In this document: in pieces, positions 1 through 64,000 of the stretch
How positions within the stretch are numbered: position 1 is the stretch's first letter
How the letters are laid out: each line of letters opens with the position of its first letter
Source of the DNA: an uncultured Roseovarius sp.
GTDB taxonomy: Bacteria; Pseudomonadota; Alphaproteobacteria; Rhodobacterales; Rhodobacteraceae
Length of the DNA stretch: 64,000 nucleotides
NCBI GenBank assembly: GCA_951812895.1
Contig: OX638333.1
Span: 796,366 to 860,365 of the forward strand
Direction of reading: 5' to 3'
Notes under the pieces: model-generated
The model's input: only the letters and a program-made list of their open reading frames with translations
The model's database searches: none
Told to the model about the DNA's origin: nothing
Position numbers and translations under genes: made by a program

Positions 1-2
1 AA

Positions 3-155
3 CTGATGGCTTGGTCGGCTTACGGTGAGCTCGCGATGAGCAATGGTGGATTAAGAAACGGTAAGATCAAGTTAGAGCGAGCGATTGCCGGATTCGCCCG
101 AAACTTATTAGAGCGCATGTCGGCAGGAGTACTTCTGAAACCTACCCAAAATTAG
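3..155 (+). CDS. 3' end of an unidentified gene cut by the window edge
   Basis: An open frame runs from the left edge for about 50 codons to a TAG at 153-155. The visible tail contains the stretch LERAIAGFARNLLERM and ends in KPTQN. I do not recognise the family. It has no visible start, so it is either the C-terminus of a gene beginning upstream or a chance frame. The next 86 bases before the phosphatase are AT-rich and show no clear terminator. Confidence 0.35.
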   Translation: MMAWSAYGELAMSNGGLRNGKIKLERAIAGFARNLLERMSAGVLLKPTQN

Positions 156-241
156 GCTTGCGTTGTTTGCTAAAAGAACCGCTAACACAAAAACATAAAA
201 CACATTTATGCTTATCCAGAAAATAGTTTCAAATTTAAGCC

Positions 242-901
242 ATGCTGAACTTTTCCCGCAACTCCATCAAACTGACCATCATCGGCGATACCCATCTGCG
301 CCACGAGGAGTTGGGAACATTAAGCGGTGATGTCCTGATCCATGTGGGCGACATGTTCAGCTTGTTTGAACGCAACGACGATGATTTTGAGCGCATGGAC
401 GCATGGTATGCCCGACAGAAATTCGACCGCATCCTCTGCATCGGCGGCAACCACGACTTCCCGATCCAAAATCGCCGGAACCGTGAAGGTCCGATGTTCC
501 GGAATGCAACCTACCTCGAGGATGAAGCGTTTGAGTATAAGGATCTTCGATTTTACGGAACACCCTGGGTGCCTTTCCTGAACAGCCATGCGTTCTATGC
601 AGGAGAGCGTGTGTTGCGGGAAAAATGGTCACAGATCCCATCAGACACGGATGTTCTGATCACCCACACACCCCCATTCGGTATTCTCGACCGGTCCAGC
701 CGCGGGCAGGATCTGGGCTGTGTGCATTTGGCAGAGCGTATTGCAGAGATTGCGCCGAAAATTCACTGCTTCGGCCATGTCCACGCCAATGGCGGCACGC
801 GCAAATTTGGCAAGACCACATGTATCAATGCGTCCTGCCTGTACAAAGAAGGCGGCCCAATCCGCCGCCCGGTTCAGATCAGGATCCGGCCGGGCGCCTA
901 G
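242..901 (+). CDS. Calcineurin-like metallophosphoesterase
   Basis: A 219-residue protein carrying the full metallophosphoesterase motif set: GDTH (15-18), GD (36-37), GGNHD (68-72), THTPP near 140 and GHVHANGG near 177. In this superfamily these Asp, His and Asn residues bind two divalent metals and hydrolyse phosphoesters. The size and the close GNHD to GHxH spacing fit the small single-domain cytosolic group, for which substrates are often unknown. There is no signal peptide. The ATG at 242 has only a weak ribosome site. It is probably transcribed alone, since the next gene is on the other strand. The family is certain; the substrate is not inferable. Confidence 0.85.
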   Translation: MLNFSRNSIKLTIIGDTHLRHEELGTLSGDVLIHVGDMFSLFERNDDDFERMDAWYARQKFDRILCIGGNHDFPIQNRRNREGPMFRNATYLEDEAFEYKDLRFYGTPWVPFLNSHAFYAGERVLREKWSQIPSDTDVLITHTPPFGILDRSSRGQDLGCVHLAERIAEIAPKIHCFGHVHANGGTRKFGKTTCINASCLYKEGGPIRRPVQIRIRPGA

Positions 902-990
902 GATGAATTTCAATGATCACCAATGGGCTTTTGTTGGCATCCGTGCAAATCCCCTGCGTGAAACAACAGGTGAAGCCTGTCGCAAACGCT

Positions 991-1920
991 CTAACGCCCG
1001 CGCGTCAGCTCCAGAAACACATCTTCCAGATGCGCCTGTTCGGTCCGCACATCTGCAATCCGGATGCCGGCCGCGCGCACGGCCTCCAAAACCGCCTCCG
1101 CCGGAATGCGTGACGATGGATAGGAGATCGCAATGGTTCCATCGTCGCGCATCAAAACGTCCAGCCCCTCGCCTTTTGGGATGGCCCCATTGCAGACTTC
1201 GGGCGTAATCACCAATGTCTTAGCATCCAACCGGCCCAGCAGCTGACTGGTACTGTCCCGGGCCACCAGATCACCCTGGTTGATGATTGCAATCTCGTCA
1301 CACATCTCCTCGGCTTCTTCCAGGTAATGCGTGGTCAGCACAATCGTCATCCCCTCGGCATTCAGTTTGCGAATGTTTGCCCAAAGCATCTGGCGCAGTT
1401 CAATATCCACCCCAGCCGTAGGCTCATCCAGAACCAGAATGCGGGGATGGTGCACCAGTGCCTTGGCCAGCAACAGCCTGCGCCGCATGCCCCCGCTCAG
1501 GGTCCGGGCATAGGCTTCGGCTTTGTCTTCCAGTCCGACCAACGCCAATATCTCATCACTTCGCCGCTGCGCCTTTGGCACTCCGTATAGGCCCGCCTGA
1601 ACCTCCAGCGCCGCACGCGGGGCAAAAAACGGATCAAGGTTCAGCTCTTGCGGCATCACCCCGATCGAGGCCCGGCTTTGCCGCGGGTTCACATCCTGAT
1701 CAAACCCCCAGATCGTCACCTTGCCCGCGGATTTTATCACCAGACCGGCCAGAATATTGATTAATGTCGATTTGCCCGCGCCATTGGGGCCAAGCAGGCC
1801 AAAAACCGATCCGGTGGGAATGTCCAGATCGATGCTTTTCAGGGCCTGTTTTTCCGGCTCACCCCTGCTGCTGGCATAGGTCTTGGTCAGCCCCCTGATT
1901 TCGATGGCGTTCCCACCCAT
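991..1920 (-). CDS. ABC transporter ATP-binding protein (CcmA/YadG type)
   Basis: A 309-residue ABC ATPase. Walker A is GPNGAGKST near 44-52, the signature LSGGM is near 141, Walker B is LVLDEPTAGVD, and the switch histidine is in LTTHYLEEAEEM. A C-terminal extension of about 80 residues follows the nucleotide-binding domain, as in exporters of the YadG/DrrA type (drug, polysaccharide or unknown substrates). These normally pair with a separate ABC2 permease, but none is adjacent here, so it is an orphan ATPase in this window. The next gene on the opposite strand starts about 50 bases away, giving a short divergent promoter region. Confidence 0.85.
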   Translation of the reverse strand: MGGNAIEIRGLTKTYASSRGEPEKQALKSIDLDIPTGSVFGLLGPNGAGKSTLINILAGLVIKSAGKVTIWGFDQDVNPRQSRASIGVMPQELNLDPFFAPRAALEVQAGLYGVPKAQRRSDEILALVGLEDKAEAYARTLSGGMRRRLLLAKALVHHPRILVLDEPTAGVDIELRQMLWANIRKLNAEGMTIVLTTHYLEEAEEMCDEIAIINQGDLVARDSTSQLLGRLDAKTLVITPEVCNGAIPKGEGLDVLMRDDGTIAISYPSSRIPAEAVLEAVRAAGIRIADVRTEQAHLEDVFLELTRGR

Positions 1921-1973
1921 TGCCGCTCTTGCCCCTGCCTTCCAGATCGCTCATATTCGCCCTAGAGGAATTG

Positions 1974-2174
1974 ATGGCAAAAGGAAACGCCCAGATGGTG
2001 ACCCAGGCCCCGGAAACCCGGATTGTCGACACATACCGCATCTCCTGTGACGGCGGAGAAGGCGCGCTTGGACATCCCCGCGTCTGGCTTCAGATTCCGC
2101 CACAGGTTGGTGTGGTCGAATGCCCCTATTGCGATGCCCGCCTCGTGCACAAGGATTTCGAGGGCAAGGTCTGA
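1974..2174 (+). CDS. Small zinc-finger protein (zf-CHCC, NDUFS6-like)
   Basis: A 66-residue protein with a conserved Cys near 25, GHPRVWL with a candidate His ligand, then ECPYC near the end, finishing in DFEGKV. This is the zf-CHCC pattern related to the zinc-binding accessory subunit of mitochondrial complex I (NDUFS6). In alphaproteobacteria it is typically a short stand-alone gene. I chose the ATG at 1974 because AGAGGAA lies just upstream and the family is about this long; an in-frame start at 1920 would add 18 unrelated residues. The 3' end of this gene is duplicated at 2646-2705, described separately. Confidence 0.75.
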   Translation: MAKGNAQMVTQAPETRIVDTYRISCDGGEGALGHPRVWLQIPPQVGVVECPYCDARLVHKDFEGKV

Positions 2175-2251
2175 ACCCCTGTAGCAAGCATGCGGTTGAC
2201 CATGATATGTCCTGAACCTGCATCCGCATGGACTGAAACCGGAGGGCAGGA

Positions 2252-2626
2252 ATGGCAAACCAGCCGCTGAAAGGCATCGCACGGCTGCGCGCAGCCTATT
2301 CCAATTCGATGGCCGGTCTACGCGACATCTGGCGCAGCGAAGAGGCCTTTAGACTCGAAGCCATCACTTTCATCTTCTGTATTCCGGCAGCCTTCTGGCT
2401 GGGCGAAACTATCTTTCACAGTGCTTTGCTGATCGTCTCGGTTCTTCTGGTGCTGATTGTTGAAGTGCTCAACAGCGCCATCGAGGCTGTGGTCGACAGA
2501 ATCGGCCCGGAACGTCACGAATTGTCGCGCATTGCCAAGGACTTTGGCTCACTCGCGGTGCTACTGTCAGCCTTTTTGCCAGGCATCCTGTGGCTGGCAG
2601 CGCTGTGGATGAAGCTGACGGGCTGA
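2252..2626 (+). CDS. dgkA: Diacylglycerol kinase (prokaryotic DgkA)
   Basis: A 124-residue integral membrane enzyme that phosphorylates diacylglycerol to phosphatidate at the inner membrane, recycling DAG released when membrane-derived glucans or lipid A are modified. The hallmark EVLNSAIEAVVDRI segment, the preceding acidic residues (WRSEEAFRLE) and the KDFGS motif are all present, with three predicted helices (about residues 33-50, 55-75 and 97-118). Length matches the family. GGAGG upstream supports the ATG at 2252. It lies between the zinc-finger gene and a partial copy of that gene's tail, so the local order may reflect an old tandem duplication. Confidence 0.93.
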   Translation: MANQPLKGIARLRAAYSNSMAGLRDIWRSEEAFRLEAITFIFCIPAAFWLGETIFHSALLIVSVLLVLIVEVLNSAIEAVVDRIGPERHELSRIAKDFGSLAVLLSAFLPGILWLAALWMKLTG

Positions 2627-2645
2627 CAAGTCCGGACAGGAGCGC

Positions 2646-2705
2646 GACGAATGCCCTTATTGCGACGTCCGCCCCGTGCTCTTGGATTTCGAAGGCAAGG
2701 TTTAA
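2646..2705 (+). pseudogene. Duplicated 3' tail of the zf-CHCC zinc-finger gene
   Basis: Read in the frame ending at the TAA of 2703-2705, the DNA encodes DECPYCDVRPVLLDFEGKV. This matches the last residues of the gene at 1974-2174 (VECPYCDARLVHKDFEGKV), and the nucleotides match closely too, including the bases just past the stop. No 5' part of the gene is visible; upstream the frame runs into dgkA. It is a relic of a second copy that now supplies the first codons, in another frame, of the following gene. Confidence 0.7.
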
Positions 2706-3394
2706 ACCTGCTACGCCTGATCAGGCGCGGTGTTGCAACAAGCGTCCTGATCGTCGCGCTTTACCTGCTGGCGGCTCTGGCCGGGGCTATGATTCCCGGT
2801 GAAACTGCAGCACCTGACACGATAGAGGACCACACCTCGGTCGAGGTGCTGCTGATCTCCGGCCCGATCCACTATGACTTCCTGCTGCCCCTGAACGGCG
2901 AAACCCGCTCTGCCTTCGCCCAGCTGGCCGCTTTTGATGTGCCGGTCGATCACCCAAATGCCAAATGGTTGGTTATCGGTTGGGGCGCACAGGATTTTTA
3001 TACCTCCACCGGCAGCTACACCGATATCCGCCCCCGGGCAGTGTGGCGGGCGCTGACTGGTGATGCATCTGTCCTGCGCGTCGATGTGGTGGGGGGCTTG
3101 CGCCACGACCTGCCTGCGACCCGGTTCCCGCTAACCGGGTCAAAATATTCCCGCCTGCTCAGGGCCATTCAGGACAACTTTGCACGCGATCAATCGGGCG
3201 ACCTGCAACCTTTCGCCGCTGCGTCTCTCTCAGGCACCGACCGTTTCTTCGCAGCCAAAGGCCGGTTCCACATCTTCAGAACCTGCAACACATGGATTTC
3301 ACGCATGATCCGGGCCAGCGGCCAGCCATTCGGCGTATGGACCCCCACACCCTATGCCGTCACCTTGTCTCTGAAACGATTTGCACCCGATTGA
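2651..3394 (+). CDS. TIGR02117/DUF2459-family membrane-anchored protein
   Basis: A 247-residue protein with one N-terminal membrane segment (about 29-47, ATSVLIVALYLLAALAGAMI) and then a periplasmic domain. The HYDFLLPL and WLVIGWGAQDFYT segments and the late CNTW motif are typical of TIGR02117/DUF2459, a conserved family of unknown function whose members often sit near urease or phasin genes. The ATG at 2651 has AGGAG eight bases upstream, but it and the first 18 codons lie inside the duplicated zinc-finger tail. The ancestral start may therefore have been nearer the membrane segment. Family assignment is firm; biochemical role unknown. Confidence 0.75.
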   Translation: MPLLRRPPRALGFRRQGLNLLRLIRRGVATSVLIVALYLLAALAGAMIPGETAAPDTIEDHTSVEVLLISGPIHYDFLLPLNGETRSAFAQLAAFDVPVDHPNAKWLVIGWGAQDFYTSTGSYTDIRPRAVWRALTGDASVLRVDVVGGLRHDLPATRFPLTGSKYSRLLRAIQDNFARDQSGDLQPFAAASLSGTDRFFAAKGRFHIFRTCNTWISRMIRASGQPFGVWTPTPYAVTLSLKRFAPD

Positions 3395-3420
3395 CCAAAG
3401 CAAACCTGATGCACAGCCCG

Positions 3421-3445
3421 GTTTCTTTCTTGCTACAAATACCCA
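3421..3445 (+). other. Pyrimidine-rich 3'-end motif, copy 1
   Basis: TTTCTTTCTTGCT followed by ACAAATACCCA, 26 bases after the stop of the DUF2459 gene and in the same orientation. Nearly the same string occurs downstream of the DsbA-like gene (complement of 16699-16725) and the GST gene (complement of 28194-28219). Confidence 0.55.
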
Positions 3446-3501
3446 TGCACGACAGCACGGGAACACACCGCGTCATGTGAACTGAACAACATTGCAAATT
3501 C

Positions 3502-3867
3502 TCAGGGGTTTAGCGCCACGCGAAAGGTCTCGCTAACCCACCCATCTTCGTTGCATCGCGCGCGTATAAAAATCTCTCTGGTGCCATCTGGGATCACCAG
3601 ATTATTTAATGCCCGTGTAAAAGGCTGTTCATTTACATGCGGGTGCATAAGTTCCCGATAACCCAGAACATTGCCATCGGAATCCAACACTTCCCACCCG
3701 TCGGCATAATGATCCCAGCCGAAATCCGGATGTTTGATGGTCACATGAACGCTCCAGAACATACCCAGCTTGTTAACGGACACATTGGTGATCTCCGGCT
3801 CTTCCGCCAAAACAGGGGCCGAGGAGAGGCACACGATAACACTCAGAGAAGTAATGAGATTCTTCAT
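3502..3867 (-). CDS. Small secreted protein of unknown function
   Basis: A 121-residue protein with a clear Sec signal peptide (MKNLITSLSVIVCLSSAPVLA, cleavage after ALA), then a mature domain of about 100 residues rich in aromatic and charged residues (KHPDFGWDHYADGW, YRELMHPHVNEQPF). It ends in a likely beta-strand section (IFIRARCNEDGW). I do not recognise a named domain; the composition suggests a small beta-sandwich periplasmic protein. I start it at 3867 because the signal peptide begins exactly there. The frame is open further upstream but encodes nothing protein-like. It faces the preceding gene tail to tail. Confidence 0.65.
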   Translation of the reverse strand: MKNLITSLSVIVCLSSAPVLAEEPEITNVSVNKLGMFWSVHVTIKHPDFGWDHYADGWEVLDSDGNVLGYRELMHPHVNEQPFTRALNNLVIPDGTREIFIRARCNEDGWVSETFRVALNP

Positions 3868-4005
3868 AAGCCTTACTATATCTCCTGAAACGTCGCTTGT
3901 GCAGTCACTTCTATGTGTGCCCTCTTCTGAAAGAAGCGATTTTCGCATTGGCTTGTGATTTCCACTAATTGGTTATATTTATTTACCAATATGAAAGGAC
4001 GTATG

Positions 4006-5445
4006 ATGGAGCTGCCATCTCCAAATCCCAGGATAATCGCCCAAAAGGCAGAACTTATTAAGCGACTCCAAGGTGTTGTCGCCTCGGGTGCGGTAATTTC
4101 CGACACGTTCGAAACCCGGGCCTATGAATGCGATGCCCTTACCGCTTATCGCTGTCCACCGCTGGCCGTTGTCCTGCCGGGCAGCACCGAAGAAGTCTCG
4201 GCGGTGTTGAAAATCTGCAGTGAAATGTCTGTTCCCGTCGTGCCCCGCGGCTCCGGAACCTCCTTGGCGGGCGGCGCCCTTCCAACCGAAGACAGCGTTG
4301 TCCTTGGCGTTGCACGTCTTAACCAAGTGCTTGAAACAGATTACGAAAACCGCTTTATCCGCGTACAGTCCGGACGCACAAACCTGTCCGTGACCGGCGC
4401 GGTCGAGGAGGAAGGGTTCTTCTACGCCCCAGATCCGTCCAGCCAGCTGGCCTGTGCCATTGCCGGAAACATCGCGATGAATTCCGGCGGGGCGCATTGC
4501 CTGAAATACGGTGTGACGACTAACAATCTGTTGGGTGTTACGATGGTATTGATGGACGGCACGGTGACACAAATCGGCGGTGCCCATCTCGATGCCGAAG
4601 GTCTTGATCTTCTTGGCTTGATTTGTGGATCAGAGGGTCAGTTGGGTGTCGTAACCGAAGCCACGCTTCGCATCCTGCCCAAACCCGAAGGCGCCCGACC
4701 GGTTCTTATCGGCTTTGACAGCAACGAAGTGGCAGGGGCATGTGTGTCCGACATTATCCGCGCGGGCGTGCTTCCGGTCGCCATCGAATTCATGGACCGC
4801 CCCTGTATCCGCGCGACCGAGGCGTTTGCAGGCGCAGGTTACCCCGATTGCGAAGCACTGCTGATTGTCGAAGTGGAAGGCTCAGAAGCGGAAATTAACG
4901 AACAGCTTGAAACCATAGTGGAAATTGCCCGACAACATCAACCTGTTGAACTCCGCCAAAGTGGCTCTGCCGAGGAAAGCGCCCGTATCTGGCTGGGGCG
5001 CAAATCTGCCTTTGGCGCGATGGGGCAGCTGAATGACTACATCTGCCTTGATGGAACAATCCCAGTCTCTCAGCTGCCTTATGTCCTGCGTCGAATCGGC
5101 GAAATGAGCCGGGAATTCGGACTGGATGTCGGCAACGTGTTTCATGCCGGTGACGGAAACATGCATCCACTCATCCTGTTTGACGCCAATAAACCCGGTG
5201 ACCTTGAAACCTGCGAGGCTTTTGGCGCAGAAATCCTCAAACTCTGTGTCGAGGTGGGCGGCTGCCTGACCGGCGAACACGGCGTCGGCGTGGAAAAGCG
5301 CGATCTGATGACCCATCAATACGCGCCGGATGACCTGGAAATTCAAATGGCGGTCAAGGATGTGTTCGATCCGCAATGGCTGCTTAACCCTGCTAAGGTA
5401 TTTCCTTTGGCTGTAAGCGAAACCCGGAGGATGCCGGCGGAATAG
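4006..5445 (+). CDS. glcD: Glycolate oxidase subunit GlcD (FAD-linked)
   Basis: A 479-residue flavoprotein of the FAD-linked oxidase (VAO/PCMH) family. The FAD domain is N-terminal with VVPRGSGTSLAGGALP near 80-95 and DPSSQLACAIAGNIAMNSGG near 142-161. The C-terminal oxidase domain ends with FHAGDGNMHP and GCLTGEHGVGVEK. GlcD carries the catalytic flavin that oxidises glycolate to glyoxylate, with electrons passing through GlcE and the Fe-S subunit GlcF to quinone. Two adjacent ATGs (4003 and 4006) follow AAAGGAC; the second matches the usual N-terminus. It is the first gene of glcD-glcE-membrane protein-glcF. Its promoter must lie in the short divergent gap with the secreted protein gene. 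Confidence 0.92.
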   Translation: MELPSPNPRIIAQKAELIKRLQGVVASGAVISDTFETRAYECDALTAYRCPPLAVVLPGSTEEVSAVLKICSEMSVPVVPRGSGTSLAGGALPTEDSVVLGVARLNQVLETDYENRFIRVQSGRTNLSVTGAVEEEGFFYAPDPSSQLACAIAGNIAMNSGGAHCLKYGVTTNNLLGVTMVLMDGTVTQIGGAHLDAEGLDLLGLICGSEGQLGVVTEATLRILPKPEGARPVLIGFDSNEVAGACVSDIIRAGVLPVAIEFMDRPCIRATEAFAGAGYPDCEALLIVEVEGSEAEINEQLETIVEIARQHQPVELRQSGSAEESARIWLGRKSAFGAMGQLNDYICLDGTIPVSQLPYVLRRIGEMSREFGLDVGNVFHAGDGNMHPLILFDANKPGDLETCEAFGAEILKLCVEVGGCLTGEHGVGVEKRDLMTHQYAPDDLEIQMAVKDVFDPQWLLNPAKVFPLAVSETRRMPAE

Positions 5446-5499
5446 GGGGCTCTGCCCCTTCGGCCAAATGCCTCAACCCCAATGAGTTTTTCAGGGAAG

Positions 5500-6642
5500 A
5501 TGAGAAAACTGGATCCTAAAACTGAAACAGAGCTTTCTGAACTGATTGCCAACGCATCAGAGCCCTTTCGAGTTCAAGGCGGCGGCACACGGATGCAGGA
5601 CAATCCGGGATCAGGGACTGTACTCAGTACCCGCAATCTCACTGGTATTGAGCTCTATGAACCCGGCGCGCTGACGATGGTGGCAAAGGCCGGAACACCC
5701 CTTGCCGAGGTTGAAGCCGCCCTTGCCGCCGAAGGTCAGCGCCTTGCGTTTGAACCCATGGACCATCGCGGCCTGCTTGGCATTGCCGGAACACCCACCA
5801 TTGGTTCGGTGTTTGCGGCAAATGTCTCAGGCCCGCGCCGCATACAGACTGGTGCAGCAAGGGATTTTCTGCTGGGTGTCCGGTTTGTAGATGGCCGTGG
5901 ACGCATGATCTCAAACGGTGGGCGCGTGATGAAGAATGTTACCGGCTATGATCTGGTTAAGCTGATGTCTGGCAGCTTTGGCACGCTTGGCGTCATCACC
6001 GAAGTAGCGTTCAAGACCCTGCCGACACCGCAAACCACCGGGGTCTTGCTATTGGAAGGCCTTGATGACGCTGCAGCCATCCGTGCACATTGCGCCGCGA
6101 TGGCCTCTCCTTTCGAGGTGACGGGCGCGGCCCAACTGCAGAAAGGGTTGGATGGTGCACCGGTTACGATGATCCGGATAGAGGGTACGGAAAACTCCGT
6201 CGCTTATCGCGCTGACGAATTGCGTAAGGTTTTGAAAAGTTTTGGCGACTGGACACTGGAAACTGATCCCGACCGCACCCGCAAAGGATGGAAATACATT
6301 CGCGACGTAGAACCCTTTCATAACCGTGAAGGTACGGTCTGGCGCATTTCGGTTAAACCAACCGATGCCCCGGGTGTTGTGGCCGCGCTATACGGCGTCG
6401 AAGCTGTTTATGACTGGAGCGGCGGCTTGATCTGGCTATTGGCGCCAAAGGGGCTTGCACCCGGTTCGGTCCGGGGCGGCATTGCCCAATGCGGCGGACA
6501 TGCGACCCGGATCAGGGGGCACGGGGACGAGCCGATGTTTCAACCGCTTTCCCCTACCGTCGCCGCGTTACAGGAAGGACTGCGTAGCAAATTCGACCCG
6601 CGCGGGTTGTTCAACCCTGGCCTGATGGGGCAGGCAGCATGA
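5500..6642 (+). CDS. glcE: Glycolate oxidase subunit GlcE (FAD-binding)
   Basis: A 380-residue FAD-binding subunit of glycolate oxidase. It is shorter than GlcD but shares the PCMH fold: RVQGGGTRMQ near the start, GSVFAANVSGPRR and GGRVMKNVTGYDLVKLMSG in the FAD domain. I place the start at 5500, where AGGGAAG immediately precedes ATGAGAAAACTG. An in-frame ATG at 5482 lacks a ribosome site. The 54-base gap after glcD holds a GGGGC-TCT-GCCCC hairpin and a stretch resembling the GTATTTTT-type motif seen elsewhere in this window. Its 3' end overlaps the next gene by 4 bases, implying translational coupling. Confidence 0.9.
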   Translation: MRKLDPKTETELSELIANASEPFRVQGGGTRMQDNPGSGTVLSTRNLTGIELYEPGALTMVAKAGTPLAEVEAALAAEGQRLAFEPMDHRGLLGIAGTPTIGSVFAANVSGPRRIQTGAARDFLLGVRFVDGRGRMISNGGRVMKNVTGYDLVKLMSGSFGTLGVITEVAFKTLPTPQTTGVLLLEGLDDAAAIRAHCAAMASPFEVTGAAQLQKGLDGAPVTMIRIEGTENSVAYRADELRKVLKSFGDWTLETDPDRTRKGWKYIRDVEPFHNREGTVWRISVKPTDAPGVVAALYGVEAVYDWSGGLIWLLAPKGLAPGSVRGGIAQCGGHATRIRGHGDEPMFQPLSPTVAALQEGLRSKFDPRGLFNPGLMGQAA

Positions 6643-7004
6643 CACTGGCATTTGCATTTCTCGTCACCTTTATCGTCGGCCCTGCCCTGTTCAGGCTCTT
6701 GGTTCAACGCCCGGTCTCGCATCCCTATCGCATTGTTTTGTGGAGCTTATTCGTAACTTTTTCTGGTGCTGCAATCGTCTCTTGGCGAGTGTTGGCAACC
6801 CACCCGGACGAAAGTGCGTATATGGGACTGGCCACCCTTCTTGCACTGTGGCTTGCATGGATCGTCGTTCTCGCTCTGTGCCTGCTGGCCATCCGGCCAA
6901 GGGCAATTCCCTATGGTCTGGACAGAGCTGCATTCGCAATCGGAACGATGGCCACCACCCTGCCCTGGTTCGGGCTCTACACAGCAGAAATGGTGCTAGG
7001 CTGA
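6639..7004 (+). CDS. Small four-helix membrane protein within the glc operon
   Basis: A 121-residue hydrophobic protein with four likely transmembrane segments (about 2-20, 30-48, 61-85 and 96-119) joined by short basic loops (RPVSHPYR). It overlaps glcE by ATGA and touches glcF by one base, so it is translated as part of the operon. I do not recognise a characterised domain. Its fixed place between the FAD and Fe-S subunits suggests a membrane partner of the glycolate oxidase complex, which in other bacteria is only peripherally attached. That role is inferred from position alone. Confidence 0.75.
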   Translation: MTLAFAFLVTFIVGPALFRLLVQRPVSHPYRIVLWSLFVTFSGAAIVSWRVLATHPDESAYMGLATLLALWLAWIVVLALCLLAIRPRAIPYGLDRAAFAIGTMATTLPWFGLYTAEMVLG

Positions 7005-8335
7005 TGCGAACAGAATTCACCACAGAACAACTCCGTGACCCCGCAAATGCACGCAGCAATGAAATTTTGCGCGCCTGTGTTCATTGCGGTTTCTGCACTG
7101 CAACCTGCCCCACATATCAGGTGCTCGGCGATGAGCTCGACAGTCCAAGGGGCCGAATTTACCTGATCAAGGATATGCTGGAAAAGGGTCGTGATCCGGA
7201 TGCAAAAACCGTCAAGCATATCGATCGGTGCCTGTCCTGTCTGGCCTGCATGACCACCTGCCCGTCAGGTGTGCACTATATGCATCTGGTCGATCACGCC
7301 CGCGACTACATCGAGGCGCGCTACAAACGACCCATGTTTGAACGGTTCCTGCGCTGGACATTGGCGCGAATACTACCGCACCCGACACGGTTCCGTCTCG
7401 CCCTGCTGGGCGCAAAAATGGGGCGTCCGTTTGCACTTCTCATGCCCGATGCCCGCCTTCGGGCAATGTTAGAGATGGCCCCCAAAACAATCCCTCCCGT
7501 CAGCCGAAATGACGACCCACAAAGCTTTGCGGCGAAGGGAGAGGCAAAGATGCGCGTCGCTCTGATGACAGGGTGCGCACAAAAAGCGCTTAACACAGAC
7601 ATAAACGATGCCACCATCCGCCTGCTGACCCGTTTGGGGTGCGAGGTCGTAGTGGCAAAGGGGGCCGGATGCTGCGGCGCACTGACCCATCACATGGGCA
7701 AAACGGATGAAAGCCATCGCACCGCTGCCCGGAATATCCGGGCCTGGACGGCCGAGATGGACAGCGCGGGCCTTGATGCCATTGTGATCAACACCTCCGG
7801 CTGCGGCACCACGGTCAAGGATTACGGATATATGTTCCGCAACAGCGCCCAAGCCACGGATGCGGCAAGAGTATCGGACATCGCGATGGACGTCTCAGAG
7901 CTTTTACAGAAACTCGGCCCGCCTGTGGGAACGGCCAAAGATCTGCGCGTGGCCTATCACGCGGCCTGTTCATTGCAACATGGACAACAAATCAAAACCG
8001 CACCAAAGGATTTGCTGAGACAAGCCGGTTTCGAGGTGGTTGAACCCGCAGACAGCCATCTGTGCTGTGGCAGCGCAGGCACCTACAACCTGATGCAGCC
8101 GGAGATTTCCAAACAGCTCAAGACACGCAAGGTTCGCACACTTGAAGCAAAAGAGCCGGATATCATTGCTGCCGGCAACATTGGCTGCATGATGCAAATT
8201 GGCTCCGGCACGAACATCCCGATTGTCCATACCGTCGAATTGCTGGACTGGGCCACCGGCGGCCCGGTCCCTCCGGCTCTGACGCGTGATCATACGGGCG
8301 CACCGGGCGTGCCCAACCTGCGCGGCATGCCCTAA
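7004..8335 (+). CDS. glcF: Glycolate oxidase iron-sulfur subunit GlcF
   Basis: A 443-residue Fe-S subunit. Two ferredoxin-type clusters are visible near the N-terminus (CVHCGFCTATCP and CLSCLACMTTCP). Two CCG-type domains follow, with GAGCCGALTHHMG and LCCGSAGTYN, as in heterodisulfide-reductase-related electron-transfer proteins. GlcF carries electrons from the flavin subunits to the quinone pool. The ATG at 7004 shares a base with the stop of the membrane-protein gene and gives the expected N-terminus; the frame is open upstream but only because it overlaps that gene. It is the last gene of the operon, with 52 bases before a separate secreted protease. Confidence 0.92.
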   Translation: MRTEFTTEQLRDPANARSNEILRACVHCGFCTATCPTYQVLGDELDSPRGRIYLIKDMLEKGRDPDAKTVKHIDRCLSCLACMTTCPSGVHYMHLVDHARDYIEARYKRPMFERFLRWTLARILPHPTRFRLALLGAKMGRPFALLMPDARLRAMLEMAPKTIPPVSRNDDPQSFAAKGEAKMRVALMTGCAQKALNTDINDATIRLLTRLGCEVVVAKGAGCCGALTHHMGKTDESHRTAARNIRAWTAEMDSAGLDAIVINTSGCGTTVKDYGYMFRNSAQATDAARVSDIAMDVSELLQKLGPPVGTAKDLRVAYHAACSLQHGQQIKTAPKDLLRQAGFEVVEPADSHLCCGSAGTYNLMQPEISKQLKTRKVRTLEAKEPDIIAAGNIGCMMQIGSGTNIPIVHTVELLDWATGGPVPPALTRDHTGAPGVPNLRGMP

Positions 8336-8387
8336 TTTCGCCCAGATGCGTTGGTACCTTTTGCGGGAAACAACCCGCGGAGGGGCC

Positions 8388-9200
8388 ATGCTGCGCAATC
8401 TGTTAACCGTGATCTGCCTGACATTGGGCGTAGGCGCCGCCAGTGCCCAAACCGCATTGACCCGGCTTGACACCGGCGATGACAGCCGCGGTTGGGAAGC
8501 CGTTGGCAGACTTGATATCGACGGACGTGGATTTTGCACCGGCACCTTGATTGCGTACGACCTCGTGCTGACTGCTGCACATTGCCTGTATGACAAAAAC
8601 ACCGGCCTGCGCGTTGATCACAGCCGGATCGAGTTTCTGGCAGGCTGGCGCAATGGCAGCGCTTCGGCCTATCGTTCTGTGCGCCGCGCCGTGACCCATC
8701 CCGGATATATCTTTGAGGCCGAAGTTGCCGCCGAAAGGGTGCGTAATGACGTGGCCCTGCTGGAACTGCACCACCCGATCCGCAATGCCAGGATCGTTCC
8801 ATTCAAAACCGATCAACGTCCGCTGAAAGGCGAAGAGATCGGCGTTGTCAGCTACGCCCGCCACCGCTCCGATGCGCCCTCGTTACAAGAGGTCTGCGAT
8901 GTCATGGCGCGTCAGCAGGGCGTGCTCGTCATGTCCTGTGATGTTGATTACGGATCATCCGGTGCGCCAGTTTTTTCTTTCCAGACCGGAGAGCCGCGTG
9001 TCGTCTCTGTTGTCTCAGCAATGGCGGAAGTGCATGGGCAAAAAGTCTCGCTCGGCACGCAGCTGCAGGAACCAATTGCAGAACTGCGCGCCGCTCTTGC
9101 CGCAGGGCACGGCGTTTTTCAGCCAGCTGCACCAAAGCTGTCCTCCAGCAAAGAGCGCCGTGAAATCGGTGCCAAATTTGCCAAACCCAGCGGGTCTTGA
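8388..9200 (+). CDS. Secreted trypsin-like serine protease (S1 family)
   Basis: A 270-residue protein with a signal peptide (MLRNLLTVICLTLGVGAASA, cleavage before QTA) and a chymotrypsin-fold domain. The catalytic triad is visible: His in VLTAAHCL, Asp in RNDVALLEL and Ser in DYGSSGAPVF. A cysteine pair (FCTGT and AAHC) may form the usual disulfide around the histidine. The Ser motif GSSGAP differs from the canonical GDSGGP, which is common in bacterial trypsin-like proteins of this size. GGAGGGG upstream fixes the ATG at 8388. It probably acts in the periplasm on unknown substrates. Confidence 0.85.
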   Translation: MLRNLLTVICLTLGVGAASAQTALTRLDTGDDSRGWEAVGRLDIDGRGFCTGTLIAYDLVLTAAHCLYDKNTGLRVDHSRIEFLAGWRNGSASAYRSVRRAVTHPGYIFEAEVAAERVRNDVALLELHHPIRNARIVPFKTDQRPLKGEEIGVVSYARHRSDAPSLQEVCDVMARQQGVLVMSCDVDYGSSGAPVFSFQTGEPRVVSVVSAMAEVHGQKVSLGTQLQEPIAELRAALAAGHGVFQPAAPKLSSSKERREIGAKFAKPSGS

Positions 9201-9221
9201 AACCCGTCACGACACTTCCCA

Positions 9222-9319
9222 AATTAGATGTGTCCGGCGCCGCATAGCGGGCCGGTTGTAATCCCGCCTGTTCCTTTGGGAAGGCATCACATCAGGTATC
9301 GCTCAACGGAGGATAACCC
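9222..9319 (+). promoter_or_regulatory. ROSE-type RNA thermometer in the hsp20 leader
   Basis: The last hairpin of the leader pairs GGTATCGCTC (9295-9304) with GGAGGATAACC (9308-9318), burying the Shine-Dalgarno sequence. Pairing gives A-U, U-A, C-G, a G-G mismatch, a bulged C, U-A, C-G and an AACG loop. This is the U(U/C)GCU opposite GGAGG arrangement that defines ROSE elements controlling alphaproteobacterial small heat-shock genes. Two smaller upstream hairpins (GCGGG/CCCGC and TTCC/GGAA) fit the multi-stem layout. The 5' boundary is approximate. Inferred from hand folding. Confidence 0.6.
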
Positions 9320-9787
9320 ATGCGTAACTTTGATCTCGCACCACTTTACCGTGCAACTGTAGGCTTTGATCAGATCGCGGACATGATGGACCGCGTTTTG
9401 TCTAACGATCTAACTCAACCGACCTACCCCCCATACAACATCGAAAAAACTGCCGATGATGCCTATCGCATCTCGGTCGCCGTCGCTGGCTTTGCTGAGG
9501 CCGATTTATCGGTCGACGTAAAAGAAGGCTCGCTCATCGTCTCTGCTCGTAAAGCCGAAGAAGAAGGTGAACGCACCTTCCTGCATCGCGGCATTGCCAC
9601 CCGTGCCTTTGAACGCAAATTCCAACTGGCCGATCACGTCCGCGTATCCGGCGCGGCGCATGCAGATGGCATGCTGCACATTGATCTAGTCCGCGAAGTC
9701 CCGGAAGCTCTGAAACCCCGGCGCATCGCGATCACCAGTGGTGCGACGGTCAACAAAGATGTGGTTGACGCCAAAACTGTGAACTAA
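9320..9787 (+). CDS. Small heat-shock protein, Hsp20/IbpA family
   Basis: A 155-residue alpha-crystallin-type chaperone that holds unfolding proteins in the cytosol until Hsp70 or Clp systems refold them. The start MRNFDLAPLYRATVGFD is the IbpA class A pattern. The crystallin domain spans about 35-130 (YNIEKTADDAYRISVAVAGF near its start, LIVSARKAEE in the middle, GMLHIDLVREVPE near its end). A short tail without an obvious I-x-I follows. GGAGGA sits upstream of ATG within a predicted thermometer hairpin, so translation is expected to rise on heating. A strong hairpin terminator follows. Confidence 0.92.
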   Translation: MRNFDLAPLYRATVGFDQIADMMDRVLSNDLTQPTYPPYNIEKTADDAYRISVAVAGFAEADLSVDVKEGSLIVSARKAEEEGERTFLHRGIATRAFERKFQLADHVRVSGAAHADGMLHIDLVREVPEALKPRRIAITSGATVNKDVVDAKTVN

Positions 9788-9797
9788 AACGAACCCG

Positions 9798-9816
9798 CCC
9801 CGGACTTGATCCGGGG
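9798..9816. repeat. REP-like palindrome CCCCGG-N7-CCGGGG
   Basis: CCCCGGACTTGATCCGGGG is a near-perfect palindrome 10 bases past the hsp20 stop. The same type of string is common between genes in many alphaproteobacteria (general knowledge, not checked here). It stands just before the true terminator. Confidence 0.5.
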
Positions 9817-9832
9817 CCTCGTCCAAAAAACA

Positions 9833-9866
9833 CCCCGGAGCATTCCTGCTCCGGGGTTTTCCTTTT
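9833..9866 (+). terminator. Rho-independent terminator of hsp20
   Basis: CCCCGGAGCA-TTCC-TGCTCCGGGG forms a 10-bp perfect stem with a 4-base loop, followed by TTTTCCTTTT. It ends hsp20. The vWA gene on the other strand stops 17 bases further on. Confidence 0.85.
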
Positions 9867-9882
9867 AAGCGGCGCTGACCAG

Positions 9883-11838
9883 TCACCACTGCAAATTCTG
9901 CGCCAGACGCATCAGGCGGATCGCTTCAACCCGATAGCCAAACGGGTCGTCACCTCGTGCACTGTTTGCCAGATCAATCAGCTCTACAAATCCCCATTCA
10001 TGGATGTAGACGCTGTCATTCAGCAACAGGCCGAAACCGGCAATCGCGGTGGCAAAGCGCATGTCTTCGCTCACCTCACCACCCTCCACAATTGGTGTTT
10101 CGATCAGCTGGCTGACCTCCTGCCCAGGTTCCTTGTAGCGCAGCTTGAGAAACCCCAATTCATCGCTCTGCGATGTCGATGCCGCTTCAACCTCTCCATA
10201 ACGCAGCGGATCGCTCAACCGGGCGGGTGATCCAACCGGCGTCACCTCGTAAATCGCGGTCACCGAATGGCCTGCTCCGATGTCTCCTGCATCCACTTTG
10301 TCATTGTTGAAATCCTCGCGCTCCAGCATACGCGTCTCATACCCGATCAGGCGGTATTCCGCGATTTGGGACGGGTTAAACTCGACCTGAATTTTGACGT
10401 CATTGGCAATCGGGAACAAAGCACCGGTGAATTGGTCCACAAGCACTTTTTGCGCCTCTGACAGCGTATCGATGAACGAGGCCTGCCCGTTGCCATTCTG
10501 CGCCAGCGCCTGCATCGTCGATTCATCAAGGTTCCCACGTCCAAACCCCATGACAGACAGATAGGTGCCGCTGTCGCGCTTGTCGGCGATAAAGGTTTCC
10601 AGCTCAGCAGGATCATAAATTCCAACGTTGAAATCCCCGTCAGTCGCCAGAATCACGCGGGTCACCTCGCCCTCTTCGGCCATCCCTTCGGCCACGGCAT
10701 AGGCTTGCTGCAAACCGGCCTGCCCTGCGGTTGATCCGCCTGCATCCAGCTTATCCAGCGCCGCCATAATCGTGGCCCGTTCCGTCGCCGGTGTCGGCTC
10801 CAGCACCTGCCCGGCACTGCCGGCATAGGTCACAATCGACACCTGATCGCGCTCTGACAGCTCCGGCAACATCAATCCCAGAGACTGTTTTAACAGCGGC
10901 AGCTTGTCAGGCGCATCCATCGACCCCGATGTATCAATCAGGAACACCAGATTCAGCGATGGCCGGTCTTCGACAGCCGGTTTTTCACCCTGAATAGCGA
11001 TATGCACCAGCTTGGTGCCTGGATTCCACGGCGTATCCGATACACTCACCGTCGGCCGGAATGGTGCCTCACCCAGCTGCGGGGCGGGGTAGTCATAGGG
11101 GAAATAGTTGATCATTTCTTCGACCCGAACTGTTCCGTATTCCGGCAGCCAACCCCGCATCAAAGAGGACCGAACTACAGAATACGAAGCAGTATCGACA
11201 TCAATCGAAAAGGTCGAAACAGGTTCCTCTGACGTGATCTTTAAAGAGCTTTCTTCAGCCTCCGGGAACGATTCAGTATTCGATTCCGGTACAAAACCCG
11301 GCTCTGTCACGATCCGTGACAACGCCTGAACTTCGCCGTCCGCATATCCCAACAGGCCGGTCTCAGGTGCTGCCATATCTGCCGAGGGAGCCGCAAACAC
11401 TTGCGGTTCGGCCTCAAGCACCAGGGCTTCCTCTTGGCCCTGCGCCAACTCGGTCGCCGCAGCAAGCTCTTTGCGTGCGTCTTCACGTGCCCGTTCTTCG
11501 ACTATCACCACGTCATCAAATTCAACTTGTGTTTCAACCGGGATGAAAGTCACAGGCCCCTTCTGCCAATTCGGCACAACCGCCACCAACCCCAAAGCCA
11601 CCAATGCGGTCGAGGCCGTCAGCGCCCCGCGTCTGCTCATCATCGAAAACATCTTTGCCACTCCTCTGAATAGGCCCTTTTCCGGGCGATCAGAGGTTTG
11701 ACGCACGCCATCGCGGCTTTCTTGGAGATCGGCGAAATTTTTTCGGGCCAGCGCCAGATGTTCGGCTTTCTTGCCAGCATCCGGCGCAGGCGTGGCAGCA
11801 TTCATCGCTGCTTTGAGGTCGTCGAGATCATCACTCAT
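9883..11838 (-). CDS. Membrane-anchored von Willebrand factor A protein (YfbK-like)
   Basis: A 651-residue protein. Residues 1-65 are charged and cytoplasmic; one membrane segment (about 70-90, ALTASTALVALGLVAVV) follows. The periplasmic part holds a vWF-like region (TFSIDVDTASYSVVRSSL), a vWA domain with the metal site FLIDTSGSM near 301-309, and a C-terminal DUF3520-type region (SVTAIYEVTPVG, LKLRYKEPG). The YfbK family has this layout. Its start overlaps the ECF sigma gene by ATGA, so both come from one transcript. The short cytoplasmic region next to a sigma factor suggests it could act as anti-sigma or sensor, which is inference. No enzymatic activity is expected. Confidence 0.85.
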   Translation of the reverse strand: MSDDLDDLKAAMNAATPAPDAGKKAEHLALARKNFADLQESRDGVRQTSDRPEKGLFRGVAKMFSMMSRRGALTASTALVALGLVAVVPNWQKGPVTFIPVETQVEFDDVVIVEERAREDARKELAAATELAQGQEEALVLEAEPQVFAAPSADMAAPETGLLGYADGEVQALSRIVTEPGFVPESNTESFPEAEESSLKITSEEPVSTFSIDVDTASYSVVRSSLMRGWLPEYGTVRVEEMINYFPYDYPAPQLGEAPFRPTVSVSDTPWNPGTKLVHIAIQGEKPAVEDRPSLNLVFLIDTSGSMDAPDKLPLLKQSLGLMLPELSERDQVSIVTYAGSAGQVLEPTPATERATIMAALDKLDAGGSTAGQAGLQQAYAVAEGMAEEGEVTRVILATDGDFNVGIYDPAELETFIADKRDSGTYLSVMGFGRGNLDESTMQALAQNGNGQASFIDTLSEAQKVLVDQFTGALFPIANDVKIQVEFNPSQIAEYRLIGYETRMLEREDFNNDKVDAGDIGAGHSVTAIYEVTPVGSPARLSDPLRYGEVEAASTSQSDELGFLKLRYKEPGQEVSQLIETPIVEGGEVSEDMRFATAIAGFGLLLNDSVYIHEWGFVELIDLANSARGDDPFGYRVEAIRLMRLAQNLQW

Positions 11839-12371
11839 ATCTGATCCTCTCTCGCGCGCAGATCGCGCAAATGTTTCTTGGCCTCAGATATCCGCCAGCT
11901 CACCGTGCCGGGGGAAATGCCCAGAATGTCGGCGGCCTCGGCATGGGTCACCTCATCCAGCACCAGCGCCAGCGTATCGCGCAGCTCTTCGGGCAGGGCC
12001 CGCATCGCTTCGGTCAACCAATCCACAGCCTGCGCCGTTTCCTGATCCGCAGCACGGCGCCCGCTTTCCCAGTCGCCCCAGCCTGTGGCGTGCCGGGCGC
12101 GTGTAGTGGCGCGCCTGCGGCGATCATGGGCCGCATTCACTGCCACCCGCCACAGCCAGGTGGTAAACCGTGCCTCGGCCCGGTAACCGCCCATCTTGGC
12201 AGGCAGCGCCGCACAGATATCCTGTGTCAGATCTTCGGCTTCGGCCTTTTGCCCGGTCAGGCGGAAACACAGGCGGTACAGCCCGTCATAATGCCGTTCC
12301 AATAGCACAGAAAAGGCATCTGCATCCCCTTCTGCCGCCGCAAGGGCAAGGCTTTCATCACTGACATCCAT
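11835..12371 (-). CDS. ECF-family RNA polymerase sigma factor
   Basis: A 178-residue sigma-70 factor of the extracytoplasmic-function type. Region 2 (about 18-80) has AFSVLLERHYDGLYRLCFRL, EAEDLTQDI and FTTWLWRVAVNAAHDRRRR. Region 4 (about 115-165) has LPEELRDTLALVL, then a helix-turn-helix with HAEAADILGISPGTVSWRI. Region 3 is absent, as expected for ECFs. Three in-frame ATG or GTG starts exist (12407, 12377, 12371); I prefer 12371 because MDVSDESLALAAAEGD is the usual ECF beginning, though no good ribosome site precedes any of them. No zinc-type anti-sigma gene is present; the overlapping partner is a vWA membrane protein. Confidence 0.85.
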   Translation of the reverse strand: MDVSDESLALAAAEGDADAFSVLLERHYDGLYRLCFRLTGQKAEAEDLTQDICAALPAKMGGYRAEARFTTWLWRVAVNAAHDRRRRATTRARHATGWGDWESGRRAADQETAQAVDWLTEAMRALPEELRDTLALVLDEVTHAEAADILGISPGTVSWRISEAKKHLRDLRAREDQI

Positions 12372-12407
12372 GAGCATCACGATTGTAGGACGGATGCCAA
12401 AGGTCAA

Positions 12408-12813
12408 TCCTTGGAAAAATCTTAGGTCGAAAATGCGCCGGTTGAGGAGAGATTAGGCCAATCAGGAATTGCCCACTCAAATGCTTTGTCCATTAAATCT
12501 AAGGTATTGGCTTTTTCCGGACATTGAACGCTTTTACTCAAGCCGCGCAAAACCATATCCGACCGGTTTCAGGTTTAAGGGGCGAATTTAGGCGTAAATG
12601 TTCAAAAAATTCGATTTCAGAAATTTAAAACAATTTTTCCGAGGCCCTGCCCCCGGCAATGGTTAACTTTTGCCGCTCGCCAATGCAGTGCACACGCGGT
12701 GTACGGCGGGTGCACAGGGGGTGTACGGATTTCACCCCCCTCTTTTGGCGGGATTTGAAGATATGAATCCCCCGGTGCGCACTATAAATCAGATTGCAAC
12801 CATTCTTGCGGGT
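12408..12813. other. 406-bp intergenic region upstream of the sigma-vWA operon
   Basis: No convincing gene. The sigma-proximal part is AT-rich (12560-12640) and includes TTTAAAACAATTTTTCCG. The distal part carries four 11-bp tandem repeats (12688-12731), then CACCCCCCTC. It should hold the sigma-operon promoter, but I could not identify convincing -35 and -10 boxes. The 3' end of the DUF3775 gene bounds it on the right. Confidence 0.6.
12688..12731 (+). repeat. Four phased 11-bp tandem repeats GTGYACNNNGG
   Basis: Four consecutive 11-mers without gaps: GTGCACACGCG, GTGTACGGCGG, GTGCACAGGGG and GTGTACGGATT. Units 1 and 3 share GTGCACA and units 2 and 4 share GTGTACGG, so there is also a 22-bp period. 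A spacing of about one helical turn puts every GTGYAC on the same DNA face, as in binding-site arrays. Confidence 0.75.
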
Positions 12814-13140
12814 TCAGCCACCGCGCACCAGGTCATCTTCCTCTTCGGTGACCGAAATCCCCAGTTCGTCCAGCCCATTCTCCAGATGGTCCGACAGGTG
12901 CGGCGAGCCGAGCAAATAATCCGCGGTTGGTGTCGTCGCCTCGTCGGTTGCGATTTGCTTTGCCTCTTGTATCTCTTCAGCGGCAAAACTGCCCCGCCCG
13001 ATCCACATGACAGCGACCAGACTGATCTGTTCTTCTTCGGTCAGCCTGTCGATAAATCCGCGCAGCTCTCGTTCCGCACGGTCCAGCTCCCGCGACATCA
13101 GGATCACCTGGGCGATCTTGTGGGTACTGATTTCCAGCAT
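12814..13140 (-). CDS. DUF3775 domain-containing protein
   Basis: A 108-residue cytosolic protein, mostly helical and acidic. Residues 1-60 include RELDRAERELRGFIDRL and EEEQISLVAVMWIGRGSF. A second part, TPTADYLLGSPHLSDHLENGLDELGIS, ends it. This combination is typical of DUF3775, a small conserved alphaproteobacterial family of unknown function. I placed the start at 13140 because GGGGGAGAAG lies six bases upstream; the frame continues upstream without protein-like content. It has no obvious operon partner. Confidence 0.75.
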   Translation of the reverse strand: MLEISTHKIAQVILMSRELDRAERELRGFIDRLTEEEQISLVAVMWIGRGSFAAEEIQEAKQIATDEATTPTADYLLGSPHLSDHLENGLDELGISVTEEEDDLVRGG

Positions 13141-13322
13141 GATCTTCTCCCCCAATTCAATCATACCACAGCCGTGCATGCTCTCCCTGTTCGCGTCTTT
13201 GATCTTGCGCAAACCGGCGAAACACAGCGCATCAGAATATGGATGACGGGCAGGTTTCTAGGTTTCAAAATCCAGTGGGAAATCTAGTTATTGGAGTGAG
13301 TTACTATAAAACGACCAGCAAT

Positions 13323-14063
13323 CTAGTCGCCATAACGGGCGACAAAGTTCCGCAGAACCATTTCCGGCGCGAACACATCTGCCGCTCGGCACATTGCAAT
13401 CAATGTCTCCGCAGTTTCCGGCGGAAAATAACCTTTGTGCTTGTAAATATTGATTCTTTTCTCAAAACCATTTGCATCAGCCTCCGGGTGAAACTGTGTG
13501 GCATAGACATTCTCGCCATGCTTGAACATTTGAAACGGGCACGCCCCTGACCGCACCAGGTGGCGACATCCCTCTGGCAGGGTTTGCAACGCTTCCTTGT
13601 GCCCTACAAAGGCATCAAAGGCGGTCGGCACCCCATCTAGCAGCGGATCGGATTTCCCATCAGATGTCACCTCACAGGCCGACGTTCCGACGGGTTCTGA
13701 ATAGGCACGTTTGCTGACATCGCCATCCAGATGTTTCCCCAGAATTCCGATACCATAACAACAGCCCAGAAATGGAAAATCCCGTTCTGTAATCTCTGGC
13801 ATCAGAGACAGAACAGACGCCTCGATCTGCGCTTCCACATCAGATTTGTCCTCGGGTGCATCGCTTACACATCCCGGCCCTCCGCCGACGATGACGCCAG
13901 CGTAATCATCCAGCGAAAGTGTGCCTGAAAGCCGTTCCTGATCCAGCCGAATACGGTGGGTTTGTTCTGCTTCCAATCCACCCTTGCGTAAGATCGCTGC
14001 AAACTCATCATCCGCCGCCTCAGTCTCCGGACGCAACTGTAGAATCAGGAAGGGTTTGGGCAT
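13323..14063 (-). CDS. Class I glutamine amidotransferase-like protein
   Basis: A 246-residue protein with the class I GATase fold: oxyanion strand VIVGGGPGCVSD near 56-67, nucleophile Cys in FLGCCYGIGILG near 96-107, and the His-Glu pair in ATQFHPEAD near 192-200. The triad appears complete. Stand-alone members, often labelled GMP-synthase-like, hydrolyse gamma-glutamyl bonds or donate ammonia to unknown partners. It is not guaA, because the synthetase domain is missing, and not puuD by motif. No neighbour indicates the acceptor. It is monocistronic, and its promoter should be in the gap upstream at 14064-14367. Confidence 0.8.
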   Translation of the reverse strand: MPKPFLILQLRPETEAADDEFAAILRKGGLEAEQTHRIRLDQERLSGTLSLDDYAGVIVGGGPGCVSDAPEDKSDVEAQIEASVLSLMPEITERDFPFLGCCYGIGILGKHLDGDVSKRAYSEPVGTSACEVTSDGKSDPLLDGVPTAFDAFVGHKEALQTLPEGCRHLVRSGACPFQMFKHGENVYATQFHPEADANGFEKRINIYKHKGYFPPETAETLIAMCRAADVFAPEMVLRNFVARYGD

Positions 14064-14367
14064 GATTCTTGTCCTCAGATAACGTGACGGGCCGCGCGTG
14101 TTTCAACCGCGCATCAATTTAACAAACAGTTTACCGCTCGACCATAGGCTCTATGCACGTTCTTCAACCGCATTACCCCCCATCGGTTGACCCCACGCAT
14201 GAGATCAATACCCTGCGCGGTGTCTGTAACGAGAGTGGGGACCGATTTCATGGCGTACAGCCTGAAGCGTGTCATTGATCGGGGAATGCAAGGGCTGGCC
14301 CAAACAGCGGATGCGATTAGTATTGCATGTGCAACGGCTTGAAATTGAAGAATTGGAGTGACAGGTA
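14064..14367. other. 304-bp divergent intergenic region between amidotransferase and waaA
   Basis: It contains promoters for both flanking genes. Two tiny frames are present: 14153-14278 (41 codons) and 14250-14342 (30 codons, MAYSLKRVIDRG at the start, with GTGGGGA upstream). Neither looks like a known peptide. GGAG at 14354 is the ribosome site of waaA. I see no strong hairpin. Confidence 0.5.
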
Positions 14368-15585
14368 ATGGCCCGCTCGCTCAGCCTTGCCGCATATCTG
14401 GCCTATGCCCGCGGTGCACCGCAAACCGCGCCCACCCCAACCCTGCCCCGGCCTGCGGGAAATATTGTTTGGGGACATGCTACTGATCAGCAGCATCTGA
14501 ATGTGCTGGTGCAGGTTATTGATCGAATTTTGACGCATCGTCCCGATGTATGCATACTGCTGACAACAAAGGATAATTTTGAACCACAACGAACCCTTCC
14601 CGAGCATGCGCTCTGGCAGCGCATGCCAGATGATACTGTCTCAGGGGCGGATGCTTTTTTAGATCACTGGCAGCCGGATCTCTGTCTTTGGACCTGTGGA
14701 CATCTGATGCCTGCCTTCCTGAGCTGCACCAACAAAAAGGGTACTCCTTTGTATTTGGTAGATGCAGACGAAGCCCAGATTTCTCGCCCCAGCTGGCGTT
14801 GGTTCCCTGACCTTCCCCGGTCACTGATCGGGCAGTTCACCGGCTTCATGGCACGCGCAAGCAGTACCGAAAGGTATCTGAAACGGTACGGTGCGGCTGA
14901 AAGAGAAATTCAGGTGACGGGGCCCTTGATCGAAGAAACTAAGTCCCTGAATTACAACCATAATGATCTTGAAACACTGTCGGAAATTTTACGCGGCCGT
15001 CCGATTTGGTTGGCTGTAAATCTGCGCCAGTCCGAGCTTGCGGCAGTGCTGGATGCGCACCGGTCCGTCAGTCGTCTTGCGCACCGCGCACTGCTGGTGA
15101 TTGTACCAGACGAGAACGAAACAATTGACGCATTTCACCATGCATTGGAAGAGAGCGAATGGCGTAGCCTTACTTGGTCTGACGGGGCAAATCCCGAGGA
15201 AACCACCCAAGTAATTCTCGCTGATACGGAAGGCGAATTGGGACTTTGGTACCGGTTGGCGCCGATCAGTTTCATGGGCAACTCGCTTTTACCGAACAGC
15301 AATGGATCTGATCCAAATGAGCCCGCAGCACATGGATCTGCAATCCTTTACGGACCGCATATCCGACTGTATCTAAACTGTTATTCGCGTCTCGCCGAAG
15401 CCGGAGGTGCATGGATTGTTCGGGATGCAGATACATTGGCCACGGCAATTCAGCGCCTTATTCCTGCAGATCAATCTGCAGCTATGGCGCATGCGGCATG
15501 GGATGTGGCAACACAAAGTGCTGAAGCGATGGATGGGTTGGTGGAGTTGGTGTTGGATACGCTTGATAAAAAGGATGCCAAGTAA
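14368..15585 (+). CDS. waaA: 3-deoxy-D-manno-octulosonate (Kdo) transferase
   Basis: A 405-residue glycosyltransferase of the KdtA/WaaA family, which adds Kdo from CMP-Kdo to lipid IVA at the inner-membrane face. Recognisable segments are GNIVWGHATD near 31-40, VDADEAQISRPSWRW near 131-145, LAVNLRQSE near 215 (the family has a similar segment at this point), LADTEGELGLWYRLA near 290, and the donor-site GNSLLPNSNGSDPNEPAAHGSAILYGPH. The family's usual N-terminal membrane anchor is weak here. A single base is shared between its stop and the lpxK start, so the two are coupled. Length fits. Confidence 0.88.
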   Translation: MARSLSLAAYLAYARGAPQTAPTPTLPRPAGNIVWGHATDQQHLNVLVQVIDRILTHRPDVCILLTTKDNFEPQRTLPEHALWQRMPDDTVSGADAFLDHWQPDLCLWTCGHLMPAFLSCTNKKGTPLYLVDADEAQISRPSWRWFPDLPRSLIGQFTGFMARASSTERYLKRYGAAEREIQVTGPLIEETKSLNYNHNDLETLSEILRGRPIWLAVNLRQSELAAVLDAHRSVSRLAHRALLVIVPDENETIDAFHHALEESEWRSLTWSDGANPEETTQVILADTEGELGLWYRLAPISFMGNSLLPNSNGSDPNEPAAHGSAILYGPHIRLYLNCYSRLAEAGGAWIVRDADTLATAIQRLIPADQSAAMAHAAWDVATQSAEAMDGLVELVLDTLDKKDAK

Positions 15586-16580
15586 TGCGAGCACCTGAGT
15601 TCTGGTACACACCACCGGATGCACCCGGCATTCGGGCACGTTTTCTAGCGCCATTGGGGGCAATTTACGCTCGCGCGACCGCAAAAAGGGTGAGGCAAGA
15701 ATCCAGTTATCATCTTGGTATTCCTGTAATTTGCGTCGGAAACATCAACGCTGGCGGGACCGGCAAAACCCCTGCCGTGATCGCATTGGTTCAGCATTTG
15801 CAGCAACGTGGAATGAGCCCGTTTGTCGTATCGCGGGGGTATGGCGGATCACTGGAAGGACCGGTAGAAGTTAGCGAAAAATCCCATACATATCAGAAAG
15901 TTGGAGATGAACCGCTACTGATATCCGCCTTCACCAGAATTTGGATAGGTAAAGATCGTGCAGCGGCGGCGAAAGCCGCGGAAAAGGCCGGGGCGGATGT
16001 GATCATCATGGATGATGGGCATCAAAACCCATTGATATCAAAAGATATTTCTATCGTCATAGTTGATGCAGTGAAAGGTTTTGGAAATGGCAAATGTATC
16101 CCGGCTGGGCCACTGCGAGAACCGGTGCAGGCGGGGTTTGAGCGGGCGGATTTTTTGGTGTCGATTGGCCCGGATAAAGCTCAAAATGCCTTTGAGAAAA
16201 CATGGAAATCAGTGATCACTATCCCCCACCTTCGGGGGGTCTTAGCGCCTCTGGAAACCGGCATGGATTGGTCGGGAACACGGTTTCTTGCCTTTGCAGG
16301 CATCGGCCACCCAGAGAAATTCTTTTATACTTTACAGTCTCTTGGTGCCGATCTTGTAAAGTCTGAGGCACTGGATGATCATCAGCCTTTGACTCCATCT
16401 CTTATGGCCCGGTTGGAAAATGAAGCGCTTTTACTCGGAGCGCAAATGGTGACCACCGAGAAAGATGCTGTGCGTTTACCATCCGGGTTCCGGCAAAAGG
16501 TTCTGACACTTCCGGTGCGGTTGGAATTAAACGGTTGGGATCAGATTGATGCGGCGCTTGACCGGGTCGGCCGGTCCTGA
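15585..16580 (+). CDS. lpxK: Tetraacyldisaccharide 4'-kinase
   Basis: A 331-residue P-loop kinase that phosphorylates the 4' position of the lipid A disaccharide, the step just before Kdo transfer. The P-loop is GNINAGGTGKTPAVIAL near 51-67. The catalytic DDGHQNP is near 141-147, and VTTEKDAVRLP lies near the C-terminus. An N-terminal hydrophobic helix (about 16-30) anchors it to the membrane. It is read with waaA; together they cover the last steps of Kdo-lipid A assembly. The acyltransferase and other lpx genes are not in this window. Confidence 0.93.
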   Translation: MRAPEFWYTPPDAPGIRARFLAPLGAIYARATAKRVRQESSYHLGIPVICVGNINAGGTGKTPAVIALVQHLQQRGMSPFVVSRGYGGSLEGPVEVSEKSHTYQKVGDEPLLISAFTRIWIGKDRAAAAKAAEKAGADVIIMDDGHQNPLISKDISIVIVDAVKGFGNGKCIPAGPLREPVQAGFERADFLVSIGPDKAQNAFEKTWKSVITIPHLRGVLAPLETGMDWSGTRFLAFAGIGHPEKFFYTLQSLGADLVKSEALDDHQPLTPSLMARLENEALLLGAQMVTTEKDAVRLPSGFRQKVLTLPVRLELNGWDQIDAALDRVGRS

Positions 16581-16594
16581 AAATTTTGTAACAT

Positions 16595-16664
16595 TTGTAC
16601 AATTTGTACATGCGTTTTGTACAAAGTTCGGGCTGTTCAGCGAAGTTTGTGTGCGTGATGTACA
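16595..16664. promoter_or_regulatory. Cluster of four TGTACA palindromes
   Basis: TTGTACA occurs at 16595, 16604 and 16617, the first and third being perfect TTGTACAA palindromes, and TGTACA occurs again at 16659. The region lies between the convergent lpxK and DsbA-like genes, so no annotated promoter is here. It may serve an undetected transcript, or the symmetry may be accidental. Confidence 0.4.
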
Positions 16665-16698
16665 CAATTTAGGACTACGCGCCGTTTGTGCTGTCAGG

Positions 16699-16725
16699 TT
16701 TGGGTATTTTTAGCAAGAAAGAAGC
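16699..16725 (-). other. Pyrimidine-rich 3'-end motif, copy 2
   Basis: On the minus strand this reads GCTTCTTTCTTGCT then AAAAATACCCAAA, about 110 bases after the stop of the DsbA-like gene. It matches the copies at 3421-3445 and 28194-28219 except for one or two bases. Confidence 0.55.
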
Positions 16726-16782
16726 ATGTGCATTTACATGGATCATTCTGGTCCGTTGCCCAGGTGGAGGAAACGATAAGGA

Positions 16783-16799
16783 CCGGCCCTAATGGCCGG
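16783..16799 (-). terminator. Possible terminator hairpin of the DsbA-like gene
   Basis: CCGGCC-CTAAT-GGCCGG forms a 6-bp GC-only stem about 35 bases past the DsbA-like stop codon. There is no clear T-run on either side, so it may only stabilise the 3' end. Confidence 0.35.
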
Positions 16800-16831
16800 C
16801 CAGAATCGCATCTGGTATCTATTCGCGGGAC

Positions 16832-17518
16832 TTATTCGGCGAGCAGGCCGTCAATAACTCCTTTGAGTTCTGAATACCGCATGTTGCCGTATTTTTCGCC
16901 ATTGACCAGCAGGGTGGGTGTTGAGCTTACCCCATCCGCATTTGAATGGTCCTGATACCATTTGACCAATGTCTTTGCTTTGGCGTTATCGGCCAGGCAC
17001 GCTTCTAGCGTATCCTCTTCCAACCCGGCGACCCGGCCAAGTTTGCGCAGATTGTCAGCGGTCGCGATCGGGTCTTCTCTCACCACCCAGTCGCCCTGTT
17101 GTTGGTAAAGCATGTCCGCGATGCCAAAGAACCGATTTTGACCATCACAACGGGCCACCATCGCTGCCCACAGGCCATAACGGTCAAAATAGACATCGCG
17201 GTAGACGAAGTGAACTTTGCCTGTGTCTATATAGTCTGCTTTCAGCCTTTTGAACTGATCCGAGTGGAACCGGGCGCAGTGGGGGCAGGTGAAAGAAGCA
17301 TATTCCGTCACTGTAACTGCGGCATCGGCAGGCCCCATTGTCATTTCGACAATGGTGGATGTGTCAATCTCGACATCCGTTGTTTCCTGAGCGTTGGCTG
17401 CACCCAGTGGCGTCAGCTGTTCCACAGGGTCAGGTGCATGCATTGAAGAGGACAACCACCAGGCACCTCCGGCCACAAGGGCGAGGGCAATCCCCCCAAT
17501 TGCTAGTTTCTGAGACAT
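16832..17518 (-). CDS. DsbA-like periplasmic thiol:disulfide oxidoreductase
   Basis: A 228-residue protein with an N-terminal signal anchor (about 6-25, IGGIALALVAGGAWWL). After a linker it has a thioredoxin-fold DsbA domain. The active site is ASFTCPHCARFHSDQ, and the cis-proline loop is GVSSTPTLLVNG near the C-terminus. CPHC is the standard DsbA active site. This group in alphaproteobacteria resembles the DsbA/BdbD-type oxidoreductases that introduce disulfides after secretion. I chose ATG 17518, nine bases inside a longer GTG frame, because AGGTGAT stands just upstream. It overlaps no gene but follows the DUF721 gene by five bases, so they are probably co-transcribed. Confidence 0.85.
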   Translation of the reverse strand: MSQKLAIGGIALALVAGGAWWLSSSMHAPDPVEQLTPLGAANAQETTDVEIDTSTIVEMTMGPADAAVTVTEYASFTCPHCARFHSDQFKRLKADYIDTGKVHFVYRDVYFDRYGLWAAMVARCDGQNRFFGIADMLYQQQGDWVVREDPIATADNLRKLGRVAGLEEDTLEACLADNAKAKTLVKWYQDHSNADGVSSTPTLLVNGEKYGNMRYSELKGVIDGLLAE

Positions 17519-17523
17519 AAGAA

Positions 17524-18039
17524 TCACCTGTTGTTTTCTGATTTGGATAGAACGTTACGGCCCAACACCTCAAGCGCTTGACGCAGGCTGTCATCGGTTA
17601 CCGGCGCGCTGAGGCAGGCAGCGGCACGCGCCGCTGGTCCGTCTGTACGCGGTGGTTTGGGCGTTTGTGGTTTGTGAGCGAAATCTGTCTGACCTTCGGC
17701 AAAGCCGGTGGGCGATGTTTGGGTAATAAGAATCTTTGATATCGCGTTATAGCCATAGGCGGCATTTACACGTTCGCGCAGTTTTTCCTTTTGCATTTCA
17801 AGCATTGGCGCCTGTGCGCCCGTGGTCAGAACGGTGAGGGTCGCGCCAAAACCAGTGTGCCCGTATGAGATCTTTACCGGTTTGGCGATGTTTGCAATGC
17901 CCGCTCCGGCAATCTCTGCCCAATGGGTCAGCACGCGCGAGACCGCGAATCCACGGCTTTCAGAGGCGTGGCGGATTTGCCCGCCAAGCAAAGCAGCGCT
18001 TTGTTTGAAGCCTTTGGTTGTGCCTTCGCGGCGGGGCAT
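17524..18039 (-). CDS. DUF721 domain-containing protein
   Basis: A 171-residue protein with an N-terminal DUF721 (DciA-like) domain at about 15-105: RGFAVSRVLTHWAEIAGAGI, then LTVLTTGAQAPMLEM and a helix ERVNAAYGYNAISKI. The C-terminal part is a proline-rich linker followed by LRQALEVLGRNVLS. DUF721 includes DciA, the replicative helicase loader found in bacteria without DnaC; this shorter, tailed form is common in alphaproteobacteria, where its role is less certain. GGGAGGTC six bases upstream supports 18039. It diverges from mutY with about 80 bases between. Confidence 0.75.
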   Translation of the reverse strand: MPRREGTTKGFKQSAALLGGQIRHASESRGFAVSRVLTHWAEIAGAGIANIAKPVKISYGHTGFGATLTVLTTGAQAPMLEMQKEKLRERVNAAYGYNAISKILITQTSPTGFAEGQTDFAHKPQTPKPPRTDGPAARAAACLSAPVTDDSLRQALEVLGRNVLSKSENNR

Positions 18040-18121
18040 GGATGACCTCCCGATATTGTGATCTAACTTAGGCGATCTGACGGGCGATACCAGCCCAATA
18101 CGAAGAAGCGATAGGTAACAC

Positions 18122-19177
18122 ATGCGTGAAAAGACCGCAGAATTGCTGGACTGGTATGACCGACATGCGCGGGTAATGCCATGGCGGGTCGGCCCTGTTG
18201 ATCGCCGTGCAGGCGTGCGCCCGGACCCATATGCTGTGTGGTTGTCAGAGGTGATGCTGCAACAGACCACCGTTGCCGCAGTGAAGGACTATTTTAACCG
18301 TTTCATCACAAGGTGGCCGACGGTGGCTGACCTCGCGGCGGCAGATGATGCGGATGTTATGGGGGAATGGGCCGGGTTGGGTTATTACGCGCGGTCCCGA
18401 AACCTGTTGAAATGCGCGCGGGTGATAGTGGCAGAACACGGTGGCGTGTTCCCCCGAACACGAGAGGCGCTGTTGGCACTGCCGGGGATTGGCCCCTACA
18501 CGGCGGCCGCGCTTTCGGCGATTGCGTTTGATGCACCAGAGGTGGTGGTTGATGGCAATGTCGAACGGGTGATGGCAAGGCAGTTTGGGATTCGGACACC
18601 GCTGCCAGCGGCGAAGCCAGAAATTCAGGAAGCCGCAGCAAAGCTGACTCCAAAAGAACGGCCAGGGGATTATGCACAGGCGGTGATGGATCTGGGGGCC
18701 ACGGTCTGCACCCCGAAAAATCCCGCCTGCGGGCTCTGCCCCTGGCAGCAGGGATGTGTGGCCCGGCGGGCAGGGGATGCAGCAGAGTTGCCTCTCAAAA
18801 CGCCGAAAAAGCCCAAACCCACGCGGTTTGGCATTGCCTATGTGGCGCGGCGCAGTGATGGCGCCTGGTTGCTGGAGCGGCGTCCTGACCGGGGATTGCT
18901 GGGCGGCATGTTGGGCTGGCCCGGAAGTGCGTGGGACACGGCCCCCAAACCGGCACCGCCCCTCGCCGGTGCCTGGGAGCGCCTAAACGAAGAGGCACGG
19001 CACACATTCACGCATTTCCATCTGCGCCTGAAGATAGAGGTGACCCAGGTTGCCATCGGGGTCACAGCAGATTGCGGCGAATTTATCACCGCAGATCGAT
19101 TTCGGCCCGCAGAATTACCCACCGTTATGCGCAAGGTTTATGATCTGGCGCATTTAGAGTTTAAAGAATTAACCTAA
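18122..19177 (+). CDS. mutY: A/G-specific adenine glycosylase
   Basis: A 351-residue base-excision repair enzyme that removes adenine mispaired with 8-oxoguanine. The catalytic Glu is in LSEVMLQQTTVAAV near 40-52, and the helix-hairpin-helix is LPGIGPYTAAALSAIAF. The catalytic Asp is in VVVDGNVERVMAR, and the 4Fe-4S ligands follow CX6CX2CX5C (CTPKNPACGLCPWQQGC). The C-terminal NUDIX-like 8-oxoG recognition domain starts near 230 (FGIAYVARRSDGAWLLERRP). It is divergently arranged from the DUF721 gene and followed by alkB after 39 bases. Length and domain order are normal. Confidence 0.95.
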   Translation: MREKTAELLDWYDRHARVMPWRVGPVDRRAGVRPDPYAVWLSEVMLQQTTVAAVKDYFNRFITRWPTVADLAAADDADVMGEWAGLGYYARSRNLLKCARVIVAEHGGVFPRTREALLALPGIGPYTAAALSAIAFDAPEVVVDGNVERVMARQFGIRTPLPAAKPEIQEAAAKLTPKERPGDYAQAVMDLGATVCTPKNPACGLCPWQQGCVARRAGDAAELPLKTPKKPKPTRFGIAYVARRSDGAWLLERRPDRGLLGGMLGWPGSAWDTAPKPAPPLAGAWERLNEEARHTFTHFHLRLKIEVTQVAIGVTADCGEFITADRFRPAELPTVMRKVYDLAHLEFKELT

Positions 19178-19216
19178 GCTACACAGAAACAATTCACCCC
19201 GTCAGGAGAGACCCAC

Positions 19217-20362
19217 ATGATTGCCCCCGACCAGGTTGCCAGCTTCCGCAATGCGGTCCCGTTTTGGATGACCCTGTTGTTGGTCCCGGTCGCGATTACA
19301 GGTGCCGCGCAGGGCGGTTGGACTGTTTTACTGCTGCCAATTGTAACCTGGTATTTCTTTTCCATTCTTGATGCGTTTCTGGGTCTTAACCTGGAGAACG
19401 CCGATCTGGAGACGAGCGAGGGTCAGTTAAGCTGGTACAGGGCGATTACGCTGATCTGGACGCCGGTGCAGTTTTGTTTGTTGTTTGGTATGATCTGGTA
19501 TGTGACCGGACCGGGGAATGCGCATTTGTCGGCGCTGGAAACCATCCTGCTGTTTTTCGGCATTGGGGTGATCACCGGAACAGTAGGGATCAATTATAGT
19601 CACGAACTCATGCATCAGAAAGACAGGGGGGAGCGTCTGTTGGGCGATGTTCTGCTGTCCATGGTGCTTTATTCGCATTTCCGATCTGAGCATCTGTTGG
19701 TACATCACCGCCATGTGGGCACGCCGCGCGATCCGGTGACGGCGCGCTATAACGAAGGATTTCACCGATTTTTTCCGAGGGTGGTGAAAGGGTCATTACT
19801 ATCATCGTTTCGGGCTGAGGCGGCGATGTTATCTAGAAAGGGCAAGGGTTGGAGCGGTCTGGCGAACCCGTTCTGGCGCTACTGGGCGATGCAGGGGGCT
19901 ATGGTGTTGCTGGCGGTACTGATTGGTGGTTGGATCGGGTTGCTGTTGTTTTTGTGGCAGGCATTTATTGCGGTTTGGCAGCTGGAGCTGGTGAACTACA
20001 TTGAACATTACGGCCTGACCCGGAAACATCTGGGCGATGGGAAGTATGAACACGTAAAACCGCAGCATAGCTGGAACGCGGCGCATAAGGCCTCTAACTG
20101 GTTGCTGATCAACCTGCAGCGCCATTCAGATCACCATTACAAACCGGATCGCCGGTTTCCTCTGTTGCAGAACTATACCGAGGCAGAGGCGCCGCAGCTG
20201 CCCTATGGCTATCCGATCATGACGATGGCGGCGATGGTGCCCCCGGTCTGGCGGCGGGTGATGAACCCGCGGGTACGGCGCTGGCGGAAGATGTATTATC
20301 CGGAGATCACCGACTGGAAACCCTACAACAAGGCATTGAACCCAAGTCCGGAGAGATCATGA
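19217..20362 (+). CDS. alkB: AlkB-type alkane 1-monooxygenase / membrane di-iron hydroxylase
   Basis: A 381-residue integral membrane non-haem di-iron hydroxylase. Four to six transmembrane segments surround histidine boxes: NYSHELMHQK near 130, HLLVHHRHVGTPRDP near 155-170, NYIEHYGLTRK near 260 and LQRHSDHHYKP near 295. These match the AlkB pattern (HELxHK, HxxxHH, NYxEHYG, LQRHxDHH), so terminal hydroxylation of medium-chain alkanes or fatty substrates with rubredoxin as electron donor is expected. No rubredoxin gene is nearby. An AGGAGAG ribosome site precedes ATG 19217. It overlaps the next gene by 4 bases. Confidence 0.9.
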   Translation: MIAPDQVASFRNAVPFWMTLLLVPVAITGAAQGGWTVLLLPIVTWYFFSILDAFLGLNLENADLETSEGQLSWYRAITLIWTPVQFCLLFGMIWYVTGPGNAHLSALETILLFFGIGVITGTVGINYSHELMHQKDRGERLLGDVLLSMVLYSHFRSEHLLVHHRHVGTPRDPVTARYNEGFHRFFPRVVKGSLLSSFRAEAAMLSRKGKGWSGLANPFWRYWAMQGAMVLLAVLIGGWIGLLLFLWQAFIAVWQLELVNYIEHYGLTRKHLGDGKYEHVKPQHSWNAAHKASNWLLINLQRHSDHHYKPDRRFPLLQNYTEAEAPQLPYGYPIMTMAAMVPPVWRRVMNPRVRRWRKMYYPEITDWKPYNKALNPSPERS

Positions 20363-21669
20363 AGACCCTTTCGTTGGATGAGTACCCGTTTCAGGGCGAT
20401 AGTGCGGCTGCGATTGAGCGGGCGCGTGGTGGTGGGCTGGATTGGGTTTTGGATGATCAGCTCTATATCTACTCCGCCCGAAACGGCTCGCTTGAGCCCG
20501 CGGATTTTGATCGCCGAATGACGGTTGATCCTGAATCACCCTGTATCGTTCTTGATGTTCGGCTTGGACAGGCATTTAGGTTATCTCATGGGGTCGTCGA
20601 CCGAGGGTTGGCTTTTTGGTTTCATGACGCAGATCACGGACATTTAGAGCGGATCGTTAACGCCCTGCTTCAGAATGGCCCTTTGCGCGACACAGGCTCC
20701 GAAAACGGCACGAGGTCCTGGCAGGACCGCGTGTTGGACGGGCAGTATTTCGACGTGCGTAACCTGTGGTTTCGCAGCGGCAGCAACTACGATGTAGAAC
20801 GTATCGAAGGTGACGGGTTTAATCCCGCATGGATCACGCAAACGCAGGGATCAACGATACCAGACGACCTGCCCAACGCGGATTTGCCAAAATCTTACGA
20901 AGATGGTTGGAACGAAGTAGACCGCGATCTGGTCAGTGGCAGGTCAATTTTTTCAACATACGCTGACGCTAACACAACCGAATTCGAGGTGCGCGAGGCA
21001 GATGGCACCGTTTTGCATAAATGCTTTGGATCGCGTGGTGATGTGCAATTTGTTGATGCCCATCTGTTTTTCGTGAACGGATCAGAGGGTCACCGTGTTC
21101 GCCTGCAAGAACCTCATAAGGAAATTCAAACAGTCACCGATTTACCGCCCTACACGCCGGAACCCCCTGATTTTAATCGCTTCGATTTGTCTGAAACAAT
21201 TGTTCCAACCTGTTTTGATGGTGATGCCATCGCCGCTGTGACGCAAGCAGCAGCGATGGGGTATACCTATGTGGTTGACAATGGAATGAACCCTTATCGC
21301 CTGCGATTTGGTACCGCCGCTATACGCCTTGTTCCACCTAACAAAAGACGCGGAGGTTCCGCCGATCATACCGAACCATTCAGCATGCATGCACTGTTTC
21401 ACAGAGATGATGACAAGATCAATGCCGAGCGGTCCGACGGTTGGTATCTGACATTCCCCGCAACAAATTCACTGGCGCAGCGGCTGGAGGATGTAACGCG
21501 GTGGGTGAATGCCCTGCGTCCGGGGCGGGCAATTCGATACGAAGATGACACTGTTTTGGGCGGGAAACGTTTCGAAGTGCGCACATTTCACATGCTGGAC
21601 GCAAATCCGTGGCGGCATCCCTACGCGATCACAACGGAAGTTAATCCCGATAGATTTACGATCACCTGA
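20359..21669 (+). CDS. Uncharacterised 436-residue protein coupled to alkB
   Basis: I do not recognise this protein. It has no signal peptide and no membrane segment. It is acidic and aromatic-rich, with likely beta structure (LSHGVVDRGLAFWFHDADHG, WYLTFPATNSLAQRLEDV, GKRFEVRTFHMLDANPWRHP). Two parts may be separable near residue 265, since the second begins a TCFDGDAIAAVTQAAAMGYTY module. It overlaps alkB by ATGA, so the two are translated together; this physical link is the only clue to function. Nothing suggests a rubredoxin or reductase (no CxxC pairs, no Rossmann motif). A TetR-cupin operon ends 20 bases away on the other strand. Confidence 0.65.
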   Translation: MKTLSLDEYPFQGDSAAAIERARGGGLDWVLDDQLYIYSARNGSLEPADFDRRMTVDPESPCIVLDVRLGQAFRLSHGVVDRGLAFWFHDADHGHLERIVNALLQNGPLRDTGSENGTRSWQDRVLDGQYFDVRNLWFRSGSNYDVERIEGDGFNPAWITQTQGSTIPDDLPNADLPKSYEDGWNEVDRDLVSGRSIFSTYADANTTEFEVREADGTVLHKCFGSRGDVQFVDAHLFFVNGSEGHRVRLQEPHKEIQTVTDLPPYTPEPPDFNRFDLSETIVPTCFDGDAIAAVTQAAAMGYTYVVDNGMNPYRLRFGTAAIRLVPPNKRRGGSADHTEPFSMHALFHRDDDKINAERSDGWYLTFPATNSLAQRLEDVTRWVNALRPGRAIRYEDDTVLGGKRFEVRTFHMLDANPWRHPYAITTEVNPDRFTIT

Positions 21670-21689
21670 ATAGTGTGCGTTTCTTACCG

Positions 21690-22358
21690 TCAAGCCCCGG
21701 CTACAACGGGCAAATGTCCGGTTTTGACGTAAATCAGGCATCCTTCGTCTGACCAAGGATTGTGCTGTGACAAATGCGGGCTGCGGAGCCAGGTGCCTTT
21801 TGGATAAGACCCGTGCTCATCCTGGAATGTGCCGTCGAGGACAAATATCTCTTCACCTCCCCAATGGGTATGGGCGCTAAAACGCGTGCCCGGAGCCCAG
21901 CGGACAAGAGCCACGTTTTCTGAGGCTGCGTTGTGCAGAGGCAGAACAGAGAGACCGTCCGCTACACCGGGGCGCAAAGGGGCGGTGTTTGTGTCGATAT
22001 AGAAATGCGCTGTATCTTCTTTGTCGAACTGATGCAGTTTGACAAGGATGGTACAGCCCTCAACCGTGTGGGGTTTGTGGCTGGTACCAATGGGGTTGCG
22101 CACGTAGGTGCCGGCCGGATAATCGCCTGTTTCATCGGAAAACACGCCGTCGAGCACAAAAAATTCTTCGCCACCGCCATGGGTGTGTGCATCGAAGTAG
22201 GAGTCCGGTGCAAATCGAACAATGGATGTGGCGCGGGCAACTTCGTCCCCGATACGGTCGAGCATCATGCGCTCGACACCGGCGGCGGGCGATTTCACCC
22301 AGTCGTAATCTTCCGGGCGGACCACCACCCGTTGGGAAAAATCTGCGTTGATGCGCAT
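21690..22358 (-). CDS. Bicupin protein of the ChrR-cupin type
   Basis: A 222-residue protein with two consecutive cupin repeats. The first has FDAHTHGGGEEFFVLDGVFS and the second FSAHTHWGGEEIFVLDGTFQ, each followed by YP-x-GT-W/Y and a histidine-bearing strand (SHKPHTVEGC, SQHNPWSDEGC). The HxHxGGEE pattern gives a complete metal site in both halves. This is the fold of the C-terminal half of ChrR, an anti-sigma zinc protein, but the anti-sigma domain is absent, so an enzymatic or sensing role is more likely. It is the second gene after tetR with 12 bases between, so it is probably the repressor's target. Confidence 0.8.
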   Translation of the reverse strand: MRINADFSQRVVVRPEDYDWVKSPAAGVERMMLDRIGDEVARATSIVRFAPDSYFDAHTHGGGEEFFVLDGVFSDETGDYPAGTYVRNPIGTSHKPHTVEGCTILVKLHQFDKEDTAHFYIDTNTAPLRPGVADGLSVLPLHNAASENVALVRWAPGTRFSAHTHWGGEEIFVLDGTFQDEHGSYPKGTWLRSPHLSQHNPWSDEGCLIYVKTGHLPVVAGA

Positions 22359-22370
22359 GGCATTGTCCTT

Positions 22371-22952
22371 TCAGTGGGGTGTGGTGGGGCTGGTTATTCG
22401 GCCCAGAAGTGGCTGAATACACAGGTCAAAACGGGAGGTATCGGTGGCAGCGCGGGCGATAAGCTGTGCACCTTCGACCAAGGCAAGGCAGGCGAGTGCA
22501 TCAGCCTCGGCAGAGGCGGGGCTGTTGGTGAGTGTACCGTCCTGGGAGCCAAGGGAAAACACCAGGGTCAGCCAGGTCTGGCTGTTCTCGTGAAACTGGT
22601 TGAGGCGGTTTAGGGTGGCCGGATTAAAACTGTCACGGGCAGCACTAAAGGCGACGCAGAGGCAGACCTGTGCGCCCTGATCCAGCGCATCACGGTACAA
22701 GTCCAAATAAGCCTCCAATCTGGCAGCGGCCGTTTCATGGCGTGTGTCGATGGCGTTTAACCGGGCGGCGAAGCCATCACTGTATCGCGCGATCAACGCT
22801 TCGGCCAAATCTGCCTTGGTGGCAAAGTGATAGTGAATGGATGCTTTGCGAATGCCAATGGCGTCGGACAGGTCGGCATAGCTGAACGCGTTAAACCCCC
22901 GGGTCCGGGCGAACCGTTCAGCAGAATCAAGCAGGGCGGTTTTGGTATCCAT
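22371..22952 (-). CDS. TetR-family transcriptional regulator
   Basis: A 193-residue repressor. The N-terminal helix-turn-helix is FSYADLSDAIGIRKASIHYH, residues about 23-42, typical of TetR. The ligand domain follows, with CVAFSAARDSFNP and ALACLALVEGAQLIARAA. The frame begins next to an 18-bp dyad operator, so it is autoregulated. The bicupin gene follows after 12 bases, giving a two-gene operon. The ligand is unknown. HTH sequences of this form (IHYHF) occur in the AcrR/BetI range. Confidence 0.88.
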   Translation of the reverse strand: MDTKTALLDSAERFARTRGFNAFSYADLSDAIGIRKASIHYHFATKADLAEALIARYSDGFAARLNAIDTRHETAAARLEAYLDLYRDALDQGAQVCLCVAFSAARDSFNPATLNRLNQFHENSQTWLTLVFSLGSQDGTLTNSPASAEADALACLALVEGAQLIARAATDTSRFDLCIQPLLGRITSPTTPH

Positions 22953-22955
22953 ATC

Positions 22956-22973
22956 CTACCATCTAGTAGGTAG
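22956..22973. promoter_or_regulatory. TetR operator, 18-bp imperfect palindrome
   Basis: CTACC-AT-CTAG-TA-GGTAG lies 3 bases upstream of the tetR start codon. The outer CTACC/GGTAG and inner CTAG are symmetric; only the two AT/TA pairs break symmetry. Its size and position fit an autoregulatory TetR site overlapping the promoter. Confidence 0.65.
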
Positions 22974-23000
22974 TTAAATTGAGTGCAAGGCCTTACTCAA

Positions 23001-23027
23001 AGAAAAACCCCCGCCGGTTGGCGGGGG
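23001..23027 (-). terminator. Terminator of petABC
   Basis: On the minus strand: CCCCCGCC-AACC-GGCGGGGG followed by TTTTTCTTT. It is an 8-bp perfect stem, 29 bases past the petC stop codon. It also separates petC from the TetR operator region. Confidence 0.9.
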
Positions 23028-23055
23028 TATTGGATTTCAGTCTTTGTGACCCGGA

Positions 23056-23847
23056 TCAGGCGGATTTCTTGCCCTTGACCCGCGCCCAGAGGCGTTTGTT
23101 GGTCAGGTAAAGCAGGACTGACATGATGGTCAGGATGATAACACCGGTCAGACCGGCCTGTTTACGGGCCATCATCTTTGGCTCTGCCGCCCACATCAGG
23201 AAGGCCGAGACATCTTCTGCCATGTGATGCACAGAGTTGTCGTGCCCATCAGCATATTCAACCTGCTCATCCGACAGCGGAGGCGCCATTGAGATCCAGC
23301 CGCCCGGGAAAGCGGTGTTTTCATAGAAGTATGTCCCTGCTTCTTCTTTTTCCTCACCGGTGTACCCGTCCAAAATCGCAACGATATATTCCGGTCCGCC
23401 CATACCTTTGAACAACTGCGCCATCCCGGTGCCGTAAGGCCCATGGAACCCCGCGCGCGCCTTGGCCATCATTGACAAGTCAGGTGCGCCTGCGCCGGTA
23501 TTGGCCGGGAAGTTGTCAGATGGCTTTGCGGGGCGAGTGTCGTCCAGCTCTGCATCGAACACTTCAAAGTTTTGCTCCGCATATGCACGTACCTGATCGG
23601 CTGGCAAATGCGGGCCGCCCTCGTCACCGAGGGTGCGGAGCGGCACATATTGCAGGCCGTGGCAGGATGCACAGACTTCCGTGTAAACCTGCAGCCCGCG
23701 TTGCAGCTGGTTCTGGTCAAACTTGCCGAACGGGCCCTCGAACGAGAAGTCCACATCGTGGATCTCGCCCGCGGCTCCGGCGGCATAAGCGTTTGTCCCT
23801 GAAAGGGTCAGGGCGGCAACTGCGGCAATGGCAAAAGTCTTGATCAT
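23056..23847 (-). CDS. petC: Cytochrome c1 of the bc1 complex
   Basis: A 263-residue c-type cytochrome subunit of ubiquinol:cytochrome c oxidoreductase. A signal peptide ([13 protein letters not shown]) is followed by the haem motif [13 protein letters not shown] near 57-69. The typical YADGH and [16 protein letters not shown] segments come next, and the C-terminal anchor [20 protein letters not shown] ends with KKSA. It passes electrons from the Rieske centre to soluble cytochrome c. I start it at 23847, where AAGGGAC precedes ATG; a longer frame adds nothing protein-like. Terminator at 23001-23027. Confidence 0.93.
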
Positions 23848-23863
23848 TGTCCCTTGTCCTTTC

Positions 23864-25186
23864 TTATTCAGCCGGCGTTTCGGATTTGCCGTAATGCGCT
23901 TCGAAATCGGCCTCGATGGTTTCCGGCTGGGCCAGTGGTTTCTCAATCACGCCGAGGATCGGCAGGATGATCAGGAAGTACATGAACCAGTAGGCGGATC
24001 CGATGAGAGAGATCGTCGAATAGGGTGGTTCCGCAGGTTGCGCCCCGCACCACATCAGCACAACGAAATCCAGTGCCAGTAGCCAGAACCACCATTTGAA
24101 CATCGGTCGGTACCGGCCTGAGCGGACCGAAGATGTGTCCAGCCAGGGTGTCAGAGCCATAACGGCGATCGCGCCGAACATCGCCAACACACCGAAGAAT
24201 TTCGCATCCACGATGCCGCCGGTGATCCAGCTTGCGAACATCACAACCCAAACATCCGAAGTGAAGGCCCGCAGGATCGCGTAGAATGGCAGGAAGTACC
24301 ATTCAGGCACGATGTGTGCAGGTGTGACCAGCGGGTTCGCCTCGATGTAGTTGTCTGGGTGGCCAAGATAGTTCGGCATAAAGCCGACGATGGCGAAAAA
24401 CACCACGAGGATTACGGCCAGTGCGAACAGGTCCTTGATCACGAAGTAAGGCCAGAAGGGCAGTGTGTCTTTCTCAGCTTCTGCTTTGGAACCACGGCGC
24501 ACATCAACACCGGTTGGGTTGTTGTTGCCCGTTGTATGGAAGGCCCAGATGTGAACTGCAACGAGCGCGGCAATTACGAAAGGCAACAGGTAATGCAGTG
24601 AGAAGAAGCGGTTCAGCGTGGCGTTGTCCACCGCTGGTCCGCCCAGAAGCCATGTCTGAATGGGTTCTCCGATGAACGGGATCGCGCCGAAGAGGCCGGT
24701 GATCACCGTTGCACCCCAGAAGGACATTTGCCCCCAAGGAAGAACGTAGCCCATGAATGCGGTGCCCATCATCATCAGATAGATCAGCATGCCGACGATC
24801 CATGTGATTTCGCGGGGCGCCTTGTAAGAGCCGTAGTAGAGACCGCGAAAAATGTGGACGTAAACGGCAAAGAAGAAGAGCGATGCGCCGTTCATATGCA
24901 GATAGCGGATCATATGACCGCCATTCACGTTACGCATGATGTGTTCGATCGACGCAAAGGCCAGATCGACATGCGGTGTGTAATGCATCACCAGAACGAT
25001 GCCGGTGACAATCTGCATGACAAGGCAGAAGGTGAGGACGATACCAAAGATCCACATCCAGTTCAGGTTTTTGGGTGTGGGGATCATAAGGGTGTCATAC
25101 ATCAGGCCCACGATGGGCAGGCGTGAATGCAGCCACTTTTCGATGCCTGATTTTGGTTCGTAATGATCGTGCGGAATTCCGGACAT
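23864..25186 (-). CDS. petB: Cytochrome b of the bc1 complex
   Basis: A 440-residue integral membrane di-haem cytochrome b, larger than the mitochondrial form as usual for Rhodobacterales. Recognisable features: [38 protein letters not shown] with haem histidines, [17 protein letters not shown] at the quinol oxidation site, [21 protein letters not shown], and the PEWY motif [14 protein letters not shown]. Eight transmembrane helices fit. It forms the Qo and Qi sites of the complex. It lies between the Rieske and cytochrome c1 genes with 12 and 16 bases between. Confidence 0.95.
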
Positions 25187-25198
25187 GAGTGTGCTTCC

Positions 25199-25780
25199 TT
25201 ATCCCAGTTTGATCGTTGTTTCGTCGACGAATTCCGCGACCGGCACCGGAAGGTTCTCTGGTGCAGGGCCTTTGCGGATACGTCCGGCCGTATCGTAATG
25301 CGAGCCGTGGCAAGGGCAGAACCAACCGCCGAAATCACCAGCGTCGCCAAGCGGAACACACCCAAGGTGGGTGCAGACGCCCATCATCACGAGCCATTCG
25401 CTTTCAGAGCCCTCTTCGGCACCAGGAGGCAGCAATCCACGGTTGGGGTCTGTCGCCGGAGCACCATCTTCGATATTGGCGTTGCGGGCATCCGGGTCGG
25501 GAAGCTCGTCCAGAGATACAGCAATGGCTTCGTCAATCTCGGGCTGTGTGCGGCGCCGGATGAAAACCGGTTTGCCGAGCCATTTGACCGTCAGCTGCGT
25601 GCCTGGTTCGATGCCTGAAATATCAACACGGATCGAACTGAGCGCCTGTACGTCAGCAGACGGGTTCATCTGATTGACCAGAGGCCACACAGCGGCCCCT
25701 GTGGTGACGGCACCTACACCAGCGGTGGCGTAGTAGATGAAATCCCTACGGGTGCCTTCGTGATCTTCTGCGTGGGACAC
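25199..25780 (-). CDS. petA: Rieske iron-sulfur subunit of the bc1 complex
   Basis: A 193-residue Rieske protein. The N-terminus has a twin-arginine motif ([16 protein letters not shown]) within a membrane anchor. The 2Fe-2S ligands are in [11 protein letters not shown] and [15 protein letters not shown]-terminal [13 protein letters not shown] is typical. It takes one electron from quinol and passes it to cytochrome c1. I use a GTG start at 25780, eight bases after GGAG, because [13 protein letters not shown] is the usual N-terminus; an upstream GTG would add about 40 non-homologous residues. It is the first gene of petABC and diverges from an outer-membrane protein gene. Confidence 0.95.
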
Positions 25781-26006
25781 GAGGTATTCTCCATTCTCCA
25801 AGCCGCTAGCCGGCCTCATGCGCGTTTCCGGGCCGCGAAGCGGAATCCGCAGCCTGTCCGACTGATGTTTAGCGGTGGTTTTCAACCCCGTCCAGTGCAC
25901 AATGCCGCGGAATTGACCAAGGTGCGCATCTGTCGCGCTTGTCGGGGCGCTTTTGCGGGTGTAAGCAGGGCGAAACAGGCATTATCAATCCGAAGGTGCT
26001 ATTATC

Positions 26007-26696
26007 ATGATTAAGCATGTCAAATCCGCTGTCGCGGCCCTGTTGCTGATGGCTGCCCCGGCGGCGGCTGAGCTGGAGCTTAGCCTCTATCTGGGCGCGC
26101 AGAGTGTTCAGGAGAGCACCGGCAGTGGTACGCTACCGGGTGGCGCAGCCGCATCGCGCAAGTTTGACTGGGAAGGGCGCCCGTTTGATGCACCGCTTTA
26201 CTATGGCGGCCGCGCCATCTGGTGGACCGACAGCAATCTGGGATTCGGTGTCGAAGGCACCGACGCTAAGGCCTATGCCTCTGCCGCCGATCTGGCCGCA
26301 ATTGGTGCCAGCCGGTTTGAATTATCAAACGGGCACAATATTTTCACTGCGAATATCATGAAACGCTGGCCTGGTGCCTTTGCCAACCACGCACGTTGGA
26401 CGCCCTATGCAGGTGCCGGTATTGGGATCGCGGTTCCACATGTAGACGTACAGATTATCGGCGCAACAAACCGCACATATGATTTTGAGACCACAGGCCC
26501 CGCGCTGCGTGGGCTGGCCGGTATGAAATTCGAGCTGAGTGACAGATGGGCGCTGTTTACTGAGTATCAGGTCACCTGGTCGGATAATGACATTACCATT
26601 GACGCCGATCCGGCGGTTGCTGGACAGACCGATGGCCGCATCAACACCCAAATCGTTACCCATGCGGTAAACTTTGGTCTGAGTTTCAATTTCTGA
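26007..26696 (+). CDS. Outer-membrane beta-barrel protein, LpxQ-like lipid A oxidase family
   Basis: A 229-residue secreted protein with a signal peptide (KSAVAALLLMAAPAAA) and then alternating hydrophobic strands ending in an aromatic C-terminal Phe (NFGLSFNF), as in outer-membrane barrels. The segments FDWEGRPFDAPLYYGGRAIWW, LSNGHNIFTANIMKRWP and YAGAGIGIAVPHVDVQI resemble the rhizobial LpxQ group, which oxidises the proximal glucosamine of lipid A. Catalysis is not demonstrable from sequence. It is monocistronic and followed by a strong bidirectional terminator. Confidence 0.7.
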   Translation: MIKHVKSAVAALLLMAAPAAAELELSLYLGAQSVQESTGSGTLPGGAAASRKFDWEGRPFDAPLYYGGRAIWWTDSNLGFGVEGTDAKAYASAADLAAIGASRFELSNGHNIFTANIMKRWPGAFANHARWTPYAGAGIGIAVPHVDVQIIGATNRTYDFETTGPALRGLAGMKFELSDRWALFTEYQVTWSDNDITIDADPAVAGQTDGRINTQIVTHAVNFGLSFNF

Positions 26697-26737
26697 TCCG
26701 GTCCGTTCTGATAGGAACGGATAAGACGAGACAAAAC

Positions 26738-26774
26738 AAGGCCGGAGAAACAATTTTCTCCGGCCTTTATTTAT
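26738..26774. terminator. Bidirectional terminator between the barrel protein and a GST gene
   Basis: AAGGCCGGAGAAA-CAAT-TTTCTCCGGCCTT is a 13-bp perfect stem with TTTATTTATTT to the right and A-rich sequence to the left, so it can stop transcripts from both convergent genes. Confidence 0.88.
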
Positions 26775-26801
26775 TTATTAGTTCGGTTTTATCCGGAACT
26801 T

Positions 26802-27404
26802 TTACTCTGGAACTGTAGCCTTCATGCTCTCACGTTCTGCAAACGCTTCATACCAATCCGCCAGAGCGCCATTACCGGTACGCCAATCGCGATCCGGGTG
26901 GCGGAAATCGAGATAACCCAATGCACAGCCTACGGCGATGTGACTCATATCCAGCGGGCCGTGCAGGTGGCTCATCCAGCGATCATTGAGTGCGGCAACA
27001 GAGCGCGATACCTTGGACCATTGTCCTTCGACCCATGTTTCAAATCGCTTTTCCTCGGGCCGTACGCGGGTTTCGTAGACCATCAGGATGGCAGCATCGA
27101 GAATACCATCTGCGGTGGCCTCCAGTATCAGCGTCTCCCACAGCCGTGCGGCGGGGTACATTGCACCCCCGGCCCGGTCATCAAGATAGCGGCAGATCAC
27201 CCGGCTGTCATACAATGCCGGACCATCATCGCGGATCAGCGCAGGAATTTTTCCCACCGGATTGGCAGCGGCCACTTCAGCATCGGTCGAAACCGGCGTT
27301 GTCGCTACGATAGAAATTTCCACATCGTCGGTCTGGCCGGTTTCATGCAACAGCACCTTGACCTTGCGGCCAAAAGGGGAAGGTACGGCAGAGATTAGTT
27401 TCAT
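26802..27404 (-). CDS. Glutathione S-transferase family protein
   Basis: A 200-residue protein with the GST layout: N-terminal thioredoxin-like domain beginning MKLISAVPSPFGRKVKVLLHE, the cis-Pro and glutathione-binding NPVGKIPALIRDDGPALYDSRVICRYLD, and a C-terminal all-helical domain from about 90. The Ser at position 9-10 (PSPFGRK) is the likely glutathione-activating residue. Probably cytosolic with an unknown electrophilic substrate. It is convergent with the barrel gene and separate from the second GST gene 0.8 kb away. Confidence 0.88.
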   Translation of the reverse strand: MKLISAVPSPFGRKVKVLLHETGQTDDVEISIVATTPVSTDAEVAAANPVGKIPALIRDDGPALYDSRVICRYLDDRAGGAMYPAARLWETLILEATADGILDAAILMVYETRVRPEEKRFETWVEGQWSKVSRSVAALNDRWMSHLHGPLDMSHIAVGCALGYLDFRHPDRDWRTGNGALADWYEAFAERESMKATVPE

Positions 27405-27469
27405 CGGTTGAATTCTCCGTTTTATCTATGATTGGCAAGCTAGGTTTGCCCAGTTCACCTGTCCAATAT

Positions 27470-28090
27470 TTACTCCGGCGGATTGCGCATCAGGTCAGCG
27501 AGCTGTCTGATTTCCTGCCCCATCCCGGATCTTTCCACATGCCCTGCCGCGCGCAGGCGCACCTCGTCAGGTTTGTTCTGGTTTAGTTTCCACGTACCGT
27601 GGATTTCATCAACCCGCATTCGGCATGGCACAATCTGTCGCATCATTCTTTCCAGAATGTCCGGCGTCATTTTTCCGGAGGTCCAGGGGGATTTGGGCCG
27701 CAACTGTGATTCGTGATGGGCGGATTGCCGGTCGATCAGGTCGAGCAGTTCATCGGCCGGGCGCGTTTCGACTTCTCCGACAATATGCACAGCCACATAG
27801 TTCCATGTCGGGACCTGATCCTCAACCCAGTACCAATCCGGCGAAATGTATGAATTTGGCCCCTGTACTGCGAGCCGTGCCTGCATTGGTGCAGACCCCA
27901 TCCGTGCAATAGGATTTGAGCGGACCAGATGAAATTCTGCCAACGTGCCATCCTCGGACAGAAGGAAGGGGATGTGGCTAATCAGCGGGGCCGTGTCGGT
28001 ATTGACGGCAAGCACCCCAAAACTGTGTTGCCGGGCAAATGCAATGTTGGTTTCGCGCGGGGGATCGCGGAATGCGGGATTGGGATGCAT
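27470..28090 (-). CDS. PaiB-like FMN-binding (split-barrel) protein
   Basis: A 206-residue protein of the PaiB/FMN-binding negative transcriptional regulator family. The start MHPNPAFRD is characteristic. HIPFLLSEDGTLAEFHLVRSNP, GPNSYISPDWYW and VPTWNYVAVHIVGEVE build the FMN split barrel; LNQNKPDEVR is the usual late motif. In Bacillus, PaiB affects sporulation and protease genes; in proteobacteria the role is unclear. CAGGAG eight bases upstream supports 28090, which is also where homology starts. Downstream it converges on no gene but is 66 bases from the GST start. Confidence 0.85.
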   Translation of the reverse strand: MHPNPAFRDPPRETNIAFARQHSFGVLAVNTDTAPLISHIPFLLSEDGTLAEFHLVRSNPIARMGSAPMQARLAVQGPNSYISPDWYWVEDQVPTWNYVAVHIVGEVETRPADELLDLIDRQSAHHESQLRPKSPWTSGKMTPDILERMMRQIVPCRMRVDEIHGTWKLNQNKPDEVRLRAAGHVERSGMGQEIRQLADLMRNPPE

Positions 28091-28193
28091 AAGCAGGCTC
28101 CTGAGATCACTCTGTTGCAATCGGTAGAGCAAAGCCAGCGAAGGCGCAATTCGCCTTGCACCGCACGCAGTGCCCGTTGCCAGTGACGGAATT

Positions 28194-28219
28194 TGGGTAT
28201 TTTCAGCAAGAAAGAAGCA
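28194..28219 (-). other. Pyrimidine-rich 3'-end motif, copy 3
   Basis: On the minus strand: GCTTCTTTCTTGCT then GAAAAATACCCA, only 4 bases after the stop codon of the GST gene at 28224. Compare copies 1 and 2. Confidence 0.6.
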
Positions 28220-28223
28220 AGGG

Positions 28224-28853
28224 TCAGGGAAACAGCGTTTCTGGGTCGCCCGGTTGCCATGCGGGGTATTTTTGGAAGACCGCCTGGAAACGGCACGATG
28301 TTTTGAATGCATCGAGCCAACGGATGAGATGCGGCCAGGGCTGTTCGCTGAACCATGCCTGGTCGGTATGAGCAAATTGCCTGACGAAGGGCAGGATTGC
28401 CATATCCGAGAGGCGGGGAGAGGTGCCGAAAAGGAAGCTTGTGTCATGAAGGCGAGCGTCAAGGTCCTGTAGGAATTCGGAAGCGAGAGTTCTTTGGGCC
28501 AATGCGTCCTGTTCCGGATGCCGCGGGGCATATTTGTAGAGATCGAGCGCTGTTTTGAAAGGCCCGTCACATCGGGCGATCAGCGAGTGCCCTTCATCTG
28601 GCATATCAAGCCAGCCTTCAGGGTCGTTCTGCGCCAATGCCCAGAGCATGATGTCGAGGCTTTCGTCGATCACCTGTGTGCCTGTGTCGAGGCAAGGCAC
28701 TGTGGCAGAGGGCGAAGTGGACAAAAAAGCCTCGGGCTTTGCACGCAGCAACACCTCATGCAGCTCTACCCGTTGCTTTGACGCGGCAATGGCCAGACGG
28801 GCACGGATGGCATAGGGGCAGCGGCGGAAGGACCAGAGGATGGGCTGGGTCAT
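28224..28853 (-). CDS. Glutathione S-transferase family protein
   Basis: A 209-residue GST-like protein. The N-terminus MTQPILWSFRRCPYAIRARL has a CPY active-site type (Cys instead of Ser or Tyr), so it belongs near the omega or thiol-transferase branch rather than classic detoxifying GSTs. SATVPCLDTGTQVIDESLDI provides the glutathione site, and a helical C-terminal domain contains SDMAILPFVRQFA. ATG 28853 is preferred over a longer frame because homology begins there. It starts 5 bases after the mtaB stop codon, so dapF, mtaB and this gene may form an operon. Confidence 0.88.
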   Translation of the reverse strand: MTQPILWSFRRCPYAIRARLAIAASKQRVELHEVLLRAKPEAFLSTSPSATVPCLDTGTQVIDESLDIMLWALAQNDPEGWLDMPDEGHSLIARCDGPFKTALDLYKYAPRHPEQDALAQRTLASEFLQDLDARLHDTSFLFGTSPRLSDMAILPFVRQFAHTDQAWFSEQPWPHLIRWLDAFKTSCRFQAVFQKYPAWQPGDPETLFP

Positions 28854-28857
28854 GAGA

Positions 28858-30117
28858 TCACGCGACGAGACGCTGGCCATTCTGGTTCAGGATGGTCGCA
28901 GGCACGATCTGACCTTCGGGCTGATCGGCAGTGAAATCAACCTCGGTAAACTGCTCGGTCCGGCCCATACGTGGATTTTCCATCAAAATGCGATGCTGTT
29001 GCCCGATCTGCGCCGTGAGATGGCTTGCCACGCGCGCCTCACCAGCCGCGCGTAAGCGGGCGGCACGGGATTTGATAACATCACCGGGCACCTGATTGGG
29101 AATTCTCGCGGCAGGTGTGCCCGAGCGCTTAGAATAGGGGAAGACATGCAACCAGGTCAGGTGGCATTCCTCAACCAGTTTCAGCGAGTTTTCGAAATGC
29201 GCCTCTGTCTCTGTCGGGAATCCAGCGATGATGTCAGCGCCAAAGGTCATATCGGGGCGAAGTTTGCGAGCCTCTTCGGCAAAACGGATGGCATCATCGC
29301 GCAGATGCCGCCGTTTCATCCGTTTGAGGATTAAGTCATCGCCATGCTGAAGCGACAGGTGCAGATGTGGCATCAGGCGCGGTTCCGTCGCGATGGCATG
29401 CATAAGGTTTTCATCCACTTCGATCGAATCAATCGAAGAAATCCGCAATCGAGGCAAATCGGGCACCAGCCTGAGGATGCGCATCACCAGATCGCCAAGT
29501 TTGGGTTCCGCCGGCAGATCAGCACCCCATGAGGTGAGATCCACGCCAGTGAGCACCACTTCGTTGTAACCTTTGTCCACCAGCCGCTTAATCTGATCAA
29601 CAACTACACCCGCGGGAACCGAACGGGAATTTCCACGACCATACGGGATGATGCAGAAGGTGCAGCGGTGATCGCAACCGTTTTGAACCTGCACATAAGC
29701 GCGGGACCGTGTGCCAAAGCCATCAATCAGGTGACCAGCGGTTTCGGTGACGGACATAATGTCATCGACCTGTAGCTTCTCCGTCTCGCCGATAAAATCT
29801 GCGGCGAGGCCCACCCACGTCTCGGCCTGCATTTTCTCGTGATTGCCGATGACCGCATCAACCTCTTCCATCGCGGTAAAGGTTTCAGGCTCTGTCTGGG
29901 CGGCGCAGCCGGTGACGATCAATCGGGCAGCCGGGTTTTCACGGCGCAGGCGGCGAATGTCCTGTCGGGCCTTGCGCACGGCCTCTGCTGTCACCGCGCA
30001 GGTGTTGACGACAACAGCGTTGTCGAGGCCGGCATCAACTGACAGAGCTTTCATCGCCTCAGTTTCATAGGCGTTGAGCCGACAGCCAAGCGTGGCAAAA
30101 ACCGGCGGGCGGGTCAT
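28858..30117 (-). CDS. mtaB: tRNA t6A37 methylthiotransferase MtaB
   Basis: A 419-residue radical SAM enzyme that converts t6A37 to ms2t6A37 in tRNAs reading ANN codons. The N-terminal UPF0004 domain has its cluster cysteines in LGCRLNAYE, NTCAVTAEA and VTGCAAQTEP. The radical SAM motif is CDHRCTFCIIPYGRGNSRS (CX3CX2C). A C-terminal TRAM-like segment ends the protein. It overlaps dapF by ATGA. The enzyme modifies tRNA-Lys among others, and the tRNA-Lys gene lies just 1 kb away, which is probably coincidence. Confidence 0.92.
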   Translation of the reverse strand: MTRPPVFATLGCRLNAYETEAMKALSVDAGLDNAVVVNTCAVTAEAVRKARQDIRRLRRENPAARLIVTGCAAQTEPETFTAMEEVDAVIGNHEKMQAETWVGLAADFIGETEKLQVDDIMSVTETAGHLIDGFGTRSRAYVQVQNGCDHRCTFCIIPYGRGNSRSVPAGVVVDQIKRLVDKGYNEVVLTGVDLTSWGADLPAEPKLGDLVMRILRLVPDLPRLRISSIDSIEVDENLMHAIATEPRLMPHLHLSLQHGDDLILKRMKRRHLRDDAIRFAEEARKLRPDMTFGADIIAGFPTETEAHFENSLKLVEECHLTWLHVFPYSKRSGTPAARIPNQVPGDVIKSRAARLRAAGEARVASHLTAQIGQQHRILMENPRMGRTEQFTEVDFTADQPEGQIVPATILNQNGQRLVA

Positions 30118-30947
30118 CTGTGGGCCTCAAGAAACGCGGGCGTGATGGTTCCGTCACTGACATGGGTCGTTGGTCCGGTCATCCAGACCCCGTCATTACG
30201 CCAGTCAATATCGAGCGTGCCGCCGTCAAGATCGATTCGCACCTTCCGACTTGTCAAGCCCCGGCGAGCGGCCGCCACGGCCGTTGCACAACTGGAGGAA
30301 CCTGAGGCAAGCGTAACACCCACGCCGCGCTCCCATACCCGCATGCGAATGTGATTATCTCCGATAATCTGGGCCACCTGGACATTGGTGCGCTCAGGAT
30401 AAAGCGGATGATACTCATAACGGGGGCCGAAGGTTTCAAGCGGCACTGCCTCTGCATCCTCTACAAAAAAAGTGCAGTGTGGGTTGCCCATGCCGGTGGC
30501 TGTAGGCTGCCCCTCGATAGGGAGTTCAAGCGTATCCATAATCTCGGCCAATGGTATATCCTGCCAGTCGAGCTGTGGTGCGCCCATATTGACCGAAGTC
30601 AGCCCATTCCCTGCATCCGTCGCATAAAGATCACCCCGTGCAGTGGTCAGGTGCAGCTCTGTACGCCCAGTCTGGTCCATCAGATGCCGGGCGATGCAGC
30701 GGGTGGCGTTGCCGCAGGCGCCGGAAAATGAGCCATCGGCATTCCAGAACACCAGATGCGCATCCCCTGCCCCGTTTTCGATCACAGCAAGCTGGTCAAA
30801 TCCAATACCCCGGCGCCGGTCGCCGATGGCGCGCGCCAAAGCCGGTGTGATGCCCGGATCGCGCGCACGCCCATCGACGACGACAAAGTCGTTTCCCAGC
30901 CCATGCATCTTCATGTAGGGCAATCCGATATGATCTCGCGCGCTCAT
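30114..30947 (-). CDS. dapF: Diaminopimelate epimerase
   Basis: A 277-residue racemase converting LL- to meso-diaminopimelate, for lysine and peptidoglycan. The two active-site cysteines are in GACGNATRCIARHL and SSSCATAVAAAR. YMKMHGLGNDFVVVDGRARD at the N-terminus and GMGNPHCTFF are typical. Start 30947 keeps the short leader common in Rhodobacterales; the internal ATG at 30914 is possible. It overlaps mtaB by 4 bases, a common arrangement in this order. The tRNA-Lys gene begins about 100 bases upstream on the other strand. Confidence 0.93.
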   Translation of the reverse strand: MSARDHIGLPYMKMHGLGNDFVVVDGRARDPGITPALARAIGDRRRGIGFDQLAVIENGAGDAHLVFWNADGSFSGACGNATRCIARHLMDQTGRTELHLTTARGDLYATDAGNGLTSVNMGAPQLDWQDIPLAEIMDTLELPIEGQPTATGMGNPHCTFFVEDAEAVPLETFGPRYEYHPLYPERTNVQVAQIIGDNHIRMRVWERGVGVTLASGSSSCATAVAAARRGLTSRKVRIDLDGGTLDIDWRNDGVWMTGPTTHVSDGTITPAFLEAHR

Positions 30948-31054
30948 GTGGGCGCATATAAACCCGGGGGTGAGATGAATCCAGCACTCGCGCGAAATTC
31001 ACGCAGATTCGGGGTTGACCCTAACTGGCGCAGTTTCTAGATAGGCCGCCTAGT

Positions 31055-31130
31055 GGGCCCTTAGCTCAGTTGGTAGAGCAACTGACTTTTAATCAGTGGG
31101 TCACAGGTTCGAATCCTGTAGGGCTCACCA
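31055..31130 (+). tRNA. tRNA-Lys (anticodon TTT)
   Basis: A complete cloverleaf: acceptor GGGCCCT pairs with AGGGCTC (one G-T), D stem GCTC/GAGC, anticodon stem ACTGA/TCAGT with loop CTTTTAA, and T arm ACAGG-TTCGAAT-CCTGT. CCA is encoded. The anticodon TTT decodes Lys AAA and AAG. Recombinase remnants begin 361 bases downstream, so the tRNA 3' end is a candidate integration site. Confidence 0.97.
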
Positions 31131-31491
31131 CTGAATTCCCGGGAAATCTGTCTCACGTGTTTGGGTTTGAATTCACGCGCAATTTCAAACGCTTTCCCGT
31201 TGGGTGATCCCAGAGAGACGCACCGGGAGGTACAACATACCCGCAAACTCTGCCATAGTCTCAGTAGGCCGATTGTGTCGGTGCGGTTTTGGGAATTTTC
31301 CCTGTTAAGGGCCATTTTACAGGGAAATTTAGTAAAAACGCGTGATTTCGGCTGTAATTTCGCAAAATTTTATGCGCAATTACAGCAGGTTATGGGGGTA
31401 TTTCCCTAGATCGCGTAACAGGGAACTTTCAAGAAAGAACAGGGAAACAAATCCGAAAATCAGGGATTGGTTTGGAGCTATCAGTGAAGGG
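31131..31491. other. Non-coding stretch between tRNA-Lys and recombinase remnant
   Basis: No gene. It is richer in A and T than its surroundings and carries four AACAGGGAA-type sites (31298-31306 inverted, 31319-31326, 31417-31425 and 31438-31446), listed separately. No long hairpin with a T-run. Confidence 0.6.
31298..31446. repeat. Four AACAGGGAA sites, candidate recombinase binding or att region
   Basis: AACAGGGAA occurs inverted at 31298 and direct at 31417 and 31438 (21-bp period), and TACAGGGAA at 31318. A related half, TTTCCCTAG, is at 31401. The sites lie just past the 3' end of the truncated recombinase gene. Confidence 0.4.
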
Positions 31492-32684
31492 CTATTTTGT
31501 CAGGCCGAAGCGGGTTTCCTGGGTCACCCAGTCCAGCGGGATACGCGTGCGAATGAGCGTTTCCAGCGTCAGATTATCTGGTTGTGAGCCAGACAGAATG
31601 GCCTCCTGCAGTTTGGGAGAGAGCGTTGCGAGCGGAATGACACGGCGGGCATAGCTGTCCGAACAGTCATTATCGGCAGCGATCTGTTTGATCGGCGTTC
31701 CAGATTTGAGCGCCTCAGCCCAGCGATGAGCGTTGCGCAACGCGCGGACCAGGGTCTGATCGGGATCGGGATTTTGATTGCCCGCGATGATTTTGGTCTC
31801 CATGCCGCGACGACGACAGGTGAAGGCGGTGCTCAGTGTCAGAAAGTCCGGGGCGATTCCGTTCGCGCAAACGCCAAGATGAGTGGCCATCGTTTCCGCA
31901 TCCAGGTTCAGACAGAGATGGCCGGTGCGGATGCTGCCACCGGAAATCACAGGCGCAATGAAGGCGATGCCTTTGACACGTATTGCTTCCAAGAAGGAAA
32001 GAGCCGCGTTGCTCGCCGCTTCCATTTCCCTGGCGGACCCGCTCTGCAATACGGAGAGTGACTTGGCATGGTGTGTAAGATGCACCGCGATGGCCTCAGT
32101 TACAGCCCTCTCAAATGGCTCTGCCGGAAGGCGCCAACCCTCTTTGCGGGGTTTGCCGGAGACAAATCCGTTCGAGACATAATACCGTATACGACGCCCA
32201 TGACGCTGGGTATGGGTTGGCGTGAGACGGTCTCCTTCCTCATCTCGGAACTTGCCAAGGAGTGGCGCCGAAGCCGAACGCATGTCGACCTTGGTCACGC
32301 CCCGGCGTTTGGCGCTCGCCATCTGCAACTTGGCCTGGACGTCGCGCCAAAGCTCATCATCGATGATGGCGGGATGCAGGCCGGGCCAGGTTTTTTGTTT
32401 GTGCCGCATTAGGCCCCGGTAGGTGGGGTTGGTGAGTAAGGCATGAAGTTGGCCGCGGCTGAAGGGTGTTCCACCTTGTACTCGGCCGCTGGCGAAGATC
32501 CGACGCTTGGAGAGCAGCCCTTCTTCTTTGGCAGCCTCGGCGGTTGCATTCAGACAGCCCTCTTGGAGATAGAGGTGAAAGAGGGCACGCACCGTCGCCG
32601 CCTCTTTCTCGTTGACCACAAGTTCGCGGCGCATCTTGTCTGGATGTGGGTCATATCCCAATGGTGCCAGGCCACCCATCCGAT
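31492..32684 (-). pseudogene. 5'-truncated large serine recombinase
   Basis: About 395 codons remain. The surviving part begins at the start of the recombinase domain (RMGGLAPLGYDPHPDK), then GRVQGGTPFSRGQLHALLTNPTYRGLMRHK, a zinc-ribbon-like region, and a long helical C-terminus. The N-terminal resolvase catalytic domain with its active-site Ser is absent, so it cannot recombine DNA. The frame runs upstream to 32754 but the extra codons come from the adjoining WD40-like gene. The junction is at about 32676-32684. Serine recombinases of this length insert prophages or islands. Confidence 0.8.
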
Positions 32685-33217
32685 GAAATTGCCTGGCAGG
32701 TGACGGAATGCTCCAACTCCAGAGATGACACAACGCGCATGTCGCTCGGGTCAAAGAGTGTTATCCGGTTTTGCCACGCCATGGCCAGGATGTCACCGGC
32801 TCGGCTGCTGCAAACCGATGTCACATCTACGCCTTCCGGCTTGAGCCGGTCCACAACATTTCCCCCGGCCGTGACTTGCTGTACCGCGCCATTCAGATCG
32901 ACAATCGCGAAGCCTTGAGGGCCAAACCGCGCCACAGAAAGATCACTCCTTGCGGTTACATGCGGTGTCAGAAGAGGGGTTACCGGGTTTTCCCGGGGGC
33001 GGATTGTGGTTCTCCCGCTTTCGATATCCATGCGCGTTCGAATTTTTGGGCTTTCGGCATCTTTGGTCGAGGCCAACAGTAACCGCCCCGTAACCAGCCT
33101 GAAGATAACGGCAGTATCGTCATGGTTGAACACGGCCTCGGCAACACCCGCATCGGCCTCCCAGTAACGCGCCAGCAAATCAAACAAAGAAAGCCCTGAT
33201 GCACTATTCTCGGCCAT
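32676..33217 (-). pseudogene. 3'-truncated WD40-like beta-propeller protein
   Basis: Start at 33217 (MAENSASGLSLFDLLARYWE). The visible 180 residues contain propeller-like strands: FNHDDTAVIFRLVTGRLLLAS, GDILAMAWQNRITLFDPSDM and SLELEHSVTCQAISSDG. The last is the beginning of a WD-type repeat that breaks off at the recombinase junction, after which the frame stops at 32651. The start codon comes one base after the stop of the coiled-coil gene, so both were in one operon. A complete homologue would be expected to have several more repeats. Function unknown. Confidence 0.6.
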
Positions 33218-33218
33218 G

Positions 33219-33497
33219 TTATTCCTCTTCCTTCGCTGCCGCTTCGATTTGTTCATCGATCCGGGTCAGCTTCGATTCCAGCTCGTCTATCCGTGTCTTA
33301 CACTCAGCCACCTCAGCTTCGGTCGCACCGTGGTCGTCTGTCGTTTTCTGTGACTCCGGATCTTTCATTATCAGGACATCTTGCCCGCTGAGCCGCTGCA
33401 AAAGGCGCAACATTTCTGAGTTTTCTTTTGCAATCGCGTTGATCACCTGCATCCGGTTCTCAAACAATTTGGGGACACCGTCGGATTGACCGGACAT
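33219..33497 (-). CDS. Small coiled-coil protein upstream of the WD40-like remnant
   Basis: A 92-residue hydrophilic protein, helical, with a heptad-like C-terminus (EAEVAECKTRIDELESKL and TRIDEQIEAAAKEEE). No signal peptide, membrane segment or known motif. Its stop lies one base from the start of the truncated WD40-like gene, so the two are likely partners. Its survival next to a broken partner suggests it is being lost. Confidence 0.5.
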   Translation of the reverse strand: MSGQSDGVPKLFENRMQVINAIAKENSEMLRLLQRLSGQDVLIMKDPESQKTTDDHGATEAEVAECKTRIDELESKLTRIDEQIEAAAKEEE

Positions 33498-33557
33498 TTA
33501 ACAATCCTCTATGACATTTAGAGGCAGCCGAAGCCGTACATTCAGTGGGATCGCCAA

Positions 33558-33833
33558 ATGGAGAAAGAGGACGCCACCAAGACATTCTTTTCCGCGCTGG
33601 CGGAGGTCAGCTCGAAGAAAGCCGGTCCCAAAAGTGCCCTTGCGCAAGCAGCCAATGACGCGGTCAATGATCCAAGCCCTGCTGCGTTTGTTCGCACGCA
33701 AGAAGAACTGGCCCGATTGTGCGATGATCTGCGGGATCAGATCTTGAGCGACGTGCACGCGCGTATGCGAAACGATGTCAGCCTGATTTGGGACAATCTC
33801 CCCAACGCTCCAACCTCCGGCAGACCCAACTGA
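33558..33833 (+). CDS. Hypothetical 91-residue protein
   Basis: MEKEDATKTFFSALAEVSSK begins this helical protein, which has a balanced composition (RTQEELARLCDDLRDQIL). It has GTGGGAT six bases before the ATG. It diverges from the coiled-coil/WD40-like pair with 60 bases between, so it may belong to the same lost system. No known domain. The frame continues until a normal TGA. It is the last gene-like frame before a 1.2-kb non-coding stretch. Confidence 0.45.
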   Translation: MEKEDATKTFFSALAEVSSKKAGPKSALAQAANDAVNDPSPAAFVRTQEELARLCDDLRDQILSDVHARMRNDVSLIWDNLPNAPTSGRPN

Positions 33834-34510
33834 CCTCCGGCCCGACCGCGCAATGGTCGTTGACGGAAATCTGTCATGGCGCAGTCTCTGCACGTTGGCT
33901 CCCCTTTCCAAATGCGGTCTGGACAGTGATGTTTCAAAACGCGTCGAAACGGATTCCCGTCTGGTTCGCATGTCTGACTGTTTTGACTTGCGGGTTGGCA
34001 GGTGTCTCAACAGGGGCCATTGATTAACATTTCAGCGCTGTCAGAAAAAGATAAGCTTATAAATTGACGCTACTTTCGGCGTTTTTAGGCAAGCTGTGCC
34101 AACGTTTGGTAGCAAACGTTACGAATGTGTAAACCAAAATAGTTTCAAAATTTTACAAAGCAGGATGACTGGCTCTGATGTGCGTATTCGCAAAACGAAT
34201 CACGATGTATCCTCTACATTCTTTAGTACATACTGCCATTCAGCCGGACGCACCGAATACTGCTTCCTCCCTCTGTCCGATTTCGGCGGAGTGCAGTGCG
34301 TGCGCACGGACATCGCCCGGGTTCACGGTCCGCTTATCGAGTCAGCAGGATTGCTGCGTCACGATTAGGCCACCTCGGCTCGCCCCTCGATGGTCGAAAC
34401 AGGCCATTGCGAAGTGGCGGATTGGATCTTGCCGGATTTTGCTCGTGAGAATGACCGCAATCGGCATGATACGCTGCGATGCAACAAATGGCGTGCCGTA
34501 GACGCGCGCT

Positions 34511-34556
34511 TTTCTGCCTCAGCAATAGCCGTGCCTGCAAAAGGCGGCATTGTCCC
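34511..34556 (+). repeat. Partial upstream copy of the intergenic repeat, tandem to copy A
   Basis: TTTCTGCCTCAGCAATAGCC and AAGGCGGCATTGTCCC align with 34686-34731 (TTTCTGCGTGAGCAATAGCG and AAGGCGGCAAAGTCCC), about four-fifths identical at 175-bp spacing. Bases just after it (GCAGCGAAAGGGCGG near 34580) match the next block, so this looks like a tandem half copy. Confidence 0.6.
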
Positions 34557-34685
34557 ATGTCTCGCTTTTCGAAGCCGCCCGCAGCGAAAGGGCGGTTTGA
34601 AATTCGGCGGGATCGATATGGCTGAACGGCTGCTTTGGTGAAATCCACCGCATCATCGAAAAAGTTTCGCTGCAAACGCGAACGG

Positions 34686-34925
34686 TTTCTGCGTGAGCAA
34701 TAGCGGCGTTAGCAAAAGGCGGCAAAGTCCCGCAGACTGTGAGTTAGAATGTACCTAGACCATGCACCTGCAGCGAAAGTCCGGTCTGGTGAACTGCAGT
34801 GCGGCGCTTGACTACCTCGCCAAGGTCCGGAATGGGCCGTCCTCGAAAGCGGTACAACCGCATGCTACGGCAGATGTTGCATTGCCTCGGATGGCCGTGA
34901 TGAGCCCATTTTGCCGGATGCTGCA
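34686..34925 (+). repeat. Intergenic repeat family, copy A
   Basis: Ordered blocks: AGTCCCGC (34726) and TGTGAGTT (34738); CATGCACCTGCAGCGAAAGT and CCGG (34761-34784); GGAATGGGCCGTCCTC (34829-34844); GATGTTGCATTGCCTCGGAT (34873) with GGCCGTGATGAGCCCA; GGATGCTGCAAAC (34916). The same blocks in the same order occur at copies B, C and D. Confidence 0.65.
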
Positions 34926-35065
34926 AACTGCCTGAATGGCGGAATAGTGCGGGAAACGGACGCCGGTTAATTCTCTAGTCAAATATCGTATCTCCGTCAG
35001 GTCACAACAAACTGCTGCTAAGCTTGGTCAGTTCTATAACCATGAAGTGAGTATTATCACTCAAG

Positions 35066-35911
35066 CTAAGTGGCCAGGGAGGTGGAAACAGCAACTGCCG
35101 GAACCATCTGCTGTCCATTCTCATTTTCTGCATAAGTGGTCAAAAGCCGAAACAATTCATTTTGCGAAGTTATATTTAGTTTCTTGTACAACGAGCGCCG
35201 GTGAACCTTCACCGTATGTATTGAAATTCCAAGATTCAGGCCAATCGCCCGGCTGGAATGCCCCTGTACGATCAGGGCTGCAACCTCGGCCTCTCGTAGT
35301 GATATTTCATTTCCATGGTGCTTGGATACGGCGCAGAATCTGTGCTCCAGAGACAACGCATCCGTTGAAAATGACGGAGTTTGAGGCAGTAAGACAGATT
35401 TCAGCTTTGGTGCCAGCACCCGCGATAGCTGCTTGAACTTTGTGATTTCTCCCGACCTGTAACGCCGCTGTCCGGCATTGCGCCCTAAGGACAGGTGGAC
35501 CGAAGAATTGTCGTCTATTTTTGCGACGAACCCAATTTCATCCACCATTTTTGTTGATCCATAATAGTTGGAAAAATACTCGCTGGTCTCAAATCGATCC
35601 GGCGCAATATCCCGCAATGGGTAGGCCGCCCAATCGTTTGTGCTCATGGAAATTTGAAAAAAGGGATCTAGCAGGTAACCCAGCAAATCATAGCGCCGGT
35701 CAAAGATATTGCGAAGCTGGTCATCGGGGATCCAACGAAACAGCACTGTTGGTCCTGAATTGCGAAAAAACAGCATTGCTACAACACTTTGTGCTGAAAA
35801 AGTAGCGCTACAGTAGGGGACAACGGCCTGTTCGTAGGCTTCCACATTCGCTGAAATCGCAACCGCGCTCAGAAAATCATACTCCGCGTTGTCACTCTCA
35901 TTCTTTGCCAT
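35066..35911 (-). CDS. LuxR-type transcriptional regulator
   Basis: A 281-residue regulator. The N-terminal 190 residues are not a response-regulator receiver; they look like a PAS- or GAF-like sensor (RWIPDDQLRNIFDRRYDLLG, VHLSLGRNAGQRRY). The C-terminus holds a LuxR helix-turn-helix: ISLREAEVAALIVQGHSSRA, then IGLNLGISIHTVKVHRRSLY. It diverges from the HDAC-like gene; an 18-bp dyad between them (35948-35965) is the probable binding site. I place the start at 35911 (MAKNESDNAEYD); an open upstream frame covers the divergent gene and is a shadow. It probably controls the deacetylase-transporter cluster. Confidence 0.85.
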   Translation of the reverse strand: MAKNESDNAEYDFLSAVAISANVEAYEQAVVPYCSATFSAQSVVAMLFFRNSGPTVLFRWIPDDQLRNIFDRRYDLLGYLLDPFFQISMSTNDWAAYPLRDIAPDRFETSEYFSNYYGSTKMVDEIGFVAKIDDNSSVHLSLGRNAGQRRYRSGEITKFKQLSRVLAPKLKSVLLPQTPSFSTDALSLEHRFCAVSKHHGNEISLREAEVAALIVQGHSSRAIGLNLGISIHTVKVHRRSLYKKLNITSQNELFRLLTTYAENENGQQMVPAVAVSTSLAT

Positions 35912-35947
35912 ATCACTAATAACATAAATCGGGTTATTGAGAAAACG

Positions 35948-35965
35948 ATACCACGCTGGTGGTAT
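35948..35965. promoter_or_regulatory. Candidate LuxR-family operator, 18-bp dyad
   Basis: ATACCAC-GCTG-GTGGTAT is a perfect 7-bp inverted repeat with a 4-base centre in the 98-bp divergent region between the LuxR gene and the HDAC-like gene. Size and position suit a LuxR-type dimer. The 10-mer GGTGGTATTG that includes its right arm also occurs at 50510-50519. Confidence 0.55.
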
Positions 35966-36009
35966 TGTCAAGGTTTTCCAAAAATCGAACACTCGCTCTC
36001 GGAGGGGCC

Positions 36010-37125
36010 ATGATTCACAAAAACTCGACTTGCAAGAGAACAACAGGACTTGTCGCATCGGAACTTTACTTCTGGCATGACACGATGAATTGGTGCGGTT
36101 TCTTCGAACCGACGATGACATTGCAGCCGGGCGAACATTTTGAAAATCCTGAAACCAAGCGCAGGATGCAGAACCTGCTACAGGCAATGGGGTTATGGGA
36201 TCACCTGCAATTGATGGCCCCCGACGCAGCAAGTAATGACGTGATTGGCTTTGTTCATCCTCAATCGCATATCGACCATCTGACTGCGGTTTGCGCAAGT
36301 GGTGGTGGAGACACCGGTGCGCTGACCCCGGCAGGGCCCGCCAGCCTAGATATCGCGCGAATGGCGGTGGGTGGTGTGATTGTGGCGGTTGATGCTGTTA
36401 TGGCCGGGGATGTGGACAACGCTTATGTTTTGTGTCGCCCGCCGGGGCACCATGCATTGCCGGAGCTTGCCATGGGGTTTTGCCTTTTTGCCAACGCGGC
36501 CATTGGTATCAGACATGCACAGAAACAACATGGTGTCACTCGCGTGGCTACGGTGGATTGGGATGTGCATCACGGTAACGGAACCGAGGCGATATTTCTG
36601 GATGATCCATCGGTTCTGACGATTTCACTACATCAGACCAACCTGTTCCCGCCAGACTCAGGCGGGACCGACGTGAAAGGTGCGGGCAATTCAAACCTAA
36701 ATATTCCTCTCCCGCCGGGGTCAGGTTCGGGCGCGTATCGGGAAGCGTTTGAACGAGTTGTCATCCCCGCTCTTGAAAACTTTGAGCCTGAGCTGATCGT
36801 TATACCCTGCGGTTTTGACGCGTCGGCACTGGATCCGCTTGGCATTCAGATGCTGGCATCTGAGGATTTCAGGTGGATGACACGGCAAGTCATGGCTGTT
36901 GCTGACAAACACTGTTCGGGCCGTATCGTAGCGACGCACGAGGGCGGGTATTCCGCAACCTATGTTCCGTATTGCGGACTAGCGGTTGTTGAAGAGCTTT
37001 CCGGGGCGTCCAACCAATTTGAAGACCCGTTTCAGGACTTTGTCGAAAACTATGGCGGCCAGGCATTGAGCAACGATCAGGCCGCTGCGATCGAGCAAGC
37101 GCACAAAGCGTATTTTCCAAGATAA
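36010..37125 (+). CDS. Class II histone deacetylase-like amidohydrolase
   Basis: A 371-residue zinc deacetylase of the class II HDAC / acetylpolyamine amidohydrolase superfamily. It starts with LVASELYFWHDTMNWCG, as HdaH-type proteins do. The charge-relay histidines are in RPPGHHA (H147, H148). Zinc ligands are D185 and H187 in VDWDVHHGNGT and D270 in CGFDASALD; the transition-state Tyr is Y314 in EGGYS. Bacterial members remove acetyl or longer acyl groups from polyamines or small amides. GGAGGGG upstream fixes the ATG. It heads a six-gene transporter-amidohydrolase operon. Confidence 0.9.
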   Translation: MIHKNSTCKRTTGLVASELYFWHDTMNWCGFFEPTMTLQPGEHFENPETKRRMQNLLQAMGLWDHLQLMAPDAASNDVIGFVHPQSHIDHLTAVCASGGGDTGALTPAGPASLDIARMAVGGVIVAVDAVMAGDVDNAYVLCRPPGHHALPELAMGFCLFANAAIGIRHAQKQHGVTRVATVDWDVHHGNGTEAIFLDDPSVLTISLHQTNLFPPDSGGTDVKGAGNSNLNIPLPPGSGSGAYREAFERVVIPALENFEPELIVIPCGFDASALDPLGIQMLASEDFRWMTRQVMAVADKHCSGRIVATHEGGYSATYVPYCGLAVVEELSGASNQFEDPFQDFVENYGGQALSNDQAAAIEQAHKAYFPR

Positions 37126-37144
37126 CAAATCCAGGGAGGATGGA

Positions 37145-38464
37145 ATGAGTAATCATTCGAAAAATAGTCAAACACGGCGCGGTTTTCTAAAAGGTGCTGG
37201 CGTCACTGCCGGATCCGCCGCGATGTTATCCGGTCTCAACCAAAGTGCCCAGGCGCAATCATCGGATCCGGTCGTGATCGGATGCCCGGCACCGCTGACC
37301 GGCATTGTCGCCGCTGACGGGATCGAGTTTCAACGCGGTCTGGAAATGGCGCGCGATGAGATCAACGAGATGGGGGGCATTCTGGGCCGCCCGATTGAGG
37401 TTGTCACGGTCGATACGGAAAGCAAGGGTGATGATGTGGTCATACAGGCCGCACAACGCCTGATCGACAAGGATAACGCCAGTGCGATCATCACGGGCTA
37501 CAACCTTGAGACGGGCACGGCTTTGCATGATGTGGTCGCGGATGCAGGAGTGATTGCGATGCACTCGAACACTGTCGCCGTTCATGACGAATTGGTAAAA
37601 TCCGATCCGGACAGGTTTTGGGGCACGATCCAGTATGATCCGCCTGAAACAATGTATGGCGAAGGCTTTCTCAAATTCATCAAAGATCTTGAAGATAACG
37701 GTGAATTCAAGCGCCCGAACAACAAGATTGCGATTGTGACCGGGCCAGGCACCTATTCCATCAATATTGCCAATGCGATGAACGACGGGGCCGCTGCCTT
37801 CGGCTACGAAGTGTCGCTCTTTGAGACGGTGAAAGTACCGGTCACTGATTGGGGGCCTACGCTGGCCAAACTACGGGCTGACCCGCCTGCGATCATCGCG
37901 ATTACGCATTTCTACACGCAAGATCAGGCGCAGTTCATGAATCAATTCATGACAGATCCGACCGACAGTCTTGTCTATCTGCAATATGGTGCGTCTCTGG
38001 CGGCGTTCCGCGACATTGCTGGCGATAATTCAGTCGGTTCGATCTACGCCACCGTTATCGGTGCGTTGCAAGATGAGATTGGCACCGGTTTTGCGGATGC
38101 CTACAAGGGTCGTTTCGGCGACAATGCCTCTCCCAATGGTGGCGGTCAGACATATCAGGCGCTTCATGCCTATGCTCTGGCCGCTGCTTTGGCAGGGGGG
38201 GCCGGTGCGCCTTATGAAGAAGATCAGAATCGCGTGGTCGCAGATCGGCTGAAATCGCTGATCTACCGCGGCCCGATGGGAACCATGCGAATCCGGCCCG
38301 ACACATTGTCGGCCTACAGCTATCCGACGGAAACCAACGATCCATCGCTGGGTATGCCGCATATCTTCAGTCAGGTTCACGACAAGGCAAAAGACGGTGT
38401 TCTCATCGCGCCGTCGCCCTATGAGCGTAGCAATTTCCAACTGCCGCCCTGGATGAAGAGCTGA
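37145..38464 (+). CDS. ABC transporter substrate-binding protein (urea/amide/branched-chain type, Tat-exported)
   Basis: A 439-residue periplasmic binding protein of the type I fold group (LivJ/UrtA/AmiC). The N-terminus has a twin-arginine motif (QTRRGFLKGAG) and an ALA-type cleavage at QSAQAQ. Domain signatures include VIGCPAPLTGIVAADGIEF, GLEMARDEINEMGGILGRPI, and AAQRLIDKDNASAIITGYN. The closest functional groups are the short-chain amide and urea binders. It stands 19 bases after the deacetylase and precedes both ATPases. Tat export means it is folded in the cytoplasm. Confidence 0.88.
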   Translation: MSNHSKNSQTRRGFLKGAGVTAGSAAMLSGLNQSAQAQSSDPVVIGCPAPLTGIVAADGIEFQRGLEMARDEINEMGGILGRPIEVVTVDTESKGDDVVIQAAQRLIDKDNASAIITGYNLETGTALHDVVADAGVIAMHSNTVAVHDELVKSDPDRFWGTIQYDPPETMYGEGFLKFIKDLEDNGEFKRPNNKIAIVTGPGTYSINIANAMNDGAAAFGYEVSLFETVKVPVTDWGPTLAKLRADPPAIIAITHFYTQDQAQFMNQFMTDPTDSLVYLQYGASLAAFRDIAGDNSVGSIYATVIGALQDEIGTGFADAYKGRFGDNASPNGGGQTYQALHAYALAAALAGGAGAPYEEDQNRVVADRLKSLIYRGPMGTMRIRPDTLSAYSYPTETNDPSLGMPHIFSQVHDKAKDGVLIAPSPYERSNFQLPPWMKS

Positions 38465-38471
38465 GGGTCTG

Positions 38472-39239
38472 GTGGTTACTGACACCACTACAATTCTGGA
38501 GTGCCGGGGTGTTGTGAAACGCTTCGGCGCGCTGGCCGCCGTGGATGGCGTTGATTTCACTGTCCAGCGCGGTGAAGTTGTTGGTGTTGGCGGCCCGAAC
38601 GGGGCCGGCAAGACCACTTTTTTTGATCTGATAAGCGGGCTGACCCCAACCACCGAAGGGGCCATCAAGCTTCTTGGCGAAGACATTACCGGCACCGCTC
38701 CGCACAAGTTATGCCATTTGGGGATGGCACGGACATTCCAGTTAAATTCTGGGTTTGATCATATGAGCGTTTTCGAGAACGTGCTGGTAGCCCGCGCATT
38801 TGGCCGCCGCAGTTCTGGTGGCTTGGTTCTGACCAAGCGGCAGGACAAGGAAATGGCAAGGGCATTGCTGTCCGAGATCGGGCTGGACGACATTGCCGCC
38901 GAAAAAGTCGCGGGGATCCCGATCCTTGCCCGCAAGAAACTGATGGTCGCGACAGCCTTGATGAACGAGCCTGAAATTTTGTTGTTGGATGAACCTGTTG
39001 GTGGACTGACCCCACCGGAGATCGACGAATTCATCGATCTCATGCTCTCATTGAAGTCTCGTGGCATGACCCTTGTTTTTATCGAACACGTGATGCGGTT
39101 CCTGACCACTGTGGCCGATCGGGCCGTGATGATGCATCAGGGCAAAGTTATCTACGATGGCGCGCCAGACGGACTGGCATCGGACAAAACCGTGTCCGAG
39201 GTGTACCTGGGAAGTTCCGGTTTGGGAGATGCAGCGTGA
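38472..39239 (+). CDS. Branched-chain-type ABC transporter ATPase (LivG/UrtD-like)
   Basis: A 255-residue ATPase. Walker A is GPNGAGKTTFF near 42-52, Walker B is LLLDEPVGGLTPPE, and the switch His is in FIEHVMRFL. ARTFQLNSGFDHMSVFENVLVA after Walker A is typical of LivG. The signature region (GIPILARKKLMVATALMNEP) lacks a textbook LSGGQ. Start is GTG with a weak ribosome site. It follows the binding-protein gene after 7 bases and overlaps the second ATPase by 4. Confidence 0.9.
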   Translation: MVTDTTTILECRGVVKRFGALAAVDGVDFTVQRGEVVGVGGPNGAGKTTFFDLISGLTPTTEGAIKLLGEDITGTAPHKLCHLGMARTFQLNSGFDHMSVFENVLVARAFGRRSSGGLVLTKRQDKEMARALLSEIGLDDIAAEKVAGIPILARKKLMVATALMNEPEILLLDEPVGGLTPPEIDEFIDLMLSLKSRGMTLVFIEHVMRFLTTVADRAVMMHQGKVIYDGAPDGLASDKTVSEVYLGSSGLGDAA

Positions 39240-39952
39240 GCGCTGTTCTGTCTTGTAGCGGTCTGGTTTCGGGCTATCTGAACCGGCCTGTGTTGCATGG
39301 CGTGTCGCTCGACATCCCGCAGCAAGGTGTTATGGCCCTGATCGGCCCAAACGGGCACGGCAAAACCACGCTACTACGTACGCTGTCGGGATTTTTGACG
39401 CTGCGTGATGGGCACATGTCCCTCAACGGGACTGACATGAACCGCGCGTCGGTACACGCCCGTGTCGAGTCTGGTCTGATCCATGTGCCACAAGGCGATC
39501 AGTTGTTCACCGAAATGACCGTCGAAGAAAACCTGTTGATGGGTGCCTACCTGTGCGTCGACGGGGCCGAGGTTTCAAACCGACTGAACGAGGTGTTCGC
39601 CTTGTTCCCCAAACTTAAAGACCGTCGCAACCAGATGGCTTCGGGATTGTCAGGAGGTGAGCGCAGGATGGTCGGGATCGGGCGCGGCCTGATGGCAGAC
39701 GCCAAGCTTTTGATGCTGGACGAGCCTTCGTTAGGGTTGGCCCCTTTGGTAATCGAACAGATCTACGAGGCTTTGGGCCACCTTCGGCAAAGCGGGATGG
39801 CGTTTTTGGTGGTCGAAGAAAACCCAAGCCGCCTGCTCAGCTTTGCTGACAGTCTGTGCCTGATGGATGCCGGTCACATCGTCTGGCGCGGCACTGCGGA
39901 AGAGGCGAAAAGCTCCGGCGATATCCTCAAGACCTATCTGGGAGGGCAGTAA
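39236..39952 (+). CDS. Branched-chain-type ABC transporter ATPase (LivF/UrtE-like)
   Basis: A 238-residue ATPase of the LivF group. Walker A is GPNGHGKTTLLRTL (Gly-His-Gly, a LivF trait), the signature is ASGLSGGERRMVGIGR, Walker B is LLMLDEPSLGLAPLVIEQI, and the switch region is VVEENPSRLLSFAD. It pairs with the LivG-type ATPase to drive the two permeases that follow. GTG start overlapping the previous stop by 4 bases. Confidence 0.92.
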   Translation: MSAVLSCSGLVSGYLNRPVLHGVSLDIPQQGVMALIGPNGHGKTTLLRTLSGFLTLRDGHMSLNGTDMNRASVHARVESGLIHVPQGDQLFTEMTVEENLLMGAYLCVDGAEVSNRLNEVFALFPKLKDRRNQMASGLSGGERRMVGIGRGLMADAKLLMLDEPSLGLAPLVIEQIYEALGHLRQSGMAFLVVEENPSRLLSFADSLCLMDAGHIVWRGTAEEAKSSGDILKTYLGGQ

Positions 39953-39955
39953 GAA

Positions 39956-40834
39956 ATGGATGTAGCTATCCAGATAGTAATTACCGGGCTGACGCTGGGA
40001 TCAATGTATGCGCTGGCTTCGGTGGGGTTGTCGCTGATTTACGGAACGTTGGGCATGTTCAATATGGCTCACGGCTTGTTCATGACGCTGGGGGCATACG
40101 TGGCCTATTCGGTCGCGGTGGCGTTTGGCATTCCATTGGTTCTTGGCATTGTCGTCGCTATGGCAGCCGGAGCGCTGATCGGCATTGTCACCCATCTTGT
40201 CATGGTCCGGTTCATGTTGGGGACCGCCGATTTCGGCACCAATGTTCTGGTTGCCACCGCTGGCCTGGGCATTTTGATCGAGGATCTGCTGCTGAAGGTT
40301 TATGGCGGCTATCCTTATCCGCAACCTCTGGCCGTCGAAGGATTCACGCGGATCGGAAGGGTTACTGTGACCTATCAGGCGGTGATCATCTTTGCGGTTG
40401 CACTGATCCTGATCCTGGGCGTGGCGTGGTTGTTGCTGAAAACCCGGTTTGGTCGGGCGATCCGTGCCACAGCCCTGAACCGCGAGGCCGCGATGCTGAT
40501 GGGGGTGAAGGCCGATACCGTATTTCTGCAGGTCATGGCGCTTGCAGGCATGCTGGCAGGGGTGGCGGGGCTGATGATTTCAACGCAGGCCACCCTGTCG
40601 CCACAGATGGGAGGTGATCCGCTGCTCAAGGCGTTCGTCATCTGCGTTGTGGCGGGATTGGGCAATGTCTGGGGGGCCGGTCTGTGTGCCTTTGGTCTGG
40701 CACTGCTGGAAGCCGCAATAGGGTTCTACATCGGCGTCCGATTTGGATTCCCTGCCATGTTGATTCTGGTGATCCTCGTGCTGATTTGGCGCCCTCAGGG
40801 GCTGTTTGGCAGCGAAAAGGTGGTGCGCCTGTGA
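39956..40834 (+). CDS. Branched-chain-type ABC permease (LivH-like)
   Basis: A 292-residue integral membrane permease. It has eight or nine transmembrane helices starting at TGLTLGSMYALASVGLSLIY, with the LivH signature GVAGLMISTQATLSPQMGGD and ATPase-contact motif ALNREAAMLMGVKAD. It supplies half of the membrane channel. Its GTG-starting partner overlaps it by 4 bases. Confidence 0.92.
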   Translation: MDVAIQIVITGLTLGSMYALASVGLSLIYGTLGMFNMAHGLFMTLGAYVAYSVAVAFGIPLVLGIVVAMAAGALIGIVTHLVMVRFMLGTADFGTNVLVATAGLGILIEDLLLKVYGGYPYPQPLAVEGFTRIGRVTVTYQAVIIFAVALILILGVAWLLLKTRFGRAIRATALNREAAMLMGVKADTVFLQVMALAGMLAGVAGLMISTQATLSPQMGGDPLLKAFVICVVAGLGNVWGAGLCAFGLALLEAAIGFYIGVRFGFPAMLILVILVLIWRPQGLFGSEKVVRL

Positions 40835-41847
40835 CCCAACTGGATGATCTGACACGCCACCTTCTGATTGGTGTACTGGTGATCGCAACCTTTGCTGTCT
40901 TGCCTGTATTCATCACTCAGCGATATTTGCTGGGCGAGGTGATCGTCTTTTTCATCTGGGCGATGGTGGCGATGAACTGGAACCTGTTGATGGGCCATGC
41001 AGGCGTGTTTTCGTTGGCTCAGATGCTGTTCTTTGCTGTCGGAGCCTACGGAATGGCCATGGGGGTCACATTCACCAGCATGTCCGTTTGGGTGGCAATT
41101 CCGGTTGCAGCGGTTTCCTCGGCCATACTTGCCTTGATCATCGGTGTGGCGTGCCTGCGCCTGACGGGGGCGTATGTGGCGCTTTTGACCTATGCCATCG
41201 CCGAGATGATCCACGTGCTGATCATCACAGATACCGAATGCTTCACACTGGTGCGCAACAACTGCCAGCAGCTTTTTGGTGGCTCCACCGGGTTTTCCCG
41301 CTTCGACGACTTCGGGTTTCGGCCTGTGTTGAAAAAGCATTGGGTCTTGGGAAATTATTATACCGTCCTTGCTGCGTTTGGTCTGACGATCTTTGGCGTG
41401 ATCGTTATCATTCACGGTCGCCTTGGCCTTGCCTTTCGCGCGATCCGCGACAATGTCGGCTATGCCAGCAGCCGCGGTATTGACCGCAAGAAATATCAGG
41501 TTGTGGCTTTTGCATTATCGGCCTTGCTGACAGGTCTGGCTGGCGGGGTCTATGCCGCACATTACCGGTTTGCCGGTCCCAGCCTGTTTGAGTTTTCCAC
41601 CCTGATGTTCATCCTCGCCATGGTGGTCGTTGGTGGGCTTGGGTCCACCTGGGGGCCGCTTATCGGCACAGGCATCATGATGATCGTGGTTGAATTTTCC
41701 AAAGAAATGGGAGACGCCCGCAATTTGGTTCTGGGTCTCGCCTTGATCATCTTTGTTGTCGTCATGCCCAAAGGGTTGGTTCATCTGGCAAGTAACGCTT
41801 GGCGAAAAGTAAGCCATGACCGGCAGGAGACGAAAGCTGACTCATGA
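40831..41847 (+). CDS. Branched-chain-type ABC permease (LivM-like)
   Basis: A 338-residue permease with eight or more transmembrane helices. MNWNLLMGHAGVFSLAQMLF is the LivM hallmark, and AIRDNVGYASSRGIDRKKYQ is the ATPase-coupling helix. An internal loop (TDTECFTLVRNNCQQLFGGS) is longer than in LivM proper and contains two Cys. I use the GTG at 40831 that overlaps the previous stop; the frame open to 40684 is a shadow. It completes the transporter and overlaps the amidohydrolase by 4 bases. Confidence 0.9.
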   Translation: MTQLDDLTRHLLIGVLVIATFAVLPVFITQRYLLGEVIVFFIWAMVAMNWNLLMGHAGVFSLAQMLFFAVGAYGMAMGVTFTSMSVWVAIPVAAVSSAILALIIGVACLRLTGAYVALLTYAIAEMIHVLIITDTECFTLVRNNCQQLFGGSTGFSRFDDFGFRPVLKKHWVLGNYYTVLAAFGLTIFGVIVIIHGRLGLAFRAIRDNVGYASSRGIDRKKYQVVAFALSALLTGLAGGVYAAHYRFAGPSLFEFSTLMFILAMVVVGGLGSTWGPLIGTGIMMIVVEFSKEMGDARNLVLGLALIIFVVVMPKGLVHLASNAWRKVSHDRQETKADS

Positions 41848-43520
41848 CCACCGCCGAAACTATCATCCTGAACGGGCGGGTTTTGACCATGGTGCCAGAG
41901 GTGCCACGGGCGTCGGCCCTGGCGATAGCGAATGGAAAGATCCTGGCGATTGGCTCGGATGCCGACATCCGCGTGCTTGCCACTCCCCAGACCCGCGTGA
42001 TTGACGCAGGCGGGCGCAGCGTTTTGCCGGGATTTATCGACAGCCATGTCCACCTGTTTCAAGGCTCGGCCGAATTGGATTTCCTGCCAGTCGGTGGGCT
42101 AACGCAGCTTGAGCAGGTGCGCCCGAAAGCGCTGGACTTTGCCAATGTCCGCCCGGACGAACCTTTGATTCAAGGGGTCGGCGCATTTTACGACCTGTTT
42201 TCCTCGGCCTCCCAAGCGCCCCGGCTGATGCTGGACGATATCATCTCGGACCGCCCCTTTGCCCTGTTGGCCGCCGATCTGCACACTGTCTGGGCCAATA
42301 CCGCCGCTTTGAAACAAGCCGGAATGCTTTATGGGGCGGACATGCCTGAGGGCAGTACCGTTGTTATGGGCGATGATGGCTTTGCCACGGGCACGTTGCA
42401 TGAAACCGGCGCTTTTGGACCGGTTCTGGCATTGTCGAGGACCGGCGGCAGGGATATGCTGGGCTATGTCACTGGGGACGATCCCGACCCACCCGCAACA
42501 CTGGCCGAGCGCGAGGCCGACAAGGCGATGTTGCTGAAAGGTCTTGATCACGTTGCCGCGCATGGAATCACCACGCTCCATAACATGGATGGAAATTTCT
42601 ATCAGCTCGAACTCCTTAGTGAACTTGAAGCCGACGGCCGCCTGAAAGCACGGGTACAGGTTCCTTTCCATCTCAAGAATTTCGACCCGATCGAGCGACT
42701 TGAAGAAGCCGCAGAAATGCACCGCCATTATCAAGGCGATATGGTCTGGTCTGGCCGGGTCAAGATGTTCATGGACGGCGTTCTGGAAAGCAGAACCGGT
42801 TTGAAAACCCGCGCCTATCCGGACGATCCTGACAATCATGGCGAGGCTGTATTTGAGCCATCCCATTTCAACGAAGCTTGCCGCCAGATTGATGCTATGG
42901 GCCTGCAGATAAGCGTCCATGCCGTGGGGGACATGGCCGTACAACGTGTGCTGGATGGTTACGAATATGCCCAAACGGTCAATGGCAAACGTGATGCGCG
43001 CCACCGTGTGGAGCATATTGAATTGATCACTGAAGCAGACATAACACGGATGAAACAGCTTGATGCGGTCGCATCTATGCAGCCCCGACACGCCGCCTTT
43101 GCCGGTTTTTTTGAACCGCCTGAACCCGACACTGTGTTCTTTGTTGATGAATGTGCCCGTGCTTATCCATGGGAAACACTTCGACGGGCAGCAATCCCTC
43201 TGGCCTTTTCCACTGACTGGCCGGTGGTTCCAATTGATGTGCTGGCGAACATTCAATGCGCCGTTACTCCGCGCGATCTAGGCGAGGGCTGGCTTGACCA
43301 AAGCCAATCGCTGTCGAATGGGCTGAGGGCCTATACCGCCACAAATGCCTGGATGGCATTCAAAGAGAACCACACCGGAAGTTTGAGGGCAGGATTGGCA
43401 GCAGATGTTGTCATCCTTGATGGCGACATAGAGCAATCTGCGCCGCACTCCCTTGTGGCTGTTTCAATAGCCATGACGTTCTGCGCAGGAGAGGTAACAT
43501 CTGAACTACGTAGCCTTTGA
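41844..43520 (+). CDS. YtcJ-type metal-dependent amidohydrolase
   Basis: A 558-residue amidohydrolase-fold enzyme. The N-terminal beta sandwich leads to GFIDSHVHLFQGS (HxH metal ligands). The TIM barrel contains HGITTLHNMDGNFYQ, MFMDGVLESRTG, ISVHAVGDMAVQRVLDGYEY, HRVEHIELITEADI and FSTDWPVVP with the catalytic Asp. The C-terminal end (NHTGSLRAGLAADVVILDGD) closes the sandwich. YtcJ-like enzymes hydrolyse amide, formamide or cyclic amide bonds. It overlaps the permease gene, so it is the last gene of the transport operon and probably processes the imported substrate or the deacetylase product. Confidence 0.88.
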   Translation: MTTAETIILNGRVLTMVPEVPRASALAIANGKILAIGSDADIRVLATPQTRVIDAGGRSVLPGFIDSHVHLFQGSAELDFLPVGGLTQLEQVRPKALDFANVRPDEPLIQGVGAFYDLFSSASQAPRLMLDDIISDRPFALLAADLHTVWANTAALKQAGMLYGADMPEGSTVVMGDDGFATGTLHETGAFGPVLALSRTGGRDMLGYVTGDDPDPPATLAEREADKAMLLKGLDHVAAHGITTLHNMDGNFYQLELLSELEADGRLKARVQVPFHLKNFDPIERLEEAAEMHRHYQGDMVWSGRVKMFMDGVLESRTGLKTRAYPDDPDNHGEAVFEPSHFNEACRQIDAMGLQISVHAVGDMAVQRVLDGYEYAQTVNGKRDARHRVEHIELITEADITRMKQLDAVASMQPRHAAFAGFFEPPEPDTVFFVDECARAYPWETLRRAAIPLAFSTDWPVVPIDVLANIQCAVTPRDLGEGWLDQSQSLSNGLRAYTATNAWMAFKENHTGSLRAGLAADVVILDGDIEQSAPHSLVAVSIAMTFCAGEVTSELRSL

Positions 43521-43579
43521 AGAAACTGACGGAAATGCGGATATCCAATGGTCATTTTTTTCAAAAAGCAGTCGTTGGC

Positions 43580-43805
43580 ACAGTTGCAGCGAAAGTCTGA
43601 AAAGTCCCGCGTTGCAGTCCTTGTATCGAATAAAATGTTGCACGATGCATGAATGTCCGGTTTGGCTACATCAGTTGGTCGAATTTCTGGTGTCTCGAAT
43701 GTCGGGTAAGGGCCGTCCACGATGGTGGTCTCGGTTTCCTGCAATGCAGATACTGCACCTGCTCCGATGACCGGTGAGAGCCCATATTGACCAATGCTGC
43801 GAAAC
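43580..43805 (+). repeat. Intergenic repeat family, copy B (in the 467-bp gap)
   Basis: The gap 43521-43987 between the amidohydrolase and RidA genes (tail to tail) has no gene. It holds TTGCAGCGAAAG (43584), AGTCCCGC (43603), GTTGCACGATGCATGAATGT with CCGG (43638-43661), GGGCCGTCC (43710), and CTGCTCCGATGACCGGTGAG with AGCCCA (43759-43784), then CCAATGCTGCGAAAC. The block order equals copies A and C. Confidence 0.65.
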
Positions 43806-43987
43806 GTATGAATGATCACGAACTGCACGAGACAGACATTGACCGTGGCAAAGGTGGTTCGTTTCTGCAATTGATCAGCCGAGCTCGTGCGGCAAATCGG
43901 ATATTGCATTTCAGCCATTCTCGCAATCAACTACATACCCACTGAGAACCGCAAAGTGAGTTACATCTCTAATCTGTGAGATTTGCT

Positions 43988-44371
43988 CTAGTCGCCCATG
44001 TAGGCGATGCAATCCAGTTTCACTTTCATGTCCCATACCTGTCCTGCCCCGACGCTAAGACGTGCAGGGTACGGTTCAGAAAAATACTCCGCATAAGCCG
44101 CATTGACCTCTTCGTAGTCATCGGAGTCTTGCAGGTAGAGACCCATCTTTACGACATCGTTAAGTGTCAAATTGTGAGCACCAAGAATGGTCTGAATATG
44201 TCTCATCGTGATCCTGAACTGCTCAACCGCCGTATCGCCCAGGATTTCGTGACTTTCGACATCCAAAGAGCCAATGCCAGAGAGAAACAGAAAATCACCG
44301 GCGCGTACCGCTTGTGAGTATGGTCCCGCGCCTGACGGGGCACCATCGGTGGTATTTATGGAAATGGGCAT
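43988..44371 (-). CDS. RidA family (YjgF/UK114) protein
   Basis: A 127-residue RidA-superfamily protein. GAPSGAGPYSQAVRAGDFLF, the central VEQFRITMRHIQTIL and VKMGLYLQDSDDYEEVNAAY form the family core. The usual catalytic Arg lies in EPYPARLSVGAGQ. RidA enzymes deaminate reactive enamines; here the protein may clean intermediates of the neighbouring pathway. It is 2 bases from the GlxA-type regulator and last in the hyuA-hyuB-regulator-ridA series. Confidence 0.9.
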   Translation of the reverse strand: MPISINTTDGAPSGAGPYSQAVRAGDFLFLSGIGSLDVESHEILGDTAVEQFRITMRHIQTILGAHNLTLNDVVKMGLYLQDSDDYEEVNAAYAEYFSEPYPARLSVGAGQVWDMKVKLDCIAYMGD

Positions 44372-44373
44372 CG

Positions 44374-45372
44374 TCAGTGCTCCTTTGTCGGTTCACGCTT
44401 CAGTGTCGTTTGGACAAAACTTTGACGTTCTTCCAGGGGCACGCAGCCGAATTGTTGCGCGTACCACTTTGCCAGATAGGAAGATGACGAAAACCCACAT
44501 GCCAACGCTATTTCATAGATTGGCAGATCGGTTTGCCGAACCAACGACCGCGCAAGCCGGAGACGGCACTCCAGGTAGTACCGTTTGGGGCTGCGCCCCA
44601 GATGCGACCGAAACAATCTGTCTAGATGCCGTTGCGACAGGCCGACCTGCCGCGCAATTTTCGGCAGTTGCACCGGGTCTTCGAGATTCCGTTCCATTAT
44701 TTGGACAGCAGTTCGAACATGCGCATTTGCGATACCCAGTCGGCGGCTTCGGTTTATCGTTTGCATGCCGAGGGGTGATCTAATTTCACTATGAAGGAGC
44801 TGCTCTGCTACTTTGTTAGCCAGATCAATACCGTGGCCAGCCGCAACAAATGTCAGCGCCAAGTCGACAACCGCAGTGCCACCCGAGCAGGTAAAGATCG
44901 GGCCATCAGTTTCAAATATCGCCTCAGAAACATCGAGATGAGGGTAGGTTTCGCGAAACGCGCCACGGTCTTCCCAGTGAATCGTGCACCGTTTGCCGTC
45001 CAGCAGCCCAGCCTGTGCCAGAACCCAACTACCTGTCGAGACGGCCCCGATACTGGTTCCTTCAGTTTTGATCCGGCGCAGCCACGCGAGGATTTCAGGA
45101 TTGGCTTGTTCATGGCCGTCGACACCAGCGCAGACTACTAGGTTCGACAAATGGGGGGCGGTGTCGAATAATTGATCGGTTTGTATGCTCAAGCCGTTCA
45201 TGGATGTTACGGTTCGGTCCCCTTGTCCCAGCGTACACCAGGAATAAAAGGGTTTACGTCCAACGTAGTTTGCCAGCGCCAGAACATCGATCGCTGCTGA
45301 AACGGGTAGCATCGGATGCCCAGGCAAGAGCAGGAAACCGAAGGATTCTGTTTCTTTGGTCAGCAATGACAT
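44374..45372 (-). CDS. GlxA-family AraC-type regulator
   Basis: A 332-residue transcription factor. The N-terminal DJ-1/PfpI domain spans about 10-190 (FGFLLLPGHPMLPVSAAIDV, LSNLVVCAGVDG, GAVSTGSWVLAQAGLL and RCTIHWEDR). Two AraC helix-turn-helices follow: IARQVGLSQRHLDRLFRSHL and IYEIALACGFSSSSYLAKWY. GlxA-type regulators sense amino-acid-like or quaternary amine metabolites. It sits between hyuB and ridA on the same strand, so it may autoregulate the cluster. Confidence 0.92.
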   Translation of the reverse strand: MSLLTKETESFGFLLLPGHPMLPVSAAIDVLALANYVGRKPFYSWCTLGQGDRTVTSMNGLSIQTDQLFDTAPHLSNLVVCAGVDGHEQANPEILAWLRRIKTEGTSIGAVSTGSWVLAQAGLLDGKRCTIHWEDRGAFRETYPHLDVSEAIFETDGPIFTCSGGTAVVDLALTFVAAGHGIDLANKVAEQLLHSEIRSPLGMQTINRSRRLGIANAHVRTAVQIMERNLEDPVQLPKIARQVGLSQRHLDRLFRSHLGRSPKRYYLECRLRLARSLVRQTDLPIYEIALACGFSSSSYLAKWYAQQFGCVPLEERQSFVQTTLKREPTKEH

Positions 45373-45444
45373 TGTTAGAAATCCACTTGGTTAGCTGATC
45401 TGTAAGGCGTTCTGCGTGGACCTCAACATCGCGGCAGAATGATC

Positions 45445-47181
45445 TCAGCTTTCTACAATTCTCTCCCGTAATCTAGCGGTTTTGGCGGCGTCGACATTTC
45501 CATCGGGCATCAAGACCACACCGTAATCTCGCTTTGCTGCTTCAGGGCTGACAATTCCCAAACGGACGTCTGCGGCGACAAGCCCTGTAGGGCGTTCATG
45601 GGGATCACCCAATCCACCTCCACCCGGGGTGCGAAAATCAAAGATCTCGCCCGCGGGTATTTCCTGCTTGCCCTTGCTGTTCAGCATCCGGTCGGAATGC
45701 ATCAATCGCAATACACCCGGAGCCCCGGGCAAGCCGCCATCACGTCCGAGCGCCGGATGCTTCACGCGATCGACCGTAGCAAACAACGTGATGGGCTGAT
45801 TTTCGCGGCTTTCAAGCTCAATGTTTTGCCCCAGACCCCCGCGATACTTCCCAGCCCCTCCGGAATCTGTGCGTAACTCGCGACGGCGAAACAGCAGGGG
45901 GGCGACGCTTTCGGTTATTTCCACCTGCGCGCCGTAAACCCCGCTGGGAAAGGCCGCGACAGATAGCCCATCTTTACCAGGGCGAGCGCCTGTGCCGCCA
46001 TTATGGGTGACCTCAACCGCGTATTTGGTGGCGCCCTGGCCCTTGTTCATCTCAAAACCGCCGCGCAGGGGCAGATCATACATGCAGGACGAACCTTCAG
46101 CCGGTATGCGATCAGGTATGGCCTGGTGAAGGCAGCCATACATCAGGTCCGGCATGATCTGTCCCAGGATGTGCCGTTGCGCCACCGGCGCAGGCCGGGG
46201 CGCATTCAGGATACAGCCTTCTTCCGGTGCGGTGACTTCGAAACAGCCAAGCGAACCAGCGTTGTTTGGCACTTCGGGCGCAAAGATGCAGCGCAGGCCA
46301 AAGACACTATAGGCAGTTGAGTAGTTCAGCGGAACATTGATGCCGTAGCGCGAACAGGGTGACGAGCCAGCGAAATCGACACTCAATTTCGAGCCTTCAA
46401 TCTTCATTGTGGCGACCATGTCGATTTCAAAATCATACCCGTCGACGCGCATAGTATGCTGGTAGGTGCCGTCGGGAACCTCAGCAATCGCGGCTTCGGT
46501 GATCCTGCGTGACGTATCGAAGATATAGGCGCCAACTCGGTCAAGCGAAGTGATTTGCAACTCGCGCATCATCGACGTCAGCCGCGCTGAGGCAACATCG
46601 CAACACGCAATCAATGCATAAACATCGCCTTCATTCTGAAATGGCGCACGAGAGTTCGACTTTATCAACGTCAACAACGTGTCGTTCATCTGTCCGGCGT
46701 CAACCAGTTTGATCGGCGGTATCAGCAGGCCTTCGTCATAGACGTCCGACCCATCCGGGCCCATGCCAAGCCCGCCCAGATCGACCAGATGCGAGGTGCA
46801 GGAAACCATGCCGACCAGTTTGTCATCCAGAAAGGATGGTTGGACCAACACAAAGTCATTCAAATGACCCGAGCCCAGCCAGGGATCATTGGTCAGGTAG
46901 GTATCGCCCGGGCGCATGGTGTCGGGTGGAAAATACTCGGTGAAGTATTTGACCGATTCCGCCATTGTATTGATGTGCCCCGGCGTGCCGGTGACGGCCT
47001 GGGCCATCATGCGGCCCTTAACGTCAAAGACGCCTGCAGAAATGTCTCCGCTCTCGCGAACAATGGGGCTGAACGCCGTGTGCATCAGAGCCTGTGCCTG
47101 CTCATCCACCACCGACTGAAGGCGGTTCCACATGACCTGAAGCTCAATGTCGGACGCAGAGGAGGTTTTTGAATGGGCCAT
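45445..47181 (-). CDS. hyuB: Hydantoinase B / N-methylhydantoinase B subunit
   Basis: A 578-residue HyuB/OplaH beta-type subunit. Typical segments: ELQVMWNRLQSVVDEQAQAL, TAFSPIVRESGDISAGVFD, TYLTNDPWLGSGHLNDFVLV, and late GGAGKYRGGLGQNIE and TPGGGGLGDPHERP. With HyuA it forms ATP-dependent N-methylhydantoinase, oxoprolinase or related cyclic-amide hydrolases. It starts 3 bases after hyuA ends. A 72-base gap separates it from the regulator gene. Confidence 0.93.
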   Translation of the reverse strand: MAHSKTSSASDIELQVMWNRLQSVVDEQAQALMHTAFSPIVRESGDISAGVFDVKGRMMAQAVTGTPGHINTMAESVKYFTEYFPPDTMRPGDTYLTNDPWLGSGHLNDFVLVQPSFLDDKLVGMVSCTSHLVDLGGLGMGPDGSDVYDEGLLIPPIKLVDAGQMNDTLLTLIKSNSRAPFQNEGDVYALIACCDVASARLTSMMRELQITSLDRVGAYIFDTSRRITEAAIAEVPDGTYQHTMRVDGYDFEIDMVATMKIEGSKLSVDFAGSSPCSRYGINVPLNYSTAYSVFGLRCIFAPEVPNNAGSLGCFEVTAPEEGCILNAPRPAPVAQRHILGQIMPDLMYGCLHQAIPDRIPAEGSSCMYDLPLRGGFEMNKGQGATKYAVEVTHNGGTGARPGKDGLSVAAFPSGVYGAQVEITESVAPLLFRRRELRTDSGGAGKYRGGLGQNIELESRENQPITLFATVDRVKHPALGRDGGLPGAPGVLRLMHSDRMLNSKGKQEIPAGEIFDFRTPGGGGLGDPHERPTGLVAADVRLGIVSPEAAKRDYGVVLMPDGNVDAAKTARLRERIVES

Positions 47182-47184
47182 GAA

Positions 47185-49275
47185 TTATTCTCCTCGGGCA
47201 ATGCGTGTCATGATGATGTTTTCGGCGCTGTCGATCACTGCCTGAAAGCCGCTTTCAACGAGCGTTGTTGTTTGCAGCTCTGTGATCAATGCCGGCCCCT
47301 CAACGCGGTCTCCGATCTCAAGATCAGAACGGGCAAACGTGCTGACCGAAATCATCTTTTCATCCTGACGAGAATAAATCGACGTTTCCGTTGAGGCCGT
47401 AACATCACGCTGTGTATCGGGGATGACAGCTGATTCCGGTGGCGGTGTTTTGGTGGCTGCGACGAAAGCCCAGTTGATGATCTCAATATCAACACCGGGG
47501 ACGAGGCGGCCGAACAATTCCAGATACATTGCTTCGAAGTTTTGCTTCAGTATCTCGCCGGTTTCTCTTGTTATCGCCCCGGCCGGAACTGTCACTTCCA
47601 ATTCATGCCCCTGACCATCATAGCGCATGAAGGCAACCCGCTTTTCAACAAGGTCTCCATCCTGTGCACCTGCCCGAACAATGGCGCAGGCGTCGCTTTC
47701 CATTTCACCGATCAGGTTGGCAACGGCTTTGGCGTCAAAACTGCTGAGACGGCAATAAAGTGAGCGAATGATCTCATAAGATATTGGCGCGCCGAGAAAT
47801 CCAATGGCAGATCCAACGCCCGGAGAACGCGGGACAATGATGCGGTCAATGTCGGTTTTGTTGGCGATGCGGGTCGCGTGCAGCGGCCCGTTACCGCCGG
47901 TGGCAACAAGTGTGCCGCCAGCCACTTCCTGTCCCCACTCGGCGGCGTGGACCCGGGCCGCATTGGCCATGCTTTCGTCAACCAGTTGGGAAATACCATA
48001 TGCGGCAATTGTTGCATCGAATCCCAGCGGTGTCCCGATCTGGTCGTGCACGGCCTTCACGGCAGCGTCGCGGTCCAGCTGGAAACGGCCTTCGGCAAAG
48101 TTGTCCGGATCCAGATATCCCAACACCAGATCGCTGTCGGTAACGGTCGGCAGTGTCCCACCTTTGCCATAGCACACCGGCCCGGGGTCTGAACTTGCGC
48201 TGTCAGGCCCAACAGCGATGCGGTTCAGGGAATCTATTCTGGCGATTGATCCGCCCCCTGCACCGATCTCGATCATCTCAATGACCGGAATGCGCACCGG
48301 AAGGCCGGACCCCTTGATAAAACGTGCGGCTCGGGCGATCTCGAATTGTCGTGATCTGTGGGGTTTGAATTCCTCGATCAGGCAGAGCTTTGCAGTGGTG
48401 CCGCCCATATCGAAGGCCACGACTTTGTCCACGTCACATTGTTCGGCCACCTGACACGCCAGGATAGCCCCGCCTGACGGACCTGATTCGACCAGACGGA
48501 TAGGTGCCTTGATGGCGGTATCCAGTGTCGTCATGCCGCCGCCCGAGGTCATGATAAACAAAGACGCTGCCAAGCCCTCGGCAGTTAAGGCACCGGAAAG
48601 GTCTTCCAGATACGATCCCATCAGGGGTTTGATGTACGCGTTGCCGATGGTTGTGCAGGCGCGGTCGTATTCGCGGATTTCCGGGCAGACGTCAGAAGAC
48701 AAGGTTACCGACACGCCGGGACAGGCCGCGACCAGAAGGTCACGCAACCGGCGTTCGTGTGCGTTATTCAGGTACGAGTGAAGCAAACAAACCGCGACGC
48801 TTTCGATACCCTGCTCAATAATCTGGGCAATAGCCGGTGCAAGGCTGCTTCCATCTAACGGTGTAATCACCTCGCCAGACGCATCCATCCGTTCATCAAC
48901 TGTCCAGCAATGATCCCTGCCAACCAACATTTCGGGCTTGTCGATCATCAGGTCGTATTGGTCGTATCGCCGCTCATACGCGATTTCGAGAATATCGCGG
49001 AAACCTTCGGTGGTGATGAAACCGGTTTTCGCCCCCTTACGTTCGATCAGCGCATTGGACGCCAGTGTCGTGCCGTGGATGATCGTGCCGATCTGGTCCG
49101 GATTAATCTCGGCCATCTGGGTGACAGCGCGAATGCCGTTCAAAACTCCCTCGATGGGGCGTGACGGGGTGGTAAGGGTTTTTGTCGTGACCAGTTGCCC
49201 GTTCAAATCCAGTGCCACATCGGTAAATGTGCCACCGATATCAACCGCCAAGCGGCCCGAATTGCGATCACCCAC
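47185..49275 (-). CDS. hyuA: Hydantoinase A / N-methylhydantoinase A subunit
   Basis: A 696-residue HyuA/oxoprolinase alpha-type subunit with an ASKHA ATPase-like fold: LAVDIGGTFTDVALDLNG at the start, IIHGTTLASNALIERKGAKT, VVAFDMGGTTAKLCLIEE, and EIGAGGGSIARID in the second half. It couples ATP hydrolysis to opening of a cyclic amide. A GTG start at 49275 has AAGGAAC upstream. It heads the four-gene minus-strand series and diverges from the FGE-like gene across 250 AT-rich bases. Confidence 0.93.
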   Translation of the reverse strand: MGDRNSGRLAVDIGGTFTDVALDLNGQLVTTKTLTTPSRPIEGVLNGIRAVTQMAEINPDQIGTIIHGTTLASNALIERKGAKTGFITTEGFRDILEIAYERRYDQYDLMIDKPEMLVGRDHCWTVDERMDASGEVITPLDGSSLAPAIAQIIEQGIESVAVCLLHSYLNNAHERRLRDLLVAACPGVSVTLSSDVCPEIREYDRACTTIGNAYIKPLMGSYLEDLSGALTAEGLAASLFIMTSGGGMTTLDTAIKAPIRLVESGPSGGAILACQVAEQCDVDKVVAFDMGGTTAKLCLIEEFKPHRSRQFEIARAARFIKGSGLPVRIPVIEMIEIGAGGGSIARIDSLNRIAVGPDSASSDPGPVCYGKGGTLPTVTDSDLVLGYLDPDNFAEGRFQLDRDAAVKAVHDQIGTPLGFDATIAAYGISQLVDESMANAARVHAAEWGQEVAGGTLVATGGNGPLHATRIANKTDIDRIIVPRSPGVGSAIGFLGAPISYEIIRSLYCRLSSFDAKAVANLIGEMESDACAIVRAGAQDGDLVEKRVAFMRYDGQGHELEVTVPAGAITRETGEILKQNFEAMYLELFGRLVPGVDIEIINWAFVAATKTPPPESAVIPDTQRDVTASTETSIYSRQDEKMISVSTFARSDLEIGDRVEGPALITELQTTTLVESGFQAVIDSAENIIMTRIARGE

Positions 49276-49525
49276 GGGATGTTCCTTCTGATGTTACGAT
49301 AATCAGCATGCGTTGCCGTTAACTCAACCCTCGGCCAATATTGATATTTTGATGAATATATTTTCGCCATGAAAACAATATAAATTCGCCAACATCACCG
49401 AGAACCCGTAGTTTACGACCCTCTGATCGCCACCTCCGGCATACAACAAAACGTGACTCTGGTTGCCCTCGATAGGATGTGAAGGTTAGTGCGAAACATG
49501 TATTTCTCAAACTGACGAGGATTTA

Positions 49526-50377
49526 GTGCTCTCACTTAAATACCTGATTGCTGGATTCGGCTTGTGCATGATGGGGGTCTTGCCCGCCGCTTCCGCCAAG
49601 GCACAGCAGCGCTTCCAGGATTGCGAGATGTGCCCTCAGATGGTCGAAATTCCCGCGGGCAATTTCTTGATGGGGTCACCTCCGCAGGAATCAGAGCGAA
49701 GCGAAGACGAAGGTCCGATACGGGAAGTGACCATTCCCCATCGGTTTGCCGTGGCGATGTACGAAGTCACGGTTGAACAATGGAATGTCTGCACCGGATC
49801 TGGTGCTTGCACCCATCAACCCAGCAAAGTGGGAGGGCGGCACAAGCAAGACCCGGTGCTGCATGTCAGTTGGTATGATGCGCAGCAATTTGTTCAATGG
49901 CTTTCCGCAGAAACCGGTAAACCTTATCGCCTGTTGACCGAGGCCGAATGGGAATATGTCGCTCGTGCAGGCACGACAACACCCTTCCATAATGGGGAAA
50001 CGCTGACCGGAACGGATGCGAATTTCGACAAGGCACGGCCGTATCCTTTGTCACCTGACGCACCGACCCCTGATCCATTCCGCAAGCGGTGGGCCCGGCC
50101 CGTTGGTCAATATCCCGCAAATGCATTTGGGCTGTTTGATATTCATGGCAACGCAAGCGAATGGGTGCAGGACTGTTACGACCCGGCGGCCTATGCACGT
50201 TTCCGGCATTACCCGGACGCCAATGAAGCAGATTCCGAGACCTGCGACCGGGTCGTTCGTGGCGGAACCTCGCATTACAGCGGCGCATTTGCGCGCTCTG
50301 CCAATCGCCATGTTTTTGCATCGGACGCCCGGACGATAGATGTCGGAATTCGCGTTGGTCTCACTTTGCCAGAATAG
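49526..50377 (+). CDS. Secreted FGE/SUMF1-fold protein without catalytic cysteines
   Basis: A 283-residue protein with a signal peptide (YLIAGFGLCMMGVLPAASAK) and an FGE-sulfatase (SUMF1) domain: MVEIPAGNFLMGSPPQ, VAMYEVTVEQWNVC, VSWYDAQQFVQWLSAETG, RLLTEAEWEYVARAGT, DIHGNASEWVQDCYD and RVVRGGTSHYSG. True formylglycine-generating enzymes carry two Cys soon after this last GG; here GGTSHYSGAFARSAN has none, so sulfatase activation is unlikely. Such proteins often bind or decorate envelope components. GTG start with GAGG upstream. No sulfatase gene is nearby. Confidence 0.85.
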   Translation: MLSLKYLIAGFGLCMMGVLPAASAKAQQRFQDCEMCPQMVEIPAGNFLMGSPPQESERSEDEGPIREVTIPHRFAVAMYEVTVEQWNVCTGSGACTHQPSKVGGRHKQDPVLHVSWYDAQQFVQWLSAETGKPYRLLTEAEWEYVARAGTTTPFHNGETLTGTDANFDKARPYPLSPDAPTPDPFRKRWARPVGQYPANAFGLFDIHGNASEWVQDCYDPAAYARFRHYPDANEADSETCDRVVRGGTSHYSGAFARSANRHVFASDARTIDVGIRVGLTLPE

Positions 50378-50513
50378 CCAGCCAGCTGCGCGCTAAATCT
50401 GTATCCTCGCCCAGAGGCGGGCCTGGGCCGAGTCCATATTCTAGCCTCTAAATGTCCAATACCTGTTTGTCGCACGCCGCTATCCACTTATTCTGGTGAC
50501 AGCGCCTGAGGTG

Positions 50514-50546
50514 GTATTGGTATCGGAACGGATACAAACACAATAC
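50514..50546. promoter_or_regulatory. Nested dyad upstream of the peptide-type binding protein
   Basis: GTATTG (50514) pairs with CAATAC (50541) and the adjoining GTATC (50520) pairs with GATAC (50531), so two inverted repeats are nested around GGAACG. It is 77 bases upstream of the binding-protein start codon. The preceding GGTGGTATTG equals the right arm of the LuxR dyad plus adjoining bases. Confidence 0.4.
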
Positions 50547-50622
50547 TCACGAACCGTCAGCGCAGGTGGATGTCGTAGCATGTGCTCGACCGGAAAAAAC
50601 ACCGTGAAACGGGAGAAGTCTT

Positions 50623-52179
50623 ATGTCAAAAATTAACTCAGGTATTCTGGATCGCCGGGGTTTTATGAAAACAACTGCGGCCACGGCGCTTGCTGCATCA
50701 CTGCCGCTAAGCGCGGCCAAGGCAGCCCCCAAACGCGGCGGGAATATCCGCATGGGCAAAGCCCATGGCCAGACAACAGACACGCTCAACCCTGCCACCT
50801 ATGAAAACGGATTTACGACGGCTCTTTGCCATGGGCAGCACGGACGCCTGACCGAAGTTGCCCCAGACGGCTCGCTTATTCCCGAACTGGCCGAAAGCTG
50901 GGAAGCGTCCGATGATGCAACTGAATGGCGGTTCAAAATCCGCCAGGGTGTAAATTTCCACTCAGGCAAGGAACTTGATGTTCATGATGTGATCAACTCG
51001 ATCAACTTCCACCGCGGTCCCGATTCCACGTCGGCCGTTGGGACACTCGTCGCTGATGTCGTGGATCTGCAGGCGGATGGCCAAGACACGGTTGTTTTCA
51101 AATTGTCGGGCGGCAATGCTGATTTTCCGTTCTTCCTGTCGGAATACCATTTCAGCATCTGCCCGGCCAAGGATGACACCATTGATTGGCAATCCGGCGA
51201 TGGTTGCGGCAGCTATGTACTCAAAAGCTTCAACCCGGGTGTGAATGCCACGTTTGAGCGACATGAAAACCATTGGCGTGACGACGTTGCTTTCTTCGAT
51301 ACCATCGAAATGCTGGCATTGGTTGATCAAAACGCGCGTACAACCGCCCTGGTTTCCGGGGATGTTGATGCCGTTGATCGGGTTGACCTCAAAACCGCTG
51401 GGCTGTTGGCGCGCAAGCCCGGCATTTCGCTGCAATCGATCTCGGGCATGCTGCATTATACCTTTGCCATGTCGACCAATCAGGACCCTTATACGGACAA
51501 CAATATTCGCCAAGCCCTCAAATACGGGGTTAACCGCGAAGAATTGGTTGAAAAAATCCTGTTCGGCTATGGCTCCATTGGCAACGACCATCCAATTGGC
51601 AAGGGTCAGCGGTTCTTCAACTCTGAGTTGGAGCAAAAGGCCTATGATCCCGACCAGGCCAAGTGGTATCTGAAACAAGCGGGCCTGGACACCCTCTCGG
51701 TCAGCCTGTCGGCATCAGATGCGGCATATGGCGGTGCGGTTGATGCGGCCACGCTTTATCAGGCCTCTGCCAAAGCTGCAGGGATCGATCTTAAACCGAT
51801 TCGGGAACCAAATGACGGCTATTGGTCGGATGTGTGGATGAAGAAACCTTTCTCTGCCGTCTACTGGTCGGGTCGTTCAGTCGAAGACCAGATGTTCACG
51901 ACGACATATGCATGTGGCGGAGACTGGAATGATACCTTCTGGTGCCATGATCGTTTTCAGGAATTGCTGGTGTCTGCACGCGCCGAACTCGATCAGGACA
52001 AGCGGCGACAGATGTACTGGGAAATGCAGGATATCGTCGCCAATGAAGGCGGAGCGGTCATTCCGATGTTCGCCGATTGGGTATTTGGTGTTTCCGACAA
52101 GATCGCTCTCCCCGACGTGATGGCGTCGAACTGGGACCTTGACGGCGAACGCTGGATGGAACGCTGGTCGATGGCGTGA
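50623..52179 (+). CDS. ABC substrate-binding protein, family 5 (peptide/opine type), Tat-exported
   Basis: A 518-residue SBP_bac_5 protein. The N-terminus has a twin-arginine motif (LDRRGFMKTTAATALAASLP) with AKA cleavage. Lobe signatures: GLYEVAPDGSLIPELAESWE-like LTEVAPDGSLIPELAESWEA, FKIRQGVNFHSGKELDVHDV, NNIRQALKYGVNREELVEKI and VIPMFADWVFGVSDKIALP. It resembles dipeptide/oligopeptide or opine binders. No permease or ATPase follows, so it is orphaned here. A large hairpin begins 80 bases after its stop. Confidence 0.88.
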   Translation: MSKINSGILDRRGFMKTTAATALAASLPLSAAKAAPKRGGNIRMGKAHGQTTDTLNPATYENGFTTALCHGQHGRLTEVAPDGSLIPELAESWEASDDATEWRFKIRQGVNFHSGKELDVHDVINSINFHRGPDSTSAVGTLVADVVDLQADGQDTVVFKLSGGNADFPFFLSEYHFSICPAKDDTIDWQSGDGCGSYVLKSFNPGVNATFERHENHWRDDVAFFDTIEMLALVDQNARTTALVSGDVDAVDRVDLKTAGLLARKPGISLQSISGMLHYTFAMSTNQDPYTDNNIRQALKYGVNREELVEKILFGYGSIGNDHPIGKGQRFFNSELEQKAYDPDQAKWYLKQAGLDTLSVSLSASDAAYGGAVDAATLYQASAKAAGIDLKPIREPNDGYWSDVWMKKPFSAVYWSGRSVEDQMFTTTYACGGDWNDTFWCHDRFQELLVSARAELDQDKRRQMYWEMQDIVANEGGAVIPMFADWVFGVSDKIALPDVMASNWDLDGERWMERWSMA

Positions 52180-52259
52180 ATGTCAGCGGTCGCCTGCTCT
52201 GGCAGTTTGCCGAATGACAACGCACTAAGAATAAGCGTCTCATCAGGGCCCCCACAACG

Positions 52260-52322
52260 CGGCAGGTTTTACTTGGGTCAAAAGCCGAGTGTCAGCTTTT
52301 GACCCAAGTAATAGGCCTGCCG
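52260..52322. terminator. Large inverted repeat downstream of the binding-protein gene
   Basis: CGGCAGG (52260-52266) pairs with CCTGCCG (52316-52322), and inside them TACTTGGGTCAAAAGC (52270-52285) pairs perfectly with GCTTTTGACCCAAGTA (52295-52310) across a 9-base loop. There is no T-run, so it may be a stable 3' end or a remnant of a mobile palindrome rather than a classical terminator. Confidence 0.5.
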
Positions 52323-52404
52323 GTACAAACGCTGCAACAGTTTGGTCTATGCCTCGGGTGTATATTTTCACTGTAGCGAAGTGCCGAAAGCAGCCCATGG
52401 GGTG

Positions 52405-52630
52405 ATCGCGGCGAAAGCCTGCTTAGTCCCGCGTTGTGTGAGTTGGTCCGAACCGAATTGCTGCAGGATGCACGAAAGGCGGCTTTCGGGAAACCGGCAG
52501 GGGAAATTTGAAAGATGTCGAATGGCTGCAATGGGCCGTGCTCAACGGCAAGATCATCGACCGCTGGAGCAATGCTGCACAAACCCCGATGACCGTGAGA
52601 GCCCAATCTGTGGAATGCTGCGTATCGTCC
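52405..52630 (+). repeat. Intergenic repeat family, copy C (in the 620-bp gap)
   Basis: The gap 52180-52799 has no gene; it holds the large hairpin above and this repeat. Blocks: AGTCCCGCG (52425), TGTGAGTT (52437), TTGCTGCAGGATGCACGAAA (52459) and GGCGG, AATGGGCCGTGCTC (52530), AATGCTGCACAAACCCCGAT (52571) and GACCGTGAGAGCCCA, and GGAATGCTGCG (52612). It is the most complete match to B. Confidence 0.65.
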
Positions 52631-52799
52631 GAAAGATCACTGTGCGCAGAATGCGGACATAACTCATCCCTCCGAAGTCCGATTATTCGGATGTTTGTCG
52701 CCGATTTTAAACCTGGCAGTCGACCACACCGAGAATAGACCTCTCTGCAGGTAATATTGCGGGGTCAAAAGGGAATGAGGCTCATGTAGGTTATGACAC

Positions 52800-54632
52800 A
52801 TGAGTTTGATAAAGAGGACAGGCGCGCGAGGCAGCGCGGGATTTGGTCGGGTATTGGCCATGGTCACTGTATTAATTGCTGGTTCGTTATCCGCGCTTGC
52901 AGCAGACCCTTTCCAGCCTCCTTTCAGTCTCAGGACGTTGGAGTGGCGTTATCAGGGTGGGGATGATCTGGAGTGGTCAGACTCTCGATTTGACGATTCT
53001 CGGTGGTCGGCTGTACGATTGACCGAACAGCTTTCATCGGGCGTTGCTGCAGATAAAGCTGGATTTGCGTGGTTCCGGGTCCGGATTCCTGCAGAAGTGG
53101 TGCAGCGTTATAAACGACCAATGCTGTTTCTGGGACGCATCCAGAATGCGGATCAGACATATGTTAACGGGCAGTTGATCGGCTCTACCGGGACATTCGT
53201 CACATCAGCCCGAGATTATGCCGGAACGGCAACGGGCCTGATCACAAGGGCTTACCTGCTGCCGCAAGCCGAGCAAGACCTGGTTCTGGCTCTCCGTGTT
53301 CAAGCTCTTGAAGGCGCGCCGGAACTTTCAGGCCCTGTTCTGATCGGGGATGCCCATCAGGTGTCGGCCCTGGCGCGTCGTTCTGATATCGGGCTGTGGC
53401 TGCGAGACAGTTTTATGCTCACAGCACTTGCGATTGGTACGGCCCTCGGTGCAATCATCGCCTATGGGGCCGGGAGTGACAGGCGGCACAGATGGCTGCC
53501 GTGGTTTCTGGGCTCACTCCTTGTGGCAAGCGTTCCGTATACCATCACGGGGTATTATGCGGGGCTGTCTACCAGCGCACTGGTCTGGTTGGGGGAATGT
53601 CTGCCTTATCTCGCATTTGGCCTTCTGCATTTTCTGAGCGTTCTGGGCATCCCGTTCGGCCGGGTTCTGCCTGGTCTCATGATTGGCTACTACGGGATCC
53701 TCATTGCAATTTGGGTGGTAAACCCTGACGTCAGCCAGTTCATTTTCTGGTCTTTCGCGCTCTATGCCTTGCCCGGCCTGAGTGCGCTGATTGTTTTCTT
53801 CAGGCTTTGGCGTGCTTTCTGGTCAGGGCGGGTTGTTTCGAAATGGAACTATATCGCGGTCGGTGTGATTGTAGCTATGATCGCTGGCCATGGTCTGCTG
53901 GGGGCCTCACTTCCGGCTGTGATGGATCCCTTTAGCATAGGCATCATCGTGCTTGTCTTTTGTCTTCTGATGTCCCTTGCAGACCATCACCGAGCCGACC
54001 GACGCGCGCTGACAAAAGCCACCGGCGCCCTGCTTGTGGCGCAGGATACCGAGCGTGAACGGATCGCCCGTGACCTGCATGACGAGCTTAGTCAGCGTAT
54101 TGCCGCCACCCGGTTACGGCTTGAAGCGCTTGCCCTTTCGGGCAAGCCCATCGGCAAGGACGATATAGCCTCACCGATTGAAGAGCTCCGGGAAACCAGT
54201 CTGAGCGTTTCGGCCATGGTCGAGGGGCTTGATCCGGCATCCCTGAACGCTATGACCTTTGGCGAAGCTCTGACCAGTAGTGTAGAGCGTTGGCAGGGCA
54301 TTGCCGGTGCCCGTCTGTCACTGAGCCTGTCAGGAGATATGCGCCCGGACCCTGAAACGCAGGTTCAGGCCTTGCGCATTTGTCAGGAAGCGCTGCACAA
54401 CGCGATCCGGCACGGCAAAGCCGCATTGATCGTCGTCACCGCCGATCTGAAATCAGGGGTGGGGATCGTTACCATCCGCGATGATGGCAGGGGATTTAAC
54501 ACAGACGCTGTCCCCTCCGGAATTGGTCTTCGCAGTATGACCGAACGGGCCAGGCTGATCCGGGCCAGGCTGAACATCACAAGCGTCCCGGGCAGGGGAT
54601 GCACCGTGAGACTGGAGTTCAGAGGCCCATGA
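52800..54632 (+). CDS. Sensor histidine kinase with DISM-like sensor (HisKA_3 type)
   Basis: A 610-residue membrane kinase. A signal peptide (VLIAGSLSALAADP) leads to a galactose-binding-like extracellular domain (about 45-195), including FLGRIQNADQTYVNGQLIGS. Seven predicted helices follow (7TMR-DISM style). The catalytic part has HisKA_3 ERERIARDLHDELSQRIAAT with the phospho-acceptor His, then HATPase motifs EALHNAIRHGKAA, IRDDGRGFN, and SGIGLRSMTERARLI. An alternative start exists at 52860. It overlaps the response-regulator gene by ATGA. The signal sensed is probably carbohydrate-like, inferred from the sensor fold. Confidence 0.88.
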   Translation: MSLIKRTGARGSAGFGRVLAMVTVLIAGSLSALAADPFQPPFSLRTLEWRYQGGDDLEWSDSRFDDSRWSAVRLTEQLSSGVAADKAGFAWFRVRIPAEVVQRYKRPMLFLGRIQNADQTYVNGQLIGSTGTFVTSARDYAGTATGLITRAYLLPQAEQDLVLALRVQALEGAPELSGPVLIGDAHQVSALARRSDIGLWLRDSFMLTALAIGTALGAIIAYGAGSDRRHRWLPWFLGSLLVASVPYTITGYYAGLSTSALVWLGECLPYLAFGLLHFLSVLGIPFGRVLPGLMIGYYGILIAIWVVNPDVSQFIFWSFALYALPGLSALIVFFRLWRAFWSGRVVSKWNYIAVGVIVAMIAGHGLLGASLPAVMDPFSIGIIVLVFCLLMSLADHHRADRRALTKATGALLVAQDTERERIARDLHDELSQRIAATRLRLEALALSGKPIGKDDIASPIEELRETSLSVSAMVEGLDPASLNAMTFGEALTSSVERWQGIAGARLSLSLSGDMRPDPETQVQALRICQEALHNAIRHGKAALIVVTADLKSGVGIVTIRDDGRGFNTDAVPSGIGLRSMTERARLIRARLNITSVPGRGCTVRLEFRGP

Positions 54633-55258
54633 TACGGATTGTTCTTGTCGATGATCACACCATCGTGCGCCATATGATGTGCGATACCCTAACCGCACAG
54701 AATGATTTTGAGGTTATCGCGGATTACAGCACCGGTGAAGAGCTTTTGGACCGTATCGGAACCCTGCAAGCCGATATCGTGATCATGGATGTTGGCTTGC
54801 CAGATGATGACGGGATCGAAACCACCCGTAAACTGCGGCAACAGTCGGTTGAAACGCCCATCCTGTTTCTGACCATGCACCTGAACGAGGCCATCATGAA
54901 GCGGACGTTCGACGCCGGGGGCAATGGCTATGCAGTCAAGCATGAACCTTTCGAAGTGCTTGCAGATGGCATCCGCAGGGTCGCGGCGGGCGCGACGTTC
55001 AAAAGCCCGATGATCCTGTCCCGGGGCCGTGAGATGAGTGATGAAATCGCTCTGCTGGATAAACTCTCTTCCCGCGAGCGAGAGATCGTTTCGCTTGTCG
55101 CCAGCGGCTGGACCGCGACAGAGATTGCCGACCATCTGTCCATCAGCGGCCGCACGGTGGATTACCACCGCCGCAACATCGCCGAAAAGACCGGCCTCAG
55201 ACGCATTGCCGACATCGCGAAATTTGCCATCGCTGTCGGCATCCGGTCTGATCAATAG
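54629..55258 (+). CDS. NarL/FixJ-family response regulator
   Basis: A 209-residue two-domain regulator. The receiver domain has VLVDDHTIVRHMM (acidic pair D-D), the phospho-acceptor Asp in DIVIMDVGLPDDDGIETT, and switch residues LFLTMH and KHEP. The C-terminal LuxR-type helix-turn-helix is LSSREREIVSLVASGWTATE, then IADHLSISGRTVDYHRRNIA. ATG 54629 overlaps the kinase stop by 4 bases, so the two are a cognate pair. The 769-frame barrel protein that follows is a candidate target. Confidence 0.92.
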   Translation: MIRIVLVDDHTIVRHMMCDTLTAQNDFEVIADYSTGEELLDRIGTLQADIVIMDVGLPDDDGIETTRKLRQQSVETPILFLTMHLNEAIMKRTFDAGGNGYAVKHEPFEVLADGIRRVAAGATFKSPMILSRGREMSDEIALLDKLSSREREIVSLVASGWTATEIADHLSISGRTVDYHRRNIAEKTGLRRIADIAKFAIAVGIRSDQ

Positions 55259-55295
55259 GCCAAAACCCCCGAAAACAACGAAAAAACTACCCCCA

Positions 55296-55321
55296 CCCCG
55301 GTAAGGTTACGGGTACCGGGA
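55296..55321 (+). terminator. Weak hairpin between the response regulator and the barrel protein gene
   Basis: CCCGGTA-N10-TACCGGG, a 7-bp stem with a 10-base loop, 38 bases after the response-regulator stop. No T-run, so it may be an attenuator or regulator site for the downstream gene. Confidence 0.3.
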
Positions 55322-55419
55322 CCCACGTCCATTTGCTTTCATTGAATGAATGAAAACCGGATTTGGGCCAGTGCGCGGCCCGGAAACCGGCGTTCGGAAC
55401 TGGAACAGGGGATTCCATT

Positions 55420-57672
55420 ATGCATCGCAGAATTGGGAAAGCGCGAACCGCAGCAGCCATGCAACACCGTCAGGCCCGCAGGCCCGGGCAGAGATCTGAC
55501 ATCGCACGCGTCTGCCTTTCTGCGGCCTGTATGGCCTGCCTTTCGGTCCCAGCCAGCCTGACCCAGACCCAGCCGCTATATGCCCAGGCAGTGACGCGCA
55601 CCATCCCGGTCACCATTGGCCCTTGCCCTACGGGCCGGTTTCCAGTTGGCCCGAACGAGGATGTGGTGATCGTTGTCGAAAATCTGTCAGGCCAGCCGGT
55701 GAGTCTCGACATTATTGGCCTGGGTGGCGAGCCAGGTTTATTCGGCATCGCCCTTGCTCCGGGTCAGCAAGTCGGTGTGCCTTTCACCAATGGCCCGGTC
55801 CCGGACTCTTTTTTTGTGGATTGCTCAACGACCGGCCCCGCGGTTCCGACCGGCAGCACCGAGGGAACCGATGTGACCAGCAATATAAGCGATACGACCA
55901 CGGACGCAGTGCTGAACATCTGGGACAATTACGGCATCTTGCAGGCAACGGCAGCCGTGCCGCCGCTCTCGCCTGTGATGAAAAAGCGCCTTGAAACGCT
56001 GATAAAGCTAAAAAGGCGAAAGAAAAACGCAGAAGTAAAATGGCGCACCAAAGCGAAAGAAATCCGGGCGTTGAAGGTTAAACTCGCGCCGCTACGGCAG
56101 CGTATATTCGACCTAGAGGCAGAGCAGCCTGATCTGGAACGCGATCTGAGATTTCAGGATGAACACATTGAACGCCAGGAGAAGTGGATACGAGAGAACC
56201 AGGCAGATATCAAAGCGCGGGAGGGAGAAGAAAACTCTCTTCTCGACACCCTGCTTTCACCAGTTAAGCGAACAGTTAATGAAAGCCTGAATGACGACAA
56301 CAGGAAATTGATTCAAAAGGCCAGAGCCAAGATCGAGCAGGCAAAAAAGGACAAGGTTGAAATTAATCGCCAACTGCAAGAGCTCAGGCAGTTAAAAGCG
56401 GACCCGCGCCTGGGCGACCTGAACCATCTTGAAAAAGAACGCGCCGCGCTCAAGAAAAAATTCGAAGAAGCGTGTAGGGTGTTGGATTTTGTAAAAGATT
56501 TAGGCCCTAGAAAAGATGCGACGGATGAAGAGAAGAAAGAACTCGATGAGCATCTGGAAATACTCGACGAAGAGGACGCGATACTAGATGCTATTGAAAA
56601 GGAAGAAGAGGTAGGACGCCTCGCCTTTTCCCCGCTGATCAGCACCCGCAGTGGCCCCACCGGCACTGGTGCGCCGGACATCACTGTCTGGTCCAGTGTC
56701 ACCTATTCTGAAACCTCCGGTGGGCGTCTGCCCAACGGGCGAAACGGACAAGTGGCCAACCTCAATTTCGGGGCCAGTTACAAAATCTCTAAAACCGTCT
56801 CCGCCGGTTTTGCCCTGCGCTATCAGCGCAAGGACACCAGCACCACCGCCACAGGTACCAGCATCGGCACCGATCTCTTCGGGCTTGCCGGTTTTGCCAC
56901 CGTGAAACAGCCTAGCGGGCTGACCTTCAATTTCATTGCTGCTGTTGAGCATGGTGAAAACGATGTCACCTCGGCTGGTAACAGCGGAACGTTCGATTTC
57001 GACAGCTTCATCCTTGGTGCTGATGTGTCGCAGAGCTTTGACCTTGGCAGCAACTGGGCTATCACTCCGAAACTGGGAGTGAACTGGGGCACAACCACAC
57101 GCCACGCCTACACCAACAGTGCCAGGACGTTCTTTGCAGCTGAAACCTTTGAGGTTGGTGTGATCAGCTATGGCGCTTCTGTCGCGCGGCCGTTCTATCC
57201 GGTGGGGCGCGACAGCGGGCTGTCCTCTGTCACTGCCACATTTGGGCTTGGCGGCACCTATTTCTTTGAACAGCCCCCGGGTGGGGTGCCCTCGGCCACA
57301 TCGAATGTGCCAGAGGCCTTCACCGATGTGACCCTTTCTGGCGGGCTCGATTTCCTGTTCACCAACGGGCTGAGCACCTCGATAGACGGCTCTGTCCAGT
57401 TCGGCGCGTCGAACGGCGGCGATCCGTGGTCGGTGAACTGGGCGATGTCGATGCCGGTTGCCGCCCCGGACAGCAACGGCACCCTCGGGCTGACCGCTGG
57501 GTATACCGATCTTCCGGCTGGCCGCAATTCGTGGAGCGTTGGCGGCCAGCTTAGTCTGCCGCTGTCGGCACTATTTGGCGGTCCTGATAATGGTGGCCGT
57601 CTTAATGCGACCACCTCTGGCACAGGCGATGAGGCGTTGCGCGCAACGCTGGAGGTCGAGCTTCCGCTATAA
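55420..57672 (+). CDS. Coiled-coil protein with C-terminal autotransporter-like outer-membrane barrel
   Basis: A 750-residue secreted protein of unusual layout. A long basic N-terminus leads to a signal-like segment (CLSAACMACLSVPASLTQTQ). Residues about 55-155 form a small domain (IPVTIGPCPTGRFPVGPNED). Residues about 170-400 are a highly charged coiled coil (LETLIKLKRRKKNAEVKWRT, DNRKLIQKARAKIEQAKKDK). Residues 430-750 are an autotransporter-type barrel of alternating strands, ending LEVELPL. GGGGA before ATG 55420 is better than the TTG at 55363. It may span from cell surface to periplasm. The preceding two-component pair may control it. Confidence 0.75.
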   Translation: MHRRIGKARTAAAMQHRQARRPGQRSDIARVCLSAACMACLSVPASLTQTQPLYAQAVTRTIPVTIGPCPTGRFPVGPNEDVVIVVENLSGQPVSLDIIGLGGEPGLFGIALAPGQQVGVPFTNGPVPDSFFVDCSTTGPAVPTGSTEGTDVTSNISDTTTDAVLNIWDNYGILQATAAVPPLSPVMKKRLETLIKLKRRKKNAEVKWRTKAKEIRALKVKLAPLRQRIFDLEAEQPDLERDLRFQDEHIERQEKWIRENQADIKAREGEENSLLDTLLSPVKRTVNESLNDDNRKLIQKARAKIEQAKKDKVEINRQLQELRQLKADPRLGDLNHLEKERAALKKKFEEACRVLDFVKDLGPRKDATDEEKKELDEHLEILDEEDAILDAIEKEEEVGRLAFSPLISTRSGPTGTGAPDITVWSSVTYSETSGGRLPNGRNGQVANLNFGASYKISKTVSAGFALRYQRKDTSTTATGTSIGTDLFGLAGFATVKQPSGLTFNFIAAVEHGENDVTSAGNSGTFDFDSFILGADVSQSFDLGSNWAITPKLGVNWGTTTRHAYTNSARTFFAAETFEVGVISYGASVARPFYPVGRDSGLSSVTATFGLGGTYFFEQPPGGVPSATSNVPEAFTDVTLSGGLDFLFTNGLSTSIDGSVQFGASNGGDPWSVNWAMSMPVAAPDSNGTLGLTAGYTDLPAGRNSWSVGGQLSLPLSALFGGPDNGGRLNATTSGTGDEALRATLEVELPL

Positions 57673-57784
57673 GGTTTGGCGATTGCTTCAAACAGAGCCG
57701 ATGGGCGCGATCAAGCCAAGGCACTCGTCTCTTCAACATCTGATAATTTTGTATCGCCGCATTACACGGATAACTGCCCTTGGG

Positions 57785-57995
57785 GCGCTTGCAGCGAAAA
57801 CTCATTTTGTCACGCACTGCCGTCATCTGAGAATCGCAAATGCTGCGCTATCGATGAATGGCAGCAATGCGAAAGCTGCACTGCAGCGGCGAAAGTTGCG
57901 ACCAATGTCCGGATTGGGCCGTCCTCATCGGTCAGATCGTGAGCGGCTAGGCAAAATGCTGCACGAGCTCCGATGGCGGCGAAGAGCCCAGAGCA
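57785..57995 (+). repeat. Intergenic repeat family, copy D (in the 351-bp gap)
   Basis: The gap 57673-58023 has no gene. The repeat has TTGCAGCGAAAA (57793), GCAGCGGCGAAAGTTGCGAC (57884), TGTCCGGATTGGGCCGTCCT (57906), AAATGCTGCACGAGCTCCGA (57954), and AAGAGCCCA. The AGTCCCGC block of copies A-C is degraded here. Confidence 0.55.
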
Positions 57996-58023
57996 GACGC
58001 TTGTGAGTAAGCGTTCTCAATAG

Positions 58024-58782
58024 TCAATGGAAGTTGATCCCGCCATCGACGACAATGCTTTGACCGGTGATCGAAGAGGTCTTGCACAGGTAAACGACCT
58101 GGCCAGCAACATCCTCAATTGAGGTGGTAACCCCGAGCGCCGCGCGGTTTCTCCATCCGTCATAGAGGTGTTGGGGCCCACCACTGCCGAGGGCGGTGCC
58201 CTCCATGAGGCCAGGGGCCACACAGTTCACTGTCACGTCCGGGGCCAGATTTGCGGCGAGAAACCGGGTCAATGGAACAACTGCCGCCTTACTAGGGGCG
58301 AAAGGTCTGTCAGCATACCAATCGCCGTGACCGAGCGTAGAGCCAATGTTGACAATGCGCCCCCATTTCGATGCCCTTAGATGAGGAGCCGCAGCGCGAG
58401 CTACAAGATAGGGCCCACGCACGTTGACCGCCATCATTTCATCCCAAATTTCGGGGGTGAACGCTTCGAGATCGCCCAATGGGATGTTGTGCCCGCCCAT
58501 TGCGATTGCCGCATTGTTGACCAGAATATCCAATCCGCCAAGATCGGAACCGACCTTTTCAACCGCATCTTCCACCGACGCCGGTTTCGTTTGGTCGATT
58601 TTAACAGTGATGGCCCTTCGCCCCAGAATCTCGATTGCCTTCTTGGTCTCGTCGGCTCTTTCGTCACCGCCAAGATAACCGACCGCGATGTCCACCCCTT
58701 CCGCGGCCAGCAAATGGCATATCCTCGCGCCGAGACCTCCGCTACCGCCAGTGACTAAGGCTACTGCATTGGTTAGGTTCAT
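58024..58782 (-). CDS. SDR-family oxidoreductase with Phe in place of catalytic Tyr
   Basis: A 252-residue Rossmann protein. The NAD(P) motif is LVTGGSGGLGARIC near 9-22; the DILVNNAAIAMGG strand and INIGSTLGHG segment, here VNIGSTLGHG, with the SDR Ser are present. The expected YxxxK reads FAPSK, so Tyr is Phe while Lys is kept. A DxDxxD-like acidic patch is not apparent. VVDGGINFH closes the chain, as in classical SDRs. Normal hydride-transfer acid catalysis should be impaired. It is followed upstream by the methyltransferase gene in the same direction with a 121-base gap. Confidence 0.85.
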   Translation of the reverse strand: MNLTNAVALVTGGSGGLGARICHLLAAEGVDIAVGYLGGDERADETKKAIEILGRRAITVKIDQTKPASVEDAVEKVGSDLGGLDILVNNAAIAMGGHNIPLGDLEAFTPEIWDEMMAVNVRGPYLVARAAAPHLRASKWGRIVNIGSTLGHGDWYADRPFAPSKAAVVPLTRFLAANLAPDVTVNCVAPGLMEGTALGSGGPQHLYDGWRNRAALGVTTSIEDVAGQVVYLCKTSSITGQSIVVDGGINFH

Positions 58783-58903
58783 CGCAATCTCCTTCCCTCA
58801 ACAGGCTGCGAATTCAGCAAACCCAGACTTGCAGACAACGGCCCGGTGGTAAAATTCACCATCTCCGGGCAATGTTTGCTCTGTGTTCATAGCGGATTCC
58901 ACT

Positions 58904-59722
58904 CTAGGCTGCTCGTGCTGTAATCACGGCGACCGGAACTGGTACGCTGTACCTTGAACCTTCAAGGCATTTATCGGCGACGTATTTTGTTATCGCCCCG
59001 GCAATTTTTTCAACCGTTTCGTTTGTCTGGCTTCTGATCAGCATACCGGCACCCACGGTCGCGGTCAGAAAAATTTCAAACAACTCGGTTGGTTTTTCGA
59101 GCACCCATTCAGCCATGACCGTGCTGTGTTCCACCACTTCAAGACCTGCCGACGCCATCATTGCCTTGGCTTGCTCGGGAACCGCAAAGGCAAACAAGTC
59201 GGGCTGGGGAGGTGCTGCGGAGAAATCGGCGTGTGCTTTTAGTGCCCCGAATACCGCCGAAAATGCCGGAGACGTAGGTGGTCCTATCCAAGTTGCCATG
59301 GTGAACTCCCCCCCTGGCTTCAACACGCGCCGGATTTCAGAGAGCGCCTTCGGTTGATCCGGAATGTGCATCATACCGAAATTGCAAATGACCTTGTCGA
59401 AATGTGCATTATCGAATGGCATGTCCATGGCATCGCCTTCAACAATCTGCGCGTCGGGCACGGCAATAATCGCCTTGGCTATCATTTCCGGCGAGAAATC
59501 TAGGCCGGTCACATCACCAGCAACATTCAAAATGGCTGCCGTCATTGTTCCTTGTCCACAACACAAATCCAGAACGCTATTACCAGTCGAAATGTGCTTT
59601 TTGATAATATGGCCGCCGACTTCATCGGTAATGGGTACGAAATGCTTCACGTAGGCGTCGACTATTCCACCGTCAGCCCAACCGTCATGCTCACGAGAGC
59701 CGAATTCAGAAAATTCAGACAT
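58904..59722 (-). CDS. Class I SAM-dependent methyltransferase
   Basis: A 272-residue methyltransferase of the UbiE/COQ5 or methyltransf_11 group. The SAM-binding motif I is VLDLCCGQGTMTAAIL near 51-66, motif II is VTGLDFSPEMIAKA, GDAMDMPFDNAHFDKVIC binds the adenine, and VLKPGGEFTMATW is the post-II motif. GGGAGGAGTGAG upstream of ATG 59722 fixes the start. The substrate is not evident; neighbours (SDR, IS) give no pathway. Confidence 0.88.
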   Translation of the reverse strand: MSEFSEFGSREHDGWADGGIVDAYVKHFVPITDEVGGHIIKKHISTGNSVLDLCCGQGTMTAAILNVAGDVTGLDFSPEMIAKAIIAVPDAQIVEGDAMDMPFDNAHFDKVICNFGMMHIPDQPKALSEIRRVLKPGGEFTMATWIGPPTSPAFSAVFGALKAHADFSAAPPQPDLFAFAVPEQAKAMMASAGLEVVEHSTVMAEWVLEKPTELFEIFLTATVGAGMLIRSQTNETVEKIAGAITKYVADKCLEGSRYSVPVPVAVITARAA

Positions 59723-59861
59723 AGAACTCACTCCTCCCAAGGTGCTCGCGGGGAACCTAGCACGACACAATCTTCAGTCAAAGCTACGCAGAAGTCCCTG
59801 ACTGCGGTCATGAGGAAAACTAGCTGTATTAGGCATTCGTCCGACGGCGGCTTTGTCCTGT

Positions 59862-61205
59862 GTGGATGGCTCCTGCAAAGCAAGACATTTTTGAGGTGAT
59901 CGACATTTTGTCAGAAGCGGTCTTGTGTTCGGCCTGTTTGCGCGGTGCACTTGACCGCTGGCCCTGATGGTTTCCGCGACCCAAGTCCCCATCCTCGCAA
60001 GCGGACAGATGTCGTCCTGGACAAAGCCCGGGGTGTCTTGAGATTGCGGCTGACTCATTGCCATCACTTCTTTGGTCTTGCTGTCTCTGTTTCATTCCTT
60101 TCCGGTATCAGACGGTCCTGATCCTGTAGGGCTCATTTCGTGTGAGCACCGCCCAGATTATCCGCGCTGTCTTGTTCGCCATGGCCACTGCCGCGAGCTT
60201 TGCGGGTTTGCGCTCCAGCAGGTCCGCAAACCAGGGATCAAATCGCTCAGGTGCGCTTTTGATCTGTTTCATGCGGGAGGTCATGCCGACGACCATCAGG
60301 TGGCGTATGTAGCGGTCGCCCATCTTCGATATGCGGCCCAGCCTCTCTTTGCCTCCGGTCGACCGGTTGATCGGCGTCAGCCCCAACCAGGCCGAGAAGT
60401 CTCTGCCGCACTTAAACTGTGCGGCACTGCCAACCGTCGCGACAATGGCCGACGCCGTGATCGGCCCAATGCCGGGGATTGTCTGAAGCAAGTCGATCCG
60501 GGGCTCGGATTTCGCAGCTTGTGTCAGCTTGCGGCCATACCAGAGCACCCGCCCATGCAGGGCCAATATCTGTTCGCTAAGGTCGATGATGGTGTCCAGC
60601 GCAACGGGCGGTAGGTCCAGAGCCTGCTCTTGGGTGGTACGCTTTGCAAACCGGACGGCGTGACCGACGCCCTGAGCAAAGACGATGCCGAACTCCGCCA
60701 ACAGACCACGCAGCATGTTGATCGTCTGGGTTCTCTGTCGAACGACTAGGCTACGCGCTCGGTGCAATGAAAGAATGGCCTGCTGTTCAGGCGACTTTAC
60801 CTCAACGAACCGCATGGTCGGGCGGGTGACAGCCTCGCAGATCGCCTCTGCGTCAGCCGCATCGGACTTGCCGCGCTTGACATAGGGCTTCACATAGACA
60901 GGTGCTATCAACCTGACTTCATGACCCAGCCTGGTCAGTTCCCGCGCCCAGTAGTGGCTCGCACCGCACGCTTCCATGCCGATCAGACATGGCTCCAGAC
61001 GTTCGAAAAATGCAAACATCTGACTGCGCCGCAAAGACCGGCTGAACCCTACAGATCCATCCTCCATGACACCGTGAATATGGAAAACGTTCTTGGCCAA
61101 ATCGAGGCCGACTGTTGTAACCTGCATTGGGTGGCTCCTCTCCTAGCAGTTCATGACAACTGCACTATGGCGCATTGCGACGCCGATGGAGCAGGAGCCA
61201 TCCAC
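59862..61205 (-). mobile_element. IS1111-type (IS110 family) insertion sequence
   Basis: GTGGATGGCTCCTGC (59862-59876) and its exact reverse complement (61191-61205) enclose a transposase gene. IS1111-group elements are known for subterminal inverted repeats of this kind, with a few extra bases beyond them; the true ends therefore lie a few bases outside. Length about 1.34 kb. No target duplication is expected for the group. It separates the methyltransferase from a cytochrome gene. Confidence 0.8.
60108..61127 (-). CDS. IS110-family transposase (DEDD type, IS1111 group)
   Basis: A 339-residue transposase. The N-terminal DEDD RuvC-like domain starts VGLDLAKNVFHIHGV and includes IGMEACGASHYWAREL and KSDAADAEAICEAVTRP. 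The C-terminal Transposase_20 domain has LLQTIPGIGPITASAIVATV and FSAWLGLTPINRSTGGKERL with the conserved Ser region. The protein appears complete, so the element may be active. It is the sole gene of the IS. Its last codons (EPYRIRTV) happen to match the tRNA-Lys antisense by base sequence. Confidence 0.93.
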   Translation of the reverse strand: MQVTTVGLDLAKNVFHIHGVMEDGSVGFSRSLRRSQMFAFFERLEPCLIGMEACGASHYWARELTRLGHEVRLIAPVYVKPYVKRGKSDAADAEAICEAVTRPTMRFVEVKSPEQQAILSLHRARSLVVRQRTQTINMLRGLLAEFGIVFAQGVGHAVRFAKRTTQEQALDLPPVALDTIIDLSEQILALHGRVLWYGRKLTQAAKSEPRIDLLQTIPGIGPITASAIVATVGSAAQFKCGRDFSAWLGLTPINRSTGGKERLGRISKMGDRYIRHLMVVGMTSRMKQIKSAPERFDPWFADLLERKPAKLAAVAMANKTARIIWAVLTRNEPYRIRTV

Positions 61206-61384
61206 CCCATCCCGCAGTTCACAAGTTCAGCCGCGGTGCAGCGAAAGGTGATCCACCCCAGACCTGTCGTTCGCGGATCACGCGACGAAGGTTCCCGAAG
61301 AGTCCAAACCTACCACAAGTTGCGGACTTCCGAATGTCGGCTCTGCTATCTATGCAGTGTTTGAGGTGAAGGTAGATTTTTCAG
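61206..61384. other. Flank of the IS with a possible degraded repeat copy
   Basis: No gene. GTGCAGCGAAAGGTGATCC (61237) and AAGTTGCGGACTTCCGAATG (61317) recall parts of repeat D, but the order is incomplete. The cytochrome gene ends right after. Confidence 0.3.
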
Positions 61385-62002
61385 TCAATCGTCTTCACAA
61401 GGAAATCCTGCCACACCCCAAGCCAACACATCGTTCACATGGGACTGCAAATCGTAAGGTGCTGGTTCGCGCCCACCGCCCGGGTTCCAGGCCCAATGCA
61501 GGATCAGATCGTGATCCAAGTGACTGGCAAGTTCCAAGTGATCTCGACCACCGTTGCGTTCGGGGTCTCGCAGTTGGTTGCATATCTCAGCCGAACTCTT
61601 GCCAAACCATTCGGCTTCGACAGGAGCGAGTTGCCAGCTCATCGCCACTTGTGGTGCGGCGTGGGGCGTCTCATTCAAGGCTCCGCGTATCGCGTGACAG
61701 GTCGAACAAGGCACGAATTCCGCGCCGATCCGGCTTTCTCCCGCATTGATATTCATGCCGTGCGCTCGCGTACGACCATAGGACGGGCCGGACCACATTG
61801 GCAGGTTGTCCGCACCTACGTGACAGTTCGAGCAGCGCGGATGAGAGGTAACCTCGTAAATCCGAGCCCAGGCGGCCAGGCCCTCCTCGCGGCTTATCGA
61901 GCCTTCCGCAGGCGGATTTATTTCGACGGTTTCCGCCGCGGCCGCTGTGTTTTGGCCAAACGAGGCCGCCATCAAGTACAGGACTAAGGTCAATGTGCGC
62001 AC
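61385..62002 (-). CDS. Dihaem c-type cytochrome of the isoquinoline-oxidoreductase cluster
   Basis: A 205-residue secreted cytochrome. A signal peptide (LVLYLMAASFGQNTAAAA) is followed by two haem sites: CSNCHVGADNL near 63-67 and CSTCHAIRGAL near 104. Segments DHLELASHLDHDLILHWAWN and LAWGVAGFPCEDD form the rest. Proteins like this commonly accompany isoquinoline-1-oxidoreductase-type molybdoenzymes as electron acceptors. The GTG at 62002 has GAGGAG upstream and is 10 bases past the molybdoenzyme stop, so they form one operon. Confidence 0.8.
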   Translation of the reverse strand: MRTLTLVLYLMAASFGQNTAAAAETVEINPPAEGSISREEGLAAWARIYEVTSHPRCSNCHVGADNLPMWSGPSYGRTRAHGMNINAGESRIGAEFVPCSTCHAIRGALNETPHAAPQVAMSWQLAPVEAEWFGKSSAEICNQLRDPERNGGRDHLELASHLDHDLILHWAWNPGGGREPAPYDLQSHVNDVLAWGVAGFPCEDD

Positions 62003-62012
62003 GGTCCGCTCC

Positions 62013-64000
62013 TCAAACAAAATCAATGGATTTGATGAATGGCATTTCGCGGATATGCTGGCCTGTCGCCGCGAATATCGCGTTGCCAAGTGCAGGCCCT
62101 GCAGGTGGCACAGGAGGCTCGCCAATGCCACGGATTTTGCTGCCGTTTTCCAAGCCTCTCACGAATATCTCGGGGCACTGGTACATGCGCATCGCTTCGT
62201 GAGCGTGGTAGTTTGTTTGCTCTGCCATGCCGTCGCGATAGGTGATCTCGCAATTGATTGCATGGCCCAGCCCATAAACGACACCGCCTTGCACCAGGTT
62301 CTCGAAATTTATCGGATCAACAATCGTGCCCACATCGCAGGCCACGAAAACCCGGTCGATCTTGATCCCGCGATCCGTGTTGGAGACCTCAATCACCTCA
62401 GCTGTTGGCACACCAAAGCTTTCGACAAAGGCCACTCCGCGCCCACGACCCTCGCCTAGATCGCTACCCCAATCCGACATCTCGGCCACGGCCTCCAGCA
62501 CCTTCCGGGACGGATCGTGGTCGATCAGGCGCAAGCGCTCCGCCATTGGATCGGCACCGGCGGCATGGCACAGCTCGTCCACGAAGGTATCAAAGATGAA
62601 CCCTGCACCAGGTGCCCCGACCGAGCGCCAGGATGACACCGGCGCAAGCTCCGGCGCGCGGAACGCACACATGCGATAGTTCTCTATTTTGTAAGGGTTG
62701 TTCCAGGCACCCGCCGCGATCTGAGCATCGGGTCCGGGGATGCTGAAACCCACGCGTCCCATTTGCGAGGTGATCACCGACGGTGCGGCGATCTGAACGT
62801 CAATCGCTGTGATCCCGCCATCTTCGACCTTGCCGCGACAGCGACCCATGGCGATGTGACGAGGAAAGTCATGCGCGAAATCCTCTTCCCGGGAATAGGT
62901 AAGTTTGACCGGGGTGCCACGCATTTTATCTGCGATCTCAACGGCTTGTTTCAGGTGCTCGAATTCTAGGCGGTGGCCGAAACTGCCGCCCATGAACTGA
63001 TTGTGGAATGTGACCTGTTCGGGCTCGTGGCCCGTTACACCGGCGACAACCTGGGTCAACATGATCGGTACCTGATGGCCGGTCCAGACCTCGACCTGAT
63101 CATCCGTGACACGCACAATCGCGTTCAACGGCTCCAATGGCGCGTGCGCAACGTAAGGCGACCGATATTCCGCCGTAACGACCTCGGCGGCATCAAGGGC
63201 CGTGTCGACGTCGCCGTCGTCGCGCCACATGCTGTCCAACTGGTCTTCGCCGAAACTGTCCGCCAAGGCCGTCCAGTGCGCGGCCTGCTCGGGCGGATAG
63301 GGCGCGTCGCCCCAGGTGATGTCGACCGCGTTGGCCGCCTTCATCGCGCGCCAGCTATTGTCGGCGATCACGGCAATGCCGCCGGTGATATCGACCACAT
63401 CCTTGACGCCGCGCATTGACTTGGCTTCCGTCGCTTCGAACCCCGTCATGCTGCCACCCTGGCGCGGGTTCACTCGGACGGCGGCATGCACCATGCCTTC
63501 GACCGAAACGTCGATGCCATAATCCAGCGTGCCTGTCGATTTGCCAATAATGTCCAACCGCTGCATCGGCTTGCCGATCAGCCGCCATTCGCTGGGGTCG
63601 CGCAAGGTGACCTTTCGAACGGGATCGATCCCGGCGGCGATCTCGGCCAGTTCGGTGTATTTTAGTTCCGACCCATCAGGCAGCTGCACCGCGCCCTTCG
63701 CCGTTCCCAACTCCGCCACGGGAACGCCGGATTTCTGGGAGGCCGCCATTTTCAACGTCTCCCGCGCCACGGCTCCCGCTTCGCGAAGTTTCACGAAACT
63801 GTCGGGCATCGAGGTTGACCCGCCCGTGCCCTGCATCGCAATTATCTTGGTAATCCCGCGCACGAAACTGCGCATTGATTCCGCGACAATTCCGTCATCC
63901 GTCGCCTTGAACGGCACACCTTCATCAGCGAAAGCGTGGTTCCAATAGGCAGGCGAGGGTCGACCAAAACTTGTTTCGAACTGACCAAATTCAATGTCCA
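62013..64000 (-). CDS. Xanthine-dehydrogenase-family molybdopterin subunit (isoquinoline 1-oxidoreductase beta type), partial
   Basis: The gene runs off the right edge: the frame is open to 64000, beyond any start. About 662 residues are visible, about 630 of them after an internal GTG at 63917. Two aldehyde-oxidase-type molybdopterin regions are recognisable: FETSFGRPSPAYWNHAFADE near the edge, GVPFKATDDGIVAESMRSFV, MGGSFGHRLEFEHLKQAVEI, ELAPVSSWRSVGAPGAGFIF, and IDRVFVACDVGTIVDPINFE. It oxidises N-heterocycles or aldehydes with water as oxygen donor, passing electrons to Fe-S and cytochrome partners. The small Fe-S subunit is not in the window. Confidence 0.88.
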   Translation of the reverse strand, partial: DIEFGQFETSFGRPSPAYWNHAFADEGVPFKATDDGIVAESMRSFVRGITKIIAMQGTGGSTSMPDSFVKLREAGAVARETLKMAASQKSGVPVAELGTAKGAVQLPDGSELKYTELAEIAAGIDPVRKVTLRDPSEWRLIGKPMQRLDIIGKSTGTLDYGIDVSVEGMVHAAVRVNPRQGGSMTGFEATEAKSMRGVKDVVDITGGIAVIADNSWRAMKAANAVDITWGDAPYPPEQAAHWTALADSFGEDQLDSMWRDDGDVDTALDAAEVVTAEYRSPYVAHAPLEPLNAIVRVTDDQVEVWTGHQVPIMLTQVVAGVTGHEPEQVTFHNQFMGGSFGHRLEFEHLKQAVEIADKMRGTPVKLTYSREEDFAHDFPRHIAMGRCRGKVEDGGITAIDVQIAAPSVITSQMGRVGFSIPGPDAQIAAGAWNNPYKIENYRMCAFRAPELAPVSSWRSVGAPGAGFIFDTFVDELCHAAGADPMAERLRLIDHDPSRKVLEAVAEMSDWGSDLGEGRGRGVAFVESFGVPTAEVIEVSNTDRGIKIDRVFVACDVGTIVDPINFENLVQGGVVYGLGHAINCEITYRDGMAEQTNYHAHEAMRMYQCPEIFVRGLENGSKIRGIGEPPVPPAGPALGNAIFAATGQHIREMPFIKSIDFV

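Follow-up and report, generated by a model that had tools for sequence, protein, structure and literature searches.

Directional repeats bounding exchanged gene modules in Rhodobacteraceae, probable joints of an integron-like cassette platform

We report that intergenic repeats, four copies of which lie in a 64,000-bp stretch of DNA from an uncultured Roseovarius sp. (hereafter the window), form a family of directional sites and are not merely decayed elements. Alignments show, at the level of sequence, that the DNA between successive boundaries, each placed after the last base of the motif GGGCCG (GGGCCG|), is exchanged as a module together with its own 3' site part, L. Probably, judging from the same kind of data, the repeats serve as the joints of a cassette platform that resembles an integron without being a classical one. 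The accessory genomes of marine Rhodobacteraceae are very fluid. If our reading is correct, site-specific trade of whole transcription units (a regulator plus enzymes or transporters) would account for the intact passage of modules from one genus to another, and the system would realize the integron principle separately and with a larger cargo; since cassette boundaries would be predictable to the base, software could catalogue them, as is the case for integron cassettes.

The four segments, which a sequence-only reading of the window had described as sharing ordered blocks, are alignable over their length with a mean column identity of 65%. The blocks and their order agree with that description, except that the first block, said there to be lost from the fourth copy (D), is present in degraded form (TGTCACGC). 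Within the window a profile search (E≤0.05) matched only these four, in keeping with the stated absence of copies at 1-31 kb; a weak partial L-like copy lies just upstream of copy A (about 34511-34669, plus strand; nhmmer 17 bits; repeat family D5). The profile was built from 11 copies; with 150 of the 1675 first-look candidates scored, it matched at least 47 places at E≤0.01 in the 4.54-Mb host genome against 0.01 expected, which refutes a profile no better than chance. After merging matches up to 2 kb apart the copies were strongly clustered, with 24 neighbour pairs within 20 kb compared with 6.0 expected for uniform placement, and four 20-kb stretches that were not picked for nearness to copies (L207-L210) gave no match at E≤0.1.

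Each copy consists of two parts: L, about 150 bp and ending exactly in GGGCCG|, and then R, 66-68 bp and ending in GAGCCC. All on the plus strand, L and R span 34688-34839 (L-only HMM 66.1 bits, left end approximate) and 34840-34907 (68 bp, GAGCCC end) in copy A, 43564-43715 (26.3 bits) and 43716-43783 (68 bp) in copy B, 52387-52538 and 52539-52604 (66 bp) in copy C, and 57770-57921 (54.8 bits) and 57922-57989 (68 bp) in copy D, with the GGGCCG| boundaries at 34839, 43715, 52538 and 57921; the R parts of A, C and D were read from the sequence. The right end of L is sharp, its last model base being reached by 192/211 L matches. No R follows L in 119 of the 195 full-ended sites, and in these 119 conservation, nearly 2 bits throughout GGGCCG, is down to about 0.4 bit at most one base further on. 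Among 207 distinct Rhodobacteraceae L sites the DNA to the right of GGGCCG| is unrelated, except where R or a recombinase gene follows. Two features count against the platform: GAGCCC marks a less sharp end than GGGCCG, with some conservation persisting beyond it, and a second exchange point within L, TGTCC|GC, is left unaccounted for.

Parts of the repeats also recur with unrelated flanks. The first 69 bases past the boundary of copy B are identical to a copy at G000:C1:1057340 (minus strand), and a 115-bp patch within L of copy C, running from TGTCC|GC to GGGC, is 99% identical to a copy at G000:C1:3316571 (minus strand). The ends of such patches coincide with the most conserved blocks, as would be expected of gene conversion between mosaic repeats in the manner of Neisseria, with the blocks as start and stop points of homologous recombination; PMC3898611 suggests that neisserial repeat arrays promote exchange of adjacent loci. 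However, the blocks are short, the host copies are only about 65% alike, and neither the direction of the sites nor the recombinase gene is accounted for, and we consider this explanation very unlikely.

One case of exchange is a cassette of 2852/2851 bp shared by G014 and a genome of another genus (G040), 83% identical over 2829 bp and comprising an AraC regulator, two dehydrogenases and its own 3' L. Homology ends at the last base of GGGCCG, and both the 5' L and the right neighbour are unrelated. Two cassettes of G014 have their final 973 bp in common at 97%, and two of G202 are 99% identical over bases 1-501, but the L that precedes each is not shared. Among 25 homologous site pairs, five match on both sides, all of them local tandem copies 119-440 bp apart, and for the remaining 20 none (0/20) match across the boundary. 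Homologous modules of different genomes start or stop at a fixed repeat base beside unrelated neighbours, and, as in integrons, the unit is one or more genes with their own 3' site. The proposal that the repeats are decayed mobile elements which mark cassette boundaries and let modules recombine is supported as regards boundary marking and recombination; as a whole account, decayed elements are not supported.

Applied to the window (plus strand), these boundaries, with genes assigned by Pfam, delimit cassette 1 at 34840-43715 (8876 bp), which carries a histone-deacetylase-type protein, a Peripla_BP_6 binding protein, further genes, an amidohydrolase and the L of copy B. Cassette 2 (43716-52538, 8823 bp) has the order R, AraC-type regulator, hydantoinase B and A, FGE-sulfatase-type protein, SBP_bac_5 binding protein and the L of copy C, and cassette 3 (52539-57921, 5383 bp) the order R, histidine kinase, response regulator, autotransporter-domain protein and the L of copy D. 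Cassette 4 starts at 57922, runs through the end of the window at 64000 to a right boundary at G000:C1:861899, and carries an IS110 element (60108-61127) and a MoCo-binding protein gene.

Insertion sequences recur at the repeats: two IS1182-type and two IS110-type elements lie at or beside repeat blocks, IS1182-b at TGTCC|GC in 2/2 fetched copies, IS1182-a at GGGC in 1/2, and an IS110 of 352 aa beside TGGGCTC in 3/3, with a full R in only one. Exchange might be driven by IS docked at the conserved blocks: identical IS copies in separate repeats would recombine homologously and later be lost, swapping whatever DNA adjoins them on each side. We regard this as improbable, since alignments of the shared cassettes show no IS at their boundaries, different IS sit at different blocks, and the recombinase gene within the site is unaccounted for.

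That gene, int, encodes a small Xer-like tyrosine recombinase of about 210 aa and, in related bacteria, lies between L and R. It was located inside the repeat at L162, L126, L187, L145 (truncated) and G009, on the strand opposite to the array and with its 5' end facing R and the following module; the order L-int-R also occurs on two named plasmids. Pfam Phage_integrase matched all three Ints tested, the catalytic R, K, HxxR, H and Y are kept in 12 aligned sequences, and the AlphaFold model has a mean pLDDT of 56.8. L and/or R adjoin int on the opposite strand at 19/30 fetched loci, and at 17 of the 18 fetched loci whose identity to the query is 72% or higher. Against the platform, 10 of the 12 divergent loci are without detectable L or R, and the only int found in the host genome is a remnant, so that the arrays there may have become passive.

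L-int-R could also be a small tyrosine-recombinase mobile element, of which the copies lacking int are MITE-like internal-deletion derivatives, left as scars in accessory regions and not moving modules. The position of Int inside the repeat, the near-fixed length of R (66-68 bp in 37/37 strict matches) and the recurrence of R and L patches with unrelated flanks are in its favour, but it predicts neither whole shared cassettes ending in GGGCCG| with their own 3' L nor a single direction per array, and we think it unlikely. Taken together, the precise end of L, the near-fixed length of R, the one-way arrays and the recombinase gene inside give the copies the appearance of sites at which a cassette system recombines. 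A phage origin was rejected: no exact match to the R pattern occurred in viral contigs, and the int relatives in 14 phage records, all below 60% identity, also count against it. Long terminal inverted arms were seen in some of eight copies and are not general ends.

The one-way character of the arrays is pronounced. In the host all 24 merged neighbour loci have the same direction (28/32 unmerged), which was matched in 0/20,000 strand shuffles, and of the neighbouring L sites in the Rhodobacteraceae genomes that are spaced by 300 bp or more, 109/111 agree in orientation. Orientation set by replication was unsupported, as, in the stretches sampled, clusters of both strands lie in the arc with mostly negative GC skew. 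Accretion anchored at tRNA genes as the only cause was likewise rejected; arrays after tRNA-Lys and tRNA-Phe run in the same direction, and others misfit. Module orientation relative to the array was consistent across genomes for 9 homologous blocks and inverted for 4, a non-significant tally that counts against the platform; it is a recount without IS and int rows and is not used as proof.

Under the cassette platform, Int would recombine L with L or L with R at or near GGGCCG|, and modules would be cut out as circles and reinserted, by analogy with IntI acting on attC and attI. A single crossover that inserts a circle would keep the sites of an array all in one direction. R, beside the 5' end of int, may be an attI-like receiving site or an int-less remnant, which is the least certain step, and the host arrays would be CALIN-like, lacking an integrase and dependent on a recombinase supplied from elsewhere.

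The attC core of integrons is of the GTTRRRY type. Such a core is absent from L, in which GGGCCG is followed by unconserved sequence (the 119 sites above), and TIGR02249 (IntI) scored 25.1, 22.6 and 17.5 bits for three Ints against a cut-off of 265, which was exceeded in 0/10 genomes; a classical integron was therefore rejected. In a fold test of 40 L sites, run without a real attC as positive control, mean z was -0.50 on one strand and -0.51 on the other, so that these values give no indication of a folding signal or of attC-like single-strand use. According to PMC8618304, integrons and CALINs share with the present system one-way arrays of cassettes that each end in a recombination site, a tyrosine recombinase gene that runs counter to the array and has a conserved site by its 5' end, and some arrays without recombinase (CALINs); L-int-R has this arrangement, with R as the putative counterpart of attI. 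Differences from integrons are the multi-gene inter-site DNA (median spacing 2.1 kb), its own regulators, and the recurrence of R along arrays. With a recombinase that is not IntI and an L that lacks the attC core, the system appears integron-like in its working and is not an integron by definition.

A structured RNA was also rejected, since 11 copies give five invariant pairs, none with two-sided change; the mean fold z of R segments (n=59), -0.17, counts against it as well, and an Rfam search of the window matched only a tRNA.

Neighbouring pdif sites alternate in orientation, and dif modules have 28-bp XerC/XerD binding sites. The present sites differ in being about 150 bp, in sharing one orientation (109/111 neighbouring L) and in holding a dedicated recombinase gene. 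The dif modules of Acinetobacter plasmids are similar in that Xer-type recombination moves gene modules about between short sites (PMC13141974) and in that IS target these sites (PMC10132070). Neisserial NIME (RS repeats with dRS3) are likewise small intergenic mosaics whose junctions are fixed, and are tied to gene exchange; dRS3, however, is a 20-bp phage-integrase target, and the accessible text of PMC3898611 describes no internal recombinase gene or 3'-site cassette. REP elements are intergenic repeats acting as specific IS targets (PMC1525189), but they are short palindromes, whereas the present sites bound gene cassettes. Rit (recombinase-in-trio) elements tie simple tyrosine recombinases to mobile DNA (PMC8138268), unlike the present system with one small recombinase instead of three, plus cassettes of cargo genes. 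The literature searched, mostly open-access papers, yielded no account of this system.

Int relatives, mostly 50-61% identical, are present on plasmids of Sinorhizobium, Escherichia, Klebsiella, Pseudomonas and Acetobacter. We tentatively raise the possibility, which we hold to be somewhat doubtful, that they operate sister systems, each with a boundary core of its own, forming a second, IntI-independent platform of the integron type beyond Rhodobacteraceae that would carry a good part of proteobacterial module exchange. Candidates for such cores are TTGGCAC or TGGGTCG, which precede the hairpin at the 3' end of int on a single plasmid each of E. coli and Pseudomonas.

The sequence-only reading had proposed that four intergenic segments of the window (copies A-D) form one repeat family, and this was borne out by their alignment, in which homology spans the full length. 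The profile search for which that reading called was run with a profile from 11 copies; it gave 47 places on the 4.54-Mb host chromosome (uncultured Roseovarius sp.) at E<=0.01, copies A-D being the sole matches in the window. With the same profile, 22 of 23 other genomes of the genus had matches, as had one of 16 genomes of the class outside the genus (E 0.006). A second profile of 40 copies (37 family-wide and three from the window) matched 116 of 198 genomes of the bacterial family, host counted; at most about 10 candidates were scored per genome, so this search sets minimum copy numbers. In named genomes, 66 stretches carried a pattern built for the right part of the repeat; of these, 59 were Rhodobacteraceae-type by title sorting (three in MAGs labelled otherwise) and seven, of odd lengths, were from other taxa.

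The left part of the repeat, here termed L, is ~150 bp long, starts near AAAGCAGCCATTGG and ends TGAATGTCCGCTATGGGCCG, and the last base of the terminal GGGCCG forms the boundary. The final model base was reached by 192 of 211 L matches. The boundary could be read across in 195 L sites, where it was followed by a second segment, R, in 73 (loose pattern), by the end typical of a recombinase gene (int, see below) in three and by neither in 119; in these 119, conservation collapses one base past GGGCCG. Under a strict pattern R follows 37 L sites, with its end at 66 (n = 1), 67 (n = 24) or 68 bp (n = 12). Both ends of R are conserved while its interior is variable, and its terminal GAGCCC is a softer boundary. 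We searched the repeats for RNA structure and found none, and 40 L sites taken as single strands, with no attC control alongside, gave no folding signal. In some copies the repeat extends beyond R into a longer composite form, which adds a GCTGCG...CGCAGC hairpin and a partial, inverted L arm (among others at fetched loci L159:5560-6060, L095:18930-19440, L102:5890-6450 and L171:4710-5230).

Neighbouring copies point in one direction. In the host, after merging hits within 2 kb, neighbouring loci <=20 kb apart were on one strand in 24 of 24 cases, where uniform placement predicts 6.0 neighbour pairs within that distance; unmerged, 28 of 32 neighbours agreed, the four exceptions being short or weak partial copies near another copy. 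None of 20,000 shuffles of strand reached the agreement seen in the host. In other genomes of the genus, same versus opposite orientation among the best-scoring listed hits was 22 to 3 for pairs 2-20 kb apart, 16 to 3 at 0.5-2 kb and 8 to 5 beyond 20 kb. Named-genome loci gave 39 to 0 (stronger copies >=300 bp apart, 16 weaker rows left out), and an L-only profile across all fetched loci gave 109 neighbours in the same orientation and two in opposite. Replication direction was rejected as setting the strand, because in sampled stretches clusters on both strands share an arc of mostly negative GC skew.

Host copies are ~65% alike overall, yet they share near-identical patches that end at conserved blocks: copy B and a copy at 1057340 are identical over the first 69 bases past GGGCCG, and copy C and a copy at 3316571 are 99% alike over 115 bp of L, from TGTCC/GC to GGGC. 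The same kind of patch links named genomes, e.g. Marivita hallyeonensis and isolate 2-1022. Whole cassettes, i.e. modules with their own 3' L lying between successive boundaries, are also shared. A 2.85-kb cassette is common to two genomes of different genera (G014 and G040); its G014 member encodes an AraC-type regulator and two short-chain dehydrogenases, as named from sequence. The homology includes the cassette's own 3' L and reaches the final base of GGGCCG; neither the 5' L nor the right neighbour is related. Two cassettes in one G014 array are 97% alike over their final 973 bp, with the same stop base, and two in another genome (G202) share the first 501 bases past the boundary and not the preceding L. 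For a pair formed by locus L174 and genome G094, 97% identity over 1.7 kb stops within the 3' L at TGTCCGC. Among 207 distinct sites (the L-only set of 211, four being places fetched twice), homology extends to both sides in five pairs, each formed by local tandem copies, and does not cross the boundary in the other 20 pairs (15 downstream, five upstream). Three of the upstream pairs reach the last base, a fourth ends 35 bp before it and in the fifth the match lies farther from the boundary; 13 downstream pairs start <=37 bases from the boundary in both members, and int cassettes make up six of the 15. Separately, identical R or L+R patches set in unrelated flanking DNA were seen within and between species, e.g. 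in Leisingera, Ruegeria and Sulfitobacter algicola (loci L125-L190).

The int gene, encoding a small Xer-like tyrosine recombinase (Int), lies between L and R against the array direction at loci L162, L126, L187 and L145 (truncated) and in genome G009, the order along the array being L, int (reversed), R, module. L-int-R order also occurs on Phaeobacter inhibens pP30_b and on the megaplasmid of Ruegeria TM1040. In aligned pairs int DNA is 74-87% alike, whereas the L halves differ. Counted from the likely start, Int has ~210 aa. It matches the Phage_integrase and Xer models and retains R, K, HxxR, H and Y, and among solved structures its nearest relatives are the catalytic domains of XerA, XerC and XerD. 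The gene is present in 28 of 60 genomes of the genus, several copies having stops, and the host has one remnant (1160191-1160541). Adjacent L and/or R on the opposite strand were found at 19 of 30 fetched int loci, namely 17 of 18 with >=72% identity to the query versus two of 12 others; at one of these two, L225, an R-like match is also on the wrong side. No adjoining L or R was detectable at L224, L227, L228, L229, L230, L232, L233, L234 and L237 (recombinase relatives, 42-66% identical), and such divergent relatives may use their own sites. Further relatives (57-61% identical), flanked by unrelated gene modules, are on E. coli pERB9a1 (L263), Sinorhizobium meliloti p_1 (L264) and a Pseudomonas sp. 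plasmid (L265); in L263 and L265 a hairpin at the end of the recombinase gene comes after AATGTCCGCTGTTGGCAC or GGCCGCAATGGGTCG, an arrangement that resembles the L end. Comparable AATGTCCGCTTT repeats are widespread in Proteobacteria.

Sequence comparison establishes fixed boundaries, arrays that run one way, exchange of cassettes together with their own L, and the placement within the site of int, whose product retains the catalytic residues. In the best reading, Int is the putative enzyme and would join L to another L or to R, with a predicted crossover at the GGGCCG boundary or close to it. Cassettes would exit as circles and return through a single crossover, and because of this mode of re-entry all array sites would be held in one direction. 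An apparent second exchange point inside L is at TGTCC/GC. The order L, int (reversed), R, module matches the intI (reversed), attI and cassettes of integrons, and R may be attI-like. However, Int falls outside the integron-defining IntI family, L sites lack the attC core, and the sites do not show the opposite orientation that distinguishes dif modules; the system is therefore filed under neither class.

In the window, three cassettes (34840-43715, 43716-52538 and 52539-57921) are complete and bounded by copies A-D, and a fourth starts at 57922 and ends past the window at position 861899 of the host contig. The cassettes hold one transcription unit or several, and L starts ~45 bp (copy B) or ~100 bp (copy D) past the stop of the last ORF. 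The first site is 3.6 kb past tRNA-Lys (31055-31130); between them is a PF07508 large serine recombinase gene (31492-32754, minus strand) with its N-terminal catalytic part missing, and this truncated gene beside tRNA-Lys is an integrative-element remnant.

Two classes of insertion sequence (IS) also dock at the conserved blocks, and the sites look like shared IS targets; likewise, IS dock at pdif sites, as described in PMC10132070. IS1182- and IS110-family elements were observed at or beside these blocks in the host and other Rhodobacteraceae, at L098:7425-8795, L196:4848-6218, L107:7112-8497, L100:9947-11005, L104:8470-9528, L202:18618-19676, window 60108-61127 and L157:4492-5511.
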